This document shows positions 1 to 64,000 of a stretch of DNA of 64,000 bases, piece after piece. The stretch comes from Xestospongia bergquistia (taxonomy: Eukaryota > Porifera > Demospongiae > Haplosclerida > Petrosiidae). The notes below the pieces were generated by a model, which was given only the letters and a program-made list of their open reading frames with translations, was not told the origin of the DNA and ran no database searches. The DNA lies in assembly GCA_963965975.1 (NCBI GenBank), contig OZ014413.1, forward strand, positions 1,428,501 through 1,492,500, written 5' to 3'. The stretch's first letter is position 1. Each line of letters opens with the position of its first letter. The position numbers and the translations under genes were made by a program.

Positions 1-1448
1 TGTGCATAAGTGGCTTGTACTAGTAGTACATAAATTATAAAAGCATCAATTATAATTATGCATCATTTAAGTTTTATCGATCACATGGTAGCAGTTCCTA
101 TTTGGGAATGGCCCGTATTGACAATTGAAATGTATTAGCAGAAAACAATGAATATCACACGTTGCCTTCCATCATGCTCTAGCTTTTGCTAAAAACACTT
201 CATTTAAAATATTAAGCAACAAGTGAATAAAAATATTTTCTAAAAAATGAAGTAAATGTAGGGACTAGGGATGAGTAATATTAGTCTAATACAAAGAATG
301 CAAAACATGATAGTAAGGATGACAATTACATCATCTCTATAGTAAGGATGACGATTGCGTCATCTCTATAGCAAGTTTTACAAACAATTGAGAATATCCA
401 ACAATTACCTAAATCCCTTAAATAATATCAATGATGTATTGTTCCATTTCCGTGTCTATGCTATTATGTAGAGATGATACAATTGCTATCCTTACTATCT
501 TTTCTGTATTCTTTGTATTGGACTGATATTAATCGTCATTCCATTACTCCATTTATTTTTAGTATATATTTTCATTTACTTGTATATATATATTGTACTT
601 TAGTCTGGTGAACTGCTTTTAGAAGTTACTGTGGGGAAACATATTAATACTATTGTATTCGTAAGGGTAAGTTTTAATAATCATTATAATAATTGACTTA
701 TAATGTAATGTATTATGTTTAATATAATGAGGCCATAATCTCACAAAGGAGGAAGGACTACTTATTGTAACCTCAAGCAAAAATACCTTTGTGAATGGCC
801 GTATAAAGAAATAATTATAATTCATAGCAACTTAACGATGTTCATAATTTCATTTAAACTTCTATAAAATATGGTCGCGAGCAGACTACTGTGGTTTGTC
901 TAATGTTGCAATGGCATGCTCCTTACTCCTTGCGAGGAACAGGTTCCTCATAATATATGTAGATATAATGCGTATATACTTAATGTAATGTATATCTGCA
1001 TGGACAAGTCAATATTTTCTTATAACATATGTCTGATATTACTTTAGCTATTGTTGGTTTTGTATAATTAGAGCATTGATCTATTTTATATGGTATACAC
1101 CACTGGTATTCATGATCAATGAAGAAATTACACATTAGGAATTGCCGTTTGAGTCCTACTCAAGGATTATGAAAACAGGGATCACCTGAGGTCATGTATA
1201 CCATATATCAAGGACAGTTGGTCATTTAGTCAAGAACATTTTTCTGTTTTATTAATTACTAATTTACAGATTGTTATAATGTAGAAACAAATGCAATAAT
1301 TGTGGGTGTGGTGAAAAATTTGGTGACAAAATTAAACCGTGGCAATATTTTATTTTAAAACTATTTTTGAAGTTGCAAAAATTTATAATATAATTATAAA
1401 AGTATTGCTGCATGCTGCCATGATCATGTCATGTGTCTATTTTATTAG
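1..1448. other. Probable intron of the PAK1IP1-like gene, no exon seen
   Basis: I see no convincing coding exon on either strand. The first recognisable exon of the downstream gene begins at 1449 after a TTAG acceptor, so this stretch is probably intron, with the earlier exons lying outside the window. It contains a foldback repeat at about 262-557 and otherwise AT-rich unique sequence. Confidence 0.5.
262..557. repeat. Foldback MITE-like element with long imperfect terminal inverted repeats
   Basis: The left arm (about 262-340: blocks such as CTAATACAAAGAAT and ATAGTAAGGATGACAATT) recurs reverse-complemented at about 472-557. The arms are roughly 80 bp and clearly imperfect. The left arm also repeats the motif TAGTAAGGATGAC in tandem. 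There is no coding capacity, so a non-autonomous DNA transposon is the likeliest explanation. No target-site duplication was resolved. Confidence 0.55.
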
Positions 1449-2415
1449 GATAACGTAATAGCCGTGGGTAGTGAATCACATGATATTCACATATACTCTA
1501 CTCAAACTGGTTCCATTATAACAAGTTTAACTGGTCATACAAACAGGTTTGTCCACCTAAACATTTACATGCACATGTACTTTTCTGTTATATTTTAGAG
1601 TGAAGTCTATGGCATTTGTCCCAGGAGTTGATATGCTTTTCTCAGCATCATCTAATGGCTCAGTTCGAGTGTGGGAATTAAAGGAAGATTTGGTTTGTTT
1701 AATGCTGTCTCTATCTGTGTCTCTCATTTTATTTATTATACTATTATCTCTCTATTCAAACAGTATGTTAATTGTGGCTTTATTCTCTTTTTAGACACAA
1801 TCCTATTGTATTAGTGATACCACTGTATCTGGTCGATTAACATGTATGACATTAGTATATCCTGAGGAACTTTATAGTAGTAATGAGAAGGAGATTGTGA
1901 AGGAGAAAAAAGTGGTAAGAGTGAAAGACAGTTACCTTGATAAAAGTCTGATATCAAAGAAGAAAACTAAAGATGAGACGCTGACATTGCAAAAAACAAA
2001 TGAAGGTGTTGCTCAAACTAGTAAACAAAATAATAAAGAAACTGGTAAACAAACCAATAAACAACAAACTAGTAAACAAATCAGTGCACAAGTACATGAA
2101 CGATTTCCTAAAGGAACAAGGAAGTCAAAACGAAAAAGAAAAAGATCATCATCCTCTACATCTTGTCAGCATAAACCAACTGTTACTGTGGAATATGATG
2201 TAGAAGAGTGTGATGAAGACGCAAGACCTCAAAAGATAACTAAAATATCTAAAAAGAAGAAAACAATTGTGGAAATAAAAGATACATATGATGATAACAA
2301 TGAACAAGATTTGTTAATTGAATCTACTCAAGATAGAGGTGACAATCTAGTGAAGAGACCAGGAAAAAAAGGTAACTTTAAAAGAAGTTACTATGATGTG
2401 GGTAATTTATGGTAA
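1449..2415 (+). CDS. PAK1IP1-like WD40 repeat protein, 3' exons (5' part outside window)
   Basis: Three exons join in phase: 1449-1546, 1599-1692 and 1795-2415. They encode the last WD40 blades: a strand ending in TGHTNR, a blade with FSASSNGSVRVWELK, then GRLTCMTL. A Lys/Gln/Asn-rich basic tail of about 190 residues follows. Order and spacing match the end of PAK1-interacting protein 1 (Mak11 family), a nucleolar factor of 60S ribosome assembly that also binds PAK1 in mammals. The basic tail with KKTK, KRKRKR and SKKKK runs fits nucleolar targeting. The 3' end is uncertain. Translation may stop at 2413-2415. Alternatively a GT at 2402 may splice to an acceptor before 2557, giving a short Arg/Lys-rich last exon ending at 2618. 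The gene converges on pirin. Confidence 0.72.
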
Positions 2416-2855
2416 CTTCTTTTTATATAATATGTAATAATTAATATTCTTAGTTTATTTAAAGTTAAACATTTATTTTGTTTAACTTCCAAATGCCATT
2501 GTAATTTTAATTTTTTTATAATTAGATAATTGTTATTACATTTAATTATCTTGTAGATAGTCGAAGGTCCCTGTTATTAAAAAGAAGACAAGGAAAATCA
2601 TTCAGAAAGACCTTGTAGGTTTTAATTTAACATATTAAGTACTCTTTTGTTTATTGTCATCTCCAAACTAATCATCAACTTGTTAATTTAATTTTAGCTT
2701 TTCATATTGCTTCATTAATTATAATTATCTTCTGAAAAAAACCATCTTAAATATTGTTATGATATGGTTTGTATTCATGACATGATGATGGATTATCTAC
2801 ATTAATAAATTGAATAGATTGTACATTGTATATTTTTGAAACGTTTGTGTCATTT

Positions 2856-5800
2856 TTAAGATCTTTGCTTTCCAATCTCAGATTCCCATCCCAGTGCACG
2901 TTCAAATCCATTCTTGCCCAGAGAATAGTCACTGAATGCTTCAAATATTTGATGCTGGCTGTTCATGACAAATGGCCCTAAAATGATACATGAGTAGGGA
3001 TCATTTTAAAAAGGGTACTGCTTACCATGTTGTACAACAGGTTCTTTAATAGGTTCTCCAGCTATTAATATAAAATGCAGCTGCGCCTCATTCTAACAAT
3101 ACATTTGATCTATTTAAATTTTTTTTCATTCATCAATTTATTTCTCTAACCTCATTTTTGGCTTCGATATGATCACCTGGACCCAAAACAAGAGTATGAT
3201 GAGCAGTGCTCTCTATCCATTCTTGGGGACCTCCAAATAATCCTTTTCCCTTCAGTATGTAAAGAAAACCATTCCATCCTTAAAGAAGAGAGGATAGAGA
3301 GGATGAAGGATGTGTTAATTGTTACATGTCAATAACTATAATCTCTTACCTTGAGTAACTGGCTGAGATAGGTGTGCTCCTTTGTCCAATTTGAAGTCAA
3401 GATAAATAGTAGGAGTTAGTGTACGAATAGGGGACTACAAATAAAATAGTAGGAGTTAGTCTATGAATAGGGGACAACAAATATACATAAATACAAAATA
3501 CATGTACTATACATGCACACATATATAATATAATATTAATTATATATATTATATATGTATATATATATATATATAAAATATATGTATGTATATATATTGT
3601 ATGTATGTATATGTACATTGCATTGCTCATATTATTTCTGTACACTCTTTGATTTGCTCATTTACTTACACTAGCTCCCATTGATTCTCCTGCAATGACA
3701 ACAACGTGTACACCATCTTTACTGACAGTTGGGATGTCTGACTTTAACAGTTCCTGATATTTGGGCTCAACCATCTAGAGAGAGAGGGATAAATCATTTT
3801 GTACCTTAAAACATTTCTAGACATTAATTTAATTAACTGAGGCTAAATACCTGGAGATGTAATTAGTAATTTGTCCTAATAAAAGATTAGGCATCAAGTT
3901 AGATTTGCACCAACAATCTTTTGTACATTCAAATCTACCAACTGAGCTACCAGTCAGTATTGAGAGCTTCGTATTTAAGCTACTATAATTATGTATACAA
4001 ACAGCTGCAGGACTTACAATATATTACATGATAAAATTTTAAAGCTCAAATCAATTTTTCAGAATGTACCTTTAAAGTCAATATAGGTCTTTAGCAGAAG
4101 CAATGCTATTATCACATTTAACAACAACAACATACTCACAGACTGTTATTAAAAATTCAAGGTTTAAATAAATCTTAGTTATTGTCCTCTTAAAAGAAAC
4201 AAGACTCACTTTATCTTTACTCTTAAGATTTATCCATAATTGTAGCCCAATATTGTCACCATCACCTCCAGGCATTTCAGAATGGACAATACCACGACCA
4301 GCAGTCATCCACTATGGACAAGCATTAAGGATAAATGAACACATTTTTGTATGGAAGAGATAAGATTTTGAGTGTTCATATGTTACCTGTAAATCTCCAG
4401 GAGTTATAGTTCCTTTGTGCCCACAAAAATCTTCATGTTTAAATGATCCTTGTAACATGTATGTCACCTAAAAGGGTTAATGTTACACCACATGTATAAG
4501 AAGAGGTGTCACTTACTGTTTCAAAGCCACGATGAGGATGATCAGGAAATCCGGCTGGCTTACGGACTTTAAATTCATCCAGCAAAAGGAATGGGTCCAA
4601 ATTTTGAAGCTAAAAAAATTTGCAATTAATTAAATATGGATAAATTAATGGATAGTCAGATAAATTGTAATATTATAATTATTATAACAAATTAAACAGC
4701 TATGAATAATAAATATAACAAGGTAATAACAATAAAATCATATACTGTCTTACAAATGTCCTTTATAATGTAACATACAAATGACCAGTACAGTGGAGGC
4801 TGTCTAATGATTTTGTATTAGTTATAACACATCCGGGAGTGCTGTGGTTGATTTATAAACACGACGCACGAGGGCCGCAGGCCCGAGGGCGGAGTGTTTA
4901 TAAATACAACCACAGCACGACCAGATGTGTTATAAGTGTTTTATAGTACGTTGCTAGGTGGTTGCTTGTCAACATCGTGACGTAATTGCAACGCACAACG
5001 CACGTGTTTGTGAAATGGCGACTGGAAAAGAGAATGTTGATCCACAAATTGGAGAACCCAAGGAAGAACCACAGGAGAAGCGTCGAAAGTTGAGCTTGAG
5101 TAGGTCTAAAGGAAAGGGGAGATTTCAATATCTGGGTAAATGCGAGAAAGATATATTAAGTGTGAAGTTCCAACCAAAGAACACGCAAGAATCGACTAAG
5201 TGGGCTGTTAAAAATTATAACGAATGGAGTAAAGCTCAAAATGCTATGTATGCTGAAAACCCAGAAGAACAAGTTCCAGAGGCGTTGTTACAGAGCACTG
5301 ATCCCACTATTTTGAGTAAGTGGCTAGGCCTTTTTATTGCAGAGACCAGGAAACAAGATGGCGGGCTTTATCCTCCAAAAACATTATATCTGTTGCTATC
5401 TGGTGTATATCGTTACATGAAAAGCTTGAATAGTTCTTGTCTAAACATTATGGATGCTTCAAACAAAGACTTCACTCTACTCCATATTATTGACAATGTT
5501 TTTCGTGGCTTGCGAGAATCTGGTGTGGGTTCTATCTCAAAAGAGGCAGAAGTATTTACAAAGGAAGAAGAAAATGACCTATGGCTCAAAGGAATATTGG
5601 GAATTGAGTCACCAAAAGCACTGCTTAGAGCTTTTTTTTAAATGGCAAAAACTTTTGCCTTCGTGGTGGAGAAGAGCATAGGAATTTGAAAATTTCCAAT
5701 TTTCGAAAGGAAAAGGATCCAAATCGATACATATATACAGAAAATTATTCGAAAAACCGTAGTGGTGGTTTGGCAAACATGAGAATTGAGCACAAGACTG

Positions 5801-6274
5801 TGCCAATTTACGAGGTACCAGAAGCAGGAATTAGATGTCATGTTTATATCCTTGATTTGTATCTTAGTAAACTTCCAGCTTGGCATTTCAACGTGATAAT
5901 TTCTACTTACAGCCAATCTCTGGTGCTGAAGCAAAACCATCCACTGAACCTTGGTTCAGTGTTGTTCCTGTTGGCAGAAACACCCTTCAGAAAATGGTAA
6001 AAGATATGTGCACAGAATGTGGAATAAAAGGCAATAAAACAAACCTTATAATCATAGCAACCACCTAGCAACGTACTATAAAATATGATAAGTGGTCTTT
6101 AGCAGCACATGCAGCCAAAACATTTAAAATTATTACATTCTTAGTTATTCTAACATCAGGTACAACACTGCAAGGTTTTCTCACCTCTGGACGTCCAACA
6201 CTTCTCCTAACGCGAGCTCCAACACCTTCAGCTTGCTCGACAGAGAGGATCTTTTTTATAATACGTCTAGCCAT
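2856..6274 (-). CDS. PIR: Pirin, complete gene of nine exons
   Basis: Exons on the minus strand are 6274-6185, 4609-4517, 4467-4387, 4311-4210, 3774-3670, 3434-3350, 3278-3151, 3092-3026 and 2977-2856. All have GT-AG borders and matching phase. Exon 1 gives [16 protein letters not shown], the diagnostic N-terminus of animal pirin. Later exons give [50 protein letters not shown] and the C-terminal GPFVMN with NGFERA. The His and Glu ligands of the N-terminal cupin metal site are present (HPHRG, HSEMP). Pirins are nuclear iron-binding cupins that modulate NF-kB-type transcription and can show quercetinase activity. The start at 6274 fits family length; an in-frame ATG at 6376 would add 34 residues. 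Intron 1 (about 1.6 kb) holds a transposon relic. The gene is divergent from the neurobeachin gene. Confidence 0.92.
3404..3483 (-). repeat. Tandem duplication covering the acceptor and start of pirin exon 6
   Basis: The block ATAGTAGGAGTTAGT followed by an AATAGGGGAC-type sequence occurs twice, about 40 bp apart. The copy nearer the exon keeps the functional acceptor (TTTGTAG in gene orientation). The copy upstream in gene orientation has TTTGTTG, so its acceptor is destroyed. Confidence 0.75.
3500..3615. repeat. AT microsatellite in pirin intron 5
   Basis: The stretch is an imperfect (TA)n/(TATG)n run within the intron between pirin exons 5 and 6. It has no other content. Confidence 0.8.
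3888..3962 (-). repeat. tRNA-like sequence (SINE head or tRNA pseudogene) in pirin intron 4
   Basis: On the minus strand an A-box-like block TGGTAGCTCAGTTGGTAGA is followed about 30 bp later by a degenerate B-box-like block GGTGCAAATCTAAC. This is the internal Pol III promoter layout of tRNAs and tRNA-derived SINEs. The flanking stems do not pair well enough for a confident functional tRNA. Confidence 0.4.
4822..4935. repeat. Near-palindromic 114-bp foldback with a GC-rich loop
   Basis: The left arm begins TTATAACACATC and continues to ATTTATAAACAC. The right arm mirrors it, ending GATGTGTTATAA, with GTGCTGTGGTTG against CAACCACAGCAC inside. The central loop contains GAGGGCCGCAGGCCCGAGGG, a strikingly GC-rich palindrome in an AT-rich region. 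It abuts the left inverted repeat of the recombinase element at 4939. Confidence 0.8.
4939..6083 (+). mobile_element. Truncated DUF3504/Crypton-like tyrosine-recombinase element with 28-bp TIRs
   Basis: A 28-bp sequence at 4939-4966 (TTTTATAGTACGTTGCTAGG and on) recurs as a perfect reverse complement at 6056-6083. Between the repeats lies a broken tyrosine-recombinase-type ORF. The element sits wholly inside pirin intron 1 and is antisense to pirin. Classical Cryptons lack TIRs, so either this is a TIR-bearing relative or the recombinase ORF was captured by, or truncated within, another element. I could not identify a clear target-site duplication. Confidence 0.75.
5015..6040 (+). pseudogene. 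DUF3504 tyrosine-recombinase-like protein, frameshifted and 3'-truncated
   Basis: From an ATG at 5015 (an upstream in-frame ATG is at 4958) the frame gives an N-terminal core-binding-like region with [30 protein letters not shown] and [19 protein letters not shown] frameshift at the poly-T run near 5631-5638 then moves the frame. It recovers [40 protein letters not shown] and, after another shift near 5880, the block [16 protein letters not shown] and GIKGNKTN. These are hallmarks of the DUF3504 catalytic domain found in ZMYM2, QRICH1 and KIAA1958 and in Crypton-type elements. The protein stops just before the expected region with the catalytic His/Arg and Tyr. Two frameshifts and the missing end make it inactive. 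Confidence 0.8.
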
Positions 6275-6668
6275 CGAATGAGTTGAATTAGTAGTAAATT
6301 TCCAGCTATAATCTTGACACTGTCCAAATCCAATGAGTTGAAGTATAATTGTATAGTTCACCAAAGCTCTAAGCATTCGCTACTTGACAAATTCTATTGC
6401 TGTCTACTTCTGCAACTCTTGACTGCTTTCTTATAGCCTCCACTCACTGTCGGAGTTAGTGTTGTTGCTGAGGAGAAAAACGTGAACTTGTTCCGGTCCG
6501 TTGCTTACCTTAATAACAAGATTCATTCGTTCGTGACGTCATACGTCAGAGCTGGTATTTAATTATTAGGAATTATTTCTGGGGTAAACTGAACTATCCC
6601 CTTTCTTTGATGGTTGAGGTCCTCCCTCACATTATACGTATATGCAAGGAAGTTAGTGTCTTAACAAG
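6275..6668. promoter_or_regulatory. Bidirectional promoter region between pirin and the neurobeachin gene
   Basis: The two divergent start codons, pirin at 6274(-) and neurobeachin at 6669(+), lie 394 bp apart, so both core promoters and 5' UTRs must be in or near this interval. It is less AT-rich than its surroundings and holds a perfect CRE palindrome plus an adjoining ACGTCA half site. No strong TATA box was seen at a fitting distance. Confidence 0.6.
6534..6541. promoter_or_regulatory. CRE palindrome TGACGTCA
   Basis: The sequence is a perfect TGACGTCA, the consensus site of CREB/ATF bZIP factors. ACGTCA follows two bases later at 6543-6548. Its place midway between divergent starts supports a regulatory role. 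Binding is inferred. Confidence 0.55.
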
Positions 6669-9600
6669 ATGAGTAGCAATCTTTCTGAGCGTCTTACCTT
6701 GGCGAGACTGCGTGAATTAGCCTCTTTATTATTGAGAGTGGAGTTTCCAGCTCCAACAAGAAGGATAGTGGAACCTCTGTTGGAACTTGTAAGAATATAA
6801 GATAGAGTACTTTTACATATCTCTATCAATGATGGATGAGCAGAGAAGAATGAAAGTTGAATGGACACATGAAACACAGGATAGACACGCCCACTCACTC
6901 ATCATTATTATTATTTATTAATACATTTTCAGTTGGTAGGTGGAGGGACGTTTGACTTGAAACAAAATTTCCTTATAAGGGAACCAGCTGCCGTTTTACT
7001 CATTTTAGAACTATTACCAAATCTCTCAGAAGACATCCAGGTAGGATAGGTAGACATACTTATTGATTATGTTTGCATGTACTATTATAATAATATTGCA
7101 GACTTGGTCTATTTGGACAGTATTATTTGACTAGTACTATAAAGCTAACAGATTATACAATATGTTTATAGACTACAGACCAAGTTTCACTGTGTACTAG
7201 ATAAGTAAACTCTTACTGCATGTGGTAATGGAAGGAGAAACTAATTAAATGAAGGTAATATAGAAAGTGAAAGTATTGCTAAAAGAAAGTCTTGATCAAT
7301 AACTAACTTATAAATATGTCTAGATATTTTAATTTAGCATTATATTACCTAATTACTTTATCTACAATAACTATAACCTAATTATATTGTGGTTCAAACT
7401 CTGTATGGGACAATTAGCTATCAGAGCTAGTTACACTTAATTATAGTTAATTACAGTTAGTTTTGCTCTCTTAGCAGATAATATAAATTACTTATATTTA
7501 TTTTTGCATGTTTAGAATAGTTTTAATTAGTTATAGTTAGTTTTACAATTTGTCATATTAGTTTTAATTAGTTATAGTTAGTTTTACAATTTGTCACAAT
7601 AGTTTTTGTTAGTTATAGTTAGTTAACTAAATATAAACAAAACACAACTAAAAAGATTTTATTTTAGCTATTGCTAAAATAATAAACATTGCTAAATAAA
7701 CAATGCTAGTTGTTATATATGTCAATGGTTAAAGGATGCAATTTAATTTTATTTGCCAATTTGATTATTGCATATGACAACACAACAAATTGACAAAAAC
7801 ATACACTGTTACATACAATATGTACATGTATAATATTTGTTCTAAAGCAATTATGACATGCTGCTCATACCGGGCAATAAAAAACATTCTTATTAATTAT
7901 CCAGTATGTCGTATTAATGATCCTGTTGTTTAGCTTTATTAATAGTCAAAGTGCTAGCAGATACACTAATGATCTGGCCATTGTCTCTAATGTCTTTTTC
8001 TTTAATATAGCTTGAGCTATGGAGTTCACTAGGAGCTATATTACACCAGTGTCAGTGCAATACTAGTGTTTGTCACCAGCTGGGACTAAGTGATAAGTGT
8101 CTGGAGTACTTAGCTAAATCAAAGAATCAGAGAGTTGCAGGTTAGTTGTGGGAGGAGAAAGAGAGAGGGGGAAGGAAGTGAAGCAGAGGAAGAGAGGAAG
8201 TGAAGAAGAGAAAAGAAGGAGAGAAGAAGTGGAGGAAGGAGAGAGGGAGGGAAAGAGGAAGTGAAAGAGGGAGGGAGGAAGAACTTCTAATGTACATTGT
8301 ATAATTATACATTTACATACTTATTAACTTATAGATGTTTCATCTCTTCATAATGCTATTATTTGTATATATAGGATATATTATATCAGTATTGGAGATA
8401 TTATCTTGTTATGGTATATCTGTCAAACAACTTAAATCTATTCTCTCATACCTATATACAAGTCAGGATGATGAGTACTGGGTAAGGAGAACCTCTAGAT
8501 AAATGGACATAGTCAATAGATGGATTAACAGATGAATTAAAAGAGAATGGATGGATGGAGAGACATGAGTAAAGACATATTTTACATTATTTTTTTTTTC
8601 AGGCTCCTCATTCAGTGTTGTTAATTGGTGTTTTAAATAACATAACAGTCGGAGTACAACCTGATATTTTCTTCAATTTTTCCGGAGGCCATGGAGTGGT
8701 AAAACAAGAAAATATATGATGGATGGATAACAACTTGTTGTGTTAAATTTAAATAAAATATTACTTCTTTTGAATTGTTATATAGACAGTTAACATTTGT
8801 TAATGAATGTTATATAAACAGTTAACATTTGTTAATGAATGTTATATAGACAGTTAACATTTGTTAATGAATGTTATTATATTAGATGTTATGATACTAG
8901 TTTCTATATAATTATAACATTGTTATTAGTTAGCACAAACACTACTAGATATAATCTAGTAATGTATAGTTATAAGATATGGTATTTAATTTGGGTACTC
9001 TTTCTCTCTTATAAGGTTCTTACTTTACCTCCAATGTCTAAGTTTCCTGGTCAGCCTGGATTTACGATATCAACATGGATATGTTGTGAAAAACCTTATG
9101 ATGCTCAAAGAGAATACTTTAAACCAGTAATATATTGGTAAATAGATGAATAGATAGATATGCACATAGTAAACTATTTATTGTGTTGCCTTTAGGTTAC
9201 GTACTGGTCGTGGTTTAGGATACTCTGCTCATTTTATTGGAAGTACTCTTGTATTAGAAACTGTTGGCAAGAATGTCAAGAAACCTCAAACACACGCTGT
9301 TGACTATATCTTTCACTCATATCAAGTAAAACAGTATCAAAGAATGTACTTAAATATCAAGTAATTCTTTGTTCTCTTTCAGTGGCATATGGTAACTGTT
9401 GTTTATTATCATCATCGGATACGTTCTAGTGAAGTATATTGTTATGTTGATGGAACATTAGCACTATCAGCTGAAGTGACATTACCACCTCATGATGAGG
9501 TATATACATACACTAATTGAGTCCATCCATCTCTGCAGCAGCCATGCATCAGTTTTATCTGTTGTCCATTTATCTATCTATTAATGCATTTAAATATCAC

Positions 9601-12007
9601 CTGATCTACTGATCTACTCAAACATACATACATTCATTCATTAATGTATCTATTTTATTAAGTTGGCTGACCACCATCTGCCCACTCATCTGTACATTTG
9701 TCCATCTCTTTATCTATTTTCATTTTCACTAATCTATCCTTTCATTCATTATCTAGAGATATGATAAATGTTTCTTTGGTGGTAGTCCAGTAGCCACTCC
9801 AGACTCAGTCTTTCAAGGTCAAATGGCAGCACTCTATATTTGGAGAGAACCACTAGGAAAGAACATTATTTCAGTATTGCATAAACTTGGACCTAAATAT
9901 CAGGTTAATACTGTAGATAAACATGTATATTATAGCTCAGGTTAATACTTTATATGTATAGTATAGCTCAGTTAATACTGTATATGTATAGTATAGCTCA
10001 GTTAATACTGTACATGTATAGTATAGCTCAGTTAATACTGTACATGTATAGTATAGCTCAGTTAATACTGTACATGTATAGTATAGTTCAGTTAATACTG
10101 TATATGTATAGTATAGTTCAGTTAATACTGTATATGTATAGTATAGCTCAGTTAATACTGTATATGTATAGTATAGCTCAGTTAATACTACATATGTATA
10201 GTATAGTTCAGTTAATACTACATATGTATAGTATAGCTCAGTTAATACTGTACATGTATAGTATAGTTCAGTTAATACTGTACATGTATAGTATAGTTCA
10301 GTTAATACTGTATATGTACATGTATAGTATAGCTCAGTTAATACTGTATATGTATAGTATAGCTCAGTTAATACTGTATATGTATAGTATAGCTCAGTTT
10401 ATACTGTACATGTATAGTATAGCTCAGTTAATACTGTACATGTATAGTATAGCTCAGTTAATACTGTACATGTATAGTATAGCTCAGTTAATACTGTATA
10501 TGTATAGTATAGCTCAGTTAATACTGTATATGTATAGTATAGCTCAGTTAATACTGTATATATACATGTATAGTATAGTTCAGTTAATACTACATATAAT
10601 ATATTGTATATAGTACTTATTATGTTAATTTAATATTGATCAATATAATTATAGTTATAGTGGACTAGACAATTAAACAGAAGACAAACAGATTAACAAA
10701 ATAAATTGAAGGATACAGTGTAATTGATAGACAAAGAAATAAGGGACTTGTACATGTATTGACAAAAGAATAACTTACATTATTTATAGCTCAATTTAAA
10801 TTTTATTATTTAGAAATATGAATACTGTAGTATGTAGGATAATAGGAGCAGTATAATTATATATGTTATAAGTATTAAATATTTCCTTTCTTTATGTTTG
10901 GTGTTCATTTCCATGCTACTAGAGCCAGTTCAAGTTTGAAGCTGAAGTTGATATTCCATTAACACCTTCTGAACAAAAGGTATCAGATACATGACGTACA
11001 GCTGCTCCATAAATTACCTTCTATTTCACTTCCGTTATCATAGATGTTATTTGATGGCAGTCTTGCTAGTTCACTTATTATCTCATACAATGCTAAGGCT
11101 GTTGATGGTCAACTCTGTCTTGAAGCTTCTCCTGCTGAGAATGAGTCCTACTTTGCTCATTCACCACATGCTACCATGTTAGAAGTATGTCATGTGACTG
11201 CCATGTGACACTCATGTAATATGTATGTGATTGTTTAATTTAGGGTGTTGATCCCATTGTGACAACATCAATTCACAGTGCATTGCATTCATTAGGTGGT
11301 ATCCAGGTAACTATTTAATAGATTATTGCTAAGAGACATTATATTATTACCTATTATTGCAGGCTTTATTTCCTTTATTTTCTCAATTGGATATTCCTCA
11401 ATTTATCTCCAAAGATGTCATATCCATTGACTATACACTAAGGTTTAATAGTTTGTCCATTATCCATCCATTTATCTATCTATCTATCCATCCATTGATC
11501 TATCTACCCATCTGTTCATATATCTATACATATCTCTATTCATCTATCAATCATATTCATTTCATATCTTATATCAATTATATAGTGTCAAATTATTGTC
11601 GTTGGTATTTGAGCTAGCTCGTAATTCAATTACTTACATGTTCCAGCTGGTCCAAATGAGAGCTTTAGAACTTATTTCATATCTATTGGAAAAGGTTAGT
11701 AATACATTCAAAGTGCTTGTATACATGCTTTAATACTGACTAATGTATTAATGCACATTTTAATTTTGTTAACTATTGATATGGTTCTTTATCATCTGAT
11801 TCAAACAATAGTTTGTCTATTATAAGTTCAATTTTTCAAATACTTATATTTTAGGTATCTCCTTTACACTTAACTGAAGATTTGTTATCCGCCATTTTTG
11901 ACTTCATGAGATATCTCTCCATGTCTTCATTCGGTGAAGAGCTATTACAACAGTTGATAGAACAACTATTGTTTAATGCTAGACTCTGGATTAAAGCTAG
12001 TAAAAAG
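6669..12007 (+). CDS. NBEA: Neurobeachin/LRBA-family protein, exon block 1 (exons 1-15)
   Basis: Fifteen exons join in phase: 6669-6788, 6933-7040, 8011-8140, 8375-8481, 8603-8698, 9016-9137, 9196-9325, 9383-9499, 9757-9903, 10923-10979, 11044-11184, 11244-11306, 11363-11442, 11586-11694 and 11855-12007. They give about 560 residues. The N-terminal armadillo-like region (LVGGGTFDLKQNFLI) leads into a concanavalin/LamG-like domain. That domain has PGQPGFTISTWI, GLGYSAHFIG, YDKCFFGGSP, GQMAALYIW and LCLEASPAENES, then ALHSLGGIQALFPLFSQLD. These match animal neurobeachin/LRBA, giant peripheral membrane proteins with a BEACH domain that act in vesicle trafficking. The start at 6669 fits because the first residues align near the family N-terminus. 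Exon 15 ends on a codon boundary at LFNARLWIKASKK, and the next exon lies 15.7 kb downstream. Confidence 0.9.
7519..7625. repeat. 41-bp tandem repeat in neurobeachin intron 2
   Basis: Two full units (7519-7559 and 7560-7600) and a partial third contain TTAGTTATAGTTAGTTTTAC. The rest of intron 2 (7041-8010) is AT-rich with no other feature seen. Confidence 0.8.
8150..8282 (+). repeat. Polypurine tract in neurobeachin intron 3
   Basis: About 130 bases are almost purely G and A on the plus strand (GGAAGTGAAG, GAGAGGAAG, GGGAGG repeats), with only rare T or C. Such tracts can form triplex DNA. It lies just after exon 3. Confidence 0.8.
8777..8872. repeat. Three copies of a 32-bp tandem repeat in neurobeachin intron 5
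   Basis: Units at 8777-8808, 8809-8840 and 8841-8872 share CAGTTAACATTTGTTAATGA. Copy 2 differs at one base (TATAAACA for TATAGACA). Confidence 0.9.
9936..10603. repeat. 30-bp minisatellite, about 22 units, in neurobeachin intron 9
   Basis: The unit contains TGTATAGTATAGCTCAGTTA followed by ATACTGTATA or ATACTGTACA. Variants change GCTCAG to GTTCAG, or TGTATA to TGTACA or CATATA. A few units are offset by a short TGTACA insertion (near 10316 and 10560). Because 30 is divisible by three, the plus strand reads open for 219 codons, but this is a periodicity artefact. Confidence 0.95.
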
Positions 12008-12762
12008 GTGAGTGAAATATGATACAATGTATACCTTTGGTTGAAGTAAATAAATACTTGTACATTTACATATATAGCACTGGTTTTAGATAGATCCCAA
12101 TAATACAATATACCAATACGTTGTAAGCCAAACTTATAAATTTTGAAAACTATTCTGTTGATATCATTATGCGCTAAGGGATTTTATATATCACAATGTA
12201 CGGTATCTAAAATGCGACATTTCCATACTGTTGCCACTCGAATGCTTTATGATAGGACTATTTGTTATCACCTTAGTAGAGTTGTACAATAACAATGTGA
12301 ACAGTGCTTGCAAAAAATTGAGCAATCATCATAACTTATTATATGGGACTAGACCTGCTGTATAGGGAATTCTTCAATTCTCACAGTGACAACTTTTTTG
12401 TATTACTATGAAAATATTCATTTCTTGTGCAACAAGAAATTTTCTTAACAAAATATACTTACTTCTCTCTTGTAAATGGAACTACTTTCTCAATTTCAAT
12501 CAAAATCATATGATAACACCATTTATTAGAATGATCTGATTGTTAAATGCCCACTTCTTTATTTTTTTGCTAACTTAATGATAGCTTGCTTATTGCAACT
12601 TTTCTTTTGACTGTTTTCTTAAAGACAAAGTCATTTATTTTATGCAGCAAATTGATGCTATAAAAAAATGAAATTATACTGTAAAATTGGGAAATGTTTC
12701 ACAGAAAATACTATTTAGCTTTCTTATTGAAGTATTCAAAATTATACTCAGATGACCAACTA

Positions 12763-13806
12763 TCAGTCTGTACTACTTATTGATCCATAAGATAGTTCAT
12801 GTTCTCTTTCATATTCTTCTTGGTCCAAATATCGCTCGTAATGATCTTCAGTTATTAAATAGACATTAATTGTTCTCTCTCTTATACGTAATTGATATTG
12901 TTTGGCAAAAATAATAAAAATAATTAAAATAGCGGAGAATAATATCAGTTCAGTTATGTCAGTATACAATTCACAGTTCAGCCATTTTGTGGATGATATG
13001 TTTTCAAATGGAATATATATGTTATAGCCTATCAGAAGTCCTAATGCAAGTGAAGCATAATACAAACCAATTGTTAATCCTTTCATTTTTTCAGGTGTTT
13101 GAGCAACACTAAACACCATTAAAGATACTACCAGTATAACTGAGCCTATTGCATATAGTAATCCCGGTAAAATGATCCAATGATAGTCTATTGGCAAAGT
13201 AATTGTGTCGTTTGTATATATACATTGCTGTGGTTTTTCTGATGCTGTATGTATGACAATGTCCAATGAGATTTCGATGATAAAGCTTAAAAAGATCAGA
13301 AAAACTCCTGTTCCAATAGCTTTTAACATAGTGGGTAGATATTTATAAAAGAAAGGATGAATAATAAAATAGAACACAGGTATTAATACTGTAAAAGCTA
13401 AATTAGGTGTCACTGAAATAATCAAGAAGAGTGACATGTAGATATTGTTTGGAATCATATAATTAAGCCATTGTTCTTTCATCTTACCAACTGGAAGGTA
13501 ATACAACATTGCACAAAGAAGCAGTGGAATCAATTGCAACACAGTCCTAACATCTTCCATGTCTTCTTCTGAGAAAGGTCCACCATATTTCTCTTTACCC
13601 AGGTCTAATCGTGAAGGATTGTCAACCTCCCAGTAGGTCAAGGCACTACAATGTTTGGGATATTTATTCTTCCTGGCATACTTGAGTACATGAGGAATAA
13701 GTTTGATAGGATTTGTAACTTGATGTGTAGTATTTAGCCAACGTTTACCAATATAGGAAACAATTGTTGTAGTTATAGAAAATATAACATTGTAATTAAT
13801 AACCAC
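12763..13806 (-). pseudogene. 5'-truncated POT/SLC15-like transporter (A1)
   Basis: The open frame of 347 residues corresponds to the C-terminal two thirds of the neighbouring 552-residue copy at 16164-17822. It starts at the membrane segment before KRWLNTTHQVTNPIKL and runs through GGPFSEEDMEDVRTVLQL, AQTPEKMKGLTIGL and the tail HYERYLDQEE. The first about 200 residues, including the GWIADxWxGRY loop and the NII-F-DQ segment, are missing. Upstream of the break the sequence matches the intergenic DNA upstream of copy A2 (near 15855-15920), so a deletion fused gene interior to intergenic DNA. The nominal start MVINYN is junction sequence. At least the first four membrane helices are absent, so transport is unlikely. 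Confidence 0.7.
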
Positions 13807-14065
13807 CTATTTATGTACAAGACGTTGATCAATACCACAATATAATATGTATACTCACAACAAAGTTTGTATGTACTTGTTGACAATATCACTAGTTTAA
13901 AAAAAAAAGAAAAATCTTTTTTTACTAACTAGTTACTAAACAAATAAACTATAGTTGTTATATTGTTTACATCATTGCTACCACAAAGATGTTTTATCTA
14001 ACCATACCTTTATATTTAATATGCAGACAAACTTGTTTGTAATTTTGTTTGTTATGTTCTTTGAC

Positions 14066-15694
14066 CTATGGCCCATAGCTATAGTCATTTTCTCTCCAGT
14101 AATCTTCTTCTTGATCCATATATCTCTCATAATGTTCCTCTGCTATTAAATGAACATTGATTTCTCTCTCTCTTATACGTAACTTGTAACGTTTAGCTAA
14201 CAATGAGAAGAGCATAATTATGGCGAGTGCTAGAACTATTTCAGTTAAATAATAATAAAAATCACAACTTAACCATGAAGACGATTTTATACTTTGAAAT
14301 GGGTAATTGAAGTTATATCCCATAAGTAATCCCAAACCATATAATGAATACCAAAGTCCTATAGTTAATCCTTTCATTTTTTGAGGTGTTTGTGCTGCAA
14401 CAAATTCAAGTGAAAAAATCTGCATTATTACATCACCCAGCGCATATAAACTCTGTGGTAATATCTGCCATTTGTAATCTAATGGTAAGATGACAGTCTC
14501 ATTACCAAGTAAACAGTCTATTGTATCATCAGCATGTACTCGAGCATATGTATCAAGACCAAAGTATGCTACTATACTAAGGAACAATATGATCGTTCCT
14601 ATAGCAACTTTAGTTAGCATTTTAGGAATGCATTTGTAGAATAACGGATTTATAACAAAATGGTATAATGGTACCATTACCACAAATGCCATACTGGGCA
14701 ATAAAAGATTAATTATACATGCATTAGTGAGGTTAAAGCTAGCATTGGCATATTGAAAAATAAGTGATGGACCTCCAGCAAGTCCTAGAGTTACCAAACA
14801 AACAAGGAGTGGTACCAATTGTAACACAGTCCTGACATCTTCCACTTCCTCTTCTGAGAAAGGTCCACCATATTTCTCTTTTCCCAGGTCTAATCGTGAA
14901 GGATAATTTTCCTCCCAGTAGGTGAATGCGCTACGATTTCTAGGATGTTTGTTCTTCCTGGCATAGGTAATCACTTGAACAATCAGTTTGATAGGATTTG
15001 TAACTCGATGTGTAGTATCAAGCCAACGTTTACCAATATAGAAAACAATTGTTGTAATTATAGAGAATACAATGCTTATAGGAACTGTGATATGTAATAT
15101 ATGTTTCTCTAGTAGAAGGAAACATCTTAAAAAATTACAAATACAGTTTGCAAAATATGATGGCCATATATTCCAATGAATGACAGCACTTAGCTCATCT
15201 CCTGAAGCACCAAGACATTGATCCAAAGAGAACTGAATGATATTAGCTGTGATAGCTGCATCACCAAACAGGGAGACTGACAAGCCTATATAAGCTAGCA
15301 CTTCAAAGACCTCGTGGCTAAACATTGAAACAGATGTATACGATGTCAAGGTAGCAGATACAGCTAATATATTGCCTACTAGACAAGTCCAGATACCCAC
15401 TTTTATAACTTGATACCTTCCAAGCCAAGCATCAGCTATCCAACCAGCTATAGGAGAAAAGAGTGTAAGTAATGACACAAGATATATGACAAAATGAAGT
15501 TCAAGTACTGTCGCTGCTATTGTTACAGTGGCATAAAGCATAGCTTGATTTCCAATGGATATCAATACCCTAACCAAAAGACATAGTATAGCTCCTTTAG
15601 AATGAATTCTTTGAGGATGATAGTTTAATTGACAGCTGATATTATCATCATTGCTCACTTCTCTCCTTTGCAGTAAAGTAACTGACTCACTCAT
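14066..15694 (-). CDS. POT/SLC15-like proton-dependent oligopeptide transporter family protein (A2)
   Basis: Single-exon gene of 542 residues with about 12 hydrophobic segments, the usual MFS/POT size. The second-loop motif GWIADAWLGRY is at 84-94 and ANIIQFSLDQ at 150-159. The long cytosolic central linker has NPIKLI, RNRSAFTYWEENYPSRLD and KYGGPFSEEEVEDVRTVL (about 234-291). The TM10 block SLEFVAAQTPQKMKGLTIGL is at 428-447. These place it near the SLC15A4-like/PTR2 branch, which carries peptides, histidine or similar solutes with protons. The TM1 motif ExxER is absent (ISIGNQAMLYA stands there) and the INxGS signature in TM5 is also lost, so substrate and coupling cannot be assigned. It lies antisense inside the neurobeachin gene. 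The start MSES is conserved with A3. Confidence 0.82.
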   Translation of the reverse strand: MSESVTLLQRREVSNDDNISCQLNYHPQRIHSKGAILCLLVRVLISIGNQAMLYATVTIAATVLELHFVIYLVSLLTLFSPIAGWIADAWLGRYQVIKVGIWTCLVGNILAVSATLTSYTSVSMFSHEVFEVLAYIGLSVSLFGDAAITANIIQFSLDQCLGASGDELSAVIHWNIWPSYFANCICNFLRCFLLLEKHILHITVPISIVFSIITTIVFYIGKRWLDTTHRVTNPIKLIVQVITYARKNKHPRNRSAFTYWEENYPSRLDLGKEKYGGPFSEEEVEDVRTVLQLVPLLVCLVTLGLAGGPSLIFQYANASFNLTNACIINLLLPSMAFVVMVPLYHFVINPLFYKCIPKMLTKVAIGTIILFLSIVAYFGLDTYARVHADDTIDCLLGNETVILPLDYKWQILPQSLYALGDVIMQIFSLEFVAAQTPQKMKGLTIGLWYSLYGLGLLMGYNFNYPFQSIKSSSWLSCDFYYYLTEIVLALAIIMLFSLLAKRYKLRIREREINVHLIAEEHYERYMDQEEDYWRENDYSYGP

Positions 15695-16163
15695 CTTTAA
15701 TAAGTAGATACTGAACTACTGCTTTGCTTTTACAGACTGTTTCGAATTGAAAGTGTACTTTTGTGAAAGTAACTTATTTTTATAAGTTGCAAGTATATTT
15801 TACCTAATGACTGTTTATGCTAGCAACTGTTATATAGACACTAAAGGTTATGTTAACATTGTAATTAGTGACCACATTTTAATTTATAGGACTTTGATCA
15901 ACATCACAATACAACATGTACACTCATCACAAAGTTTCCATGTACTTAATAAGAGTTTCACTTTTTGCAAAATAACATCTTTTGTTACTAACAAGTTATT
16001 AAACAAATGAACAACAAAATTATAACTGTTTTCTTAAAAGACAAACTCATTTATTATTTTTAAAAACTGTATTTATACTGTAAATTATGAAAATGTTTCA
16101 CACTAAATATTGTTTAACTCTCTCTTATTGAAGTATTCATAATTATATTCAGATGACCAACTA
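15695..16163. other. Intergenic spacer between A3 and A2, likely A2 promoter
   Basis: No gene is seen. The part near 15855-15920 is similar to sequence at 13795-13860 beyond the A1 break, which identifies the deletion in A1. The spacer must contain the A2 promoter and the 3' UTR of A3. Confidence 0.5.
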
Positions 16164-17822
16164 TCAGTCTGTACTACTTATTGAGCCATAAGATAGTTCA
16201 TGTTCTCTCTGATATTTTTCTTCTTGATCCAAATATCGCTCATAATGATCTTCAGTTATTGAGTAGATATTAATTGTTCTCTCTCTTATACGTAATTGAT
16301 ATCGTTTGGCAAGAACAAGAAAAATAATTAAAATACCAGAGAACAATATCAGTTCTGCTATGTCAGTATCTAATTCACAGCTTAGCCATTTTGTGGATGG
16401 TATTTTTTCAAATGCTTTTTGTATATGAAAGCCTATGAAATATCCAATCCCAGCAAACAAATAATTTAGACCAATCGTTAATCCTTTCATTTTCTCAGGT
16501 GTTTGAGCGACACCAAACTGCATTAAAGATACAACCAGTATAACTGAGCCTACAGAATACAGTGTCCCTTGTAGAATTATCCACCGATAGTCAATGGGCA
16601 AAATAACTGTGTCATTTTTATATACACATTGTTGAGGTTCTTCTGATTCTGTGTGTATGACAATGTCCAATGCAATTTGAACTATGAAGCTTAAAAAGAG
16701 CATGAAGGCTCCTGTCCCAATGGCTTTTAACATAGTGGGTAGATATTTGTAGAAGAAAGGATGAATAATAAAATGGAACACAGGTATTAATACTGTAAAA
16801 ACTAATTTAGGCGCCACTAAAATAATCCATCGGAGTGACATAGAGACATTGTTTGGAATCATATAATTAAGCCATTGTTCTATCCTACCTGCTAAAAGCT
16901 GGTACAATATTGCACAAAGAAGCAGTGGAGTCAACTGCAATATAGTCCTGACATCCTCCACTTCTTCCTCTGAGAAAGGTCCTCCATATTTCTCTTTACC
17001 TAGGTCTAATCGTGAAGGGTAGTCCTCTTCCCAGAAAGTCAAGGAACTACGATTTCTAGGATACTTGTTCTTTCTGGCATAGTTGAGTACTTGAGCAATA
17101 AGTTTGATGGGATTGGTAACTCGATGTGTAGTATCTAGCCAATGTTTGCCAATGTAGAAAACAAGTGTTGTAGTTATAGAGAATACAATACTTATAGGAA
17201 GAGTTGTATACAAAGTATATTCTGCTAGTAGAAGAAGATTTGACATGGAAAGTGTCCATATACTGAAAATACAATAAGCAAAATATGATGCCCATATGTT
17301 CCATTGAATAACAGCACTTAGTTCATCTCCTGTAGCACCGATACATTGATCTAAAGAGAACTGAATGATATTGGCTGTGAAGGCAGCAGTGCCACACATA
17401 CTAATAGATAAAAACATATATGCCAATACTTCAAAGGCATTATGGTTAAGTATTGATGTAGACGTATATGATATATAGGCAGCAGATACAGCTAATATAT
17501 TGCTTACAAGAGAAATGTATGTGCTAACTTTTATAACTTGATACCTCCCAAACCAAGCATCAGCTATCCAACCAACTATTGGTGAAAGGAGTTGCAGTGA
17601 TGGAGCCAGATAAGTGATTATTTTGGCTTCAAACGTTGTTATTGCTGTAACTGCAGTTGCAAAAAGTGTGGCTTCATTGCTAATCTCTAATAGTAACCTG
17701 ACAAAAAGACAAAGTATAGCTCCTTTAGAGCGGATTCTTTGAGGACGATAGTTTATACAACAGCTGATATTGTTATCTTTCTTTGTTTCTCTTTTTTTCA
17801 ACAAAGTAACTGACTCACTCAT
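16164..17822 (-). CDS. POT/SLC15-like transporter (A3)
   Basis: Single-exon, full-length gene of 552 residues, close in sequence to A2. It has GWIADAWFGRYQVIKV in the first half, ANIIQFSLDQCIGATGDELS, then the linker RNRSSLTFWEEDYPSRLD with KYGGPFSEEEVEDVRTILQL. Late in the protein come FGVAQTPEKMKGLTIGL and a charged tail HYERYLDQEEKYQREHEL. About 12 hydrophobic segments are evident. TM1 reads LEISNEATLFA, so ExxER is again missing. The C-terminal third is closest to the truncated copy A1 rather than to A2, so A1 and A3 share a more recent origin or were converted. The start MSESVTLL is shared with A2. There are no introns, and it is antisense to the host neurobeachin. Confidence 0.82.
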   Translation of the reverse strand: MSESVTLLKKRETKKDNNISCCINYRPQRIRSKGAILCLFVRLLLEISNEATLFATAVTAITTFEAKIITYLAPSLQLLSPIVGWIADAWFGRYQVIKVSTYISLVSNILAVSAAYISYTSTSILNHNAFEVLAYMFLSISMCGTAAFTANIIQFSLDQCIGATGDELSAVIQWNIWASYFAYCIFSIWTLSMSNLLLLAEYTLYTTLPISIVFSITTTLVFYIGKHWLDTTHRVTNPIKLIAQVLNYARKNKYPRNRSSLTFWEEDYPSRLDLGKEKYGGPFSEEEVEDVRTILQLTPLLLCAILYQLLAGRIEQWLNYMIPNNVSMSLRWIILVAPKLVFTVLIPVFHFIIHPFFYKYLPTMLKAIGTGAFMLFLSFIVQIALDIVIHTESEEPQQCVYKNDTVILPIDYRWIILQGTLYSVGSVILVVSLMQFGVAQTPEKMKGLTIGLNYLFAGIGYFIGFHIQKAFEKIPSTKWLSCELDTDIAELILFSGILIIFLVLAKRYQLRIRERTINIYSITEDHYERYLDQEEKYQREHELSYGSISSTD

Positions 17823-17960
17823 CTTTAAGAAGTAAATACTAAACTAATTGATTTTAGAAATTGATTCAAGTTGAAAGTGTACTATGTCTATAGATAAGAT
17901 AGTTTTGGAACCAACAAGATTGTTTATCTATCAACTGTTTATACCAGTTATAGAAACTAA

Positions 17961-18145
17961 AAGTCACATGATTTGATAATATTAATCCTATAAATAGTAG
18001 TCACATGATTTGATAATATTAATCCTATAAATAGTAGTCACATGATTTGATAATATTAATCCTATAAATAGTAGTCACATGATTTGATAATATTAATCCT
18101 ATAAATAGTAGTCACATGATTTGATAATATTAATCCTATAAAATT
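17961..18145. repeat. 37-bp tandem repeat, five copies
   Basis: Units with AGTCACATGATTTGATAATA followed by TTAATCCTATAAATAGT are almost identical. The last unit is interrupted by a short AATTA insertion. The repeat sits between divergent transporters A3(-) and A4(+), where their promoters should be. Confidence 0.92.
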
Positions 18146-18630
18146 AATAGTAGTCACATATTAATACGATACTTTAGATCAACACAATACGATACATTAA
18201 TGAAATATAAAGTGTTTGGTTTAATAATGAATTGTGTTAGTATTAATAAAATTAACAAATCAGTTGGTGTTTCTATGAATAGTATACATCAGTTCACTTA
18301 ACTTTTATTGTATTATATAATAGTGGAGATAATGAATTCTTATTATACTTAGTGTTTTCCTTATAGTGAATATACAAATAATTATAGTAATAGTGATAAA
18401 TATCAATTGGTCTTTGGGGAAAAGAATACCTTATATTGTCACGCTTTGCATATTGAAAATGAAAATACAATATAATCTGTTTACTTTTGTAAATTTCCAT
18501 TGTATAGAGGTAAAGACAATAGAGATATGTAATCTTTATATATACATAATTTAAGGTGTTTTATTCCTTTTGATATAATCTTCATTTAATATCTGTGTGT
18601 TTGTACATAACTTCAGTGATCACATGCGAT

Positions 18631-20287
18631 ATGTTTGAACATCAACCTCTTCTAGCTTGTAACCACCAGAGACAGAAACATTCTTTCTCCTATCGTTTTC
18701 AACGTATTCATTCTAAAGGAGCATTGTTGATTCTTTTCTGGGATGCTGTTACTTGTTTACAGTATCAACTTATGATTGGTCTCTTATGGAGAGAGATATC
18801 TTTTGCAATGATGAAGATTGGTCATTTGAATTAGTACATGGTTTCTATGATCAATGAAAATTTACGTTACTTTTTCATGCTTCTATCTCCATTGATGGGA
18901 CTCATTGCTGATACTCGGTTTGGTTGATATCGTTTAATAATCACTTGTGTTTATCTTTATGTCGCTATCTTTTTGGTTTGTATTTCTGGTTTTATCCTAA
19001 TATATTTTCAATACAACACATATGGTTTAATCACTTTTTGGATTGTTAAAGTTGCTAATGAATTAATTGGTGCTGGCATCAAGGCTAACATCCTACCTTT
19101 TAATATTGATCAGCTCATTGGTTCCTCATCAGAAGAGTTAAGTGCTGTTGTTCATTGGCATGATATGGTCATGAACATGGGTCTGTTGGTGTGGATAGGC
19201 ATAGAGAATATTACCACTGACCGTATTTCATCTCAATATTTTGATGTTCCCATTGTATGCATAAGTGTCTTAGTTTTTTCTTTATTCCTGTTACTAACTA
19301 CTTCTTTAAACATTGGCTTGATACTACTACTCAAATTACCAACCCTATAAAACTAATTGGTAAAGTACTGAACTATGCTAGAAAGAACAAGTATCCCAGG
19401 AATCGTAGTGCCTTGACCTACTGGGAGAAGGACTATCCTTCAAGACTAGATCTTGGGAAAGAGAAATATGGTGGACCTTTCTCAGAGGAGCAAGTGGAGG
19501 ATTTTAAAACTGTCTTGCAATTAATACCTTTATTATTGATATGCTTAATTCCTCTTGGATTTTTATGGGACTCACAGTTATTGACTGAAAGCTTCTCTGT
19601 TCATGCAAAACATAGTTTCAGGTTTGTATCTTTTTTTCAAAATTCTCACTACATCATAACAGGCCTTTTAATTCTTCTCTATCAGTTTCTCATCTATCCA
19701 TGTTTCTATAATTACATTCCTAGTATGCTCAAGAGAATAGGTCTGGGACTGATGTTTGCTTTGTTATAAACATTTTATATTTGTCGTATCTTTGGATTGG
19801 ATATTTTAAAGTTAGCTCAGAGGATAGAAGCTATTACTCACATAACTCCACTTTATCACTGCCAATAGATTATAAATGGTTATTTCTACCTCAAACATTT
19901 GGAGGGATTGCTTATTTTTTGATATTGGTGACATCACTTGAATTCATTCTTGCTCAGTCACCACGACCAATGAGAGGGTTTATGGTGGGTCTATGGTATG
20001 CTGGTAAAGGTTTGGCTTTTATTACAAGATCTATTGTGCAGTTACCATTTCATTTTTTGAACTTGGAGTTCCCTGGTTATTATTATGTTGGAAACACCAT
20101 AATTGTTTTAATTGTTCTCCTGTTGTTTGTAATTAGTGCTAAGTGCTACAAGTTACGTGTGAGAGATAATATAATCAATATACATCAAATTGCAGAGGAA
20201 CATATTGAAAGATTTATTGAACAATCTGTGGAATATCGACAAGAAAGGGAACTGTCTTCCTCTTTTCCCATATTTACTGTACAATGA
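18631..20287 (+). pseudogene. Decayed POT/SLC15-like transporter (A4), paralogue of A6
   Basis: The sequence aligns from end to end with the intact copy A6 at 23622-25265. It is broken by an in-frame stop where A6 has NWYK (TAG near 18834), a second stop in the GRY loop (GGTTGA where A6 has GGTCGA, near 18927), a frameshift near 19270-19310 and another near 19766-19780. Recognisable parts are YRFQRIHSKGALLILFWDAV, ANILPFNIDQLIGSSSEELS, the linker RNRSALTYWEKDYPSRLD with KYGGPFSEEQVEDFKTVLQL, and SLEFILAQSPRPMRGFMVGL. The high remaining identity implies recent inactivation. It converges on broken copy A5. Confidence 0.85.
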
Positions 20288-20641
20288 AACATGTCTTTGT
20301 TAAGTAATTGATCTCTGTACAATAGGCAAAATTTTTACTTTAGTTGTGTGAAGACATAATTATACACATTTTAAAAAGACAAATGAGTTAATTTAAAAAG
20401 TCAAAATAGTTAATATAATAACTTAATAACTTAACGTAATAACACAACATGTAATTGTTATCACCTCAAATTTCGTGTAACAACTGATTAACAAATAAGT
20501 GTAGTCTTGCTTGTGATATTTTTAACTCGTTACAACTTTTTATTTATTTAACATAATTGAACATAATTTTTTATAAGTAGTTATTAAATAGTAACAAAAA
20601 GCTAGTAATATCACTGGCTTTAAATTCCACCAGTGATAAGT
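20288..20641. other. Spacer between convergent copies A4 and A5
   Basis: The spacer is AT-rich with no gene. It is partly similar to the spacer 25266-25637 between A6 and A7 (shared GTGATATTTTTAA and nearby blocks), supporting duplication of the whole convergent pair. Confidence 0.5.
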
Positions 20642-22222
20642 TTAACTAATGGAGCCATAGCTATAGTCATGTTCTCTCAAGTAATCTTCTTCTTGATCCA
20701 TATATCTCTCATAGTGTTCCTCTGCTATTAAATGAACATTAATTTCTCTCTCTCTTACACGTAACTTGTAACATTTAGCTAATAACAGGAAGAACATAAT
20801 TATAGCAAGTGCTAAAACTATTTCAGCTAAATAATAATAAAAATCACAACTTAACCACGAAGATGATTTTATACTTTGAAATGGATGATAAAAGTGATCA
20901 CCAATGATATCTCCAAAAGCACTCATTGCATACCAAAGTCCAATAGTTAATCCTTTCATTTTTTGAGGAGTTTGTGCCACAACAAATTCAAGTGATGAAA
21001 TCTGTACTATCACACTACCCAGTGCATATAAACTCTGTGGTAATATCTGCCATTTGTAATCCATTGGTAAGATAACAGTCTCGTTACCAAGTAAACAATC
21101 TATTGTATCATCAGAATGTACTCGAGCATATGTGTCAAGACCAAAGTATGCTACTATACTGAAGAACAGTATAATAGTTGCTAAACTAACTTTTGTTAGC
21201 ATTTTAGGAAGGCATTTATAAAATAATGGCTGTAGAAGGAAATGGTATAACGGTACCAATACTACAAAGGTCAGGTTTCTTGGAATGAGATCAATTATAC
21301 AGGCATTGGTGTAATGGAAGCTAGCATTTGTGTACTGAGCAATAAATGTTGGACCTTCAGACAGTCCTTGGACTATCAAACAAATAAGCAATGGTACCAA
21401 TTGTAGCACAGTCCGGACATCTTCTACCTCTTCCTCTGAGAAAGGACCGCCATATTTTTTTTTAGCCATGTCTAATCGTGAAGGGTAGTCTTCCTCCCAG
21501 TAGGTCAAGGCGCTACGATTCCTTGGTTACTTGTTTTTTCTGATATAGTTGAGTATTTGAACTATTAATTTGATAGGATTAATAACCTGATGTGTAGTGT
21601 CCAGCCATTTCTTTCCTATAGTAATGAGAGCAATTGCTGCCATGGAAGATATGAAGGATGCTCCCAGATAAGCAAATAGTGTTGTAGAGATACTGATAGT
21701 TGAATTTGGTATCAAACAATAAGTGATACTCAAGCAGAATGGCCCTAGAAAGAAAGACCAAAATATCCAATGTATCAATGCACTTAGCTCCTCTCCTGAT
21801 GCACCTATACATTGATCTAAAGTGAATGGTATTATATTGGCTAACAAGGCTGCATTACCCAGCATATTGACAGTTATGCTAACATATAACATCACTTGAA
21901 GTGGCTTTGAACTTGGTGATACATGACATATCATAATGATGGCAAATATGGTGACCATATTAGTTATAAAACTAACGAATATTCCGGCTCTGATGACTTT
22001 GTATCTGCCAATCCAAGCATCTGCTATCCATCCAGGTATAGGAAACAGCAACTGAATGTAAGCTAGATGATATGACAACTGAACAGCCTCTTTGGCTGTT
22101 TCTGGTGTCATCAATGTGGCAAAGTGCAATAGAAGGATACCATTGATGAATAAGAAGTTGATCAAAAGACAATATAGTGCTTTTTTTGAGACAATCTGCT
22201 GAATTTTGTAGTTAAATCTCAT
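20642..22222 (-). pseudogene. POT/SLC15-like transporter with one in-frame stop (A5)
   Basis: The frame from 22222 runs through GWIADAWIGRYKVIRAG and ANIIPFTLDQCIGASGEELS to RKNK. There a single TAA at about 21524-21526 replaces the Tyr/His codon of paralogues. The same frame continues with RNRSALTYWEEDYPSRLD, KYGGPFSEEEVEDVRTVLQL and FVVAQTPQKMKGLTIGL to the normal end. Apart from this stop the gene is complete at about 526 residues, like its intact paralogue A7. It may be a very recent pseudogene, a polymorphic null, an assembly error or, less likely, a readthrough gene. The last 200 codons are almost identical to A7, while the middle and N-terminal parts differ. Confidence 0.8.
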
Positions 22223-23039
22223 TTTTGAAGTAGACTGATTTTTGTCTTCTTTTACTGCTGCTAATGATTATCAAGAGCGTACTTCACCTTGTTTGTTTTC
22301 ATTATATATGATCCACATACATTTTTTGTTTCAGTTGCTAAGATTTCCATGTATAGACTTAACTGGTGTACTTGATATTAAGTATATCAACAACACATTA
22401 CCATAATGTTCTAATAATGTGTATATGTTGATATTATTAAGGACCATGTTTTTGAGTTTTGACCTTGTTTAGTAGTGTGTGTGTTTATCTTTTTCAATTC
22501 AGTATATTCTAAATTGTTTATTCAATAATAATATAATTGTTATATTTTAATTACATTATGTAAGAGTGCTTATGTATCATGTGTCATAGACTTTCCCTCT
22601 AAATGTTCCCAATGTTAAAAGATGTTAAGTACACATCTTGAATATTATTTTGTATTGAAACTTGTTAGTAAGGTAGCAAAACAAACTATGAACTAATTAG
22701 TTGGTTTTGAAACTATCTTAACATTGATATGAGTGATAGCAAATAATTTTTTATGCAATTGGTCTACATCATCTTAATTATATTGCATAGTAGCACATTA
22801 TTGTTTATAATGTTTAGCCTATTCCAGACACTAGGTGAAGTGATATTATAGATAAACCAAAAATAGGCAAACTGAGATATAAGCAAAGTGAGAACCACCC
22901 TCTTGTAGGAGCTCTAGAGAATGGAGTCCAACAAACAGCTGTTATATACTCGAACATCCAAATATTTTTTCATTGTTAGGTTTGTTAGTAATTAATGACT
23001 GATATCTAAATATTGACTTCTTATAATGAATATCAAGTT
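22223..23039. other. Spacer upstream of A5, no gene seen
   Basis: AT-rich sequence between the divergent A5(-) start and a relic of an A4/A6-type gene. No coding exon or clear repeat could be supported. Confidence 0.5.
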
Positions 23040-23330
23040 ATAGAAAAGAGATAAAAATGAGTTAGTCTTTGGGGGAATATATTATGTTGTTTAACTTTGC
23101 ATTTTTAAAGTCAAATTGTATTATCATTTCTTTTGACAGAATTATATGTGTATATTAACTTCATATAGCTTGTATGCTACCAGAGACACAAATGTCCTTT
23201 CTCTAATCGTTTTCAATGTATTCATTCTACAAGAGCACTTTCACTTCTATATTGCTATCTTTCTGGTCTGTATTTCCTGTTTTGAACTTATGTTATGTAG
23301 TTGGATGATCTATATTGAAACTGTTAACTT
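23040..23330 (+). pseudogene. Relic of an A4/A6-type transporter 5' end
   Basis: Around 23160-23235 the DNA resembles the first coding segment of A6: blocks encoding CYQRHKCPFSNRFQ-type sequence and then ATTCATTCTA. It then jumps, near 23250-23285, to the segment encoding YVAIFLVCISGF. The region upstream (23040-23110) resembles the 5' flank of A4. This is a remnant with a large internal deletion. The 87-codon frame here has no independent support as a gene. Confidence 0.55.
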
Positions 23331-23621
23331 TTTAGTCATAGACTTGCCCACGAAATGTCCCACTTGTAATTATGCTATCTGTGCAAATGTATTATCAATT
23401 CTTTTATAATAGGGAATTTTTTATACAATAAAAACTTGTTATTGTAATCATTTTAAATTGAAACTGTCATAGTAAGGGAGTGCATACAATAACAAGACAA
23501 TTTATATTTCTGTGAATAATTTTCATATCATTTCTCTTCATAATCCTTTTGTCAGTGTATAAAAGTGAAGACTTTAAATATAATGTTGGAGTTGCAGTTA
23601 GCCTATTCTGACAAGAAAAAT

Positions 23622-25265
23622 ATGTCTGAACGTCAAGCTCTTCTAGATCATAACCACCAGAGAAAGAGATGTCCTTTCTCCTATCGTTTTCAACATATTC
23701 ATTCTAAAGGAGCATTATTAATTCTTTTCTGGGATGCTGTTACTTGTTTGCAGTATCAACTTATGGTTGGTTTTGTATGGAGAGAGATGTCTTTTGCAAT
23801 GATGAAGATTGGTCATTTGAATTGGTACAAGGTGTCTATGATCAATGAAAATTTACGTTACTTTTTCATGCTTCTATTTCCATTGATGGGACTCATTGCT
23901 GATACTCAAATTGGTCGATATCGTTTAATAATCACTTGTGCTTATCTTTATGTCGCTATCTTTCTAGTTTGTATTTCTGGTTTTATCCTAATATATTTTC
24001 AGTTCTACACATATGGTTTAATCATTTTTTGGATTGTTAAAGTTGCCAATGAATTAATTGGTGCTGGCATCAAGGCTAACATCCTACCTTTTAATATTGA
24101 TCAGCTCATTGGTTCCTCATCAGAAGAGTTAAGTGCTGTTATTCATTGGCATGCTATGGTCATGAACATGGGTCTGTTGGTGTGGATAGGCATAGAGAAT
24201 ATTACCACTGACCGTATTTCATCTCAATATTTTGATGTTCCCGTTGTATGCATAATTGTCTTAGTTTTTCTTATTCCTGTTACCAACTACTTCTTTAAAC
24301 ACTGGCTTGATACTACTCCTCAAATTACCAACCCTATAAAACTAATTGGTAAAGTACTGAACTATGCTAGAAAGAACAAGTATCCCAGGAATCGTAGTGC
24401 CTTGACCTACTGGGAGGAGGACTACCCTTCAAGACTGGACCTGGGTAAAGACAAATATGGAGGACCTTTTTCAGAGGAGAAGGTAGAAGATGTTAAAACT
24501 GTTCTTCGTCTAATACCACTCCTTTTAGTATTTTTAATTGCACTTGGATTTTTATGGGACTCAGAGCTATTGACTGAAAGCTTCTCTGGATATCCAAAAC
24601 ATAGTGGATATTCTCAGCATTCCAAACATTACTATAACATTGTGTCATTTACTAGAAATGCTCATTACATAATAACAAGCATTTTGGTTCTCCTCTATCA
24701 GTTTCTTATCTATCCATGTTTCTATAATTACATTCCTAGTATGCTCAAGAGAATAGGTCTGGGACTGGTGTTTGCTTTGTTCACAAACATTTTATATTTG
24801 TCATACCTTTGGATTGGATATTTTAAAATTAGCCCAGAAGACAGAAGCCATTACTCACATAACTCCACTTTATTACTGCCAATAGATTATAAATGGTTAT
24901 TTCTACCTCAAACATTTGGAGGGATTGCTTATTTTTTGATATTGGTAACATCACTTGAATTCGTTCTTGCTCAGTCACCACAACCAATGAGAGGGTTTAT
25001 GGTGGGTCTATGGTATGCTGGTAAAGGTTTAGCTTTTATTACAAGATCTATTGTGCAGCTACCATTTCATTTTTTTCATGTAATATTCCCTGGTTACTAC
25101 TACATAGTTAGCAGTGTGATTGTTTTCATTGTTCTTGTGCTGTTTGTAATTGGTGCTAAATGTTATAAGTTACGTGTGAGAGATAATATAGTCAATGTAC
25201 ATCAAATTGTAGAGGACCATTTTGAAAGATTTATTGAACAATCTCGTGAGCAATACAAGAAGTAA
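23622..25265 (+). CDS. POT/SLC15-like transporter (A6)
   Basis: Intact single-exon gene. I prefer the start MSERQALLD at 23622 (547 residues) over the upstream ATG at 23565, because similarity to A4 and the MSES start of A2 and A3 begins there. It has YRFQHIHSKGALLILFWDAV before TM1, a loop motif reading GLIADTQIGRYRL, ANILPFNIDQLIGSSSEELS and the linker RNRSALTYWEEDYPSRLD with KYGGPFSEEKVEDVKTVLRL. The block SLEFVLAQSPQPMRGFMVGL and a basic tail follow. ExxER is lacking. It is a distinct subfamily from A2/A3, on the same strand as the neurobeachin host, and convergent with A7. Confidence 0.83.
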   Translation: MSERQALLDHNHQRKRCPFSYRFQHIHSKGALLILFWDAVTCLQYQLMVGFVWREMSFAMMKIGHLNWYKVSMINENLRYFFMLLFPLMGLIADTQIGRYRLIITCAYLYVAIFLVCISGFILIYFQFYTYGLIIFWIVKVANELIGAGIKANILPFNIDQLIGSSSEELSAVIHWHAMVMNMGLLVWIGIENITTDRISSQYFDVPVVCIIVLVFLIPVTNYFFKHWLDTTPQITNPIKLIGKVLNYARKNKYPRNRSALTYWEEDYPSRLDLGKDKYGGPFSEEKVEDVKTVLRLIPLLLVFLIALGFLWDSELLTESFSGYPKHSGYSQHSKHYYNIVSFTRNAHYIITSILVLLYQFLIYPCFYNYIPSMLKRIGLGLVFALFTNILYLSYLWIGYFKISPEDRSHYSHNSTLLLPIDYKWLFLPQTFGGIAYFLILVTSLEFVLAQSPQPMRGFMVGLWYAGKGLAFITRSIVQLPFHFFHVIFPGYYYIVSSVIVFIVLVLFVIGAKCYKLRVRDNIVNVHQIVEDHFERFIEQSREQYKK

Positions 25266-25637
25266 GCTCTCCTCTTCTTTTTCATATAATGTGCTATGAA
25301 TGTTTGTAATGTGAACTCAGAATTTTTAAATTTCATAAATATCTATTTTAAATAAATGATCTTTACAGTAAATCACAACTTATTTTTTTATATGAACCTA
25401 ATCAAACAAGACAAATTGATAACTCAAAATTATTAATATACATATACAATAATTGGTATTACCTCAAATTTCATTCACTTAACATTAACAACTATTTACT
25501 AAATAAGCACAATCTTGATGTGATATTTTTAATTTGCCATAAATTGCATGATTTGATATAACTACTTTTTAAACAGTAAAAAAAATTTAGTCTCACAACT
25601 GGCAATATAATGGGTTTACATTCCACGAATGACAAAT
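25266..25637. other. Spacer between convergent copies A6 and A7
   Basis: AT-rich spacer carrying the 3' UTRs of both genes, with no other feature. It is partly similar to the A4/A5 spacer. Confidence 0.5.
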
Positions 25638-27218
25638 TTAACTAATGGAGCCATAGCTATAGTCATGTTCTCTCCAGTAATCTTCTTCTTGATCCATATA
25701 TCTCTCATAATGTTCCTCTGCTATTAAATGAACATTGATTTCTCTCTCTCTTATACGTAACTTGTAACATTTAGCTAATAACAGGAAGAACATAATTATA
25801 GCAAGTGCTAAAACTATTTCAGCTAAATAATAATAAAAATCACAACTTAACCACGAAGATGATTTTATACTTTGAAATGGATGATAAAAGTGATCACCAA
25901 TGATATCTCCAAAAGCACTCATTGCATACCAAAGTCCAATAGTTAATCCTTTCATTTTTTGAGGAGTTTGTGCCACAACAAATTCAAGTGATGAAATCTG
26001 TACTATCACACTACCCAGCGCATATAAACTCTGTGGTAATATCTGCCATTTGTAATCCAATGGTAGGATAGCAGTCTCATTTGAAAGTAAACAGTCTATT
26101 GTATCATCAGAATGTACTCGAGCATATGTGTCAAGACCAAAGTATGCTACTATACTGAGGAACAGTATGATAGTTGCTAAACTAACTTTTGTTAGCATTT
26201 TAGGAAGGTATTTGTAAAATAATGGCTGTAGAAGGAAATGGTACAATGGTACCAATACTACAAACATCATAGTGGCCAGTACACTTCCAATAATACATGC
26301 ATTGGTGTAATGAATACTGGCATTGGTATACTGTAAAATAAGCATTTTACTTTTGGCTAGTCCTATTATTATCATACAAACAAGAAATGGCATCAATCGT
26401 AGCACAGTCTTGACATCTTCTACCTCTTCCTCTGAGAAAGGTCCACCATATTTCTCTTTGCCCATGTCCAAACTGGATGGGTAGTCCTCCTCCCAGTAGG
26501 TCAAGGCACTTCGATTCCTAGGATGCTTAATTTTCCTGGCATAGTTTAGTACTTGAAGTATCAGCTTGATAGGATTTGCAATCTGATGGGTAGTATCCAG
26601 CCATTTTTTGCCCACAATAACTAACGTTGATGATGCTATTGAAAATACAAAGGATATCCCCAGACAGACATATAAGGTACCTGTGCTAATGGTAGAGCCT
26701 GGCACTAAACAATCGATGACCTTTAAAATGAATGATCCCAGTATTGAAGTCCATAATATCCAATGAATCAATGCACTTAGCTCCTCTCCTGATGCACCTA
26801 TGCACTGATCTAAAATAAATGGTATTATATTGGCTGACATTGCTCTATAACCCAGTGTGCTAACTCCAAGGCCAATATAGATGATAATTTGTATTGGCTT
26901 TGAACTTGATGATATATTACATATCATTATGATGGCAAATATTGTCACCACATTAGCTATAAAGCTAATAAATATCCCAGCTCTAATGACTTTATACCTC
27001 CCAATCCAAGCATCAGCTATCCATCCAGGTATTGGAAATAATAATTGAACATAGAGTATAACATCTGATGTCGGGGCGACTTGTTGGACTGTTTTTGGTG
27101 TTAAAAACAATGCAAAGAATAATACAAGGACTCCATTAATGAATAAGAAATAAATCAAGAGACAAAATAATGCCTCTTTAGACTTGATCATCTGAAGTTT
27201 GTAGGAGTTATTTTTCAT
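25638..27218 (-). CDS. POT/SLC15-like transporter (A7)
   Basis: Intact single-exon gene of 526 residues. The N-terminus is short (MKNNSYKLQMIKSKEALFC), then TM1 reads FLFINGVLVLFFA with no ExxER. GWIADAWIGRYKVIRAG, ANIIPFILDQCIGASGEELS, the linker RNRSALTYWEEDYPSSLD with KYGGPFSEEEVEDVKTVLRL, and SLEFVVAQTPQKMKGLTIGL follow in the usual order. The tail HYERYMDQEEDYWREHDYSY is nearly the same as in A2 and A5. It is convergent with A6 and antisense to the neurobeachin host. It is the living counterpart of the interrupted copy A5. Substrate is unknown; the family moves small peptides or amino acids with protons. Confidence 0.83.
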   Translation of the reverse strand: MKNNSYKLQMIKSKEALFCLLIYFLFINGVLVLFFALFLTPKTVQQVAPTSDVILYVQLLFPIPGWIADAWIGRYKVIRAGIFISFIANVVTIFAIIMICNISSSSKPIQIIIYIGLGVSTLGYRAMSANIIPFILDQCIGASGEELSALIHWILWTSILGSFILKVIDCLVPGSTISTGTLYVCLGISFVFSIASSTLVIVGKKWLDTTHQIANPIKLILQVLNYARKIKHPRNRSALTYWEEDYPSSLDMGKEKYGGPFSEEEVEDVKTVLRLMPFLVCMIIIGLAKSKMLILQYTNASIHYTNACIIGSVLATMMFVVLVPLYHFLLQPLFYKYLPKMLTKVSLATIILFLSIVAYFGLDTYARVHSDDTIDCLLSNETAILPLDYKWQILPQSLYALGSVIVQISSLEFVVAQTPQKMKGLTIGLWYAMSAFGDIIGDHFYHPFQSIKSSSWLSCDFYYYLAEIVLALAIIMFFLLLAKCYKLRIREREINVHLIAEEHYERYMDQEEDYWREHDYSYGSIS

Positions 27219-27743
27219 ACTTGGTTGAAGTTATATCTCTCTATTACTGTTCCTGTATACATATATATAGCAATAGAAGATAATTTGACTTTATATCTTA
27301 AGCTTATATACACATTATCATAACAACATTTCTCTTTATTCTTTATTGCTGATACTTTTGACATGTTTCGTTTCAGCAGTGTTGTTGATGTTTCACACTT
27401 TACATTGTGAAATGATAAACATGCGCCCACCCACCCACACACACACACACACATACGTATAACTGTTTAAAGTTATGCACAGGAGTACCTAGTACTAAAA
27501 GTGATAATATAATACTTTCTTTTGTAAAGTGCCTTGTATATGGATATTAAAGATATTAAAACAGTTTCTAAAGTAACTTTTATCTTTTCTTGTAAAAATT
27601 TGTATTAAAATGAAGATTGCAGACAGAGCTAAATATGTGAATTCATCATTTCTCTATAAAACTTCTTATAATTTATATTTTGCTTGCACATTCTCAAATA
27701 TTATTTCTCTATCTATAACACACTTCTTTCTATATTTCTCCAG

Positions 27744-30700
27744 GTCCAGATATTTCTATATAGTCAACTTGCTACAGAGTTTTGTATGCAGAAATTGGGA
27801 ACAACCTCACTTGATCTCCGAGAGGTTATAGGAGTCAGTCAACTCATGTTTATATTGAAAGAGCATTACAGTTTGTCCGCTGGTCAAACTTATCATCATG
27901 ACATCAGACCTTATCTAATATTGATGGTAAAACAATTTGTGACTAGAGTAAGTTACATGACAATGTACGTATTATTTTTATGATTATTTTATTTTTTTGT
28001 ATTAGGGTAAAGGAATACAGCCAATGGAATTAGTGTCCATATTAAACTACCTACTTTCAGTCCCTGAGGTAATATTAAGGAAATGTTTCCTCTTAAAAGC
28101 CTTTTGCTGTTAAATCTTTATTGTTTGTTATCCTTTTGTATTCATCCACTTTATAGGAAGGAAACCTCTCTGATGTATTGATATTGTTGTTGTCATTAGT
28201 TTTTGAAGACACTAACATCAATTTGATTAGATTGTTAAAGAACTCTGGTGGCTTAAAGTAAAAAAAAATTCTCCCAATGGTTTACTTTTCTTGCTTTTAT
28301 AGAGTTACTGCAAGACTGCTAGCTTGTGCATCAGAAGAACTACGAATCAATTCTTTGAAATTATTAACAAAAGTTCTACATCATTCCACAGCAAAGTAAA
28401 GTCAAAGGAGTTATAATGTTATCACTGATTCTTGTCTCTAGAGAACAACAAATTCTGATTGAGTCAGATGGTATTTTGGCTGTCATTAAAGAGAAGCTGC
28501 TATCATCAGGACAACCTGTCTCAGTACCAATGTTTAACACTTTGTTTCAAGTAAGCAATGATGCCTATTATTAATTCTTTAGTGGTATACTGTATCTTAT
28601 CTGTTGATGTTCTCCTTGTTGTAGCTCATGTTAGATAAACCCTCTCGACGACTTATAGAGTCTCACTACATTACATTAGAGCCTGACCATCAAATTATCT
28701 TTCCAGGTTAGTAGGCAACTGTAACCATCAGCATCTCTTAACACTTACTACTTACTTGATGTGTTAAATATATTGTTAATTTTCTTTATTAAAGGTGTTG
28801 TTTCTGTAATGATTAGTCTTATTACTACATTGAACATATCAGAAGAAAAGAAACGAGAAGAAAGAGAAGATACATCTGATACTATCATGGAACAGCAGTC
28901 AATGAGACTCCAACTTTTGACTTACATTGCTTCCCTGTCTTCCCAGAGCCACAATAACTGCTTGTAAGAAATAGAAAAAAAGTCTGTTGTATTGTCACTA
29001 GGCTATAATTTTAAATATTATAATAATATTAACATTTTCTACACATTATTTCTTCTTTTAATTTTAGATCTTTGTTAGGTGTACCAGAATGGCAGCATTA
29101 CATGTTGGTGTTAGTTGATAGTGGTAGTGATGAAGGTACCATTAAGAGATAAACCCAATAATACTCTAGATCTCTACGTTATTTATAGAAACTGATAGTC
29201 TACAAACAGTTCTTTATCAACTCTTTCATACTGTATTAATGTATGCTATCACTAAAGAAGAAGAAGGATGGCGCTTGTGGGTCCACACAGCAGCTGCTAT
29301 ACATGCACATGTACGTAAAATCTGACAATTCATCAATAGCATAGTCCACTAACTCATTATTTATGTATTTTTGTCTTCTTTATAGAGGGTTAAAAAAGGT
29401 CTTCTTCAACCCCGGTCATCATTGCCACCATTGGCTATAAAATCCAATGATGCTCTGAGAGATGAAGATAGTTCTACATCGCTCACTGGGGAAAGTGATT
29501 TGGATGGTAATGTTGACAGTTCCCTTACTCCACAAACAATCAGAGCTACTAGTAGTAAACTTAGAAGCTTATCACAATCAAGGTAAAAGCATCATTTTTT
29601 TACTTTTGCCTGCATTACCTTGTAAGATACTTGTCACTATCCTAACTCCTTTTATAGAAGTCTCTCAGAAGATGATACAGGAATGGAAAGTTTGTCTGAG
29701 GTTTCACTCACTAGTTCAGAAACACACAGTACTCCTACAAGTAGTAATATCTCACCTCTCATTGAGTCTACCATGCAGAGTGATGTGCCTATTGTTAAGA
29801 CAACTACTGCTACTAAAACCAGTCAAACTGGAAAGTTTCCAAAATTTGACTGGTCTCTCGAGCACAGAACATTATTCAAACAAGTTTTAACATCTATACA
29901 AGATATTATCAATAAATGGAAAAGGTACCAAGTTAGGTTTTTAAACAGAAATTCAAATTTTAACAGGGAAACTGAGACAACTGAAGGCCATTTCAACATA
30001 TCTGACTACCTTGCTGACAGGACTAACCTTCATTTCGTCTTTAACTCTGTTCAACTACTTGTTCTGGCAGTTGACAGTTTTATTATAATGACAGGTGGGA
30101 TAAAGACATTGATGAGTGAATGTTGTGGTATGATAGGGAAAACAAAAAAGAAAAGAAGATTTGAGAAAGTAAGAAAGTAGCCGTGTTCAAATGGCATTCT
30201 TGCCATTGCATGTATCTTTATAAAGATAATTCACTTTATTAATCATATATCTTTAATTATTTATTTAGGACACTTTTCACTCTGTTGCAAGTATAGAATC
30301 ACTCTCAAAGCAATGTCTTAATGTAATGGAAGACTTAGTACTTAGTGGAGGTCTAAAGTTCTCCATGGTTGAAGGTAGAATGAACATGGAGCCTGGAGGA
30401 GTCTTGAAGCAATGCTTGAGATTAAGTAAGTCTTGATATATAACACCTTTCCAATTAATACTTGTTATTAATAGTTTTAGTTGTGACAAGTTTGGATTGT
30501 ATCCAAGCAAACACTGACTTTGAGGTTAGTGTAGTAATCTATTTCGAACGTCCTTCCTATGTTTGAAAATTATTTTGTTGATCTGATATTTTTCTTGTTA
30601 GGACCAGCACACTTGGTATCATAGACACAAGCAAACAATAGAACAGTTAAGGCACCAGTCTAAATCTCTTCTTAAAATTGTTGGAATCAATGACTCTTCT

Positions 30701-32085
30701 TTAGATAAGGTATATAGGGTAGTCTCCCAGCAGTAATAAATGATAGCTTGTTTTTTTCAGTACATTTCAGAATCTTTACAGAGAAAGTTAGAATCTTTAA
30801 AAAACTGTCAACTGTTACTCTCTAAAGAAAACATAGCCTTGTTGCATAAAGTAATCCCAAAAGAATCAGTAAGTGCATGTATATGTTTAAAGAAAAGAGA
30901 AGTTACTACTACCTTTTAATTTTTAAAAGGAGAATAAATCTTTGATTCAGGCTCAAGTGTCTAATGTTTTATACTATCTCTCAGTACTTTGTGTTGCACG
31001 ATACAAGAACATATTAGATTCTGTAGATAAGGAACGAGGGGAGCTCTCAACCACTCGAACACCTCATTCTAGAACAGACTCGGAAAGGACTGGTAGCTTT
31101 AGTGAGACTCACAGTCCTCAGTTGTCGTTATCTGATATTGGAGGACGGATGTTAACAGAAGGAGAGCACCTGGAGATCCCAGAAACTTCTGACTTACCAC
31201 AGTCTCCTTGTGACAAAGGAGAGGGTGGCCTTTCACCATTACCATCTTATCTTTTTCGTAGTGACAGCCATGATGATAGTGCTAGCTCTATAGGTTCTGC
31301 ATCAGATTTGAGAGAATTCACTGAGAAGTCTGTGACATTTTTGGGAACTGAAGGTGTCCTTCATCCGCCAACTATAATGCCTCTTACACATGCTGTAGAT
31401 GTCTCTGAACAAGTTAGTTCAGCTAAAAGCTATTATCTAATGAATTCTTTCTATATGACAGGTTTCTGTAAGTCTGAGACTTGCTGGGACTTGTCTTTGT
31501 CAGTTGCTAGTTGAGTGCAAATCAGTTCTTGCTAAAGTGTTGACTGGTGTTGATGGTAGACAACTCCTTAGTGATAGTAAAGAAACTTAAATATTGTTCA
31601 TAGTGTTATGATAATGTAATATTCTTTTTATACCTATCAGCTGCACTAAAATTGGCTGAAAATTCTAGTATTGTTGAAATAACTATGTTGCTATGTTCAC
31701 AAGTCAGTATAACAATTATATTGTTTTTGTATATCATTTCCATTTGTATCTATGTAGGAATGGCAAATGTCTCTTCAGAAAACAGCTGGGAACTATTTCA
31801 CATCTCTACTCTCAGATGGGAGGTATGAAGATAATATTGTTTGCATTCTTTAAATTTAACAGCATGTGATAGTAAATGTGCCCTATTATCTATAACCTTA
31901 GTTTCTTTTTTACACACATGTACATTCCCTAAGGTGATATTTATCTGCATTAATACTCATTCCTTTCTCTCTGTAGACATGTATCCCGTTTCTCAGAATC
32001 ATATATAAGAGGTATATCAGCAAAAAATTCACAGAAAGTAAAGCAACTACAAGAAAATCAAGCCCACAAATTCAGTATATTTGAG
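27744..32085 (+). CDS. NBEA: Neurobeachin/LRBA-family protein, exon block 2 (exons 16-35)
   Basis: Twenty exons in phase encode about 992 residues: 27744-27947, 28006-28068, 28157-28257, 28303-28395, 28442-28550, 28625-28706, 28795-28963, 29068-29135, 29189-29310, 29386-29582, 29658-30168, 30269-30425, 30475-30524, 30602-30709, 30761-30868, 30930-31412, 31462-31576, 31641-31702, 31758-31822 and 31977-32085. Block content follows family order. The DUF4704 region includes VQIFLYSQLATEF, SILNYLLSVPE and EELRINSLKLLTKVLHH. A Ser/Thr-rich low-complexity linker (about 29430-29800) leads to KFPKFDWSLEHRTLFKQVL and SGGLKFSMVEGRM-MEPGGVLKQCLRL. Then come VLYYLSVLCVARYKNIL, a second Ser/Pro-rich stretch, and EWQMSLQKTAGNYF. 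A 42-bp GTACC...AACAG segment in exon 26 could be a further micro-intron in the same frame. Exon 35 ends on a codon boundary. Confidence 0.88.
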
Positions 32086-32264
32086 GTAAGTTCATAGTAT
32101 TGTCTATATACTTAATTGCTTTGCAATCCGCTTAATACTTTGAAAGTGCCTATACATTATCTCACTTTTTCTGCCACATACATGTTTTTTATGTATGTAT
32201 GTTTTTGAGTTCATCTCGTGTTGAATGGTGCATGTTATGTGTTTACTGTTTTACAACTACAAAA

Positions 32265-32521
32265 GCTATTACAAATTGTGATTGAATATAGATAAACTTT
32301 GAAACAGAAATGACTGTCTTTTGATAGTTATTCAGTCTAACAAAAGACTGTAGCTATTGTAAATTGTGATGCAATATAGATAAACTTTGAAATAAAGAAT
32401 TGTCTTTTAAAATTATTCAGTCTATAAAAAGGTGTTTTTTAAAACCATTCACTCCATCAAAACAACATCTTTCTTGAAAAGCTTGACCAAGTTGATGTAA
32501 TAAGTTGATAATCACTTTACA
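32265..32521 (+). promoter_or_regulatory. Conserved upstream block of B1
   Basis: This is the first occurrence of the repeated 5' block. It carries GATAAACTTTGAAACAGAAA, two imperfect copies of a segment ending TTATTCAGTCTA, and TTCTTGAAAAGCTTGACCAA before the ATG. Confidence 0.5.
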
Positions 32522-34119
32522 ATGGCTGATCAAGAAGGACAACCTTTAGTGCTGAAGAAGAAATTGCAATACTGTATTAAAAGGTATCGTCTACAGCGCA
32601 TTAATTCTAAAAAAGCTCTCTTAGTTCTCATCTGGGATATTGCTTTCTCTTTGTATATAAGTGCTACAAGAATGATATTAATCAACCTCTTAGGACCAGC
32701 ACCTATATTTACTTGTACTCCATCGTTGTTCATACTACTGGCTTGTTTATTGGCTGATGGTTGGATTGGCAGATATCGTGGTGTCATGATTAGTTTTGTT
32801 CTTGGATTAATAACTTGGATAATTGTTGGTGTAAGTATCATATCAACTAACATTCCAATACTAGCATTTGGTATAGTTTCATTGCTTATAACTACAGCAT
32901 TATTTCGTCCTAATATCATACCATTCAATATTGACCAACTTATAGAAGCTTCAGGAGATGAACTAAGTGCTATTGTACAGTGGCATTTTTTTGGATCAAC
33001 TTTTTCATGTATTTTAACAGCAAGCATAAGTTATTTTATTGCTGATGAGCAGATTGGTATGTATTGGTATGTATATGGATACTCAAATATTTATCTTTTT
33101 GCACCAGCTGGTCTGGCTTTCTTAATTGTGATTATAAGTCACTCACTGTTCAAACAATGGCTGGATATTACACACCATAGCACCAATCCTGTTAAACTTG
33201 TTATAAAAGTACTTAACTATGCCAGGAAGAATAAACAACCAACAAATCGTAGTGCTCTTACATTTTGGTTGGAGGATTATCCTCCAAGACTTGATGTAGG
33301 TAAGGAGAAATATGGTGGACCTTTCTCAGAAGAGGAAGTAGAAGATGTCAAGACAGTCCTGAGACTGATACCACTTATTCTTTGCTTTTCTTGTTATGGT
33401 TCTGCATGGGACATTCAATGGAGTGCAGCTGGTGATAAGAACTTGAGTGGAGAACCTCTCTCTATTATCATAAACACATCTCAAAATGATCTAATTGAGG
33501 TGATATTATCATATGGTGCTATATTTGTTGTTGCTATCCTCTTTATTCTGCTCTATCGTTTCTTTGTTTACCCATGTTTCTATAATTACATTCCCAGTAT
33601 GCTGAAGAAAATAGGTCTGGGTCTCAGTATCACATTGGCCATTAATGTATCGTATATGATAATGGTGTTTGTTAGTCGTTTTATAGTGAAAAGTAAAGGT
33701 TGTTTACTAAATGGAGACTATAAACTACCTTTTGATTATAAATGGCAATTAATTCTACATATGTTTGCTGGTATCAGTTATTGTCTTGTACAACTAACAT
33801 CTCTCGAGTTCATATTAGCTCAAACTCCTAAATCAATGAGAGGAATATTAGTTGGATTATGGTATGGAGCAAGTGGTTGATGTCAATAGTAAACGCTTCA
33901 TTAGTCCTTCCATTTTTTAAAATAAAGTCTGGTCCTCTTGGTTGCAGTTTTTACTATTTTTTAACTAAGTCTGTCTTGAGTCTGTTTCTATTGATTGTAT
34001 TTTTGATATTAGCTAAACGATACAAACTGCGTGTGAGAGAGAACGAGATTGATGCTTATGTGGAGGTGCATGAAAACTTCACCAGATATCTTGATAAAGA
34101 AAAGAGATGTAGACGCTAG
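32522..34119 (+). pseudogene. POT/SLC15-like transporter with one frameshift (B1)
   Basis: Starting MADQEGQPLVLKKK, the frame is intact for 452 codons through LADGWIGRYRG, PNIIPFNIDQLIEASGDELS, NRSALTFWLEDYPPRLD with KYGGPFSEEEVEDVKTVLRL, and SLEFILAQTPKSMRGILVGL. At about 33874-33880 one G is missing from the GTGGGTTGATG run of paralogues (GTGGTTGATG here). The frame therefore stops, and the last 80 codons continue in another frame to 34119. A single G restores the family length of 532, so this is either a very young pseudogene or a sequence error. It is intron-free and in the same orientation as the host. Confidence 0.78.
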
Positions 34120-34440
34120 ATTGTCATAAATATTCGAAAGAGTGTGACATTAATGATATTAAGTTCCAGTTTTCAATTATCTCTATTATAATAATACCCT
34201 CGTACATAGCATCTCATAATTCAATTTATTTCTTTATTGTAATATCTTTATCTATCTAATGATAGAGTTTACATGTTTTATGTTGAACAGTACATGGTTA
34301 ATGTATGCTAACTGTGATTGAACGTGAATAAACTTTGAAACTGAAAGAGTGTCTTTTTAAATTTGTTTTGTCCATCTAAGACTCTGTCAAAACACTTCCT
34401 TTAAAAGCTTGAGCACAACAAGTTGATAACTGCTTTAACA

Positions 34441-34500
34441 TGGCTGATCAAGAAGGACAGCCTGTAATATTAAAGAAGAAATTGCAATGTCTATTATAAT
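34441..34500 (+). pseudogene. N-terminal stub of a cluster B transporter (B2)
   Basis: Only about 17 codons remain (MADQEGQPVILKKKLQC). They are fused directly to the TCTATTATAATAATACCC sequence that normally follows the stop codon by about 70 bp. The full transporter body has been deleted while the promoter block and 3' flank remain. Confidence 0.75.
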
Positions 34501-34663
34501 AATACCCTTGTACATAGCACCTTACAATTCAATTGATTTTTTTTACTGTAATGATATCCTTATCTATCTAATGATAAATAGAGTTTACATTTCTTATGTT
34601 GCACATTACATGGTACCATATACTTATTTTGCTAGAACATAAAGAAACTTTGAAAACGAGATT

Positions 34664-34695
34664 GGAGCAAATAACTTTTAAAAGTTATTTGCTCC
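34664..34695. repeat. Perfect 32-bp palindrome
   Basis: GGAGCAAATAACTTTT is followed at once by its exact reverse complement. Other copies of this upstream block keep only the right half (TTTAAAAGTTATTTG), so the left arm is new here. It lies about 85 bp before the B3 start. Confidence 0.9.
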
Positions 34696-34780
34696 ATCTA
34701 AGACTGTTTTTAAAACCGTTCACTTTGTCAAAACACTTACTTGAAAAGCTTGACTGTAACAAGTTGATAATCACTTTACA

Positions 34781-36400
34781 ATGGCTGATCAAGGAGGACA
34801 ACATTTAGTGTCGAAGAAGAAATTGCAATGCTGTACTAAAAGGTATCGTCTACAGTGTGTTAAATCTAAAAAAGCTATCTTGTTTCTCATCTGAGATATT
34901 GCTTTCTCTTTGTATATATTGCTTTCTCTTTGTATTTCTCTTTGCTGCAAGAATGATATTAATCAACCTCTAGGACCAATAACTGTATTTGAGTTTTGTT
35001 CATCATTGTTCATTGTACTGGCTGGTTTATTGGCTGATAGTTGGATTGGTCGATATCGTGGTGTCATGACTAGTTTTGTTCTTTGGATTAATAACTTGGA
35101 TAATTATTGGTGTAAGTATCATATCAACTAACATTCCTATACCAGCATTTGGTATAGCTTCATTGCTTATAACTTCAGCATTATTTCGTGCTAATATCAT
35201 ACCATTCAATATTGACCAACTTGTAGAAGCTTCAGGAGATGAACTAAGTGCTATTGTACAGTGGCATTTTTTTGGATCAACTTTTTCATGTATTTTAACA
35301 GCAGGCATAAGTTATTTTATTGCTGATGAACAGATTGGTATGTATTGGTATGTATCTGGATACAAAAATATTTATCTTTTTGCACCAGCTGGTCTGGCTT
35401 TCTTAATTGTGATTATAAGTCACTCACTATTCAAACAATTGCTGGATATTACACACCATAGCACCAATCCTGTCAAACCTGTTGCAAAAGTACTTAACTA
35501 TACTAGGAAGAATAAACAACCAACAAATTGTAGTGTTCTTACATTTTGGTTGAATGATTATCCTCCAAGACTTGATGTAGGCAAGGAGAAATATGGTGGA
35601 CCTTTCTTAGAAGAGAAAGTAGAAGATGTCAAGACAGTCCTGAGACTGTTACCACTTTTTTTTGCTTTTCTTGTTATGGTTCTGCATGGAACATTCAATG
35701 GGGTGCAGCTGCTGATAAGAACTTGAGTGGAGAACCTCTCTCTATTATTGTAAACACATCTCAAAATGATCTAATTGAGGTGATATTATCATATGGTGCT
35801 ATATTTGTTGTTGCTATTCTCTTTATTCTGCTCTATCATTTCTTCATTTACCCATGTTTCTATAATTACATTCCCAGTATGCTGAAGAGAATAGGTCTGG
35901 GTCTATGTATTACATTGGCCATTAATGTATCGTACATGATAATGGTGTTTGTTAGTTGTTTTATAGTGAAAAGTAAAGGTTGTTTACTAAATGGAGACTT
36001 TAAACTACCTTTTGATTATAAATGGCAATTAATTCTACATATGTTTGCTGGTATCAGTTATTGTCTTGTACAACTAACATTTCTTGAGTTCATATTAGCT
36101 CAGACTCCTAAATCAATGAGGGGAATATTAGTTGGATTATGGTATGGAGTAAGTGGGTTGATGTCAATAGTAAACACTTCATTAATACTTCCATTTTTTA
36201 ATATAAAGTCTGGTCCTCTTGGTTGCAGTTTTTACTACTTTTTAACTAAGTTTGTCTTTAGTTTGTTTGTATTGATGGTGTTTATGATATTAGCTAAACG
36301 ATACAAGCTACGTGTGAGAGAGAATGAGATTGATGTTTATGCAGAGGTGCATGAACACTTCACTAGGTACCTCGATGAAGAAGAGAAATGTAGAAGCTAG
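34781..36400 (+). pseudogene. POT/SLC15-like transporter, multiply broken (B3)
   Basis: The start MADQGGQHLVSKKK is followed by a nonsense codon (ATCTGAGATATT where intact copies have ATCTGGGATATT, near 34892). A tandem duplication of the next segment (TTGCTTTCTCTTTGTAT twice) follows. There is a frameshift near 35080 at the TTTGTTCTTTGG site and another near 35660-35725. Between breaks the family order is intact: LLADSWIGRYRG, ANIIPFNIDQLVEASGDELS, the KYGGPF linker and SMRGILVGLWYGVSGLMS to a normal stop at 36400. The nonsense codon is shared with fragment B9, so the two come from one dead ancestor. Confidence 0.85.
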
Positions 36401-36519
36401 ATTGTCATAAATATTTGAAAGAGTGTGACATTAATGATATTAAGTTCCAGTTTTTAATTCTCTTGTGAATGGTGTGTGTTGTGTGTTTACTGTTTTGCAA
36501 CTACAAGAGCAATTACAAA

Positions 36520-36760
36520 TTGTGATTGAATATAGATAAACTTTGAAACAGAAATGACTGTCTTTTGATAGTTATTCAGTCTAACAAAAGACTGTAGCTA
36601 TTCCAAATTGTGATGCAATAATAGATAAGCTTTGAAAAAGAAAGGATTGTCTTTTAAAATTATTAAGTCTATAAAAAGATTGTTTTTAAAACCATTCACT
36701 TCATCAAAACAACGTCTTTCTTGAAAAGCTTGACCATAACAAGGTGATAATCACTTTATA
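36520..36760 (+). promoter_or_regulatory. Conserved upstream block of B4
   Basis: The same arrangement precedes every cluster B copy: a (A)ATAAACTTTGAAAC element, a TTTTTAAAACCATTCAC element, then CTTGAAAAGCTTGACC and GTTGATAATCACTTTA ending just before the ATG. Conservation up to the start codon implies that the 5' UTR and probably the core promoter were duplicated with each gene. The AATAAA of some copies may also serve as polyadenylation signal of the preceding gene. Confidence 0.5.
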
Positions 36761-38359
36761 ATGGCTGATCAAGAAGAACAACCTTTAATGTCGAAGAAGA
36801 AATCACAATGCTGTATTAAAAGGTATCGTCTACAGTGCATTAATTCTAAAAATGCTATTTTAGTTCTAATCTGGGATATTGCTTTCTCTTTGTATATAAG
36901 TGCTACAAGAATGATATTAATCAACCTCTTAGGACCATCACCTATATTTACTTATACTCCATTATTGTTCATACTACTGGCTGGTTTATTGGCTGATGGT
37001 TGGATTGGTCGATATCGTAGTGTCATGACTAGTTTTATTTTTGGATTAATAACTTGGATAATTGTTGGTGTAAGTATCATATCAACTAACATACCAATAC
37101 TAGCATTTGGTATAGTTTCATTGCTTATAACTACAGCATTATTTCGTGCTAATATAATACCATTCAATATTGACCAACTTATAGAAGCTTCAGGAGATGA
37201 GCTAAGTGCTATTGTACAGTGGCATTTTTTTGGATCAACTTTTTCATGTATTTTAACAGCAAGCATAAGTTATTCTATTGCTGATGAACAGATTGGTATG
37301 TATTGGTATGTATCCGGATACAAAAATATTTATCTTTTTGCACCAGCTGGTCTGGCTTTCTTAATTGTGATTATAAGTCACTCACTATTCAAACAATGGC
37401 TGGATATTACACACCATAGCACCAATCCTGTTAAACTTGTTATAAAAGTACTTAACTATACTAGGAAGAATAAACAACCAACAAATCGTAGCGCTCTTAC
37501 ATTTTGGTTGGAGGATTATCCTCCAAGACTTGATGTAGGCAAGGAGAAATATGGCAGACCTTTCTTAGAAGAGGAAGTAGAAGATGTCAAGACAGTCCTG
37601 AGACTGTTACCACTTATTCTTTGCTTTTCTTGTTATGGTTCTGCATGGGACATTCAATGGGGTGCAGCTGCTGATAAGAACTTGAGTGGAGAACCTCTCT
37701 CTATTATTATAAACACATCTCAAAATGATCTAATTGAAGTGATATTATCATATGCTGCTGTATTTGTTGTTGCTATCCTCTTTATTCTGCTCTATCGTTT
37801 CTTTATTTACCCATGTTTCTATAATTACATTCCCAGTATGCTGAAGAGAATAGGCCTAGGTCTCAGTATTACATTGGCCATTAATGTATCGTATATGATA
37901 ATGGTGTTTGTTAGTTGTTTTATAGTGAAAAGTAAAGGTTGTTTACTAAATGGAGACTATAAACTACCTTTTGATTATGAATGGCAATTAATTCCACATA
38001 TGTTTGCTGGTATAAGTTATTGTCTTGTACAACTAACATCTCTTGAGTTCATATTAGCTCAGACTCCTAAATCAATGAGAGGAATATTAGTTGGATTATG
38101 GTATGGAGTAAGTGGGTTGATGTCAATAGTAAACACTTCATTAGTCCTTCCGTTTTTAAATATAAAGTCTGGTCCTCTTGGTTGCAGTTTTTACTACTTT
38201 TTAACTAAGTCTGTCTTTAGTCTGTTTCTATTGATTGTATTTTTGATATTAGCTAAACGATACAAACTGCGTGTGAGAGAGAACGAGATTGATGTTTATG
38301 TGGAGGTGCATGAAAACTTCACTAGGTACCTCAATGGAGAAGAAAAATCTAAACGCTAG
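36761..38359 (+). CDS. POT/SLC15-like transporter (B4)
   Basis: Intact single-exon gene of 532 residues. The start MADQEEQPLM follows the family-wide conserved upstream block. TM1 reads AILVLIWDIAFSLYISATRM, without ExxER. The loop motif LLADGWIGRYRS, ANIIPFNIDQLIEASGDELS, and the linker NRSALTFWLEDYPPRLDVGK with KYGRPFLEEEVEDVKTVLRL follow. KYGRPF has Arg where other copies have Gly. The late block is LTSLEFILAQTPKSMRGILVGL and the tail ends VEVHENFTRYLNGEEKSKR. About 12 hydrophobic segments are visible. It is transcribed in the host direction inside intron 35. Neighbours B5 and B6 lie 1.95 kb apart, a regular tandem period. Substrate unknown. Confidence 0.84.
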   Translation: MADQEEQPLMSKKKSQCCIKRYRLQCINSKNAILVLIWDIAFSLYISATRMILINLLGPSPIFTYTPLLFILLAGLLADGWIGRYRSVMTSFIFGLITWIIVGVSIISTNIPILAFGIVSLLITTALFRANIIPFNIDQLIEASGDELSAIVQWHFFGSTFSCILTASISYSIADEQIGMYWYVSGYKNIYLFAPAGLAFLIVIISHSLFKQWLDITHHSTNPVKLVIKVLNYTRKNKQPTNRSALTFWLEDYPPRLDVGKEKYGRPFLEEEVEDVKTVLRLLPLILCFSCYGSAWDIQWGAAADKNLSGEPLSIIINTSQNDLIEVILSYAAVFVVAILFILLYRFFIYPCFYNYIPSMLKRIGLGLSITLAINVSYMIMVFVSCFIVKSKGCLLNGDYKLPFDYEWQLIPHMFAGISYCLVQLTSLEFILAQTPKSMRGILVGLWYGVSGLMSIVNTSLVLPFLNIKSGPLGCSFYYFLTKSVFSLFLLIVFLILAKRYKLRVRENEIDVYVEVHENFTRYLNGEEKSKR

Positions 38360-38559
38360 ATTGTCTTAAGTATTTGAAAGAGTGTGACATTAATGATATT
38401 AAGTTCGAGTTTTCAATTCTCTCTATTATAATAATACCTTGTACATAGCACCTCACAATTCGATTTATTCTCTTTATTGTAATGATATCTTTAACTATCT
38501 AATGATAAATAGAGTTTATACATCTTATGTTGAACATTACATTGTTATCATATACATGT

Positions 38560-38708
38560 TTTACTAATTGTGATTGAACATGAAGAAACTTTGAAACTGA
38601 AACATTTAAAAGTTATTTGTTCCATCTAAAACGGTTTTTAAAACCATTCACTTTGTCAAAACACTTTCTTGAAAAGCTTGATTGTAACAAGTTGGTAATT
38701 GCTTTAAC
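38560..38708 (+). promoter_or_regulatory. Conserved upstream block of B5
   Basis: GAAACTTTGAAACTGAAACA, ACGGTTTTTAAAACCATTCA and TTGAAAAGCTTGATTGTAAC are spaced as in the other copies and end at the ATG at 38709. Equivalent blocks precede B6 (about 40530-40664), B7 (42660-42752) and B10 (44845-44976). Confidence 0.5.
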
Positions 38709-40307
38709 ATGTCTGATCAAGAAGAACAACATTTAGTGTTGAAGAAGAAATTGCAATACTATATTAAAAGGTATCATCTACAGCGCATTAATTCTAAAAA
38801 AGCTATCTTAGTTCTCATCTGGGATATTGCTTTCTCTTTGTATATAAGTGCTGCAAGAATGATATTAATCAACCTCTTAGGACCATCACCTATATTTACT
38901 TATACTCCATCATTGTTCATGCTACTGGCTGGTTTATTGGCTGATAGTTGGATTGGTCGATATCGTAGTGTCATGGCTAGTTTTGTTCTTGGATTAATAA
39001 CTTGGACAATTGTTGGTGTAAGTATCATATCAACTAACATTCCAATACTAGCATTTGGTATAGTTTCATTGCTTATAACTACAGCATTATTTCGTGCTAA
39101 TATCATACCATTCAATATTGACCAACTTATAGAAGCTTCAGGAGATGAGCTAAGTGCTATTGTACAGTGGCATTTTTTTGGATCAACTTTTTCATGTATT
39201 TTAACAGCAAGCATAAGTTATTTTATTGCTGATGAGCAGATTGGTATGTATTGGTATGTATATGGATACAAAAATATTTATCTTTTTGCACCAGGTGGTC
39301 TGGCTTTCTTAATTGTGATTATAAGTCATTCACTATTCAAACGATGGCTGGATATTACACACCATAGCACCAATCCTGTTAAACTTGTTGCAAAAGTACT
39401 TAACTATAGTAGAAAGAATAAACAACCAACAAATCGTAGTGCTCTTACATTTTGGTTGGAGGATTATCCTCCAAGACTGGATGTAGGCAAGGAGAAATAT
39501 GGTGGACCTTTCTTAGAAGAGGAAGAAGAAGATGTCAAGACAGTCCTGAGACTGATACCACTTATTCTTTGCTTTTCTTGTTATGGTTCTGCATGGGACA
39601 TTCAATGGAGTGCAGCTGGTGATAAGAACTTGAGTGGAGAACCTCTCTCTGTTATCATAAACGCATCTCAAAATGATCTAATTGAGGTGATATTATCATA
39701 TGGTGCTATATTTGTTGTTGCTATTCTCTTTATTCTGCTCTATCATTTCTTTGTTTATCCGCATTTCTATAATTACATTCCCAGTATGCTGAAGAGAATA
39801 GGCCTAGGTCTCAGTATTACATTGGCCATTAATGTATCGTACATGATAATGGTGTTTGTTAGTCGTTTTATAGTGAAAAGTAAAGGTTGTTTGCTAAATG
39901 GAGACTTTAAACTACCTTTTGATTATAAATGGCAATTTATTCTACATATGTTTGCTGGTATCAGTTATTGTCTTGTACAACTAACATCTCTCGAATTTAT
40001 ATTAGCTCAAACTCCTAAATCGATGAGAGGAATATTAGTTGGATTATGGTATGGAATAAGTGGGTTGATGTCAATAGTAAACACTTCATTAAAACTTCCA
40101 TTTTTTAATATAAAGTCTGGTCCTCTTGGTTGCAGTTTTTGCTACTTTTTAACTAAGTCTGTCTTGAGTTTGTTTGAATTGATTGTGTTTCTGATATTAG
40201 CTAAACGATACAAGCTACGTGTGAGAGAGAATGAGATTGATGTTTATGCAGAGGTGCATGAACACTTCACTAGGTACCTCGATGAAGAAGAGAAATGTAG
40301 AAGCTAG
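38709..40307 (+). CDS. POT/SLC15-like transporter (B5)
   Basis: Intact single-exon gene of 532 residues, nearly the same as B4. It starts MSDQEEQHLVLKKK. Motifs in order are LLADSWIGRYRSVMA, ANIIPFNIDQLIEASGDELS, KRWLDITHHSTNPVKLVAK, NRSALTFWLEDYPPRLDVGK, KYGGPFLEEEEEDVKTVLRL and LTSLEFILAQTPKSMRGILV. The tail is AEVHEHFTRYLDEEEKCRS. The central acidic run has five Glu (LEEEEED), where B4 has LEEEVED. The last 150 codons match B3 most closely, including the tail, which hints at conversion or unequal exchange between copies. ExxER is absent. It is head-to-tail with B4 and B6 in the host sense orientation. Confidence 0.84.
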   Translation: MSDQEEQHLVLKKKLQYYIKRYHLQRINSKKAILVLIWDIAFSLYISAARMILINLLGPSPIFTYTPSLFMLLAGLLADSWIGRYRSVMASFVLGLITWTIVGVSIISTNIPILAFGIVSLLITTALFRANIIPFNIDQLIEASGDELSAIVQWHFFGSTFSCILTASISYFIADEQIGMYWYVYGYKNIYLFAPGGLAFLIVIISHSLFKRWLDITHHSTNPVKLVAKVLNYSRKNKQPTNRSALTFWLEDYPPRLDVGKEKYGGPFLEEEEEDVKTVLRLIPLILCFSCYGSAWDIQWSAAGDKNLSGEPLSVIINASQNDLIEVILSYGAIFVVAILFILLYHFFVYPHFYNYIPSMLKRIGLGLSITLAINVSYMIMVFVSRFIVKSKGCLLNGDFKLPFDYKWQFILHMFAGISYCLVQLTSLEFILAQTPKSMRGILVGLWYGISGLMSIVNTSLKLPFFNIKSGPLGCSFCYFLTKSVLSLFELIVFLILAKRYKLRVRENEIDVYAEVHEHFTRYLDEEEKCRS

Positions 40308-40664
40308 ATTGTCATAAATATTTGAAAGAGTGTGACATTAATGATATTAAGTTCCAGTTTTCATTTCTCTCTATTATAATAATACCCTCGTACATAGCAC
40401 CTCACAATTCAATTTATACTCTTTATTGTAATGATATCTTTATCTATCTAATGATAAATAGAGAGTATACATCTTATGTTGAACATTACATTGTTAACAT
40501 ATACATGTTTTACTAATTGTGATTGAACATGAATAAACTTTGAAACTGAAAGACTGTCTTTTAAAAGTTATTTTGTGCATCTAAGACTGTTTTTTAAAAC
40601 CATTGACTCTGTCTAAACACTTCCTTGAAAAGCTTGACCACAACAAGTTGACGATCACTTTAAC

Positions 40665-42262
40665 ATGGCTAATCAAGGAGGACAACCTTTAGTGTTAAAG
40701 AAGAAATTGCAATGTTGTCCTAAAAGGTATCATCTACCACTTGTTAGATCTAAAAAAGCTATCTTAGTTCTCATCTGGGATATTGCTTTCTCTTTGTATA
40801 TAAGTGCTACAAGAATGGTATTAATCAACCTCTTAGGACCAATACCTGTATTTGAATTTAGTTCATCTTTATTCGTAGTCCTGGCTGGTTTATTGGCTGA
40901 TTGTTGGATTGGTCGATATTGTAGTGTCATGGCTAGTTTTATTTTTGGATTAATAACTTGGATAATTGTTGGTGTAAGTATCATATCAACTAACATTCCT
41001 ATACTAGCATTGGTATAGCTTTATTGCTTATTATTTCAGCATTATTTCGTGCTAATATCATACCATTCAATATTGACCAACTTGTAGAAGCTTCAGGAGA
41101 TGAGCTAAGTGCTATTGTACAGTGGCATTTTTTGGGATCAACTATTGGCTTTATCTTAACAGGAAACTTATATTATTTCTTAGCTGATGAGCAGATTGGT
41201 ATATATTGGTATCTATCTGGATACTCAAATATTTATCTTTTGGCACCAGCTGGTCTCGCCTTTTTAGTCGTAATTATAAGTCACTCACTGTTCAAACAAT
41301 GGCTGGATATTACACACCATAGCACCAATCCTGTTAAACTTGTTGCAAAAGTACTCAACTATGCCAGGAAGAATAAACAACCAACAAATCGTAGTGCTCT
41401 TACATTTTGGTTGGAGGATTATCCTCCAAGACTGGATGTAGGCAAGGAGAAATATGGTGGACCTTTCTCAGAAGAGGAAGTAGAAGATGTTAAGACAGTC
41501 CTGAGACTGATACCACTTATTCTTTGCTTTTCTTGTTTTGGCTCTACATGGGATGTTCAATGGAATGCAGCGGCTGAAATGAATTTAAATGGTGAACCTC
41601 TCTCTATTATTGTAAACGCATCTCAAAATGATCGACTTGAGATGATATTTTCATATGATGCTGTATTTGTTGTTGCTATCCTCTTTATTCTGCCCTATCA
41701 TTTCTTTATTTACCCATGTTTCTATAATTACATTCCCAGTATGCTGAAGAGAATAGGCCTAGGTCTCAGTATCACATTGGCCATTAATGTATCGTATATA
41801 ATAATGGTGTTTGTTAGCCATTTTATAGTGAAAAGTAAAGGTTGTTTACTAAATGGAGACTATAAACTACCTTTTGATTATAAATGGCAATTAATTCCAC
41901 ATATGTTTGCTGGTATCAGTTATTGTCTTGTACAACTAACATCTCTTGAGTTCATATTAGCTCAGACTCCTAAATCAATGAGGGGAATATTAGTTGGATT
42001 ATGGTATGGAATAAGTGGAGTGATGTCAATAGTAAATGTTTTAGTATTCTTTTTATTTTCAAAAATAAAGTCTGGTCCTCTTGGTTGCAGTTTTGACTAC
42101 TTTTTAACTAAGTCTGTCTTGAGTCTGTTTGTATTGATTGTATTTCTGTTACTAGCTAAACGATACAAGCTGCGTGTGAGAGAGAATGAGATTGATGTTT
42201 ATGTGGAGGTGCATGAACGCTTCACTAGATATCTTGATGAAGAAGAAAGATGTAGACGCTAG
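40665..42262 (+). pseudogene. POT/SLC15-like transporter with one frameshift (B6)
   Basis: The frame opens MANQGGQPLVLKKK and runs 117 codons to IISTNIPILAL. There one T is missing (TAGCATTGGTATAG where paralogues have TAGCATTTGGTATAG, near 41010). The remaining 412 codons are open in the next frame to the stop at 42262. Restoring one base gives a normal 532-residue protein with LLADCWIGRYCS, ANIIPFNIDQLVEASGDELS, KYGGPFSEEEVEDVKTVLRL and SMRGILVGLWYGISGVMS. The single lesion in a T run could be an assembly error, an allele or a new pseudogene. The N-terminal variant PLVRSKK is shared with B7, and B10 has a related PFVRSKK. Confidence 0.78.
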
Positions 42263-42487
42263 ATTGTCATAAATATTTGAAAGAATGTGACATTAATGAT
42301 TTAAGTTCTAATTCTCAATTCTCTTTGTTATAAAAATATCCTTGTACGTATTACCTCATAATTCAATTTATTCTCTTTATTGTAATGATATTTTTATCTA
42401 TCTCATGACAAATGAGTTTACATGTCTTACTTCGAATGGTACATGTTTACCATTTACATGTTTTTCTAACTGTGATTGAACTTAAAT

Positions 42488-42672
42488 ATTGATTGTTTGA
42501 TTTAACTAATACATGGTTATACAGCAGGTTGAATATGCAAAAGTAAATGTAATACTATTTTGATTACTAATGTATTGTGAAATTAATGGTTATGTAGCTA
42601 CATAAGCATTAGTACACTAGTAATGAAAACAGTATTGTGCTTACTTTTTAACAAAAATAATTGTGCAATTGC
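42488..42672. mobile_element. Partial mariner-like MITE, sister of 46839-47080
   Basis: The core from TTTGATTTAACTAATACATG through AACAAAAATAATTGTGCAAT is nearly identical to the interior of the element at 46839-47080, but both terminal CACTGTAAAA ends are gone. It lies after B6 exactly as the complete element lies after B10. Confidence 0.7.
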
Positions 42673-42752
42673 AGACTTTTTTTAAAACAATTGACTCTGT
42701 CAAAACACTTCCTTGAAAAGCTTGACCACAACAAGTTGACGATCACTTTAAC

Positions 42753-43765
42753 ATGGCTGATCAAGAGGGACAACCTTTAGTGTTAAAGAAGAAATTGCAA
42801 TGTTTTCCTAAAAGGTATCATCTACCACTTGTTAGATCTAAAAAAGCTATCTGGGTTCTCATTTGGGATATTGCTTTCTCATTTTATACAAATGCTACAA
42901 GAATGATATTAATCAACCTCTTAGGACCATTACCAATACCTGTATTTGAATTTAGTTCATCTTTATTCATACTCCTAACTGGTTTATTGGCTGATTGTTG
43001 GATTGGTTGATATCGTAGTGTCATGACTAGTTTTATTTTTGGATTAATAACTTGGATAATTGTTGGTGTAAGTATCATATCAACTAACATTCCTATACTA
43101 GCATTTGGTATAGCTTTATTGCTTATAACTACAGCATTATTTCGTGCTAATATCATACCATTCAATATTGACCAACTTATAGAAGCTTCAGGAGATGAAC
43201 TAAGTGCTATTGTACAGTGGCATTTTTTGGATCAACTTTTTCATGTATTTTAACAGCAAGCATAAGTTATTTTATTGCTGATGAGCAGATTGGTATGTAT
43301 TGGTATGTATCTGGATACTCAAATATTTATCTTTTTGCACCAGCTGGTCTGGCTTTCTTAATTGTGATTATAAGTCACTCACTATTCAAACAATGGCTGG
43401 ATATTACACACCATAGCACCAATCCTGTTAAACTTGTTATAAAAGTACTTAACTATTTATATTAGCTCAAACTCCTAAATCAATGAGAGGAATATTAGTT
43501 GGATTATGGTATGGAGTAATTGGAGTGATGTCAATAGTAAACACTTCATTAGTACTTCCATTTTTTAATATAAAGTCTGGTCCTCTTGGTTGCAGTTTTT
43601 ACTACTTTTAACTAAGTCTGTCTTTAGTCTGTTTGTATTGATGGTGTTTCTGATATTAGCTAAACGATACAAACTGCGTGTGAGAGAGAACGAGATTAAT
43701 GTTTATGTTGAGGTACATGAAAACTTCACCAGATATCTTGATAAAGAAAAGAAATGTAGATGCTA
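42753..43765 (+). pseudogene. POT/SLC15-like transporter with internal deletion (B7)
   Basis: The start MADQEGQPLVLKKK is intact. There is a nonsense codon in the loop motif (GATTGGTTGATAT where intact copies have GGTCGA, at about 43008). One T is missing near 43229 in the run before GGATCAAC. A deletion of several hundred bp near 43457 joins KVLNY directly to ILAQTPKSMRG. A further base is missing near 43605. The end matches family tails (VEVHENFTRYLDKEKKC). Three kinds of damage make it clearly dead. It still has the full conserved upstream block. Confidence 0.87.
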
Positions 43766-44269
43766 GATTGTCATAAATATACGAAAGAATGTGACATTAA
43801 TGATATTAAGTTCCAAGTTTCAATTCTCTCTATTATAATAATACCCTCGTACATAGCATCTCATAATTCAATTTATTTCTTTATTGTAATATCTTTATCT
43901 ATCTAATGATAGAGTTTACATATCTTATGTTGAACAGTACATGGTTATCATATGTTTTACTAATTGTGATTGAACATGCAGAAACTTTGAAACTAAAACT
44001 TTTAAAAGTTGTTTGTTCCATCTAAAACTATTTTCACTCTGTCAAATTTATTCTCTTTATTGTAAAGATATCTTTAACTATCTAATGACAAATAGAGGTT
44101 ACATGTCTTATGTTGAACAGTACATGGTTAATGTATACTAACTGTGATTGAACGTGAATAAACTTTGAAACTGAAAGAGTGTCTTTTTAAAGTTGTTTTG
44201 TCCATCTAAGACTCTGTCAAAACACTTCCTTTAAAAGCTTGAGCACAACAAGTTGATAACTGCTTTAAC

Positions 44270-44326
44270 ATGGCTGATCAAGGACAGCCTGTTGTATTAA
44301 AGAAGAAATTGCAATGTCTATTATAA
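44270..44326 (+). pseudogene. N-terminal stub of a cluster B transporter (B8), duplicate of B2
   Basis: ATGGCTGATCAAGGACAGCC and about 13 further codons are fused to TCTATTATAATAATACCC at the same junction as in B2. Flanking DNA on both sides also matches the B2 flanks, so this stub was copied as part of a larger segment. Confidence 0.75.
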
Positions 44327-44602
44327 TAATACCCTTGTACATAGCACCTTACAATTCAATTTATTTTTTTACTGTAATGATATCCTTATCTAGCTAATGA
44401 TAAATAGAGTTTACATTTCTTATGTTGCACATTACATGGTACCATATACTTATTTACTAACTGTGATTGAACATAAAGAAACTTTGAAACTGAAACATTT
44501 AGAAGTTATTTGCTCCATCTAAGACTGTTTTTAAAACCATTCACTTTGTCAAAACACTTACTTGAAAAGCTTGACTGTAACAAGTTAATAATCACTTTAC
44601 AA

Positions 44603-44797
44603 TGGCTGATCAAGGAGGACAACCTTTATTGTCGAAGAAGAAATGGCAATGCTATATTAAAAGGTATCGTCTACAGTGCGTTAAATCTAAAAAAGCTATC
44701 TTGTTTCTCATCTGAGATATTGCTTTCTCTTTGTATATAAGTGCTGCAAGAATGATATTAATTAACCTCTTAGGACCATTACCTATATTTGAGTACA
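44603..44797 (+). pseudogene. 5' fragment of a transporter (B9), duplicate of the B3 start
   Basis: About 65 codons begin MADQGGQPLLSKKKWQC and carry the same TGA nonsense codon as B3 (ATCTGAGATATT). Similarity ends at PLPIFEYST, where the sequence jumps to an intergenic TACATGGTTAACATATACAT block preceding the next gene. Confidence 0.8.
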
Positions 44798-44844
44798 GTA
44801 CATGGTTAACATATACATGTTTTACTAACTGTGATTGAACGTGA

Positions 44845-44976
44845 ATAAACTTTGAAACTGAAAGAGTGTCTTTTAAAAATTAGTTCGTCCATCTAAGATT
44901 CTTTTTTAAAACCATTCACTCTGTGAAAACACTTCCTTTAAAAGCTTTACCACAACAAGTTGATAACTGCTTTAAC
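44845..44976 (+). promoter_or_regulatory. Conserved upstream block of B10
   Basis: GAATAAACTTTGAAACTGAA, TTTTTTAAAACCATTCACTC and AAAGCTTTACCACAACAAGT precede the ATG at 44977 with the family spacing. An upstream in-frame ATG at 44923 falls within this block, so it is unlikely to be the start. Confidence 0.5.
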
Positions 44977-46575
44977 ATGGCTGATCAAGGAGGACAACCT
45001 TTAGTGTTAAAGAAGAAATTGCAATGCTGTCCTACAAGGTATCACCTACCATTTGTTAGATCTAAAAAAGCTATCTTGGTTCTCATTTGGGATATTGCTT
45101 TCTCATTTTATACAAATGCTACAAGAATGATATTAATCAACCTCTTAGGACCAATATCTGTATTTGAATTTAGTTCATCTTTATTCATAGTCCTGGCTGG
45201 TTTATTGGCTGATGGTTGGATTGGTCGATATCGTAGTGTCATGGCTAGTTTTATTTTTGGATTAATAACTTGGATAATTGTTGGTGTAAGTATCATATCA
45301 ACTAACATTCCTATACTAGCATTTGGTATAGCTTTATTGCTTATTACTTCAGCATTATTTCGTGCTAATATCATACCATTCAATATTGACCAACTTGTAG
45401 AAGCTTCAGGAGATGAGCTAAGTGCTATTGTACAGTGGCATTTTTTGGGATCAACTATTGGATTTATCTTAACAGGAGGCTTATGTTATTTCTTAGCTGA
45501 TGAGCAGATTGGTATGTATTGGTATCTATCTGGATACTCAAATGTTTATCTTTTTGCACCAGCTGGTCTCGCCTTTTTAGTCGTGATTATAAGTCACTCA
45601 TTGTTCAAACAATGGCTGGATATTACACACCATAGCACCAATCCTGTTAAACTTGTTGCAAAAGTACTCAACTATGCCAGGAAGAATAAACAACCAACAA
45701 ATCGTAGTGCTCTTACATTTTGGTTGAATGACTATCCTCCAAGACTGGATGTAGGCAAGGAGAAATATGGTGGACCTTTCTCAGAAGAGGAAGTAGAAGA
45801 TGTCAAGACAGTCCTGAGACTGATATCACTTATTCTTTGCTTTTCTTGTTTTGGTTCTACATGGGATGTTCAATGGAATGCAGCTGCTGAAATGAATTTA
45901 AGTAGTGAACCTCTTTCTATTACTGTAAACACATCTCAAAATGATCGACTTGAGATGATATTATCATATGGTGCTGTATTTGTTGTTGCTATCCTCTTTA
46001 TTCTGCTCTATTATTTCTTTATTTACCCATGTTTCTATAATTACATTCCCAGTATGCTGAAGAGAATAGGTTTGGGTCTCAGTATCACATTGGCCATTAA
46101 TGTATCGTATATGATAATTGTGTTTGTTAGTCATTTTGTAGTGAAAAGTAAAGGTTGTTTACTAAATGGAGACTTTAAACTACCTTTTGATTATAAATGG
46201 CAATTAATTCTACATATGTTTGCTGGTATCAGTTATTGTCTTGTACAACTAACATCTCTTGAGTTCATATTAGCTCAAACTCCTAAATCAATGAGAGGAA
46301 TATTAGTTGGATTATGGTATGGAATAAGTGGAGTGATGTCAATAGTACATGTTTTATTATTCTTTTTATTTTTAAAAATAAAGTCTGGTCCTCTTGGTTG
46401 CAGTTTTTACTACTTTTTAACTAAGTCTGTCTTGAGTCTGTTGGTATTAATTGTGTTTCTGATATTAGCTAAACGATACAAACTGCGTGTGAGAGAGAAC
46501 GAGATTGATGTTTATGTGGAAGTGCATGAACGCTTCACTAGATATCTTGATGAAGAAGAAAGATGTAGACACTAG
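44977..46575 (+). CDS. POT/SLC15-like transporter (B10)
   Basis: Intact single-exon gene of 532 residues from MADQGGQPLVLKKK. The open frame begins 18 codons earlier at 44923, but those codons fall in the conserved upstream block. Motifs are LLADGWIGRYRSVMA, ANIIPFNIDQLVEASGDELS, NRSALTFWLNDYPPRLDVGK, KYGGPFSEEEVEDVKTVLRL, LTSLEFILAQTPKSMRGILV and the tail VEVHERFTRYLDEEERCRH. TM1 is AILVLIWDIAFSFYTNATRM, lacking ExxER. It is closest to B6, and the two also share about 220 bp of 3' flank and an adjacent MITE, so B10 and B6 are products of one segmental duplication. It is the last transporter before host exon 36. Confidence 0.84.
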   Translation: MADQGGQPLVLKKKLQCCPTRYHLPFVRSKKAILVLIWDIAFSFYTNATRMILINLLGPISVFEFSSSLFIVLAGLLADGWIGRYRSVMASFIFGLITWIIVGVSIISTNIPILAFGIALLLITSALFRANIIPFNIDQLVEASGDELSAIVQWHFLGSTIGFILTGGLCYFLADEQIGMYWYLSGYSNVYLFAPAGLAFLVVIISHSLFKQWLDITHHSTNPVKLVAKVLNYARKNKQPTNRSALTFWLNDYPPRLDVGKEKYGGPFSEEEVEDVKTVLRLISLILCFSCFGSTWDVQWNAAAEMNLSSEPLSITVNTSQNDRLEMILSYGAVFVVAILFILLYYFFIYPCFYNYIPSMLKRIGLGLSITLAINVSYMIIVFVSHFVVKSKGCLLNGDFKLPFDYKWQLILHMFAGISYCLVQLTSLEFILAQTPKSMRGILVGLWYGISGVMSIVHVLLFFLFLKIKSGPLGCSFYYFLTKSVLSLLVLIVFLILAKRYKLRVRENEIDVYVEVHERFTRYLDEEERCRH

Positions 46576-46838
46576 ATTGTCATAAATATTTGAAAGAATG
46601 TGACATTAATGATTTAAGTTCTAATTCTCAATTCTCTTTGTTATAAAAATATTCTTGTACGCATTACCTCATAATTCAATTTATTCTCTTTATTGTAATG
46701 ATATTTTTATCTATCTCATGACAAATGAGTTTATATGTCTTACTTTGAATGGTACATGTTTACCATTTACATGTTTTCCTAACTGTGATTGAACTTAAAT
46801 AAACTTTGAAACTGAATGTGTAAAGATTTATAAGAATA

Positions 46839-47080
46839 CACTGTAAAAATTAATTGGTTGATTTAACTAATACATTGTTATACAGGTTGAATATGCAAAA
46901 GTAATGTAATACTATTTTGATTACTAATGTATTATGAAATTAATGGTTATGTAGCTACTTAAGCATTAGTACACTAGTAATGAAAACAGTATTGTGCTTA
47001 CTTTTTAACAAAAATAATTTTGCAATTGCAACCTGTATAACCAAGCAAATAGTTAAATCAACTGATCAGTTTTTACAATG
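46839..47080. mobile_element. Complete mariner/Stowaway-like MITE with TA target duplication
   Basis: The ends read CACTGTAAAAA and TTTTTACAATG, flanked on both sides by TA. About 50 bp of terminal inverted repeat follows, with GTTGATTTAACTA and GTTATACAGGTTG mirrored as CAACCTGTATAAC and TAGTTAAATCAAC. At 242 bp with no coding capacity it fits a Tc1/mariner-type non-autonomous element. Confidence 0.8.
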
Positions 47081-47343
47081 TAGGACACTAATGATATTAA
47101 CTTCTAATTTACATTTCTCTTATTGTAATAATACTCTGATACATAACACCTTATAAGTCAATTAATTTTTTTAATTACGTCATCATAAAAATATTTGATA
47201 ATTTTTTGAAAATAATGTTTTATGTGATAATTGCAGCTTCAATCATATTTTACTAGTTTTTTTAACAACAATCATAAAGATTATACCTCTTGTGTTTCTA
47301 TAACTGGTTTTAACAACCATATTATATCATATACTCCATGTAG

Positions 47344-49393
47344 GAGCAGTTGTCATTATTTTTGAGTGAGGCTATTAAGGCAAGTCACGAAGACAGGAAA
47401 ATGAAGAGGGCAGAAGTGATGAGACGTGCTCGTGATGCTGAGAAACTGTGGACCAAAGTAATTAAAATATATGTTTTACATATGTACGAATAAATGAGTT
47501 AATTCTATAACTAATGTTCAACGTTTATTAAACGATGTAATAGTTATATTTAAGAATAGAATATTAAGTTCATTGGTATTGTATGATACGATAAATGCTT
47601 ACATTTCTCCTTTAGTTATCTCCAATGGTTGACAATTGTGGATCCTTTGACTTCACCCCCCTCAAGTAATAGAAAATATTAAGTGTCATTAGAAACTATC
47701 ATAATGATACACTATATAGCTATTTATAATTATTCATTTGTTATTTAAACATTCTTACATTCAAGCTATTGGTGTATTCTCTTTTCTAGACCTACTTTAT
47801 TGTGGAGATTAGATCTCAAAGAAGATGATTGGAGACGAAGACTAAAAATGCTACCCAATCCAGCTGGTTCGTCTCATTCTGATGCTGTAAGGATGATCCC
47901 CGAGGAATATACTGCTAGTAAAGACAGGTATGAAATGGAATGGATTGGTTGATGGTCTGACGGGTATTGCTGAAAAGACAAGTAAGCAGGAGATGACAAA
48001 TGGACATTCGAATGAAGAATTTGAACCATACATATGTAAAGATAAATTTGTAAATAGGTTTTAGTTATGACAAAGTGATGTATCTAATTAAGAATTCAGG
48101 ATTATTAAAATGTCTACTATATGTGTTTCTTTCTAGTACTTTTAACTCGGAGTTGTTATTCTCTCCAATCCCTGGTGAAAAGAAAGTACTTGAAGGAGAA
48201 GAAGGAGAAGATGATAATGAAACATCAATGTTATTAGATATATCATTATATGATAATAAAGAAGGTCAGTATATTATGTCTTTGTGTATTGATTATGTTA
48301 CTGTGGGAGGATATGGTCTAAACAAAGACAATTTTAATAGATGTTTTGATAAGTAACATAATTGTGATCCACTGATAGCTTAGTTGTTAGAGTTATAGGC
48401 TGTAGTGGTAGTGCTGGCATCCATAGGTCACTGGTTCAAGTCCGGTTTGGTAGATTGTATTTTTCTCTATTTTGTGGTTTGTTGCTTCATAATAGTAATT
48501 GAAATATTGGTATCAGAAAAGTAGTCACTGTGTAGGCATGTCAGTATTAAGGACAATAATAATGATTATTGTTGATATTATTGTTGTTGTTGGTGAATGA
48601 ATAGCATAGTCCATTAGTAATCAGTAGTTAACTGTTCTTTCTATAGTACCTCAAGTGACTCTACAGTGTGGTTTAGTATCATTAGCGTATCTCCTTCCTG
48701 GTACACTTTCCTTCACTCATAACTTCTTCACATTTATAGCTGATGACTCCAGTCCAGAATTTAACAAAGTTGCTCAACTGGTAAGTATAGTGTATTAATA
48801 TGAGCAACTTTAATCTCTCTCTCTCTTTTAGGGTGATAGTTGTACACTCAGTGACCAATGGAACCTTGCAGATGTGACTGCTGTCCTCTCTCGTCACTAC
48901 CTTCATCAGTTCCGAGCTTTAGAAATATTTTTAAATAATAAATGTAAGCAATTCTATTGAAGACAATATCAATTAGTACGTTTATAATCTCTCATCAAGC
49001 TTCTATCTTTGTTGTTCTTGAGACAACTCGTGATATGAAAATGGTCGTTAATTTGTTGCCTAAAGTTGGAGTGGGAGCTCATTATGGCTTACCACAGACA
49101 AGGTACACACTGTACATGTATAGTTTTAGAAAATAGCATAGAATTCATCTGAATGACAATTATTGAAAGACAAATAAAGAAAACAGAAATGATATATAGT
49201 ATATCACAGTATTTGTGTATAGTATAGTAATGTGTGGTTGTTCTGTTTGTTAAAATGTGTTGTTTTCATTTATTTAGATCAGTCTCTCTCTCTCTTCCTC
49301 GTCAACTGCTCAAGAGGTCTGATATGACAGAGCGATGGGTTAGAAGGGAGATCAATAACTTTGAATATCTGATGTTTCTCAATACTATAGCAG
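47344..49393 (+). CDS. NBEA: Neurobeachin/LRBA-family protein, exon block 3 (exons 36-43), continues beyond window
   Basis: Eight exons in phase: 47344-47457, 47616-47665, 47790-47927, 48137-48264, 48647-48780, 48832-48943, 49000-49102 and 49278-49393. They give about 298 residues: a charged helical stretch ([16 protein letters not shown]), [20 protein letters not shown], an acidic linker, then the PH-BEACH domain. That domain shows [36 protein letters not shown] and [18 protein letters not shown]. The last exon enters the BEACH domain with [20 protein letters not shown], the family hallmark. The donor at 49394 is GTAAGT, phase 1. No further BEACH or WD40 exons were found on the plus strand to 64000. 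The whole traced protein is about 1850 residues up to this point. Confidence 0.9.
48366..48452 (+). repeat. tRNA-like sequence (SINE head) in neurobeachin intron 39
   Basis: An A-box-like ATAGCTTAGTTGTTAGAGT is followed about 45 bp later by a clear B box GGTTCAAGTCC. The spacing fits a tRNA-derived SINE or a degenerate tRNA. The acceptor stem does not pair convincingly. Confidence 0.45.
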
Positions 49394-49595
49394 GTAAGTA
49401 CTATAGTTAATGACTATATCTGTAATACCTACATTGGTATTGAAGTACTGACAAATGCTGTAGTTAATGTTGCACATAATGAGGAGCTTAGATACATTTT
49501 ATGAATTAAATTAAAAGGATATACATATAAAATTGCAGCATAATTTTCATTTGCATGTTTAAAAAATAAAAATCAAATAAATAACCTTAAACTTG

Positions 49596-50736
49596 TCAAA
49601 CTTGATAAGCTGTAAATGTATTATTGCAAATGTTCGCTTTCGTTATACCCAATGGCGAATCAAATAAAACTCGTTTCATCGCTTTGACATCTTCAACAGC
49701 ATCATGAGCTGAATAGTCCTCATGAAAAAACCTCTCGTAGAGAGAAGGTAATGATGTAGAAACCTTTTTTCGTTTTGCTGATCCATCTGTTTCTTCCTTA
49801 GACAAAAAAAGTGATGGATTTTCTTTTTGAATGTCTTTGATAATGAGGAGACTATCAGCGAAACAAACATTTAAACTTTTTAATTTTTCTTGAGTTACAT
49901 TTATTTTTGCAAAAGCATTGAGAAGTATAGGGGCATCAAAACTCTGGCCATTATGAGCTATTAAAATAATACGTGAATTGGGGTTAGTTTGACAATATTT
50001 CTTTCTCAACTCAGTAAGATAATGATAGAAATGCTTCAAACCTCTTTCATACTGCTCAGCACAGACTGGTTTACCACATTTTGTCAGTACTTTTCGACCT
50101 TTAATTTTCTTTACTTTTAGTTTATTGACTTTTGAAGCACCAAAGTGAATTTTCTTTTGTGGGATAAGATACTGGGACCACACCCTTGGTTCTCCCATTG
50201 CCCACGCAGCTATTTGACAGATATCAGAGTCACGTGGAAGTCCAGTTGTCTCTAAATCAAACAATACGATAACATCGTTTACATGTGATCGAATGACAGA
50301 GTCTGTTTTTGTCAGTGTGGCTACATTAATATGATTAAGATTGACGCTGACTCCAGTTGTTTCTAGTGTGACGCCTTTTCTTATTCTATCTCTGGTAGTA
50401 CTTCTAATGCTACTAGATGGAATACTTTGATCAATGGCCTTTATAGCATTGGTTGATGTCAATGGGCGGGGTGTAATCTGAACGTAACTTCTGGACATTG
50501 AAGTTTTACGTATACTGGGGTTTTCTTCAGATATAATATCTTTAGTTGAAGGGCATGTAAATTTGCTAGTAGTAGGTTCATTATCTCTGTAATGAGAGAA
50601 GTGGCAAAGTGCTTAATTTTTCTATTGTAGGTATGACATTAATAAGATGATGGGAAAGGCTACACTAACTTGTCCTTAATATAGCACTTACTAAAATGAT
50701 GAAGTGTCTATGATCAATTACTTACTTAGTGTCCAT
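49596..50736 (-). CDS. DEDDh 3'-5' exonuclease (C1), two exons
   Basis: Exon 1 (50736-50726) carries ATGGACACTAA and a GTAAGT donor. Exon 2 (50586-49596) completes a 333-residue protein; the joined length is an exact multiple of three. An N-terminal Ser/Thr/Lys-rich extension of about 110 residues precedes the DEDDh domain. Exo I is FDLETTG, Exo II LIAHNGQSFDAPIL, the CFADSLLI segment follows, and Exo III is SAHDAVEDVKAM. All five catalytic residues (D, E, D, H, D) are present, so it should hydrolyse nucleic acid 3' ends with two metal ions, as TREX and DnaQ-type enzymes do. No targeting signal is clear. It is antisense within the last visible neurobeachin intron and is the longest of the simple copies. 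Substrate (DNA or RNA) cannot be decided. Confidence 0.8.
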
Positions 50737-50998
50737 GTTTTCCAGTTGAGGTGATAAAATAGATTAACAAATTGATGTGTGAATTAACAGGGACTCCTCA
50801 CTAAAGTATGACCACAGATAAATATGAATATTCATATTGACTTGATATTATGAAGTATATATAACCTAATGCTAAAACAATACTTTGTATAGTCTAGATG
50901 CCATAAATCAACTAGAGGTACATTGGAAAGTCCTTGTGTTCTTTTGTATTTAATATAATCATATCCACTAAATTTTAAACTTGATGTTTATGTATAGT

Positions 50999-51400
50999 GA
51001 AATACAGACTTCATGTAGACATTTAAATCCAAGGAACTTCTAGGGTATAGTTTAAGTTGCCTACTATAAGTATCGATATGCCTAGAGAAAAGGTTATATC
51101 AGAACATCTCTTACCCTCAAGGAAACTTGACTTAATTCCAAATTCCTCTACTGGTATGAATAAATGACACTTGTTCTTCTTAAGTGGTTGTTTTCACAGA
51201 AAAGAGTTTACCAGATAAAAGCAAGCCTTCTTTAAGTGGCTATAGATTTTAAAAGAAGCCTATGATTTACACAAAAGAGGCCCATCAACTGATAGTGCCC
51301 GCCAAATTCAAAGGAAGAGAAGGAGTGGTCAGTAAACCACTGATAAGAGCCAGGTGTACTAGTGGGTGTTTCATGACTAGTATACATTTTCACTGACTAC
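50999..51400. repeat. Segmental duplicate of 53499-53850
   Basis: From GAAATACAGACTTCATGTAG through ATGCCTAGAGAAAAGG to GGTGTACTAGTGGGTGTTTC, the region matches 53499-53850 with small indels. The right part (51280-51400: CCATCAACTGATAGTGCC, GTAAACCACTGATAAGAGCC) also recurs at 59685-59765 and 62995-63070, so it is an older interspersed repeat. Confidence 0.8.
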
Positions 51401-51423
51401 TGAGTATCACTATAGTCATACTT

Positions 51424-51560
51424 CTTTCCCACCAATTGTTATCGCAATCATCAGACAGGTTTTGTAAACAGGTCATACAAGTTTAGACAACGAGTATAGT
51501 GGGTGTTTTGCATAATCAGCAGATTCTTTATGATTCTGATAAAGGTGGCTAATTCCTCAG
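51424..51560. repeat. Interspersed repeat shared with 56658-56802 and 57870-58025
   Basis: Shared blocks include ACAAGTTTAGACAAC, GTATAGTGGGT, CATAATCAGCAGATTC and GTGGCTAATTCCTCAG. The end block also appears at 60170-60188 and 62795-62818. Copies lie between exonuclease genes and have no coding capacity. Confidence 0.7.
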
Positions 51561-51734
51561 TTTTAAGAGTATGTTTTCAAAGTTGTGGACATCTAATGCA
51601 ACTAGCAATGTATATGTACATACATTTAACTACATTATGATTTTATACATAATATAACATGTATACATAACAAATCTAGTCTAGTTATCATTGCTAATAC
51701 AATCATTTATACACCTGAAAATCATTTACTCTAT

Positions 51735-52490
51735 TCAAACTTCAGAAGCTGAAAATGTATTGTTACAAATAGTTTCCTTAGTAACACCTAATGGTGACTC
51801 AAATAGGACTTGTCTCATCGCTTTAACATCTTCTATAGCATCATGAGCTGAAAAATCTTTCCCAAAAAACCTCTTGTAGAGAGAAGATAGTGCTTTACTA
51901 ACTTTTGGTTGCTTTCTAGGGCTATCTGTTTCTTCAATATTCATGAAAACTAATGGATTCTCTTTCTCTATTTTATCAATTATGAGGAGGCTATCTGCGA
52001 AAAAGATATTTAATTTTGTTAAATGTTCTCGAGTCACATTTATTTTTTCAAGAGCATTGAGAAGTACTGGGGCATCAAATTTCTTCCCATTATGAGCTAT
52101 TAAAATAATGCGTGAATTGGGGTTAGTTCGTTTTAGTTCATGAAGATGTTGATAGAATTGATACATACCTGCTTCGTACTGTTCAGCTTTAACTGGTACG
52201 CCATATTTTGTTAATATATCCTTGCCTTGTTCATCTTTCTCAACTTTTAGATTGTTGATTCTAGAAGCGTCATCATCAATGTTCTTTTGTGGGATAAGAT
52301 ACTTTGACCACACCTCTGGTTCTTCCATTGTCCATGCTGCTATTTGACAGATATCAGGATCATCTTTTAGTAATCCAGTTGTTTCTAAGTCGAACAAAAC
52401 GACAACATCACTACTACTTGATGGAGTGTTTTTGCTAATACTTGTTGCCATAGCTACACAGTAGTTGTCTGAACAAAGGGAATTCGCCAT
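51735..52490 (-). CDS. DEDDh 3'-5' exonuclease (C2)
   Basis: Single-exon gene of 251 residues. The catalytic set is complete: D34 and E36 in VVLFDLETTG, D139 in LIAHNGKKFDAPVL, H216 and D221 in SAHDAIEDVKAM, with the conserved FADSLLII segment at about 164-171. An insert of about 30 residues (ENPLVFMNIEETDSPRKQPK) before the last helices carries a basic patch. The fold is an RNase T/DnaQ-like exonuclease close to TREX-type enzymes, but without the Pro-rich loop or membrane anchor of TREX1. MATSISK at residue 14 is an alternative start. A conserved hairpin lies about 290 bp upstream, as in C5 and C6. Antisense to the neurobeachin host. Confidence 0.82.
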   Translation of the reverse strand: MANSLCSDNYCVAMATSISKNTPSSSSDVVVLFDLETTGLLKDDPDICQIAAWTMEEPEVWSKYLIPQKNIDDDASRINNLKVEKDEQGKDILTKYGVPVKAEQYEAGMYQFYQHLHELKRTNPNSRIILIAHNGKKFDAPVLLNALEKINVTREHLTKLNIFFADSLLIIDKIEKENPLVFMNIEETDSPRKQPKVSKALSSLYKRFFGKDFSAHDAIEDVKAMRQVLFESPLGVTKETICNNTFSASEV

Positions 52491-52776
52491 TAATAAATGT
52501 TAGACTTATGAGTTTAAAAGCTTTATTACTTACTAAGACAATTCTTACCTTATTTCAATTAGGCTCAGTTCACTTAAACTTGAAGTTTACGGTTACAAAC
52601 CAAGTTTAATTGTTCTCAAGAGATTGTTGTTCTAGTTAAGAGCTAGAATGAAACCTTACTTACACGTCCCTGATAAGTGTCGCTCTGATTTAATAACACT
52701 CTTATTGTCGAATCCCTTTTTTTGAGAAAACCTCTCAAACTGCTGCTATGACAGTTATTCATAGGAAGCAAGGAGT

Positions 52777-52859
52777 GGTTATATGGCCACTGATAAGATA
52801 GATTACCAATGGGTGTTATATAGAACACCTATTGGTATCTTATTAGTGGCCATGTAACC
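52777..52859. repeat. Hairpin upstream of exonuclease C2
   Basis: The left arm GGTTATATGGCCACTGATAA through CCAATGGGTGTT pairs with the right arm AACACCTATTGG through TTAGTGGCCATGTAACC. The loop is only a few bases (ATATAG). Counterparts lie upstream of C5 and C6. Confidence 0.85.
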
Positions 52860-53424
52860 ATACAATGTAAAAATTAACTCTTTTTATTTTAACAATTACT
52901 TTGTAGCTAATTTGGATGGATTACTATGGAATCCAACCCAAACTTCTAGTAAATCAATCATTGTATAATTAAATTTAATGTTTAGTAATAGTACAACATA
53001 CCAACAATTTAGACAGTTATTTGTTCACATAAGCTCTAGATTCAATAGTAATCTACTTATGTAAGCTACAACATAGTTATTAAAATACCTGATTAATTTT
53101 ATAGTGTAATATTTACATTAAAAGCATTCAATAATAATATCCAATGACAACAGATACTATAAACCTATCCTAAGGAACCAGACTCCTTTTGACTTTAGCT
53201 GACTATGTCAAAAAGCATAACATAATATGTAGTAGTCACATGCAAAGTTAAATAAGATCCCATTGGTTGTGTACAGATATCACTGTATGCAGTGTTACAT
53301 GGGACAATTGGTTGCCTTTTATTGTCGATGAGTCTCATTATATTGTATTAATTTAAATGAGTAAAAAATCTTCTTTAAAATTAATAATAAATGCGTTGTT
53401 AATAGTGAACAGTCAAAGATCATC

Positions 53425-53497
53425 TCACAAGTCACTTTCATCTTTTAACTTGTCATTATATTGTTGCTCTTCTAAGTTTCTGTGTTTTTTATGTTTG
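53425..53497 (-). pseudogene. Relic of the C-terminal end of a long-type exonuclease
   Basis: The minus strand reads FKHKKHRNLEEQQ and about nine more codons to a stop. This corresponds to the end of the long-type copy C7 at 61714-61770. The surrounding DNA 53284-53497 matches 61552-61770. The rest of the gene has been replaced by the repeat starting at 53499. Confidence 0.65.
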
Positions 53498-53498
53498 A

Positions 53499-53850
53499 AA
53501 TACAGACTTCATGTAGACATTTAAATCCAAGGAATTTCTAGGGTATAGTTTAAGTTGCCTACTATAAGTATTGATATGCCTAGAGAAAAGGTTATATCAG
53601 AACATCTCTTACCTTCAAGGAAACATAAATGACAGCTGTTCTTCTTAAGTGGTTGTTTTCACAGAAAAGAGTTATAAATGTGTACCAAATAAAAGCCAGC
53701 CTAAGTGGCTATAGATTTTAAAAGAAGCCTATGATTTACACAAAAGAGGCCCATCAACTGATAGTGCCAGCCAAATTCAAAGAAAGAGAAGGAGTGGTCA
53801 GTAAACCACTGATAAGAGCCAGGTGTACTAGTGGGTGTTTCATGAACACT
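53499..53850. repeat. Segmental duplicate of 50999-51400
   Basis: It matches the block described at 50999-51400 with about 40 bp deleted near 53625-53640. A 77-codon plus-strand frame here has no family support. Confidence 0.8.
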
Positions 53851-54646
53851 GTATTTGTCTATTCTTCAAACCATAAATCCATTTATGTTGCATTTGTAAA
53901 CACTGCCAAGTATTGTAACTCTCTTAGCACTTATGTACAATTACAAAATCACAATTATATTTAATTGAATTCTTAATATTAAAATCCATTTAGTCTTGTT
54001 AGTAGTCAGATTCAGGGTTGTGATATCTTGTTAACTTCACACAAATATCATCAACTTAAATGTGTATATTTTAATAATTGTTCCAACAACACAAGAAGGC
54101 CACTTAAATACAAGTGAAGTAACAAAAGACTAAAATTAAACATGATTAACAAATAATTGTGCTAAAAAGGGTTGACCTAATTAACAACTGAACCACAAAT
54201 GGATACCGTAAGAGTATAAATTTTCGTGGGGGATTTAATTTCGCTGTATTCATGGGTTGTTGTTCTATCACGAAATTTAACTTTTATTCCACCCACACAT
54301 AATCACGCAAAGGGATTCATGTCGGTCACTTCTTTCTCCTTTACACTGTCTGAAGTACTTCTCCATAAACTGCCTCCCAGATTTTCTTGTATATATGGTA
54401 CCCTCTCACCATGGATTTATAGGAATAGGTAGTCATATATCGCAAAAATCACGCTTGTGATCACAACACGTGTCTGATACTTCACACCCACTAAACACGA
54501 AAATTAATACCCACGAAATTTAAATAATAAAGCAAAATTTAAAAAACACAAAAATTTAAACCCTCGAAAATTTGTACCCTTACGGTATTTGTCAATAACA
54601 ATCATTTACACTAATAACAAATCTACAAACCATATGTGTATTGTAG
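53851..54646. other. Spacer with no recognisable gene
   Basis: AT-rich sequence between the duplicated block and the 3' end of C3. A pair of related motifs at 54206-54235 (TACCGTAAGAGTATAAATTT) and near 54565-54592 (AAATTTGTACCCTTACGGTA) are inverted with respect to each other. They bound a possible 385-bp foldback element with no ORF. Confidence 0.45.
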
Positions 54647-56604
54647 TTATAGTATATTACAAGTGTCTTCATCTTTGTAATAATAAGGTTCAGGTTCCTC
54701 GTCTTCTTCATAGTAATCAGGTTCAGGTTCTTCATTTTTTTCATAGTAATCATGCTCGGGTTCTTTGTCTTCATAGTAATTAGGCTCAGGTTCTTCATCT
54801 TCATAGTATTCAGGCTCAGATTCCTCGTCTTCTTCATAGTAATCAAGTTCAGGTTCTTCATCTTCATAGTATTCAGGTTCAGGTTCTTCATCTTCTTCAT
54901 AGTAATTAGGTTCAGTTTCTTCATCTTCATAGTATTCAGCCTCAGGTTCTTCGTCTTCTTCATAGTATTCAGGTTCAGGTTCTTCATCTTCATAGTAATC
55001 AGGGTCAGGTTCTTCGTCTTCTTCATAGTATTCGGGCTCAGGCTCTTCGTCTTCTTCATAGTATTCAATTTCAGGTTCTACTTCGTCTTCATAGTATTCA
55101 GGATCAGGTTCTTCATCTTCGTCATAGTAATTAGACTCAGGCTCTTCATCTTCTTCATAGTATTCAGGTTCAGGTTCTTCTTCGTCTTCATAGTATTCGG
55201 GATCAGGTTCTTCATCTTCGTCATAGTAATTAGACTCAGGCTCTTCATCTTCTTCATAGTAATCGGGTTCTTCATGTTCTTTATAGTAATCAAGCTCTAC
55301 CTTAGATTTTTCTCTAACATCTTCATATTTTAAGTCATCTGATTTTTTTACATGTAATTTGTCTCGTTCTTTTACCTGCCATTTAGCCATGCCTGGTTGG
55401 ATGTATTTACTTTGACATTTGTCAAAGCAGTAGGTTGAACAAGGAGTACTGTCAACTAACATTTGTACTTGGTCAAGTGACTGTTCTAAGCCATTGTGTT
55501 TCTCTTGTAACTTGCATGTATAAGCTCTCTCATTATGCTCCTCTTGAAACTGAAAGTGATTAACAATAGTGTTGATGACACGTTTATGTTTAGTAACACG
55601 TGGTTTACCATCCTCTCTTTCTTGTTTTAGTACTCTCTCCAGTCCCTGTACTCCTTCTTTCTTGTATACTTCTTTCAGATCTTCATATGCTAAGCCACTT
55701 TCTGCCATTTTATGAGCCATTTCACTTGTAATTTCTCTGTCTTTGTGTTGGCGTTTATCATTATATCGTTTTGGAGCTAAGGTCCCTTTAAATGTTTGAT
55801 TTCGTTTCTTGGTTTCACAATCAAACTTCATTCTTTTAATGAAAGATTTCACTGTACATGAATGAGAAAGGATGTGTTCAGTTGTCACGTGTAGCTGACT
55901 TTTAAAAAGAACCTTGTACAATGCTTGGACATCTTCAAATGCATCGTGTGCTGTATAGGAATCTCCAAATAAAGCAATATAGAGATTTGGTAGAGAAAGC
56001 GATTTCCCTTTATCACTTGTCAATACAGAATTACCTTTATGGCGCATTTCACGAAGAAGTAGGAGGCTGTCAGCAAAACCTATTTTTTTATCGCCAATGT
56101 CTTTGGATTAATCCCGGTACTAATAAAAGCGTTGATGAGGACTTGAGTATCAAAACTAAAAGCATTATGAGCTACTAAAAGTAATTTGGTGTTAGGATTT
56201 TCTTCAATGGCTTGTTCAGCCTGTTCACAAATGTAGTGATAGAATTGCTTTATCCCTTCTTCATAGGGAATGGACTTAACTTTCTTTCCATTCTTTGTCA
56301 TATATCGTTTGCCTTTGCTATTAACGTTTACTGAAAGCCCATTTACATTAGTTGCTCCAGGCATAACATCTTTATTAGGTAAAATATAATGTGTCCATTT
56401 TTTTATATGATCAGACATTGACAAAGCTGCTATTTGGCAAATATCAGCATCATAATTAAAGGAAGTGGTCTCCAAATCAAATAGCACAAGGAAGATATCA
56501 TCTGGTTGTTTTACTCTTACCACTTTGAAGTCTGGTTTAGTTAGGATAGGAGGATGTTTATAGTCATCGATAGCTGTAGTCAATTTCTTAGTAGCTGTAG
56601 CCAT
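54647..56604 (-). pseudogene. Long-type DEDDh exonuclease with acidic Tyr/Glu/Pro repeat tail, one frameshift (C3)
   Basis: The 5' part (56604 down to about 56100) has VLFDLETTSF (Exo I), then LLVAHNAFSFDTQVL (Exo II). A one-base shift at about 56090-56105 changes frame. The second frame continues IGFADSLLLLREMRHKG, YTAHDAFEDVQALY (Exo III, His and Asp present) and a helical module with ITSEMAHKMAESGLAYEDL and GKPRVTKHKRVINTIVNHF. A Cys-containing linker follows, then about 200 residues of repeats such as EEPEPEYYEEDEE and EPDPEYYEDE to a stop at 54647. All catalytic residues survive and 466 codons remain open after the shift, so it could be a real gene with a sequence error. The helical module is shared with C7. 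The tail is highly acidic and Tyr-rich; its role is unknown. Confidence 0.72.
54661..55290 (-). repeat. Coding microsatellite-like repeat for the acidic tail of C3
   Basis: On the plus strand the unit is a mix of TTCATCTTCTTCATAGTATT and CAGGTTCAGG of about 33-45 bp, with length always a multiple of three. Indels therefore keep the minus-strand frame while varying unit content. Confidence 0.85.
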
Positions 56605-56954
56605 TGGCCCTCTATTTTTTAAAAATTATCTTGAATATTGAATATATTCATATATATCTTCTTCCTGCCGGCGCCAATTATTACAATTATCAGACTAGTA
56701 GGTTGTACAAGTTTAGACAACCAGTATTGTGGTTGTTTGCATAATCAACAGATTCACTATTACCAGCTTGTTCATGTGGTAAAGTGGCTAATTCCTCAGT
56801 ACACAAAATACTGTTTCCATTTAATTTCTTTTTTCACAAAAGATGTGGATGCCTACATTGTAATAGACTAAAATACAACACACAGTATATACATACATGT
56901 TAGTATATAAATAACCCTAACACTACACCATAATATAGATAGACTTTAGATTTG
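56605..56954. repeat. Spacer dominated by the 51424-type interspersed repeat
   Basis: The 56658-56802 part matches 51424-51560 and 57870-58025 (ACAAGTTTAGACAACCAGTA, GTGGCTAATTCCTCAG). The rest is AT-rich and no gene is seen. Confidence 0.6.
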
Positions 56955-57447
56955 ATGAATAAGCAATAAACTGTCAGCAAAACCTATGTTCTTGTCTGCC
57001 AGTGTTTTGGGATCAATCATGACACTCTCCATAGCATTGATGAGAACTTCAGCATGAAAAACAAATGCAATATGAACTATAAGAAGTATTTTTGCTCTTT
57101 TTTTCACTGGAAAATTCCTTAGATAGATGACTGTAGAATTGTTTCAAGCCTTCTTCATAGGGAATAGCATCAACTTTCTCACCATTCTTAGTCAGAATAC
57201 ATTCTCCATCTTCCATCTCATCAACTCTGAAATGGTTGACTTCAGATGCTTGTGGGTCAACATTTTCACGAGGTAAGATAAAACATGTGCAAACTTTGGT
57301 AATGTTTGATAGAGATAAAGCTGCTATTTGGCAAATGTCAGGATCTATACAAAGTGAAGTGATTTCCTGATCAAATAGTACAAAGAAGATGTCTTCTGAT
57401 TGTTGTACTATTACTGAAACCAGTTTTGATTTAGTTGTTACTGCCAT
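56955..57447 (-). pseudogene. Broken exonuclease fragment (C4)
   Basis: The frame from 57447 reads FFVLFDQEITSL, where intact copies have FDLETT, so the Exo I Glu is displaced. It goes on through PDICQIAALSL and PYEEGLKQFYSHL, then shifts near 57095-57115. Beyond the shift the DNA still encodes an Exo II remnant (FHAEVLINAM) and DPKTLADKNIGFADSLLL down to about 56955. Exo III and everything after it are missing. It belongs to the long-type C3/C7 lineage by its PYEEG and IGFADSL signatures. Confidence 0.78.
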
Positions 57448-58195
57448 AAGTACCTGTAAAAATTATGAGTCACTTTCAGTCATATTCCTGTAATATCAGC
57501 TTAATCAGGAAGTTTTCTTTACAAATGTGGCTTATACTATTACTATGAATAAATGTTTGTTAGCATTGTCACATGTAATACAGCCATTACTGGGTAATAT
57601 GTTAAGTGTATGTCACTTTTGACAATTGTATATTCATGAAACTTGTCTAGTGGTTGTATTGAGTTTTGGTGCAAAAAATATTAATTCTTCCTGAAACTGT
57701 TATTATAAATATAAGTCTGTTATTATAATTAATTAGTCACACAGAGTTAGATTAGGAGAAGGTTTAATATCTATCAATAGTTATACCCAATTCTTCAATA
57801 GCTATGTCAATAGCTGTAACCATGCCACTCTAGTTTCTCCTAGTATTCTTGAATATTGGGTATAATCATGCTACTTCCTGCCAATTTTTATTGCAACAAT
57901 GAGACTGGTTTTGTGAACAGGTTGTACAAGTTTAGACAACCAGTATAGTGGGTATTTGTGTAATCAGCAGATTCTTAATTAACGTATTACCAACTTTTTA
58001 TGGTGGTAAAGTGGTTAATTCCTAAGTAGACAAAGTGTTGTGTTTACATTAGAAAAGAGTTTTCTTTTCAAAATGGGTGGATATCTAATAGACTAAATGT
58101 GTCACTCACTACATGTAACTACAATATGAATATTGTAGTATTAACAATACTACAGTTAGCATTGTTTTTAGATGGTACTACTGAAGACATATTGC
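57448..58195. other. Spacer with interspersed repeat, no gene seen
   Basis: The part 57870-58025 is a copy of the 51424-type repeat. Part of the sequence near 57600-57730 (GACAATTGTATAT, GTGCAAAAAATA, TTCTTCCTGAA) resembles 59410-59520, so the spacers of neighbouring genes share ancestry. Confidence 0.5.
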
Positions 58196-58966
58196 TTAAA
58201 CTTGACAAGCTGTAAATGTATTATTGCAAATGTTTGCTTTCGTAATACCCATTGGAGAATCAAATAAAACTCGTTTCATTGCTTTGACATCTTCAACAGC
58301 ATCATAAGCTGAATATTTCTCATTAAAAAACCACTTATAGAGAGAGGGTAATGATGCAGAAACCATTTGTTTTTCTGATTCATCTGTTTCTTCTTTTAAC
58401 AAAAAAAGTGATGGATTTTCTTTCTGGATGTCTTTGATAATGAGGAGACTATCAGCGAAAACAATATTTAATTTCATTAATTCGTCCCGAGTCACATTTA
58501 TTTTTGAAAAGGCATTGAGAAGTATTTTGGAATCAAATTCCTTCCCATTATGAGCTGTTAAAATAATACATGAAGTGGGGTCAGCTTGACAATATTTCTT
58601 TCTCAATTCAGTAAGATATTGATAAAAAAGGTTCAAACCCATTTCATACTGCTCAGCACAGACTGGCTTGCCACATTTTGTCAGTATGTTTTGGCCTTGT
58701 TCATCTTTCTCGAGTTTCAGTTTGTTGACACTTGAAGCGCCATCATTGATATTCTTTTGTGGGATAAGATACTTTGACCACATCTCCAGCTCTGGTTCCC
58801 CCATTGCCCATGCTGCTATTTGACAGATATCAGGATCATCTTCTAGTAATCCAGTTGTTTCTAAGTCAAACAGAACAACAACATCACTACTACTTGATGG
58901 AGTCTTTTTGCCAGTACTTTTTGCCATAGCTACACAGTAGTTGTCTGAACAAAGGAAATTCACCAT
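58196..58966 (-). CDS. DEDDh 3'-5' exonuclease (C5)
   Basis: Single-exon gene of 256 residues starting MVNFLCSDNY. Exo I is VVLFDLETTG, Exo II is LTAHNGKEFDSKIL and Exo III is SAYDAVEDVKAM. The His of the DEDDh set is replaced by Tyr (AYDAVED where C1, C2, C6 and C8 have AHDA). The general-base His is normally essential, so this copy could be catalytically weak or inactive despite an intact frame. A DEDDy arrangement has its Tyr at the equivalent position, so activity cannot be excluded. The middle resembles C1 (YLTELRKKYCQ, LIIKDIQKENPSLF), whereas the N-terminus resembles C2 and C6, suggesting a mosaic. A hairpin lies about 275 bp upstream. Antisense to the host. Confidence 0.8.
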   Translation of the reverse strand: MVNFLCSDNYCVAMAKSTGKKTPSSSSDVVVLFDLETTGLLEDDPDICQIAAWAMGEPELEMWSKYLIPQKNINDGASSVNKLKLEKDEQGQNILTKCGKPVCAEQYEMGLNLFYQYLTELRKKYCQADPTSCIILTAHNGKEFDSKILLNAFSKINVTRDELMKLNIVFADSLLIIKDIQKENPSLFLLKEETDESEKQMVSASLPSLYKWFFNEKYSAYDAVEDVKAMKRVLFDSPMGITKANICNNTFTACQV

Positions 58967-59238
58967 AAATAAATGTTAGACTTACAAGTTTAAAATTTTA
59001 TTACTTATTCAGACATTTCTTACCTTATTTTAACTAGGTTCAGCTCACTTAAATTTGAAGTTTATGGTAACAAACAAAGATTAATTGTTCTCAAGAGATT
59101 GTTATTCTAGTTAAGAGTTAGAATGCAATCTTACTTACACGTCCTTGATAAATGTCACTCTGATTTAATAACACTCTTATTGTTGAGTACCGATTTTCAA
59201 GAACACTGCCTGACAGTTATTCATTGGAAGCATGGAGT

Positions 59239-59321
59239 GGTTATATGGCCACTGATAAGATAGATTACCAATGGGTGTTATATAGAACACCCATTGATAT
59301 CTTATTAGTGGTCAAGTAACC
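59239..59321. repeat. Hairpin upstream of exonuclease C5
   Basis: The arms match the hairpin at 52777-52859 (GGTTATATGGCCACTGATAA against TTATTAGTGGTCAAGTAACC) with a few mismatches. Confidence 0.82.
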
Positions 59322-60189
59322 ATACAATGAACAATTAATTCTTTATTTTAACAATTACTTTGTAGCTAATTTGGATGGATTACTATGGAATCCAACCTAA
59401 TATGTGAAGAATATGCCACTTTTGACAATTGTATATGTTTAGGGTTTGTAGTGAGTTTTGGCGCAAAAAAATAGTTCTTCCTGAATCTGTTTTTGTAAAC
59501 TCTGTTATTATAATTAGTTGGTCAGGTTTAGTTAGAATAGAAAAAGGTTTAATTTATATTTATTCATAGTTATAGCCAATTCATTGGTAGCTATATCAGT
59601 AGCTATATTCATGGCACTCTAGTTTCTCCTAGCATTGAACCACTATAGATTTTAAAACAAGACTGATTTACATAAAGCCACCCATCAAATGATAGTGCTT
59701 GCCAAATTCAAAGGAAAAGGAGTGGTCAGTAAACCACTGATAAGAGCCAGGTGTACCAGTGTGTATTTCTGTGATTAGTATACATTTTCACTGAATATTG
59801 AGTATAACATAGAGTTCTTTTTGATAAAACCTTATAGTTTTAGTTTAATTTTAGTATACATTTGTAAAAAGGTTTAGTTCCTGGTTTAGTTTCAGTATTG
59901 TTTGAAGATTTATTTTAATTTCAGTTTAGTTTTAGTGAGTTTGTTTCAAAGAAGCACTACAAGTCTTAATATGGTATTGTCAAATTTGTTTGTTGTAAGT
60001 AGCTTGGCAAATGCTTCATGTGTTTTGTAAGACTAATTATTTGTTATAGGTAGTAGGAAGTACAAATTAAATTTTCCTTATATTATCAGGACTTGATATG
60101 TATTTAGGTTTATAGTTAAAATTAATGTTTAGTTTGTATCCTAAAATTTTTTACCAAAATATCTAATAAAGGTGGCTAATTCCTCAGCA

Positions 60190-60241
<52 letters not shown>

Positions 60242-60374
60242 AGTTAAATATATATGAATATATTTAACTACAGTATGATTTTATACATAATATAGTAAGT
60301 ACACAGAAATAAAGCTAATCTAATTAGAGTCGTTAATACAATCATTTATAGATAATGAAGTCATTGTATTCTCT
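59322..60374. other. Spacer with repeats, no gene seen
   Basis: The spacer holds a copy of the TAAACCACTGATAAGAGCC repeat (59685-59765), a stretch rich in TAGTTTTAGTTTAATTTTAG, and a (TA)n run at about 60197-60237. The last 100 bp resemble the 3' flank of C8 (63080-63195). Confidence 0.55.
60197..60237. repeat. (TA)n microsatellite
   Basis: About 20 perfect TA dinucleotides. A shorter run occurs at about 62863-62884 in the equivalent place between C8 and C7. Confidence 0.95.
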
Positions 60375-61133
60375 TTAAGCATCAAAAGCTGAAAATGTAT
60401 TGTTACAAATGGTTTCCTTAGTAACACATAAGGGTGATTCAAACAGGACTTGTTTCATCGCTTTAACATCTTCAATAGCATCATGAGCTGAAAAATCCTT
60501 ACCAAAAAACCTCTTGTAGAGAGAAGATAGTGCTTTACTAACTTTTGGTTGCTTTCTAGGGCTATCTGTTTCTTCAATATTCAAGAAAACCAATGGATTC
60601 TCTTTCTCTATTTTCTTAATTATGAGGAAGCTATCTGCGAAACAAATATTTAATTTTGTTAAATGTTCTCTAGTGACATTTATTTTTTCAAGAGCATTGA
60701 GAAGTACTGGGACATCAAATTTCTTTGCATTATGAGCAATTAAAATAATGCGCGAATTGGGATTAGTTTGTTTCCTAAGCTCATGAAGATGTTGATAGAA
60801 TCGATATATACCTGCTTCGTACTGCTCAGCTTTAACTGGTTTGCCATATTTTGTCAATATATCCTTGCCTTGTTTATCTTTCTCAACTTTTAGATTGTTG
60901 ATTCTAGAAGCGCCATCATCAATGTTCTTTTGTGGGATAAGATACTTTGACCACACCTCTGGTTCTCCCATTGTCCATGCTGCTATTTGACAGATATCAG
61001 GATCATCTTTTAGTAATCCAGTTGTTTCTAAGTCAAACAGAACGACAACATCACTAATATTTGATGGAATGATTTTGCCACTGCTTGTTGCCATAGCTAC
61101 CCAGTGATTGTCTGAATGAAGGGAATTCACCAT
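60375..61133 (-). CDS. DEDDh 3'-5' exonuclease (C6)
   Basis: Single-exon gene of 252 residues starting MVNSLHSDNHWVAMATSSGK. The catalytic set is complete: FDLETTG, LIAHNAKKFDVPVL and SAHDAIEDVKAM, with CFADSFLI in between. It is very close to C2 and C8. The insert before the final helices (FLNIEETDSPRKQPK) and the C-terminus CNNTFSAFDA are near-identical to theirs. The second Met (MATSSGK, residue 14) is an alternative start, as in C2. The 5' flank shares a hairpin about 278 bp upstream and the conserved CTCAAGAGATTGTT block. Likely an active nuclease; substrate unknown. Antisense to the host neurobeachin gene. Confidence 0.82.
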   Translation of the reverse strand: MVNSLHSDNHWVAMATSSGKIIPSNISDVVVLFDLETTGLLKDDPDICQIAAWTMGEPEVWSKYLIPQKNIDDGASRINNLKVEKDKQGKDILTKYGKPVKAEQYEAGIYRFYQHLHELRKQTNPNSRIILIAHNAKKFDVPVLLNALEKINVTREHLTKLNICFADSFLIIKKIEKENPLVFLNIEETDSPRKQPKVSKALSSLYKRFFGKDFSAHDAIEDVKAMKQVLFESPLCVTKETICNNTFSAFDA

Positions 61134-61410
61134 AAATAAATGTTAGACTTAAAAGCTTTATTACTTACTAAGACAATTCTTACCTTTTTTTAACTAGGCT
61201 CAGTTCACTTAAACTTGAAGTTTACAGTTACAAACCAAGTTTAATTGTTCTCAAGAGATTGTTGTTCTAGTTAAGAGTTAGAATGAAACCTTACTTACAT
61301 GTCCTTGATAAATGTCACTCTGATTTAATAACACTCTTATTGTTGAGTACCGATTTTCGAGAACACCCCTCAAACTGCTTCCTGACAGTTATTCATAGGA
61401 AGTAAGGAGT

Positions 61411-61492
61411 GGTTATATGGCCACTGATAAGATAGATTACCAATGGGTGTTCTATAGAACATCATTAGTATCTTATTAGTGGTCAAGTAACC
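61411..61492. repeat. Hairpin upstream of exonuclease C6
   Basis: Third copy of the 52777-type hairpin. The left arm is intact; the central part (AACATCATTAGTATC) is more diverged than in the other two copies. Confidence 0.78.
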
Positions 61493-61713
61493 ATACAATG
61501 TAAAAATTAACTCTTTTTATTTTAACAATTACTTTGTAACTAATTTGGATTTGTATGCAGTGTTAAATGGGACAATTGGTTCCCTTTTATTGTCACTGAG
61601 TCTCATTATATTGTATTAATTTAAATGAGTAAAAAAATCTTCTTTAAAATTAATAATAAATGCGTTGTTAATAGTGAACAGTCAAAGGTCATCTCACAAG
61701 TCACTTTCATCTT

Positions 61714-62774
61714 TTAACTTGTCATCATTTGTTGCTCTTCTAAGTTTCTGTGTTTTTTATGTTTGAAATGATTGAAAATAGTGTTAATGATTCTTCTATC
61801 TTTAGTAACATGTGGTTTGCCATTCTCCAGTCTTTCTTTTAACACTCCCTCTAAACCTTCTTCTCCTTTTTTCTCATATACTTCCACTAGATCTTGGTAT
61901 ACCAAACCACTCTCTGCCATTTTACAAGTTATATGTCTGGTGACCTGTCTATCTTTGTCCTTGGGTGTAGAATAATATGGCAATGGAGCTAAACTTCTTT
62001 CAAATGATCTTTTAGCACTTTCTTTGTCAAATTCAATTCTTTCAGTTGAAAAAGTCACAGTACATGAATGAGAAAGGAAATGTTCTTTAGTCATTTTGAG
62101 TCTACTTTTAAGAGAATGTTATATAATGCTTTGACGTCATTAACTGCATATTTTATGAGGGGCTTATACATTGTTGTATGAATATCATCTACTATAAAAG
62201 TATCATCATCATACACTATGTAGCAGTCCTCGTCAAATACAATATAACAATCATTGTCAAATACAATATAGCAGTCCTCATCTTTTTCTGGTTGATAGTC
62301 CTCTCTTTGTCCTTGAAAACAGTGCATTGAATAGCTACCTTCATCTTTTAATGGATACATTTTTTCATGGTTTCCTGAATGGTAGTCTTTGTTATATCCT
62401 GGATAGTATTCTCCAAATAAAGCATAATGTAAATTTGACAAAGCAAGGGATTCTCCTTTTTCACCACTCAAGATGGGGTCACCTATGCGACGCAATTCGT
62501 GAAGAAGTGAGAGGCTGTCAGCGAAACCTATAATATTCTCCAATGTCTTCACATCGATCCCAACACTGATAAAAGCATTAACAAGAACTCGAGCACTAAA
62601 GCTTATGGCTTTGTGACCTACTAAAAGTATGATAGTGTTAAAATATTCTTTAGAAGTTTGTTCAGCTAGTTGACAAAGATATTGATAAAATGATTTTATC
62701 CCTTCTTCATAGGGAAGAGACTCAACTTTCTTACCATTTTTTCTCATATGACTTTCATTGTTAAAATATTTCAC
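61714..62774 (-). pseudogene. Broken long-type exonuclease with repeat insertion (C7)
   Basis: The 5' end, including Exo I, is missing: the frame starts within KNGKKVESLPYEEGIKSFYQ, abutting an interspersed repeat. Exo II reads LVGHKAISFSARVL, so its Asp is Ser. IGFADSLSLLHEL follows. An inserted stretch then encodes repeats such as DEDCYIVFD and DNDCYIVFD. What should be Exo III has become IKYAVNDVKALY, without the His. A shift at about 62091-62094 leads to the helical module HITCKMAESGLVYQDLVEVY and GKPHVTKDRRIINTIFNHF, ending at 61714. Loss of catalytic residues plus a frameshift mark it as dead, although both frames are long. Confidence 0.8.
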
Positions 62775-63195
62775 TAAAATGTCTTAATGATTCTGATAAA
62801 GGTGGCTAATTCCCCAGTGTTTATATTAAGAAAAGTATGCTTTCATTAGTTGTGGACATCTAATATATATATATATATATATATAACACATATATATGTG
62901 TGTATGTATACATGAGTGTATTTAACTGCAGTATGATTTTATATATAATATAACAATTAGCATTGTGAAGGAAGACTATAGTTTACACAAAAGAGACCCA
63001 TCAAGTGATAGTGCCTGCCAATTTTATAGGAAAAGAAGTGGTCAATCAACCACTGATAAGAGCCAGTTGTATATATGAATATATTTAACTACATTATGAT
63101 TTTATACATAATATAACAAGTACACAGAAATAAAGCTAATCTAATTAGCATTGTTAATATAATCATTTATAGACAATAAAGTCATTGTATTCTCT
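62775..63195. other. Spacer between C8 and C7, repeats only
   Basis: It contains the GTGGCTAATTCC repeat end, a short (TA)n run, a copy of the CCACTGATAAGAGCC repeat (62995-63070) and the 3' flank shared with C6. No gene is seen. Confidence 0.55.
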
Positions 63196-64000
63196 TCAAA
63201 CTTCAAAAGCTGAAAATGTATTGTTATAAATGGTTTCCTTAGTAACACCTAATGGTGACTCAAATAGAACTTGTCTCATTGCTTTAACATCTTCAATAGC
63301 ATCATGAGCTGAATAATTCTCACCAAAAAACCTCTTGTAGAGAGAAGATAGCGCTTTGCTAACTTTTGGTTTCTTTCTAGGGCTATCTGTTTCTTCAATA
63401 TTCATGAAAACTAATGGATTCTCTTTCTCTATTTTCTCAATTATGAGGAGGCTATCTGCGAAAAAGATATTTAATTTTGTTAAATGTTCTCGAGTCACAT
63501 TTATTTTTTCAAGAGCATTGAGAAGTACTGGGACGTCAAATTTCTTCCCATTATGAGCAATTAAAATAATGCGCGAATTGGGATTAGTTTGTTTCCTAAG
63601 CTCATGAAGATGTTGATAAAATTGATATATACCTGCTTCGTACTGTTCAGCTTTAACTGGTATGCCATATTTTGTCAATATATCCTTGCCTTGTCTATCT
63701 TTCTCAACTTTTAATTTGTTTATTCTTGAAGCGCCATCATTGATGTTCTTTTGTGGGATAAGATACTTTGACCACACCTCTGGTTCTTCCATTGCCCATG
63801 CTGCTATTTGACAGATATCAGGATCATCTTCTAGTAATCCAGTTGTTTCTAAGTCAAACAGAACGACAACATCACTACTACTTGATAGAGCTAAACTTCC
63901 TTCAAATGATCTTTTACAAATAGCGTTTCCTTTGTTGAATTCAATTATTTCAGTCAAAGAAGTCACAGTACATGAATGAGAAAGGAAGTGTTCTTTGGTA
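63196..64000 (-). CDS. DEDDh 3'-5' exonuclease with chimeric N-terminus (C8), open to window edge
   Basis: From an ATG at 63966 the frame gives 256 residues, but the same frame stays open to the window edge. The catalytic set is complete: FDLETTG, LIAHNGKKFDVPVL and SAHDAIEDVKAM. The first 27 residues do not match the C2/C6 N-terminus. With the codons upstream they read TKEHFLSHSCTVT then EFNKGNAICKRSFEGSLAL. That is the segment which, in long-type copies C3 and C7, lies after the exonuclease domain. The gene is thus a fusion joining the post-nuclease region of a long-type copy in frame to a short-type nuclease domain at the SSSSDVVVLF boundary. If the upstream part is intact, the product would have two tandem nuclease domains. 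Confidence 0.75.
   Translation of the reverse strand, partial: TKEHFLSHSCTVTSLTEIIEFNKGNAICKRSFEGSLALSSSSDVVVLFDLETTGLLEDDPDICQIAAWAMEEPEVWSKYLIPQKNINDGASRINKLKVEKDRQGKDILTKYGIPVKAEQYEAGIYQFYQHLHELRKQTNPNSRIILIAHNGKKFDVPVLLNALEKINVTREHLTKLNIFFADSLLIIEKIEKENPLVFMNIEETDSPRKKPKVSKALSSLYKRFFGENYSAHDAIEDVKAMRQVLFESPLGVTKETIYNNTFSAFEV

Follow-up and report, generated by a model that had tools for sequence, protein, structure and literature searches.

In the sponge Xestospongia bergquistia, one neurobeachin/LRBA gene carries three arrays of nested genes in three long introns, two of them filled with POT transporters and the third with DEDDh-type exonucleases. The explanation that we consider probable is that several founders landed separately in this single gene, and that birth-and-death arrays then developed in place. 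The stretch of DNA analysed (hereafter, the window) is 64,000 nucleotides long and corresponds to positions 1428501-1492500 of contig C3, in a genome of 146 Mb represented by 21 contigs; positions are given in window numbering unless another contig or locus is named, and the features are collected in Table 1.

The host was modelled as a chain of exons scored on codon usage and splice sites, with the arrays excised beforehand, and therefore the joining of exons by this chain is, by itself, no evidence of splicing. The model follows a single host frame on the plus strand, from 6669 to approximately 72184. In domain scans, the first part of the spliced product matches the Neurobeachin solenoid, Laminin_G_3 and DUF4704 (E 5.6e-41), and the later part matches, in this order, DUF1088, PH_BEACH and BEACH (E 1.5e-114, over the whole profile). 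The BEACH region aligns to structure 1t77 of LRBA (E 1.8e-125) and to structure 1mi1 of neurobeachin (E 4e-123). Taking into account the ordered domains and these alignments, the host is, as judged from its sequence, a neurobeachin/LRBA gene. A PDB search using the N-terminal part of the host as query returned no match. C-terminal WD40 repeats are also a trait of neurobeachin/LRBA proteins.

The first-pass annotation had counted 43 host exons in the window, a figure that is possible but not established, conservative chain settings yielding 32 exons and lenient settings 40 or 45. A putative exon of the first model (9997-10567) was dropped, this region being a minisatellite; the repeat, which lies in a host intron (9923-10573) and consists of 21 units of 30 bp, has open frames on either strand and looks like an exon. 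In the second host model, the final three exons (72678 onward) are doubtful and are not relied on here. Two tRNA genes are predicted in ordinary short host introns, at 48369-48454 and at L010:4043-4130 (L010:1399 being equivalent to position 65399). Elsewhere in the genome, two neighbouring BEACH-domain loci with near-equal scores are located at C8:943481-952703, and look like a recent duplication.

The introns of the host are short with three exceptions, as originally described. Thus, among 47 introns (first model, minus one false exon), 44 measure 47-1203 bp and three are long, the median of all of them being 173 bp. The third long intron had been followed only to the end of the window, as an intron of at least 14.6 kb, and a BEACH exon was to be sought further on; BEACH exons indeed start at 66747, the intron spanning 49394-66746, and with them the idea that the exonuclease array is merely adjacent to the host was rejected. 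Nested homologous sequence occupies 69%, 71% and 54% of long introns 1, 2 and 3, respectively.

Nesting, as opposed to adjacency, was upheld for the three arrays, and is well supported at the sequence level by the continuous host frame and by different evidence at each junction. Junction 1, located after query residue 455, falls inside a single DUF4704 stretch (388-569), and junction 3, after query residue 391, falls inside a single BEACH alignment (353-658). No significant domain spans junction 2, which follows residue 137 of the query used for junction 3, a looser scan giving the same result; the nearest match beyond it is DUF1088, which begins at residue 188, about 50 residues on. In this case, the support comes from a strong donor, a modest acceptor score, the conservation of phase, and the ordered host domains on either side. 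Contiguous matches to neurobeachin had been claimed for the flanks of both arrays 1 and 2; a domain match crosses junction 1, and none crosses junction 2. The content proposed for each intron was borne out by domain and sequence matches, with POT genes in arrays 1 and 2 and DEDDh-type exonucleases in array 3. According to the many full-length open copies and to pairwise dN/dS values below 1, these arrays are not chance open frames.

Table 1. Host exon blocks, long introns and nested copies in the neurobeachin/LRBA gene (window numbering; exon counts per block are those of the conservative model with 32 exons in the window)
Feature	Position	Strand	Description
Host exon block 1	6669..12007	+	13 exons; Neurobeachin solenoid, Laminin_G_3, start of DUF4704
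Long intron 1	12008..27743	+	15736 bp; phase 0; contains POT array 1
POT A1a	12766..13833	-	truncated
POT A1a	14066..15694	-	open ORF, 542 aa
POT A1a	16164..17822	-	open ORF, 552 aa
POT A1b	18628..20284	+	decayed: three frames, stops
POT A1a	20639..22267	-	in-frame stop
POT A1b	23583..25265	+	open ORF, 560 aa
POT A1a	25638..27218	-	open ORF, 526 aa; corresponds to residues 24-541 in the 542-aa relative
Host exon block 2	27744..32085	+	13 exons; remainder of DUF4704 and linker
Long intron 2	32086..47343	+	15258 bp; phase 0; contains POT array 2
POT A2	32522..34116	+	split over two frames
POT A2	34781..36400	+	decayed
POT A2	36761..38359	+	open ORF, 532 aa
POT A2	38709..40307	+	open ORF, 532 aa
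POT A2	40665..42262	+	split over two frames
POT A2	42753..43760	+	decayed, gapped
POT A2	44602..44808	+	5' fragment
POT A2	44977..46575	+	open ORF, 532 aa
Host exon block 3	47344..49393	+	6 exons; DUF1088, PH_BEACH, start of BEACH
Long intron 3	49394..64000 (part in window)	+	17353 bp overall, to 66746; phase 1; contains exonuclease array
Exonuclease A type	49596..50498	-	complete DEDDh motifs
Exonuclease A type	51735..52490	-	complete DEDDh motifs
Exonuclease B type (EXO + PML_C)	54647..56604	-	split over two frames; long acidic repeat tail
Exonuclease B type	56949..57462	-	fragment
Exonuclease A type	58196..58966	-	ExoIII histidine replaced by tyrosine
Exonuclease A type	60375..61133	-	complete DEDDh motifs; structure predicted
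Exonuclease B type	61717..62783	-	degenerate
Open frame, 530 residues	63199-64788 (window part 63196..64000)	-	degenerate B-type EXO and complete A-type EXO
Exonuclease B 65399	65399-66469 (L010:1399-2469)	-	complete DEDDh motifs and PML_C

Arrays 1 and 2 contain 15 copies of POT (SLC15-like) genes, seven with open full frames and eight broken or cut. Five of these copies belong to group A1a (three open, all on the minus strand), two to A1b (one open, both on the plus strand) and eight to A2 (three open, all on the plus strand). When 12 ORFs from both arrays were submitted to a domain search, PF00854 was above its cut-off in 10; no match to this profile was obtained for ORF 21527-22222 nor for ORF 44977, yet the latter is 83% identical to 36761. 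In a sequence search against solved structures, the best match of POT 14066 was to SLC15A4 chains (E 7.7e-20). An ExxER proton-binding motif in helix 1 is a trait of the POT/SLC15 family.

The two arrays differ in their layout and in the divergence of their copies. In array 1, a block formed by A1b and A1a occurs twice (18628-22267 and 23583-27218), and pairwise dS ranges from 0.74 to saturation, with dN/dS values of 0.29-0.36 in four of six pairs, the other two being saturated. In array 2, the starts of successive copies are 1.95-2.3 kb apart, one extra fragment excepted, pairwise dS is 0.08-0.19, and dN/dS is 0.38-0.62, one of the four sequences compared being the portion of a broken copy that is still open. 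Nearly five identical 37-bp units, probably recent, are found at 17962-18142, where they separate an A1a copy from an A1b copy.

Since the stretch directly upstream of the start codon is common to the copies of array 2, its sequence suggests that each of these units carries its own promoter. When the regions upstream of POT genes were compared by eye between nested and outside copies, nothing informative emerged. Poly(A) signals lend no support either, AATAAA being present within 250 bases downstream of 8 of 21 nested copies versus 30% at random positions. In array 2, this hexamer is rarer in the host sense than in antisense (0.98 versus 3.21 per kb, uncorrected for composition).

The relationships of the POT copies were analysed in a tree of 27 proteins, seven of them nested and 20 taken from elsewhere in the genome, where there are at least 148 loci outside the host (at least 153 minus five nested). 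In this tree, A1a and A2 form separate clades with full support, and A1b groups with copies from contigs C1 and C6 (98/95), on which the best five matches of A1b outside the host are also located (47-49% identity). AU tests were carried out on the same set minus one long, partial entry, that is, with 19 outside loci. A single POT founder for arrays 1 and 2 was rejected, the constraint of the seven nested POT proteins to one clade giving a p value of 8.3e-5; joining A1a to A1b gave 5.2e-5, A1a to A2 0.0023, and A1b to A2 0.031, this last being the weakest separation. Together with the exonucleases, three separate POT lineages would make at least four lineages in this host, a count that is supported by the sequences, A1b being only weakly separated from A2. 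The repeated colonisation put forward in the first-pass annotation is therefore reinforced as to the number of founders, and it is equally true that the arrays run in both sense and antisense, with one orientation for each lineage (A1a and exonucleases on the minus strand, A1b and A2 on the plus strand). The tree gives no direction, and so does not tell arrival from export; besides, A1a or A2 may have closer relatives outside the host, the tree sample covering 20 of the at least 148 outside loci.

POT-like genes are massively expanded in this genome, chiefly on C3, and most of them are open in a single frame. Including the nested copies, the loci found number at least 153 and form at least 69 clusters, with at least 76 loci and at least 31 clusters on C3. 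Three C3 clusters, out of at least 68 others in the genome, were sampled, and the 5.8-kb flanks of each contained different predicted genes: a WW protein and a helicase, both on the plus strand; a minus-strand frame without Pfam match and THOC2 on the plus strand; and DUF716 and PAF-acetylhydrolase on the minus strand and GH79 on the plus strand. Thus, the idea that POT clusters are generally intronic was not borne out, all three sampled clusters lying between different genes.

Array 3 consists of ten exonuclease copies of the TREX/Plex9/Exuperantia type, a type whose fold was also borne out by structure prediction, and 14 of the 17 matches to these exonucleases in the genome lie in host intron 3; as judged from the genome sequence, this subfamily is private to the host gene. 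The DEDDh set (D-x-E in ExoI, D in ExoII, H and D in ExoIII) is complete in a single frame in five of the ten copies and over two frames in another one, the exceptions being the H to Y change in 58196, the degenerate copies 64788 and 62783, and the fragment 57462. Among five A-type exonucleases, dN/dS is 0.25-0.44 and dS 0.16-0.72. The open frame that combines a B-type and an A-type EXO could be a fusion gene. In one B-type frame, a 33/63/126-bp repeat (54666-55297) encodes the long acidic tail (EYYEEDEEPEP-like).

The B-type copy 65399 is the most interesting loose end. After its EXO domain it contains a PML_C match (E 4.4e-14, residues 281-345), SAM_Exu remaining below its cut-off, and its structural matches mostly cover model residues 21-258. 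The PXL structure of PML-1 is absent among the structure-search matches listed, which says nothing on the fold. The interest of this copy arises from a 2026 preprint (PMC12934764), the available text of which names the pseudo-nuclease Exuperantia alone as having an EXO/SAM arrangement similar to the one in PML-1, describes PML-1 as inactive, and attributes a conserved DEDD set to neither of them. In contrast to Plex9.1/TREX1 and to the EXO(-SAM) of Exuperantia/PML-1, the sequence of B 65399 keeps all DEDDh motifs beside PML_C.

The following history can be proposed for these arrays. Four founders with coding introns absent or nearly so, three of them divergent POT/SLC15-like genes and the fourth an exonuclease of the TREX/Plex9/Exuperantia type, would have arrived independently in three introns of the host that were then short. 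We infer that they came in instead of going out, either as retrocopies or as DNA copies. Each founder would then have multiplied in place through unequal exchange and through tandem and block duplication, and other copies would have decayed piecemeal, in a process of birth and death; the mixture of open and decayed copies and the pairwise constraint are read directly from the sequences. Transcription of the host presumably still runs through the arrays, 15-17 kb being spliced out each time, and the nested genes would presumably be expressed from their own short upstream regions.

Compatible with this history is the idea that POT genes are so numerous and scattered on C3 that several lineages could meet in one gene without any special property of neurobeachin, to which we give close to an even chance. 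With founders placed at random, the expected number of 65.5-kb stretches of C3 (the size that the host has now) containing at least three of them is 0.14 for 31 founders, 1.7 for 76, and 9.8 for a supposed 150. However, if the host is considered at its size before the arrays (about 17 kb), these expectations fall to 0.01, 0.15 and 1.07; moreover, the exonuclease array represents a fourth, unrelated lineage, and the other C3 clusters sampled sit between different genes. In view of the expectations for large POT numbers, the meeting of these lineages in one gene is somewhat surprising at most, and not decisive. The same expectations weaken the proposal that neurobeachin/LRBA is a hot host, whose transcription would keep its introns open so that arrivals are tolerated and expressed, by analogy with Mab21 elsewhere. 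Four lineages in three introns would fit this proposal, as would the nesting of Mab21 in Lrba/Nbea of metazoans (as mentioned in the available text of PMC11449124 and PMC11511899), but chance could account for the lineage count, and we regard it as rather unlikely. A search of the genome for the Mab-21 domain gave no match, and neither did the control genomes, so its absence is not shown. A bolder version, to which we give a little less credit still, would make neurobeachin/LRBA a true landing and breeding site, where open transcribed introns let unrelated families survive and expand, sheltering a whole exonuclease subfamily that includes an EXO and PML_C protein as the active state from which the PML-1/Exuperantia pseudo-nuclease modules could derive.

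It might also be thought that the POT lineages were born inside the neurobeachin introns and later exported, the tree being directionless and the outside sisters of A1b being conceivable exports. Nevertheless, the sampled POT copies from outside the host show more diversity than those nested in it, and large clusters exist on C3, C4, C8 and C14, which makes this route improbable. A misplacement of the arrays into the host during assembly is the least credible of all: tandem arrays are a usual cause of misassembly, but no specific sign of it was found, the contig measures 11.5 Mb in an assembly of 21 contigs, in-phase host exons flank every array, and the outermost copies are 202-768 bp from them. 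Separate landings followed by birth and death in place thus continue to be our preferred explanation.

An expanding intron-poor family within another gene is already known in mammals, in which the KRTAP10 cluster lies inside TSPEAR; that case is alike in being a cluster in another gene, but it involves one family, versus two families and several founder lineages here. The nesting of Mab21 in Lrba/Nbea (Tsang et al. 2009, as cited in PMC5559528, PMC11449124 and PMC11511899) concerns the same host family, with a gene inside the host locus. Nevertheless, as far as those citations go, it involves one gene, the title speaking of a nested pair conserved in evolution, whereas the present host contains three arrays of unrelated families, each with several copies, some of them decayed. 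According to the available text of two genome papers (PMC10282587, PMC8527503), nested genes amount to 2432 (12.4% of genes) in the glass sponge Aphrocallistes vastus and to 12.24% of exonic bases in the ctenophore Hormiphora californensis. These are similar in that they occupy introns of their hosts, in some cases with the same orientation as the host, in compact genomes, many sponge genes being single-exon; however, that text gives overall numbers and one example of a host with four genes, whereas here 25 copies of two families occupy three introns of one host. Searches of the open-licence literature turned up no description of comparable gene arrays within introns of neurobeachin. The arrangement had been called unusual, which is too strong for nesting as such, since nested genes are common in early-branching animals, Mab21 in Lrba/Nbea is known, and the POT numbers could make it a matter of chance; what stands is the degree, the arrangement being of a known kind in an extreme form.

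This gene is a clear example of a host with at least four lineages, distributed over three introns and both orientations, and with copies of differing age, as indicated by dS. Thus, read-through, the way in which introns full of genes are spliced, and how well nested genes are tolerated become directly testable with cDNA, and the exonuclease array bears on the origin of the PML/Exuperantia pseudo-nuclease module.
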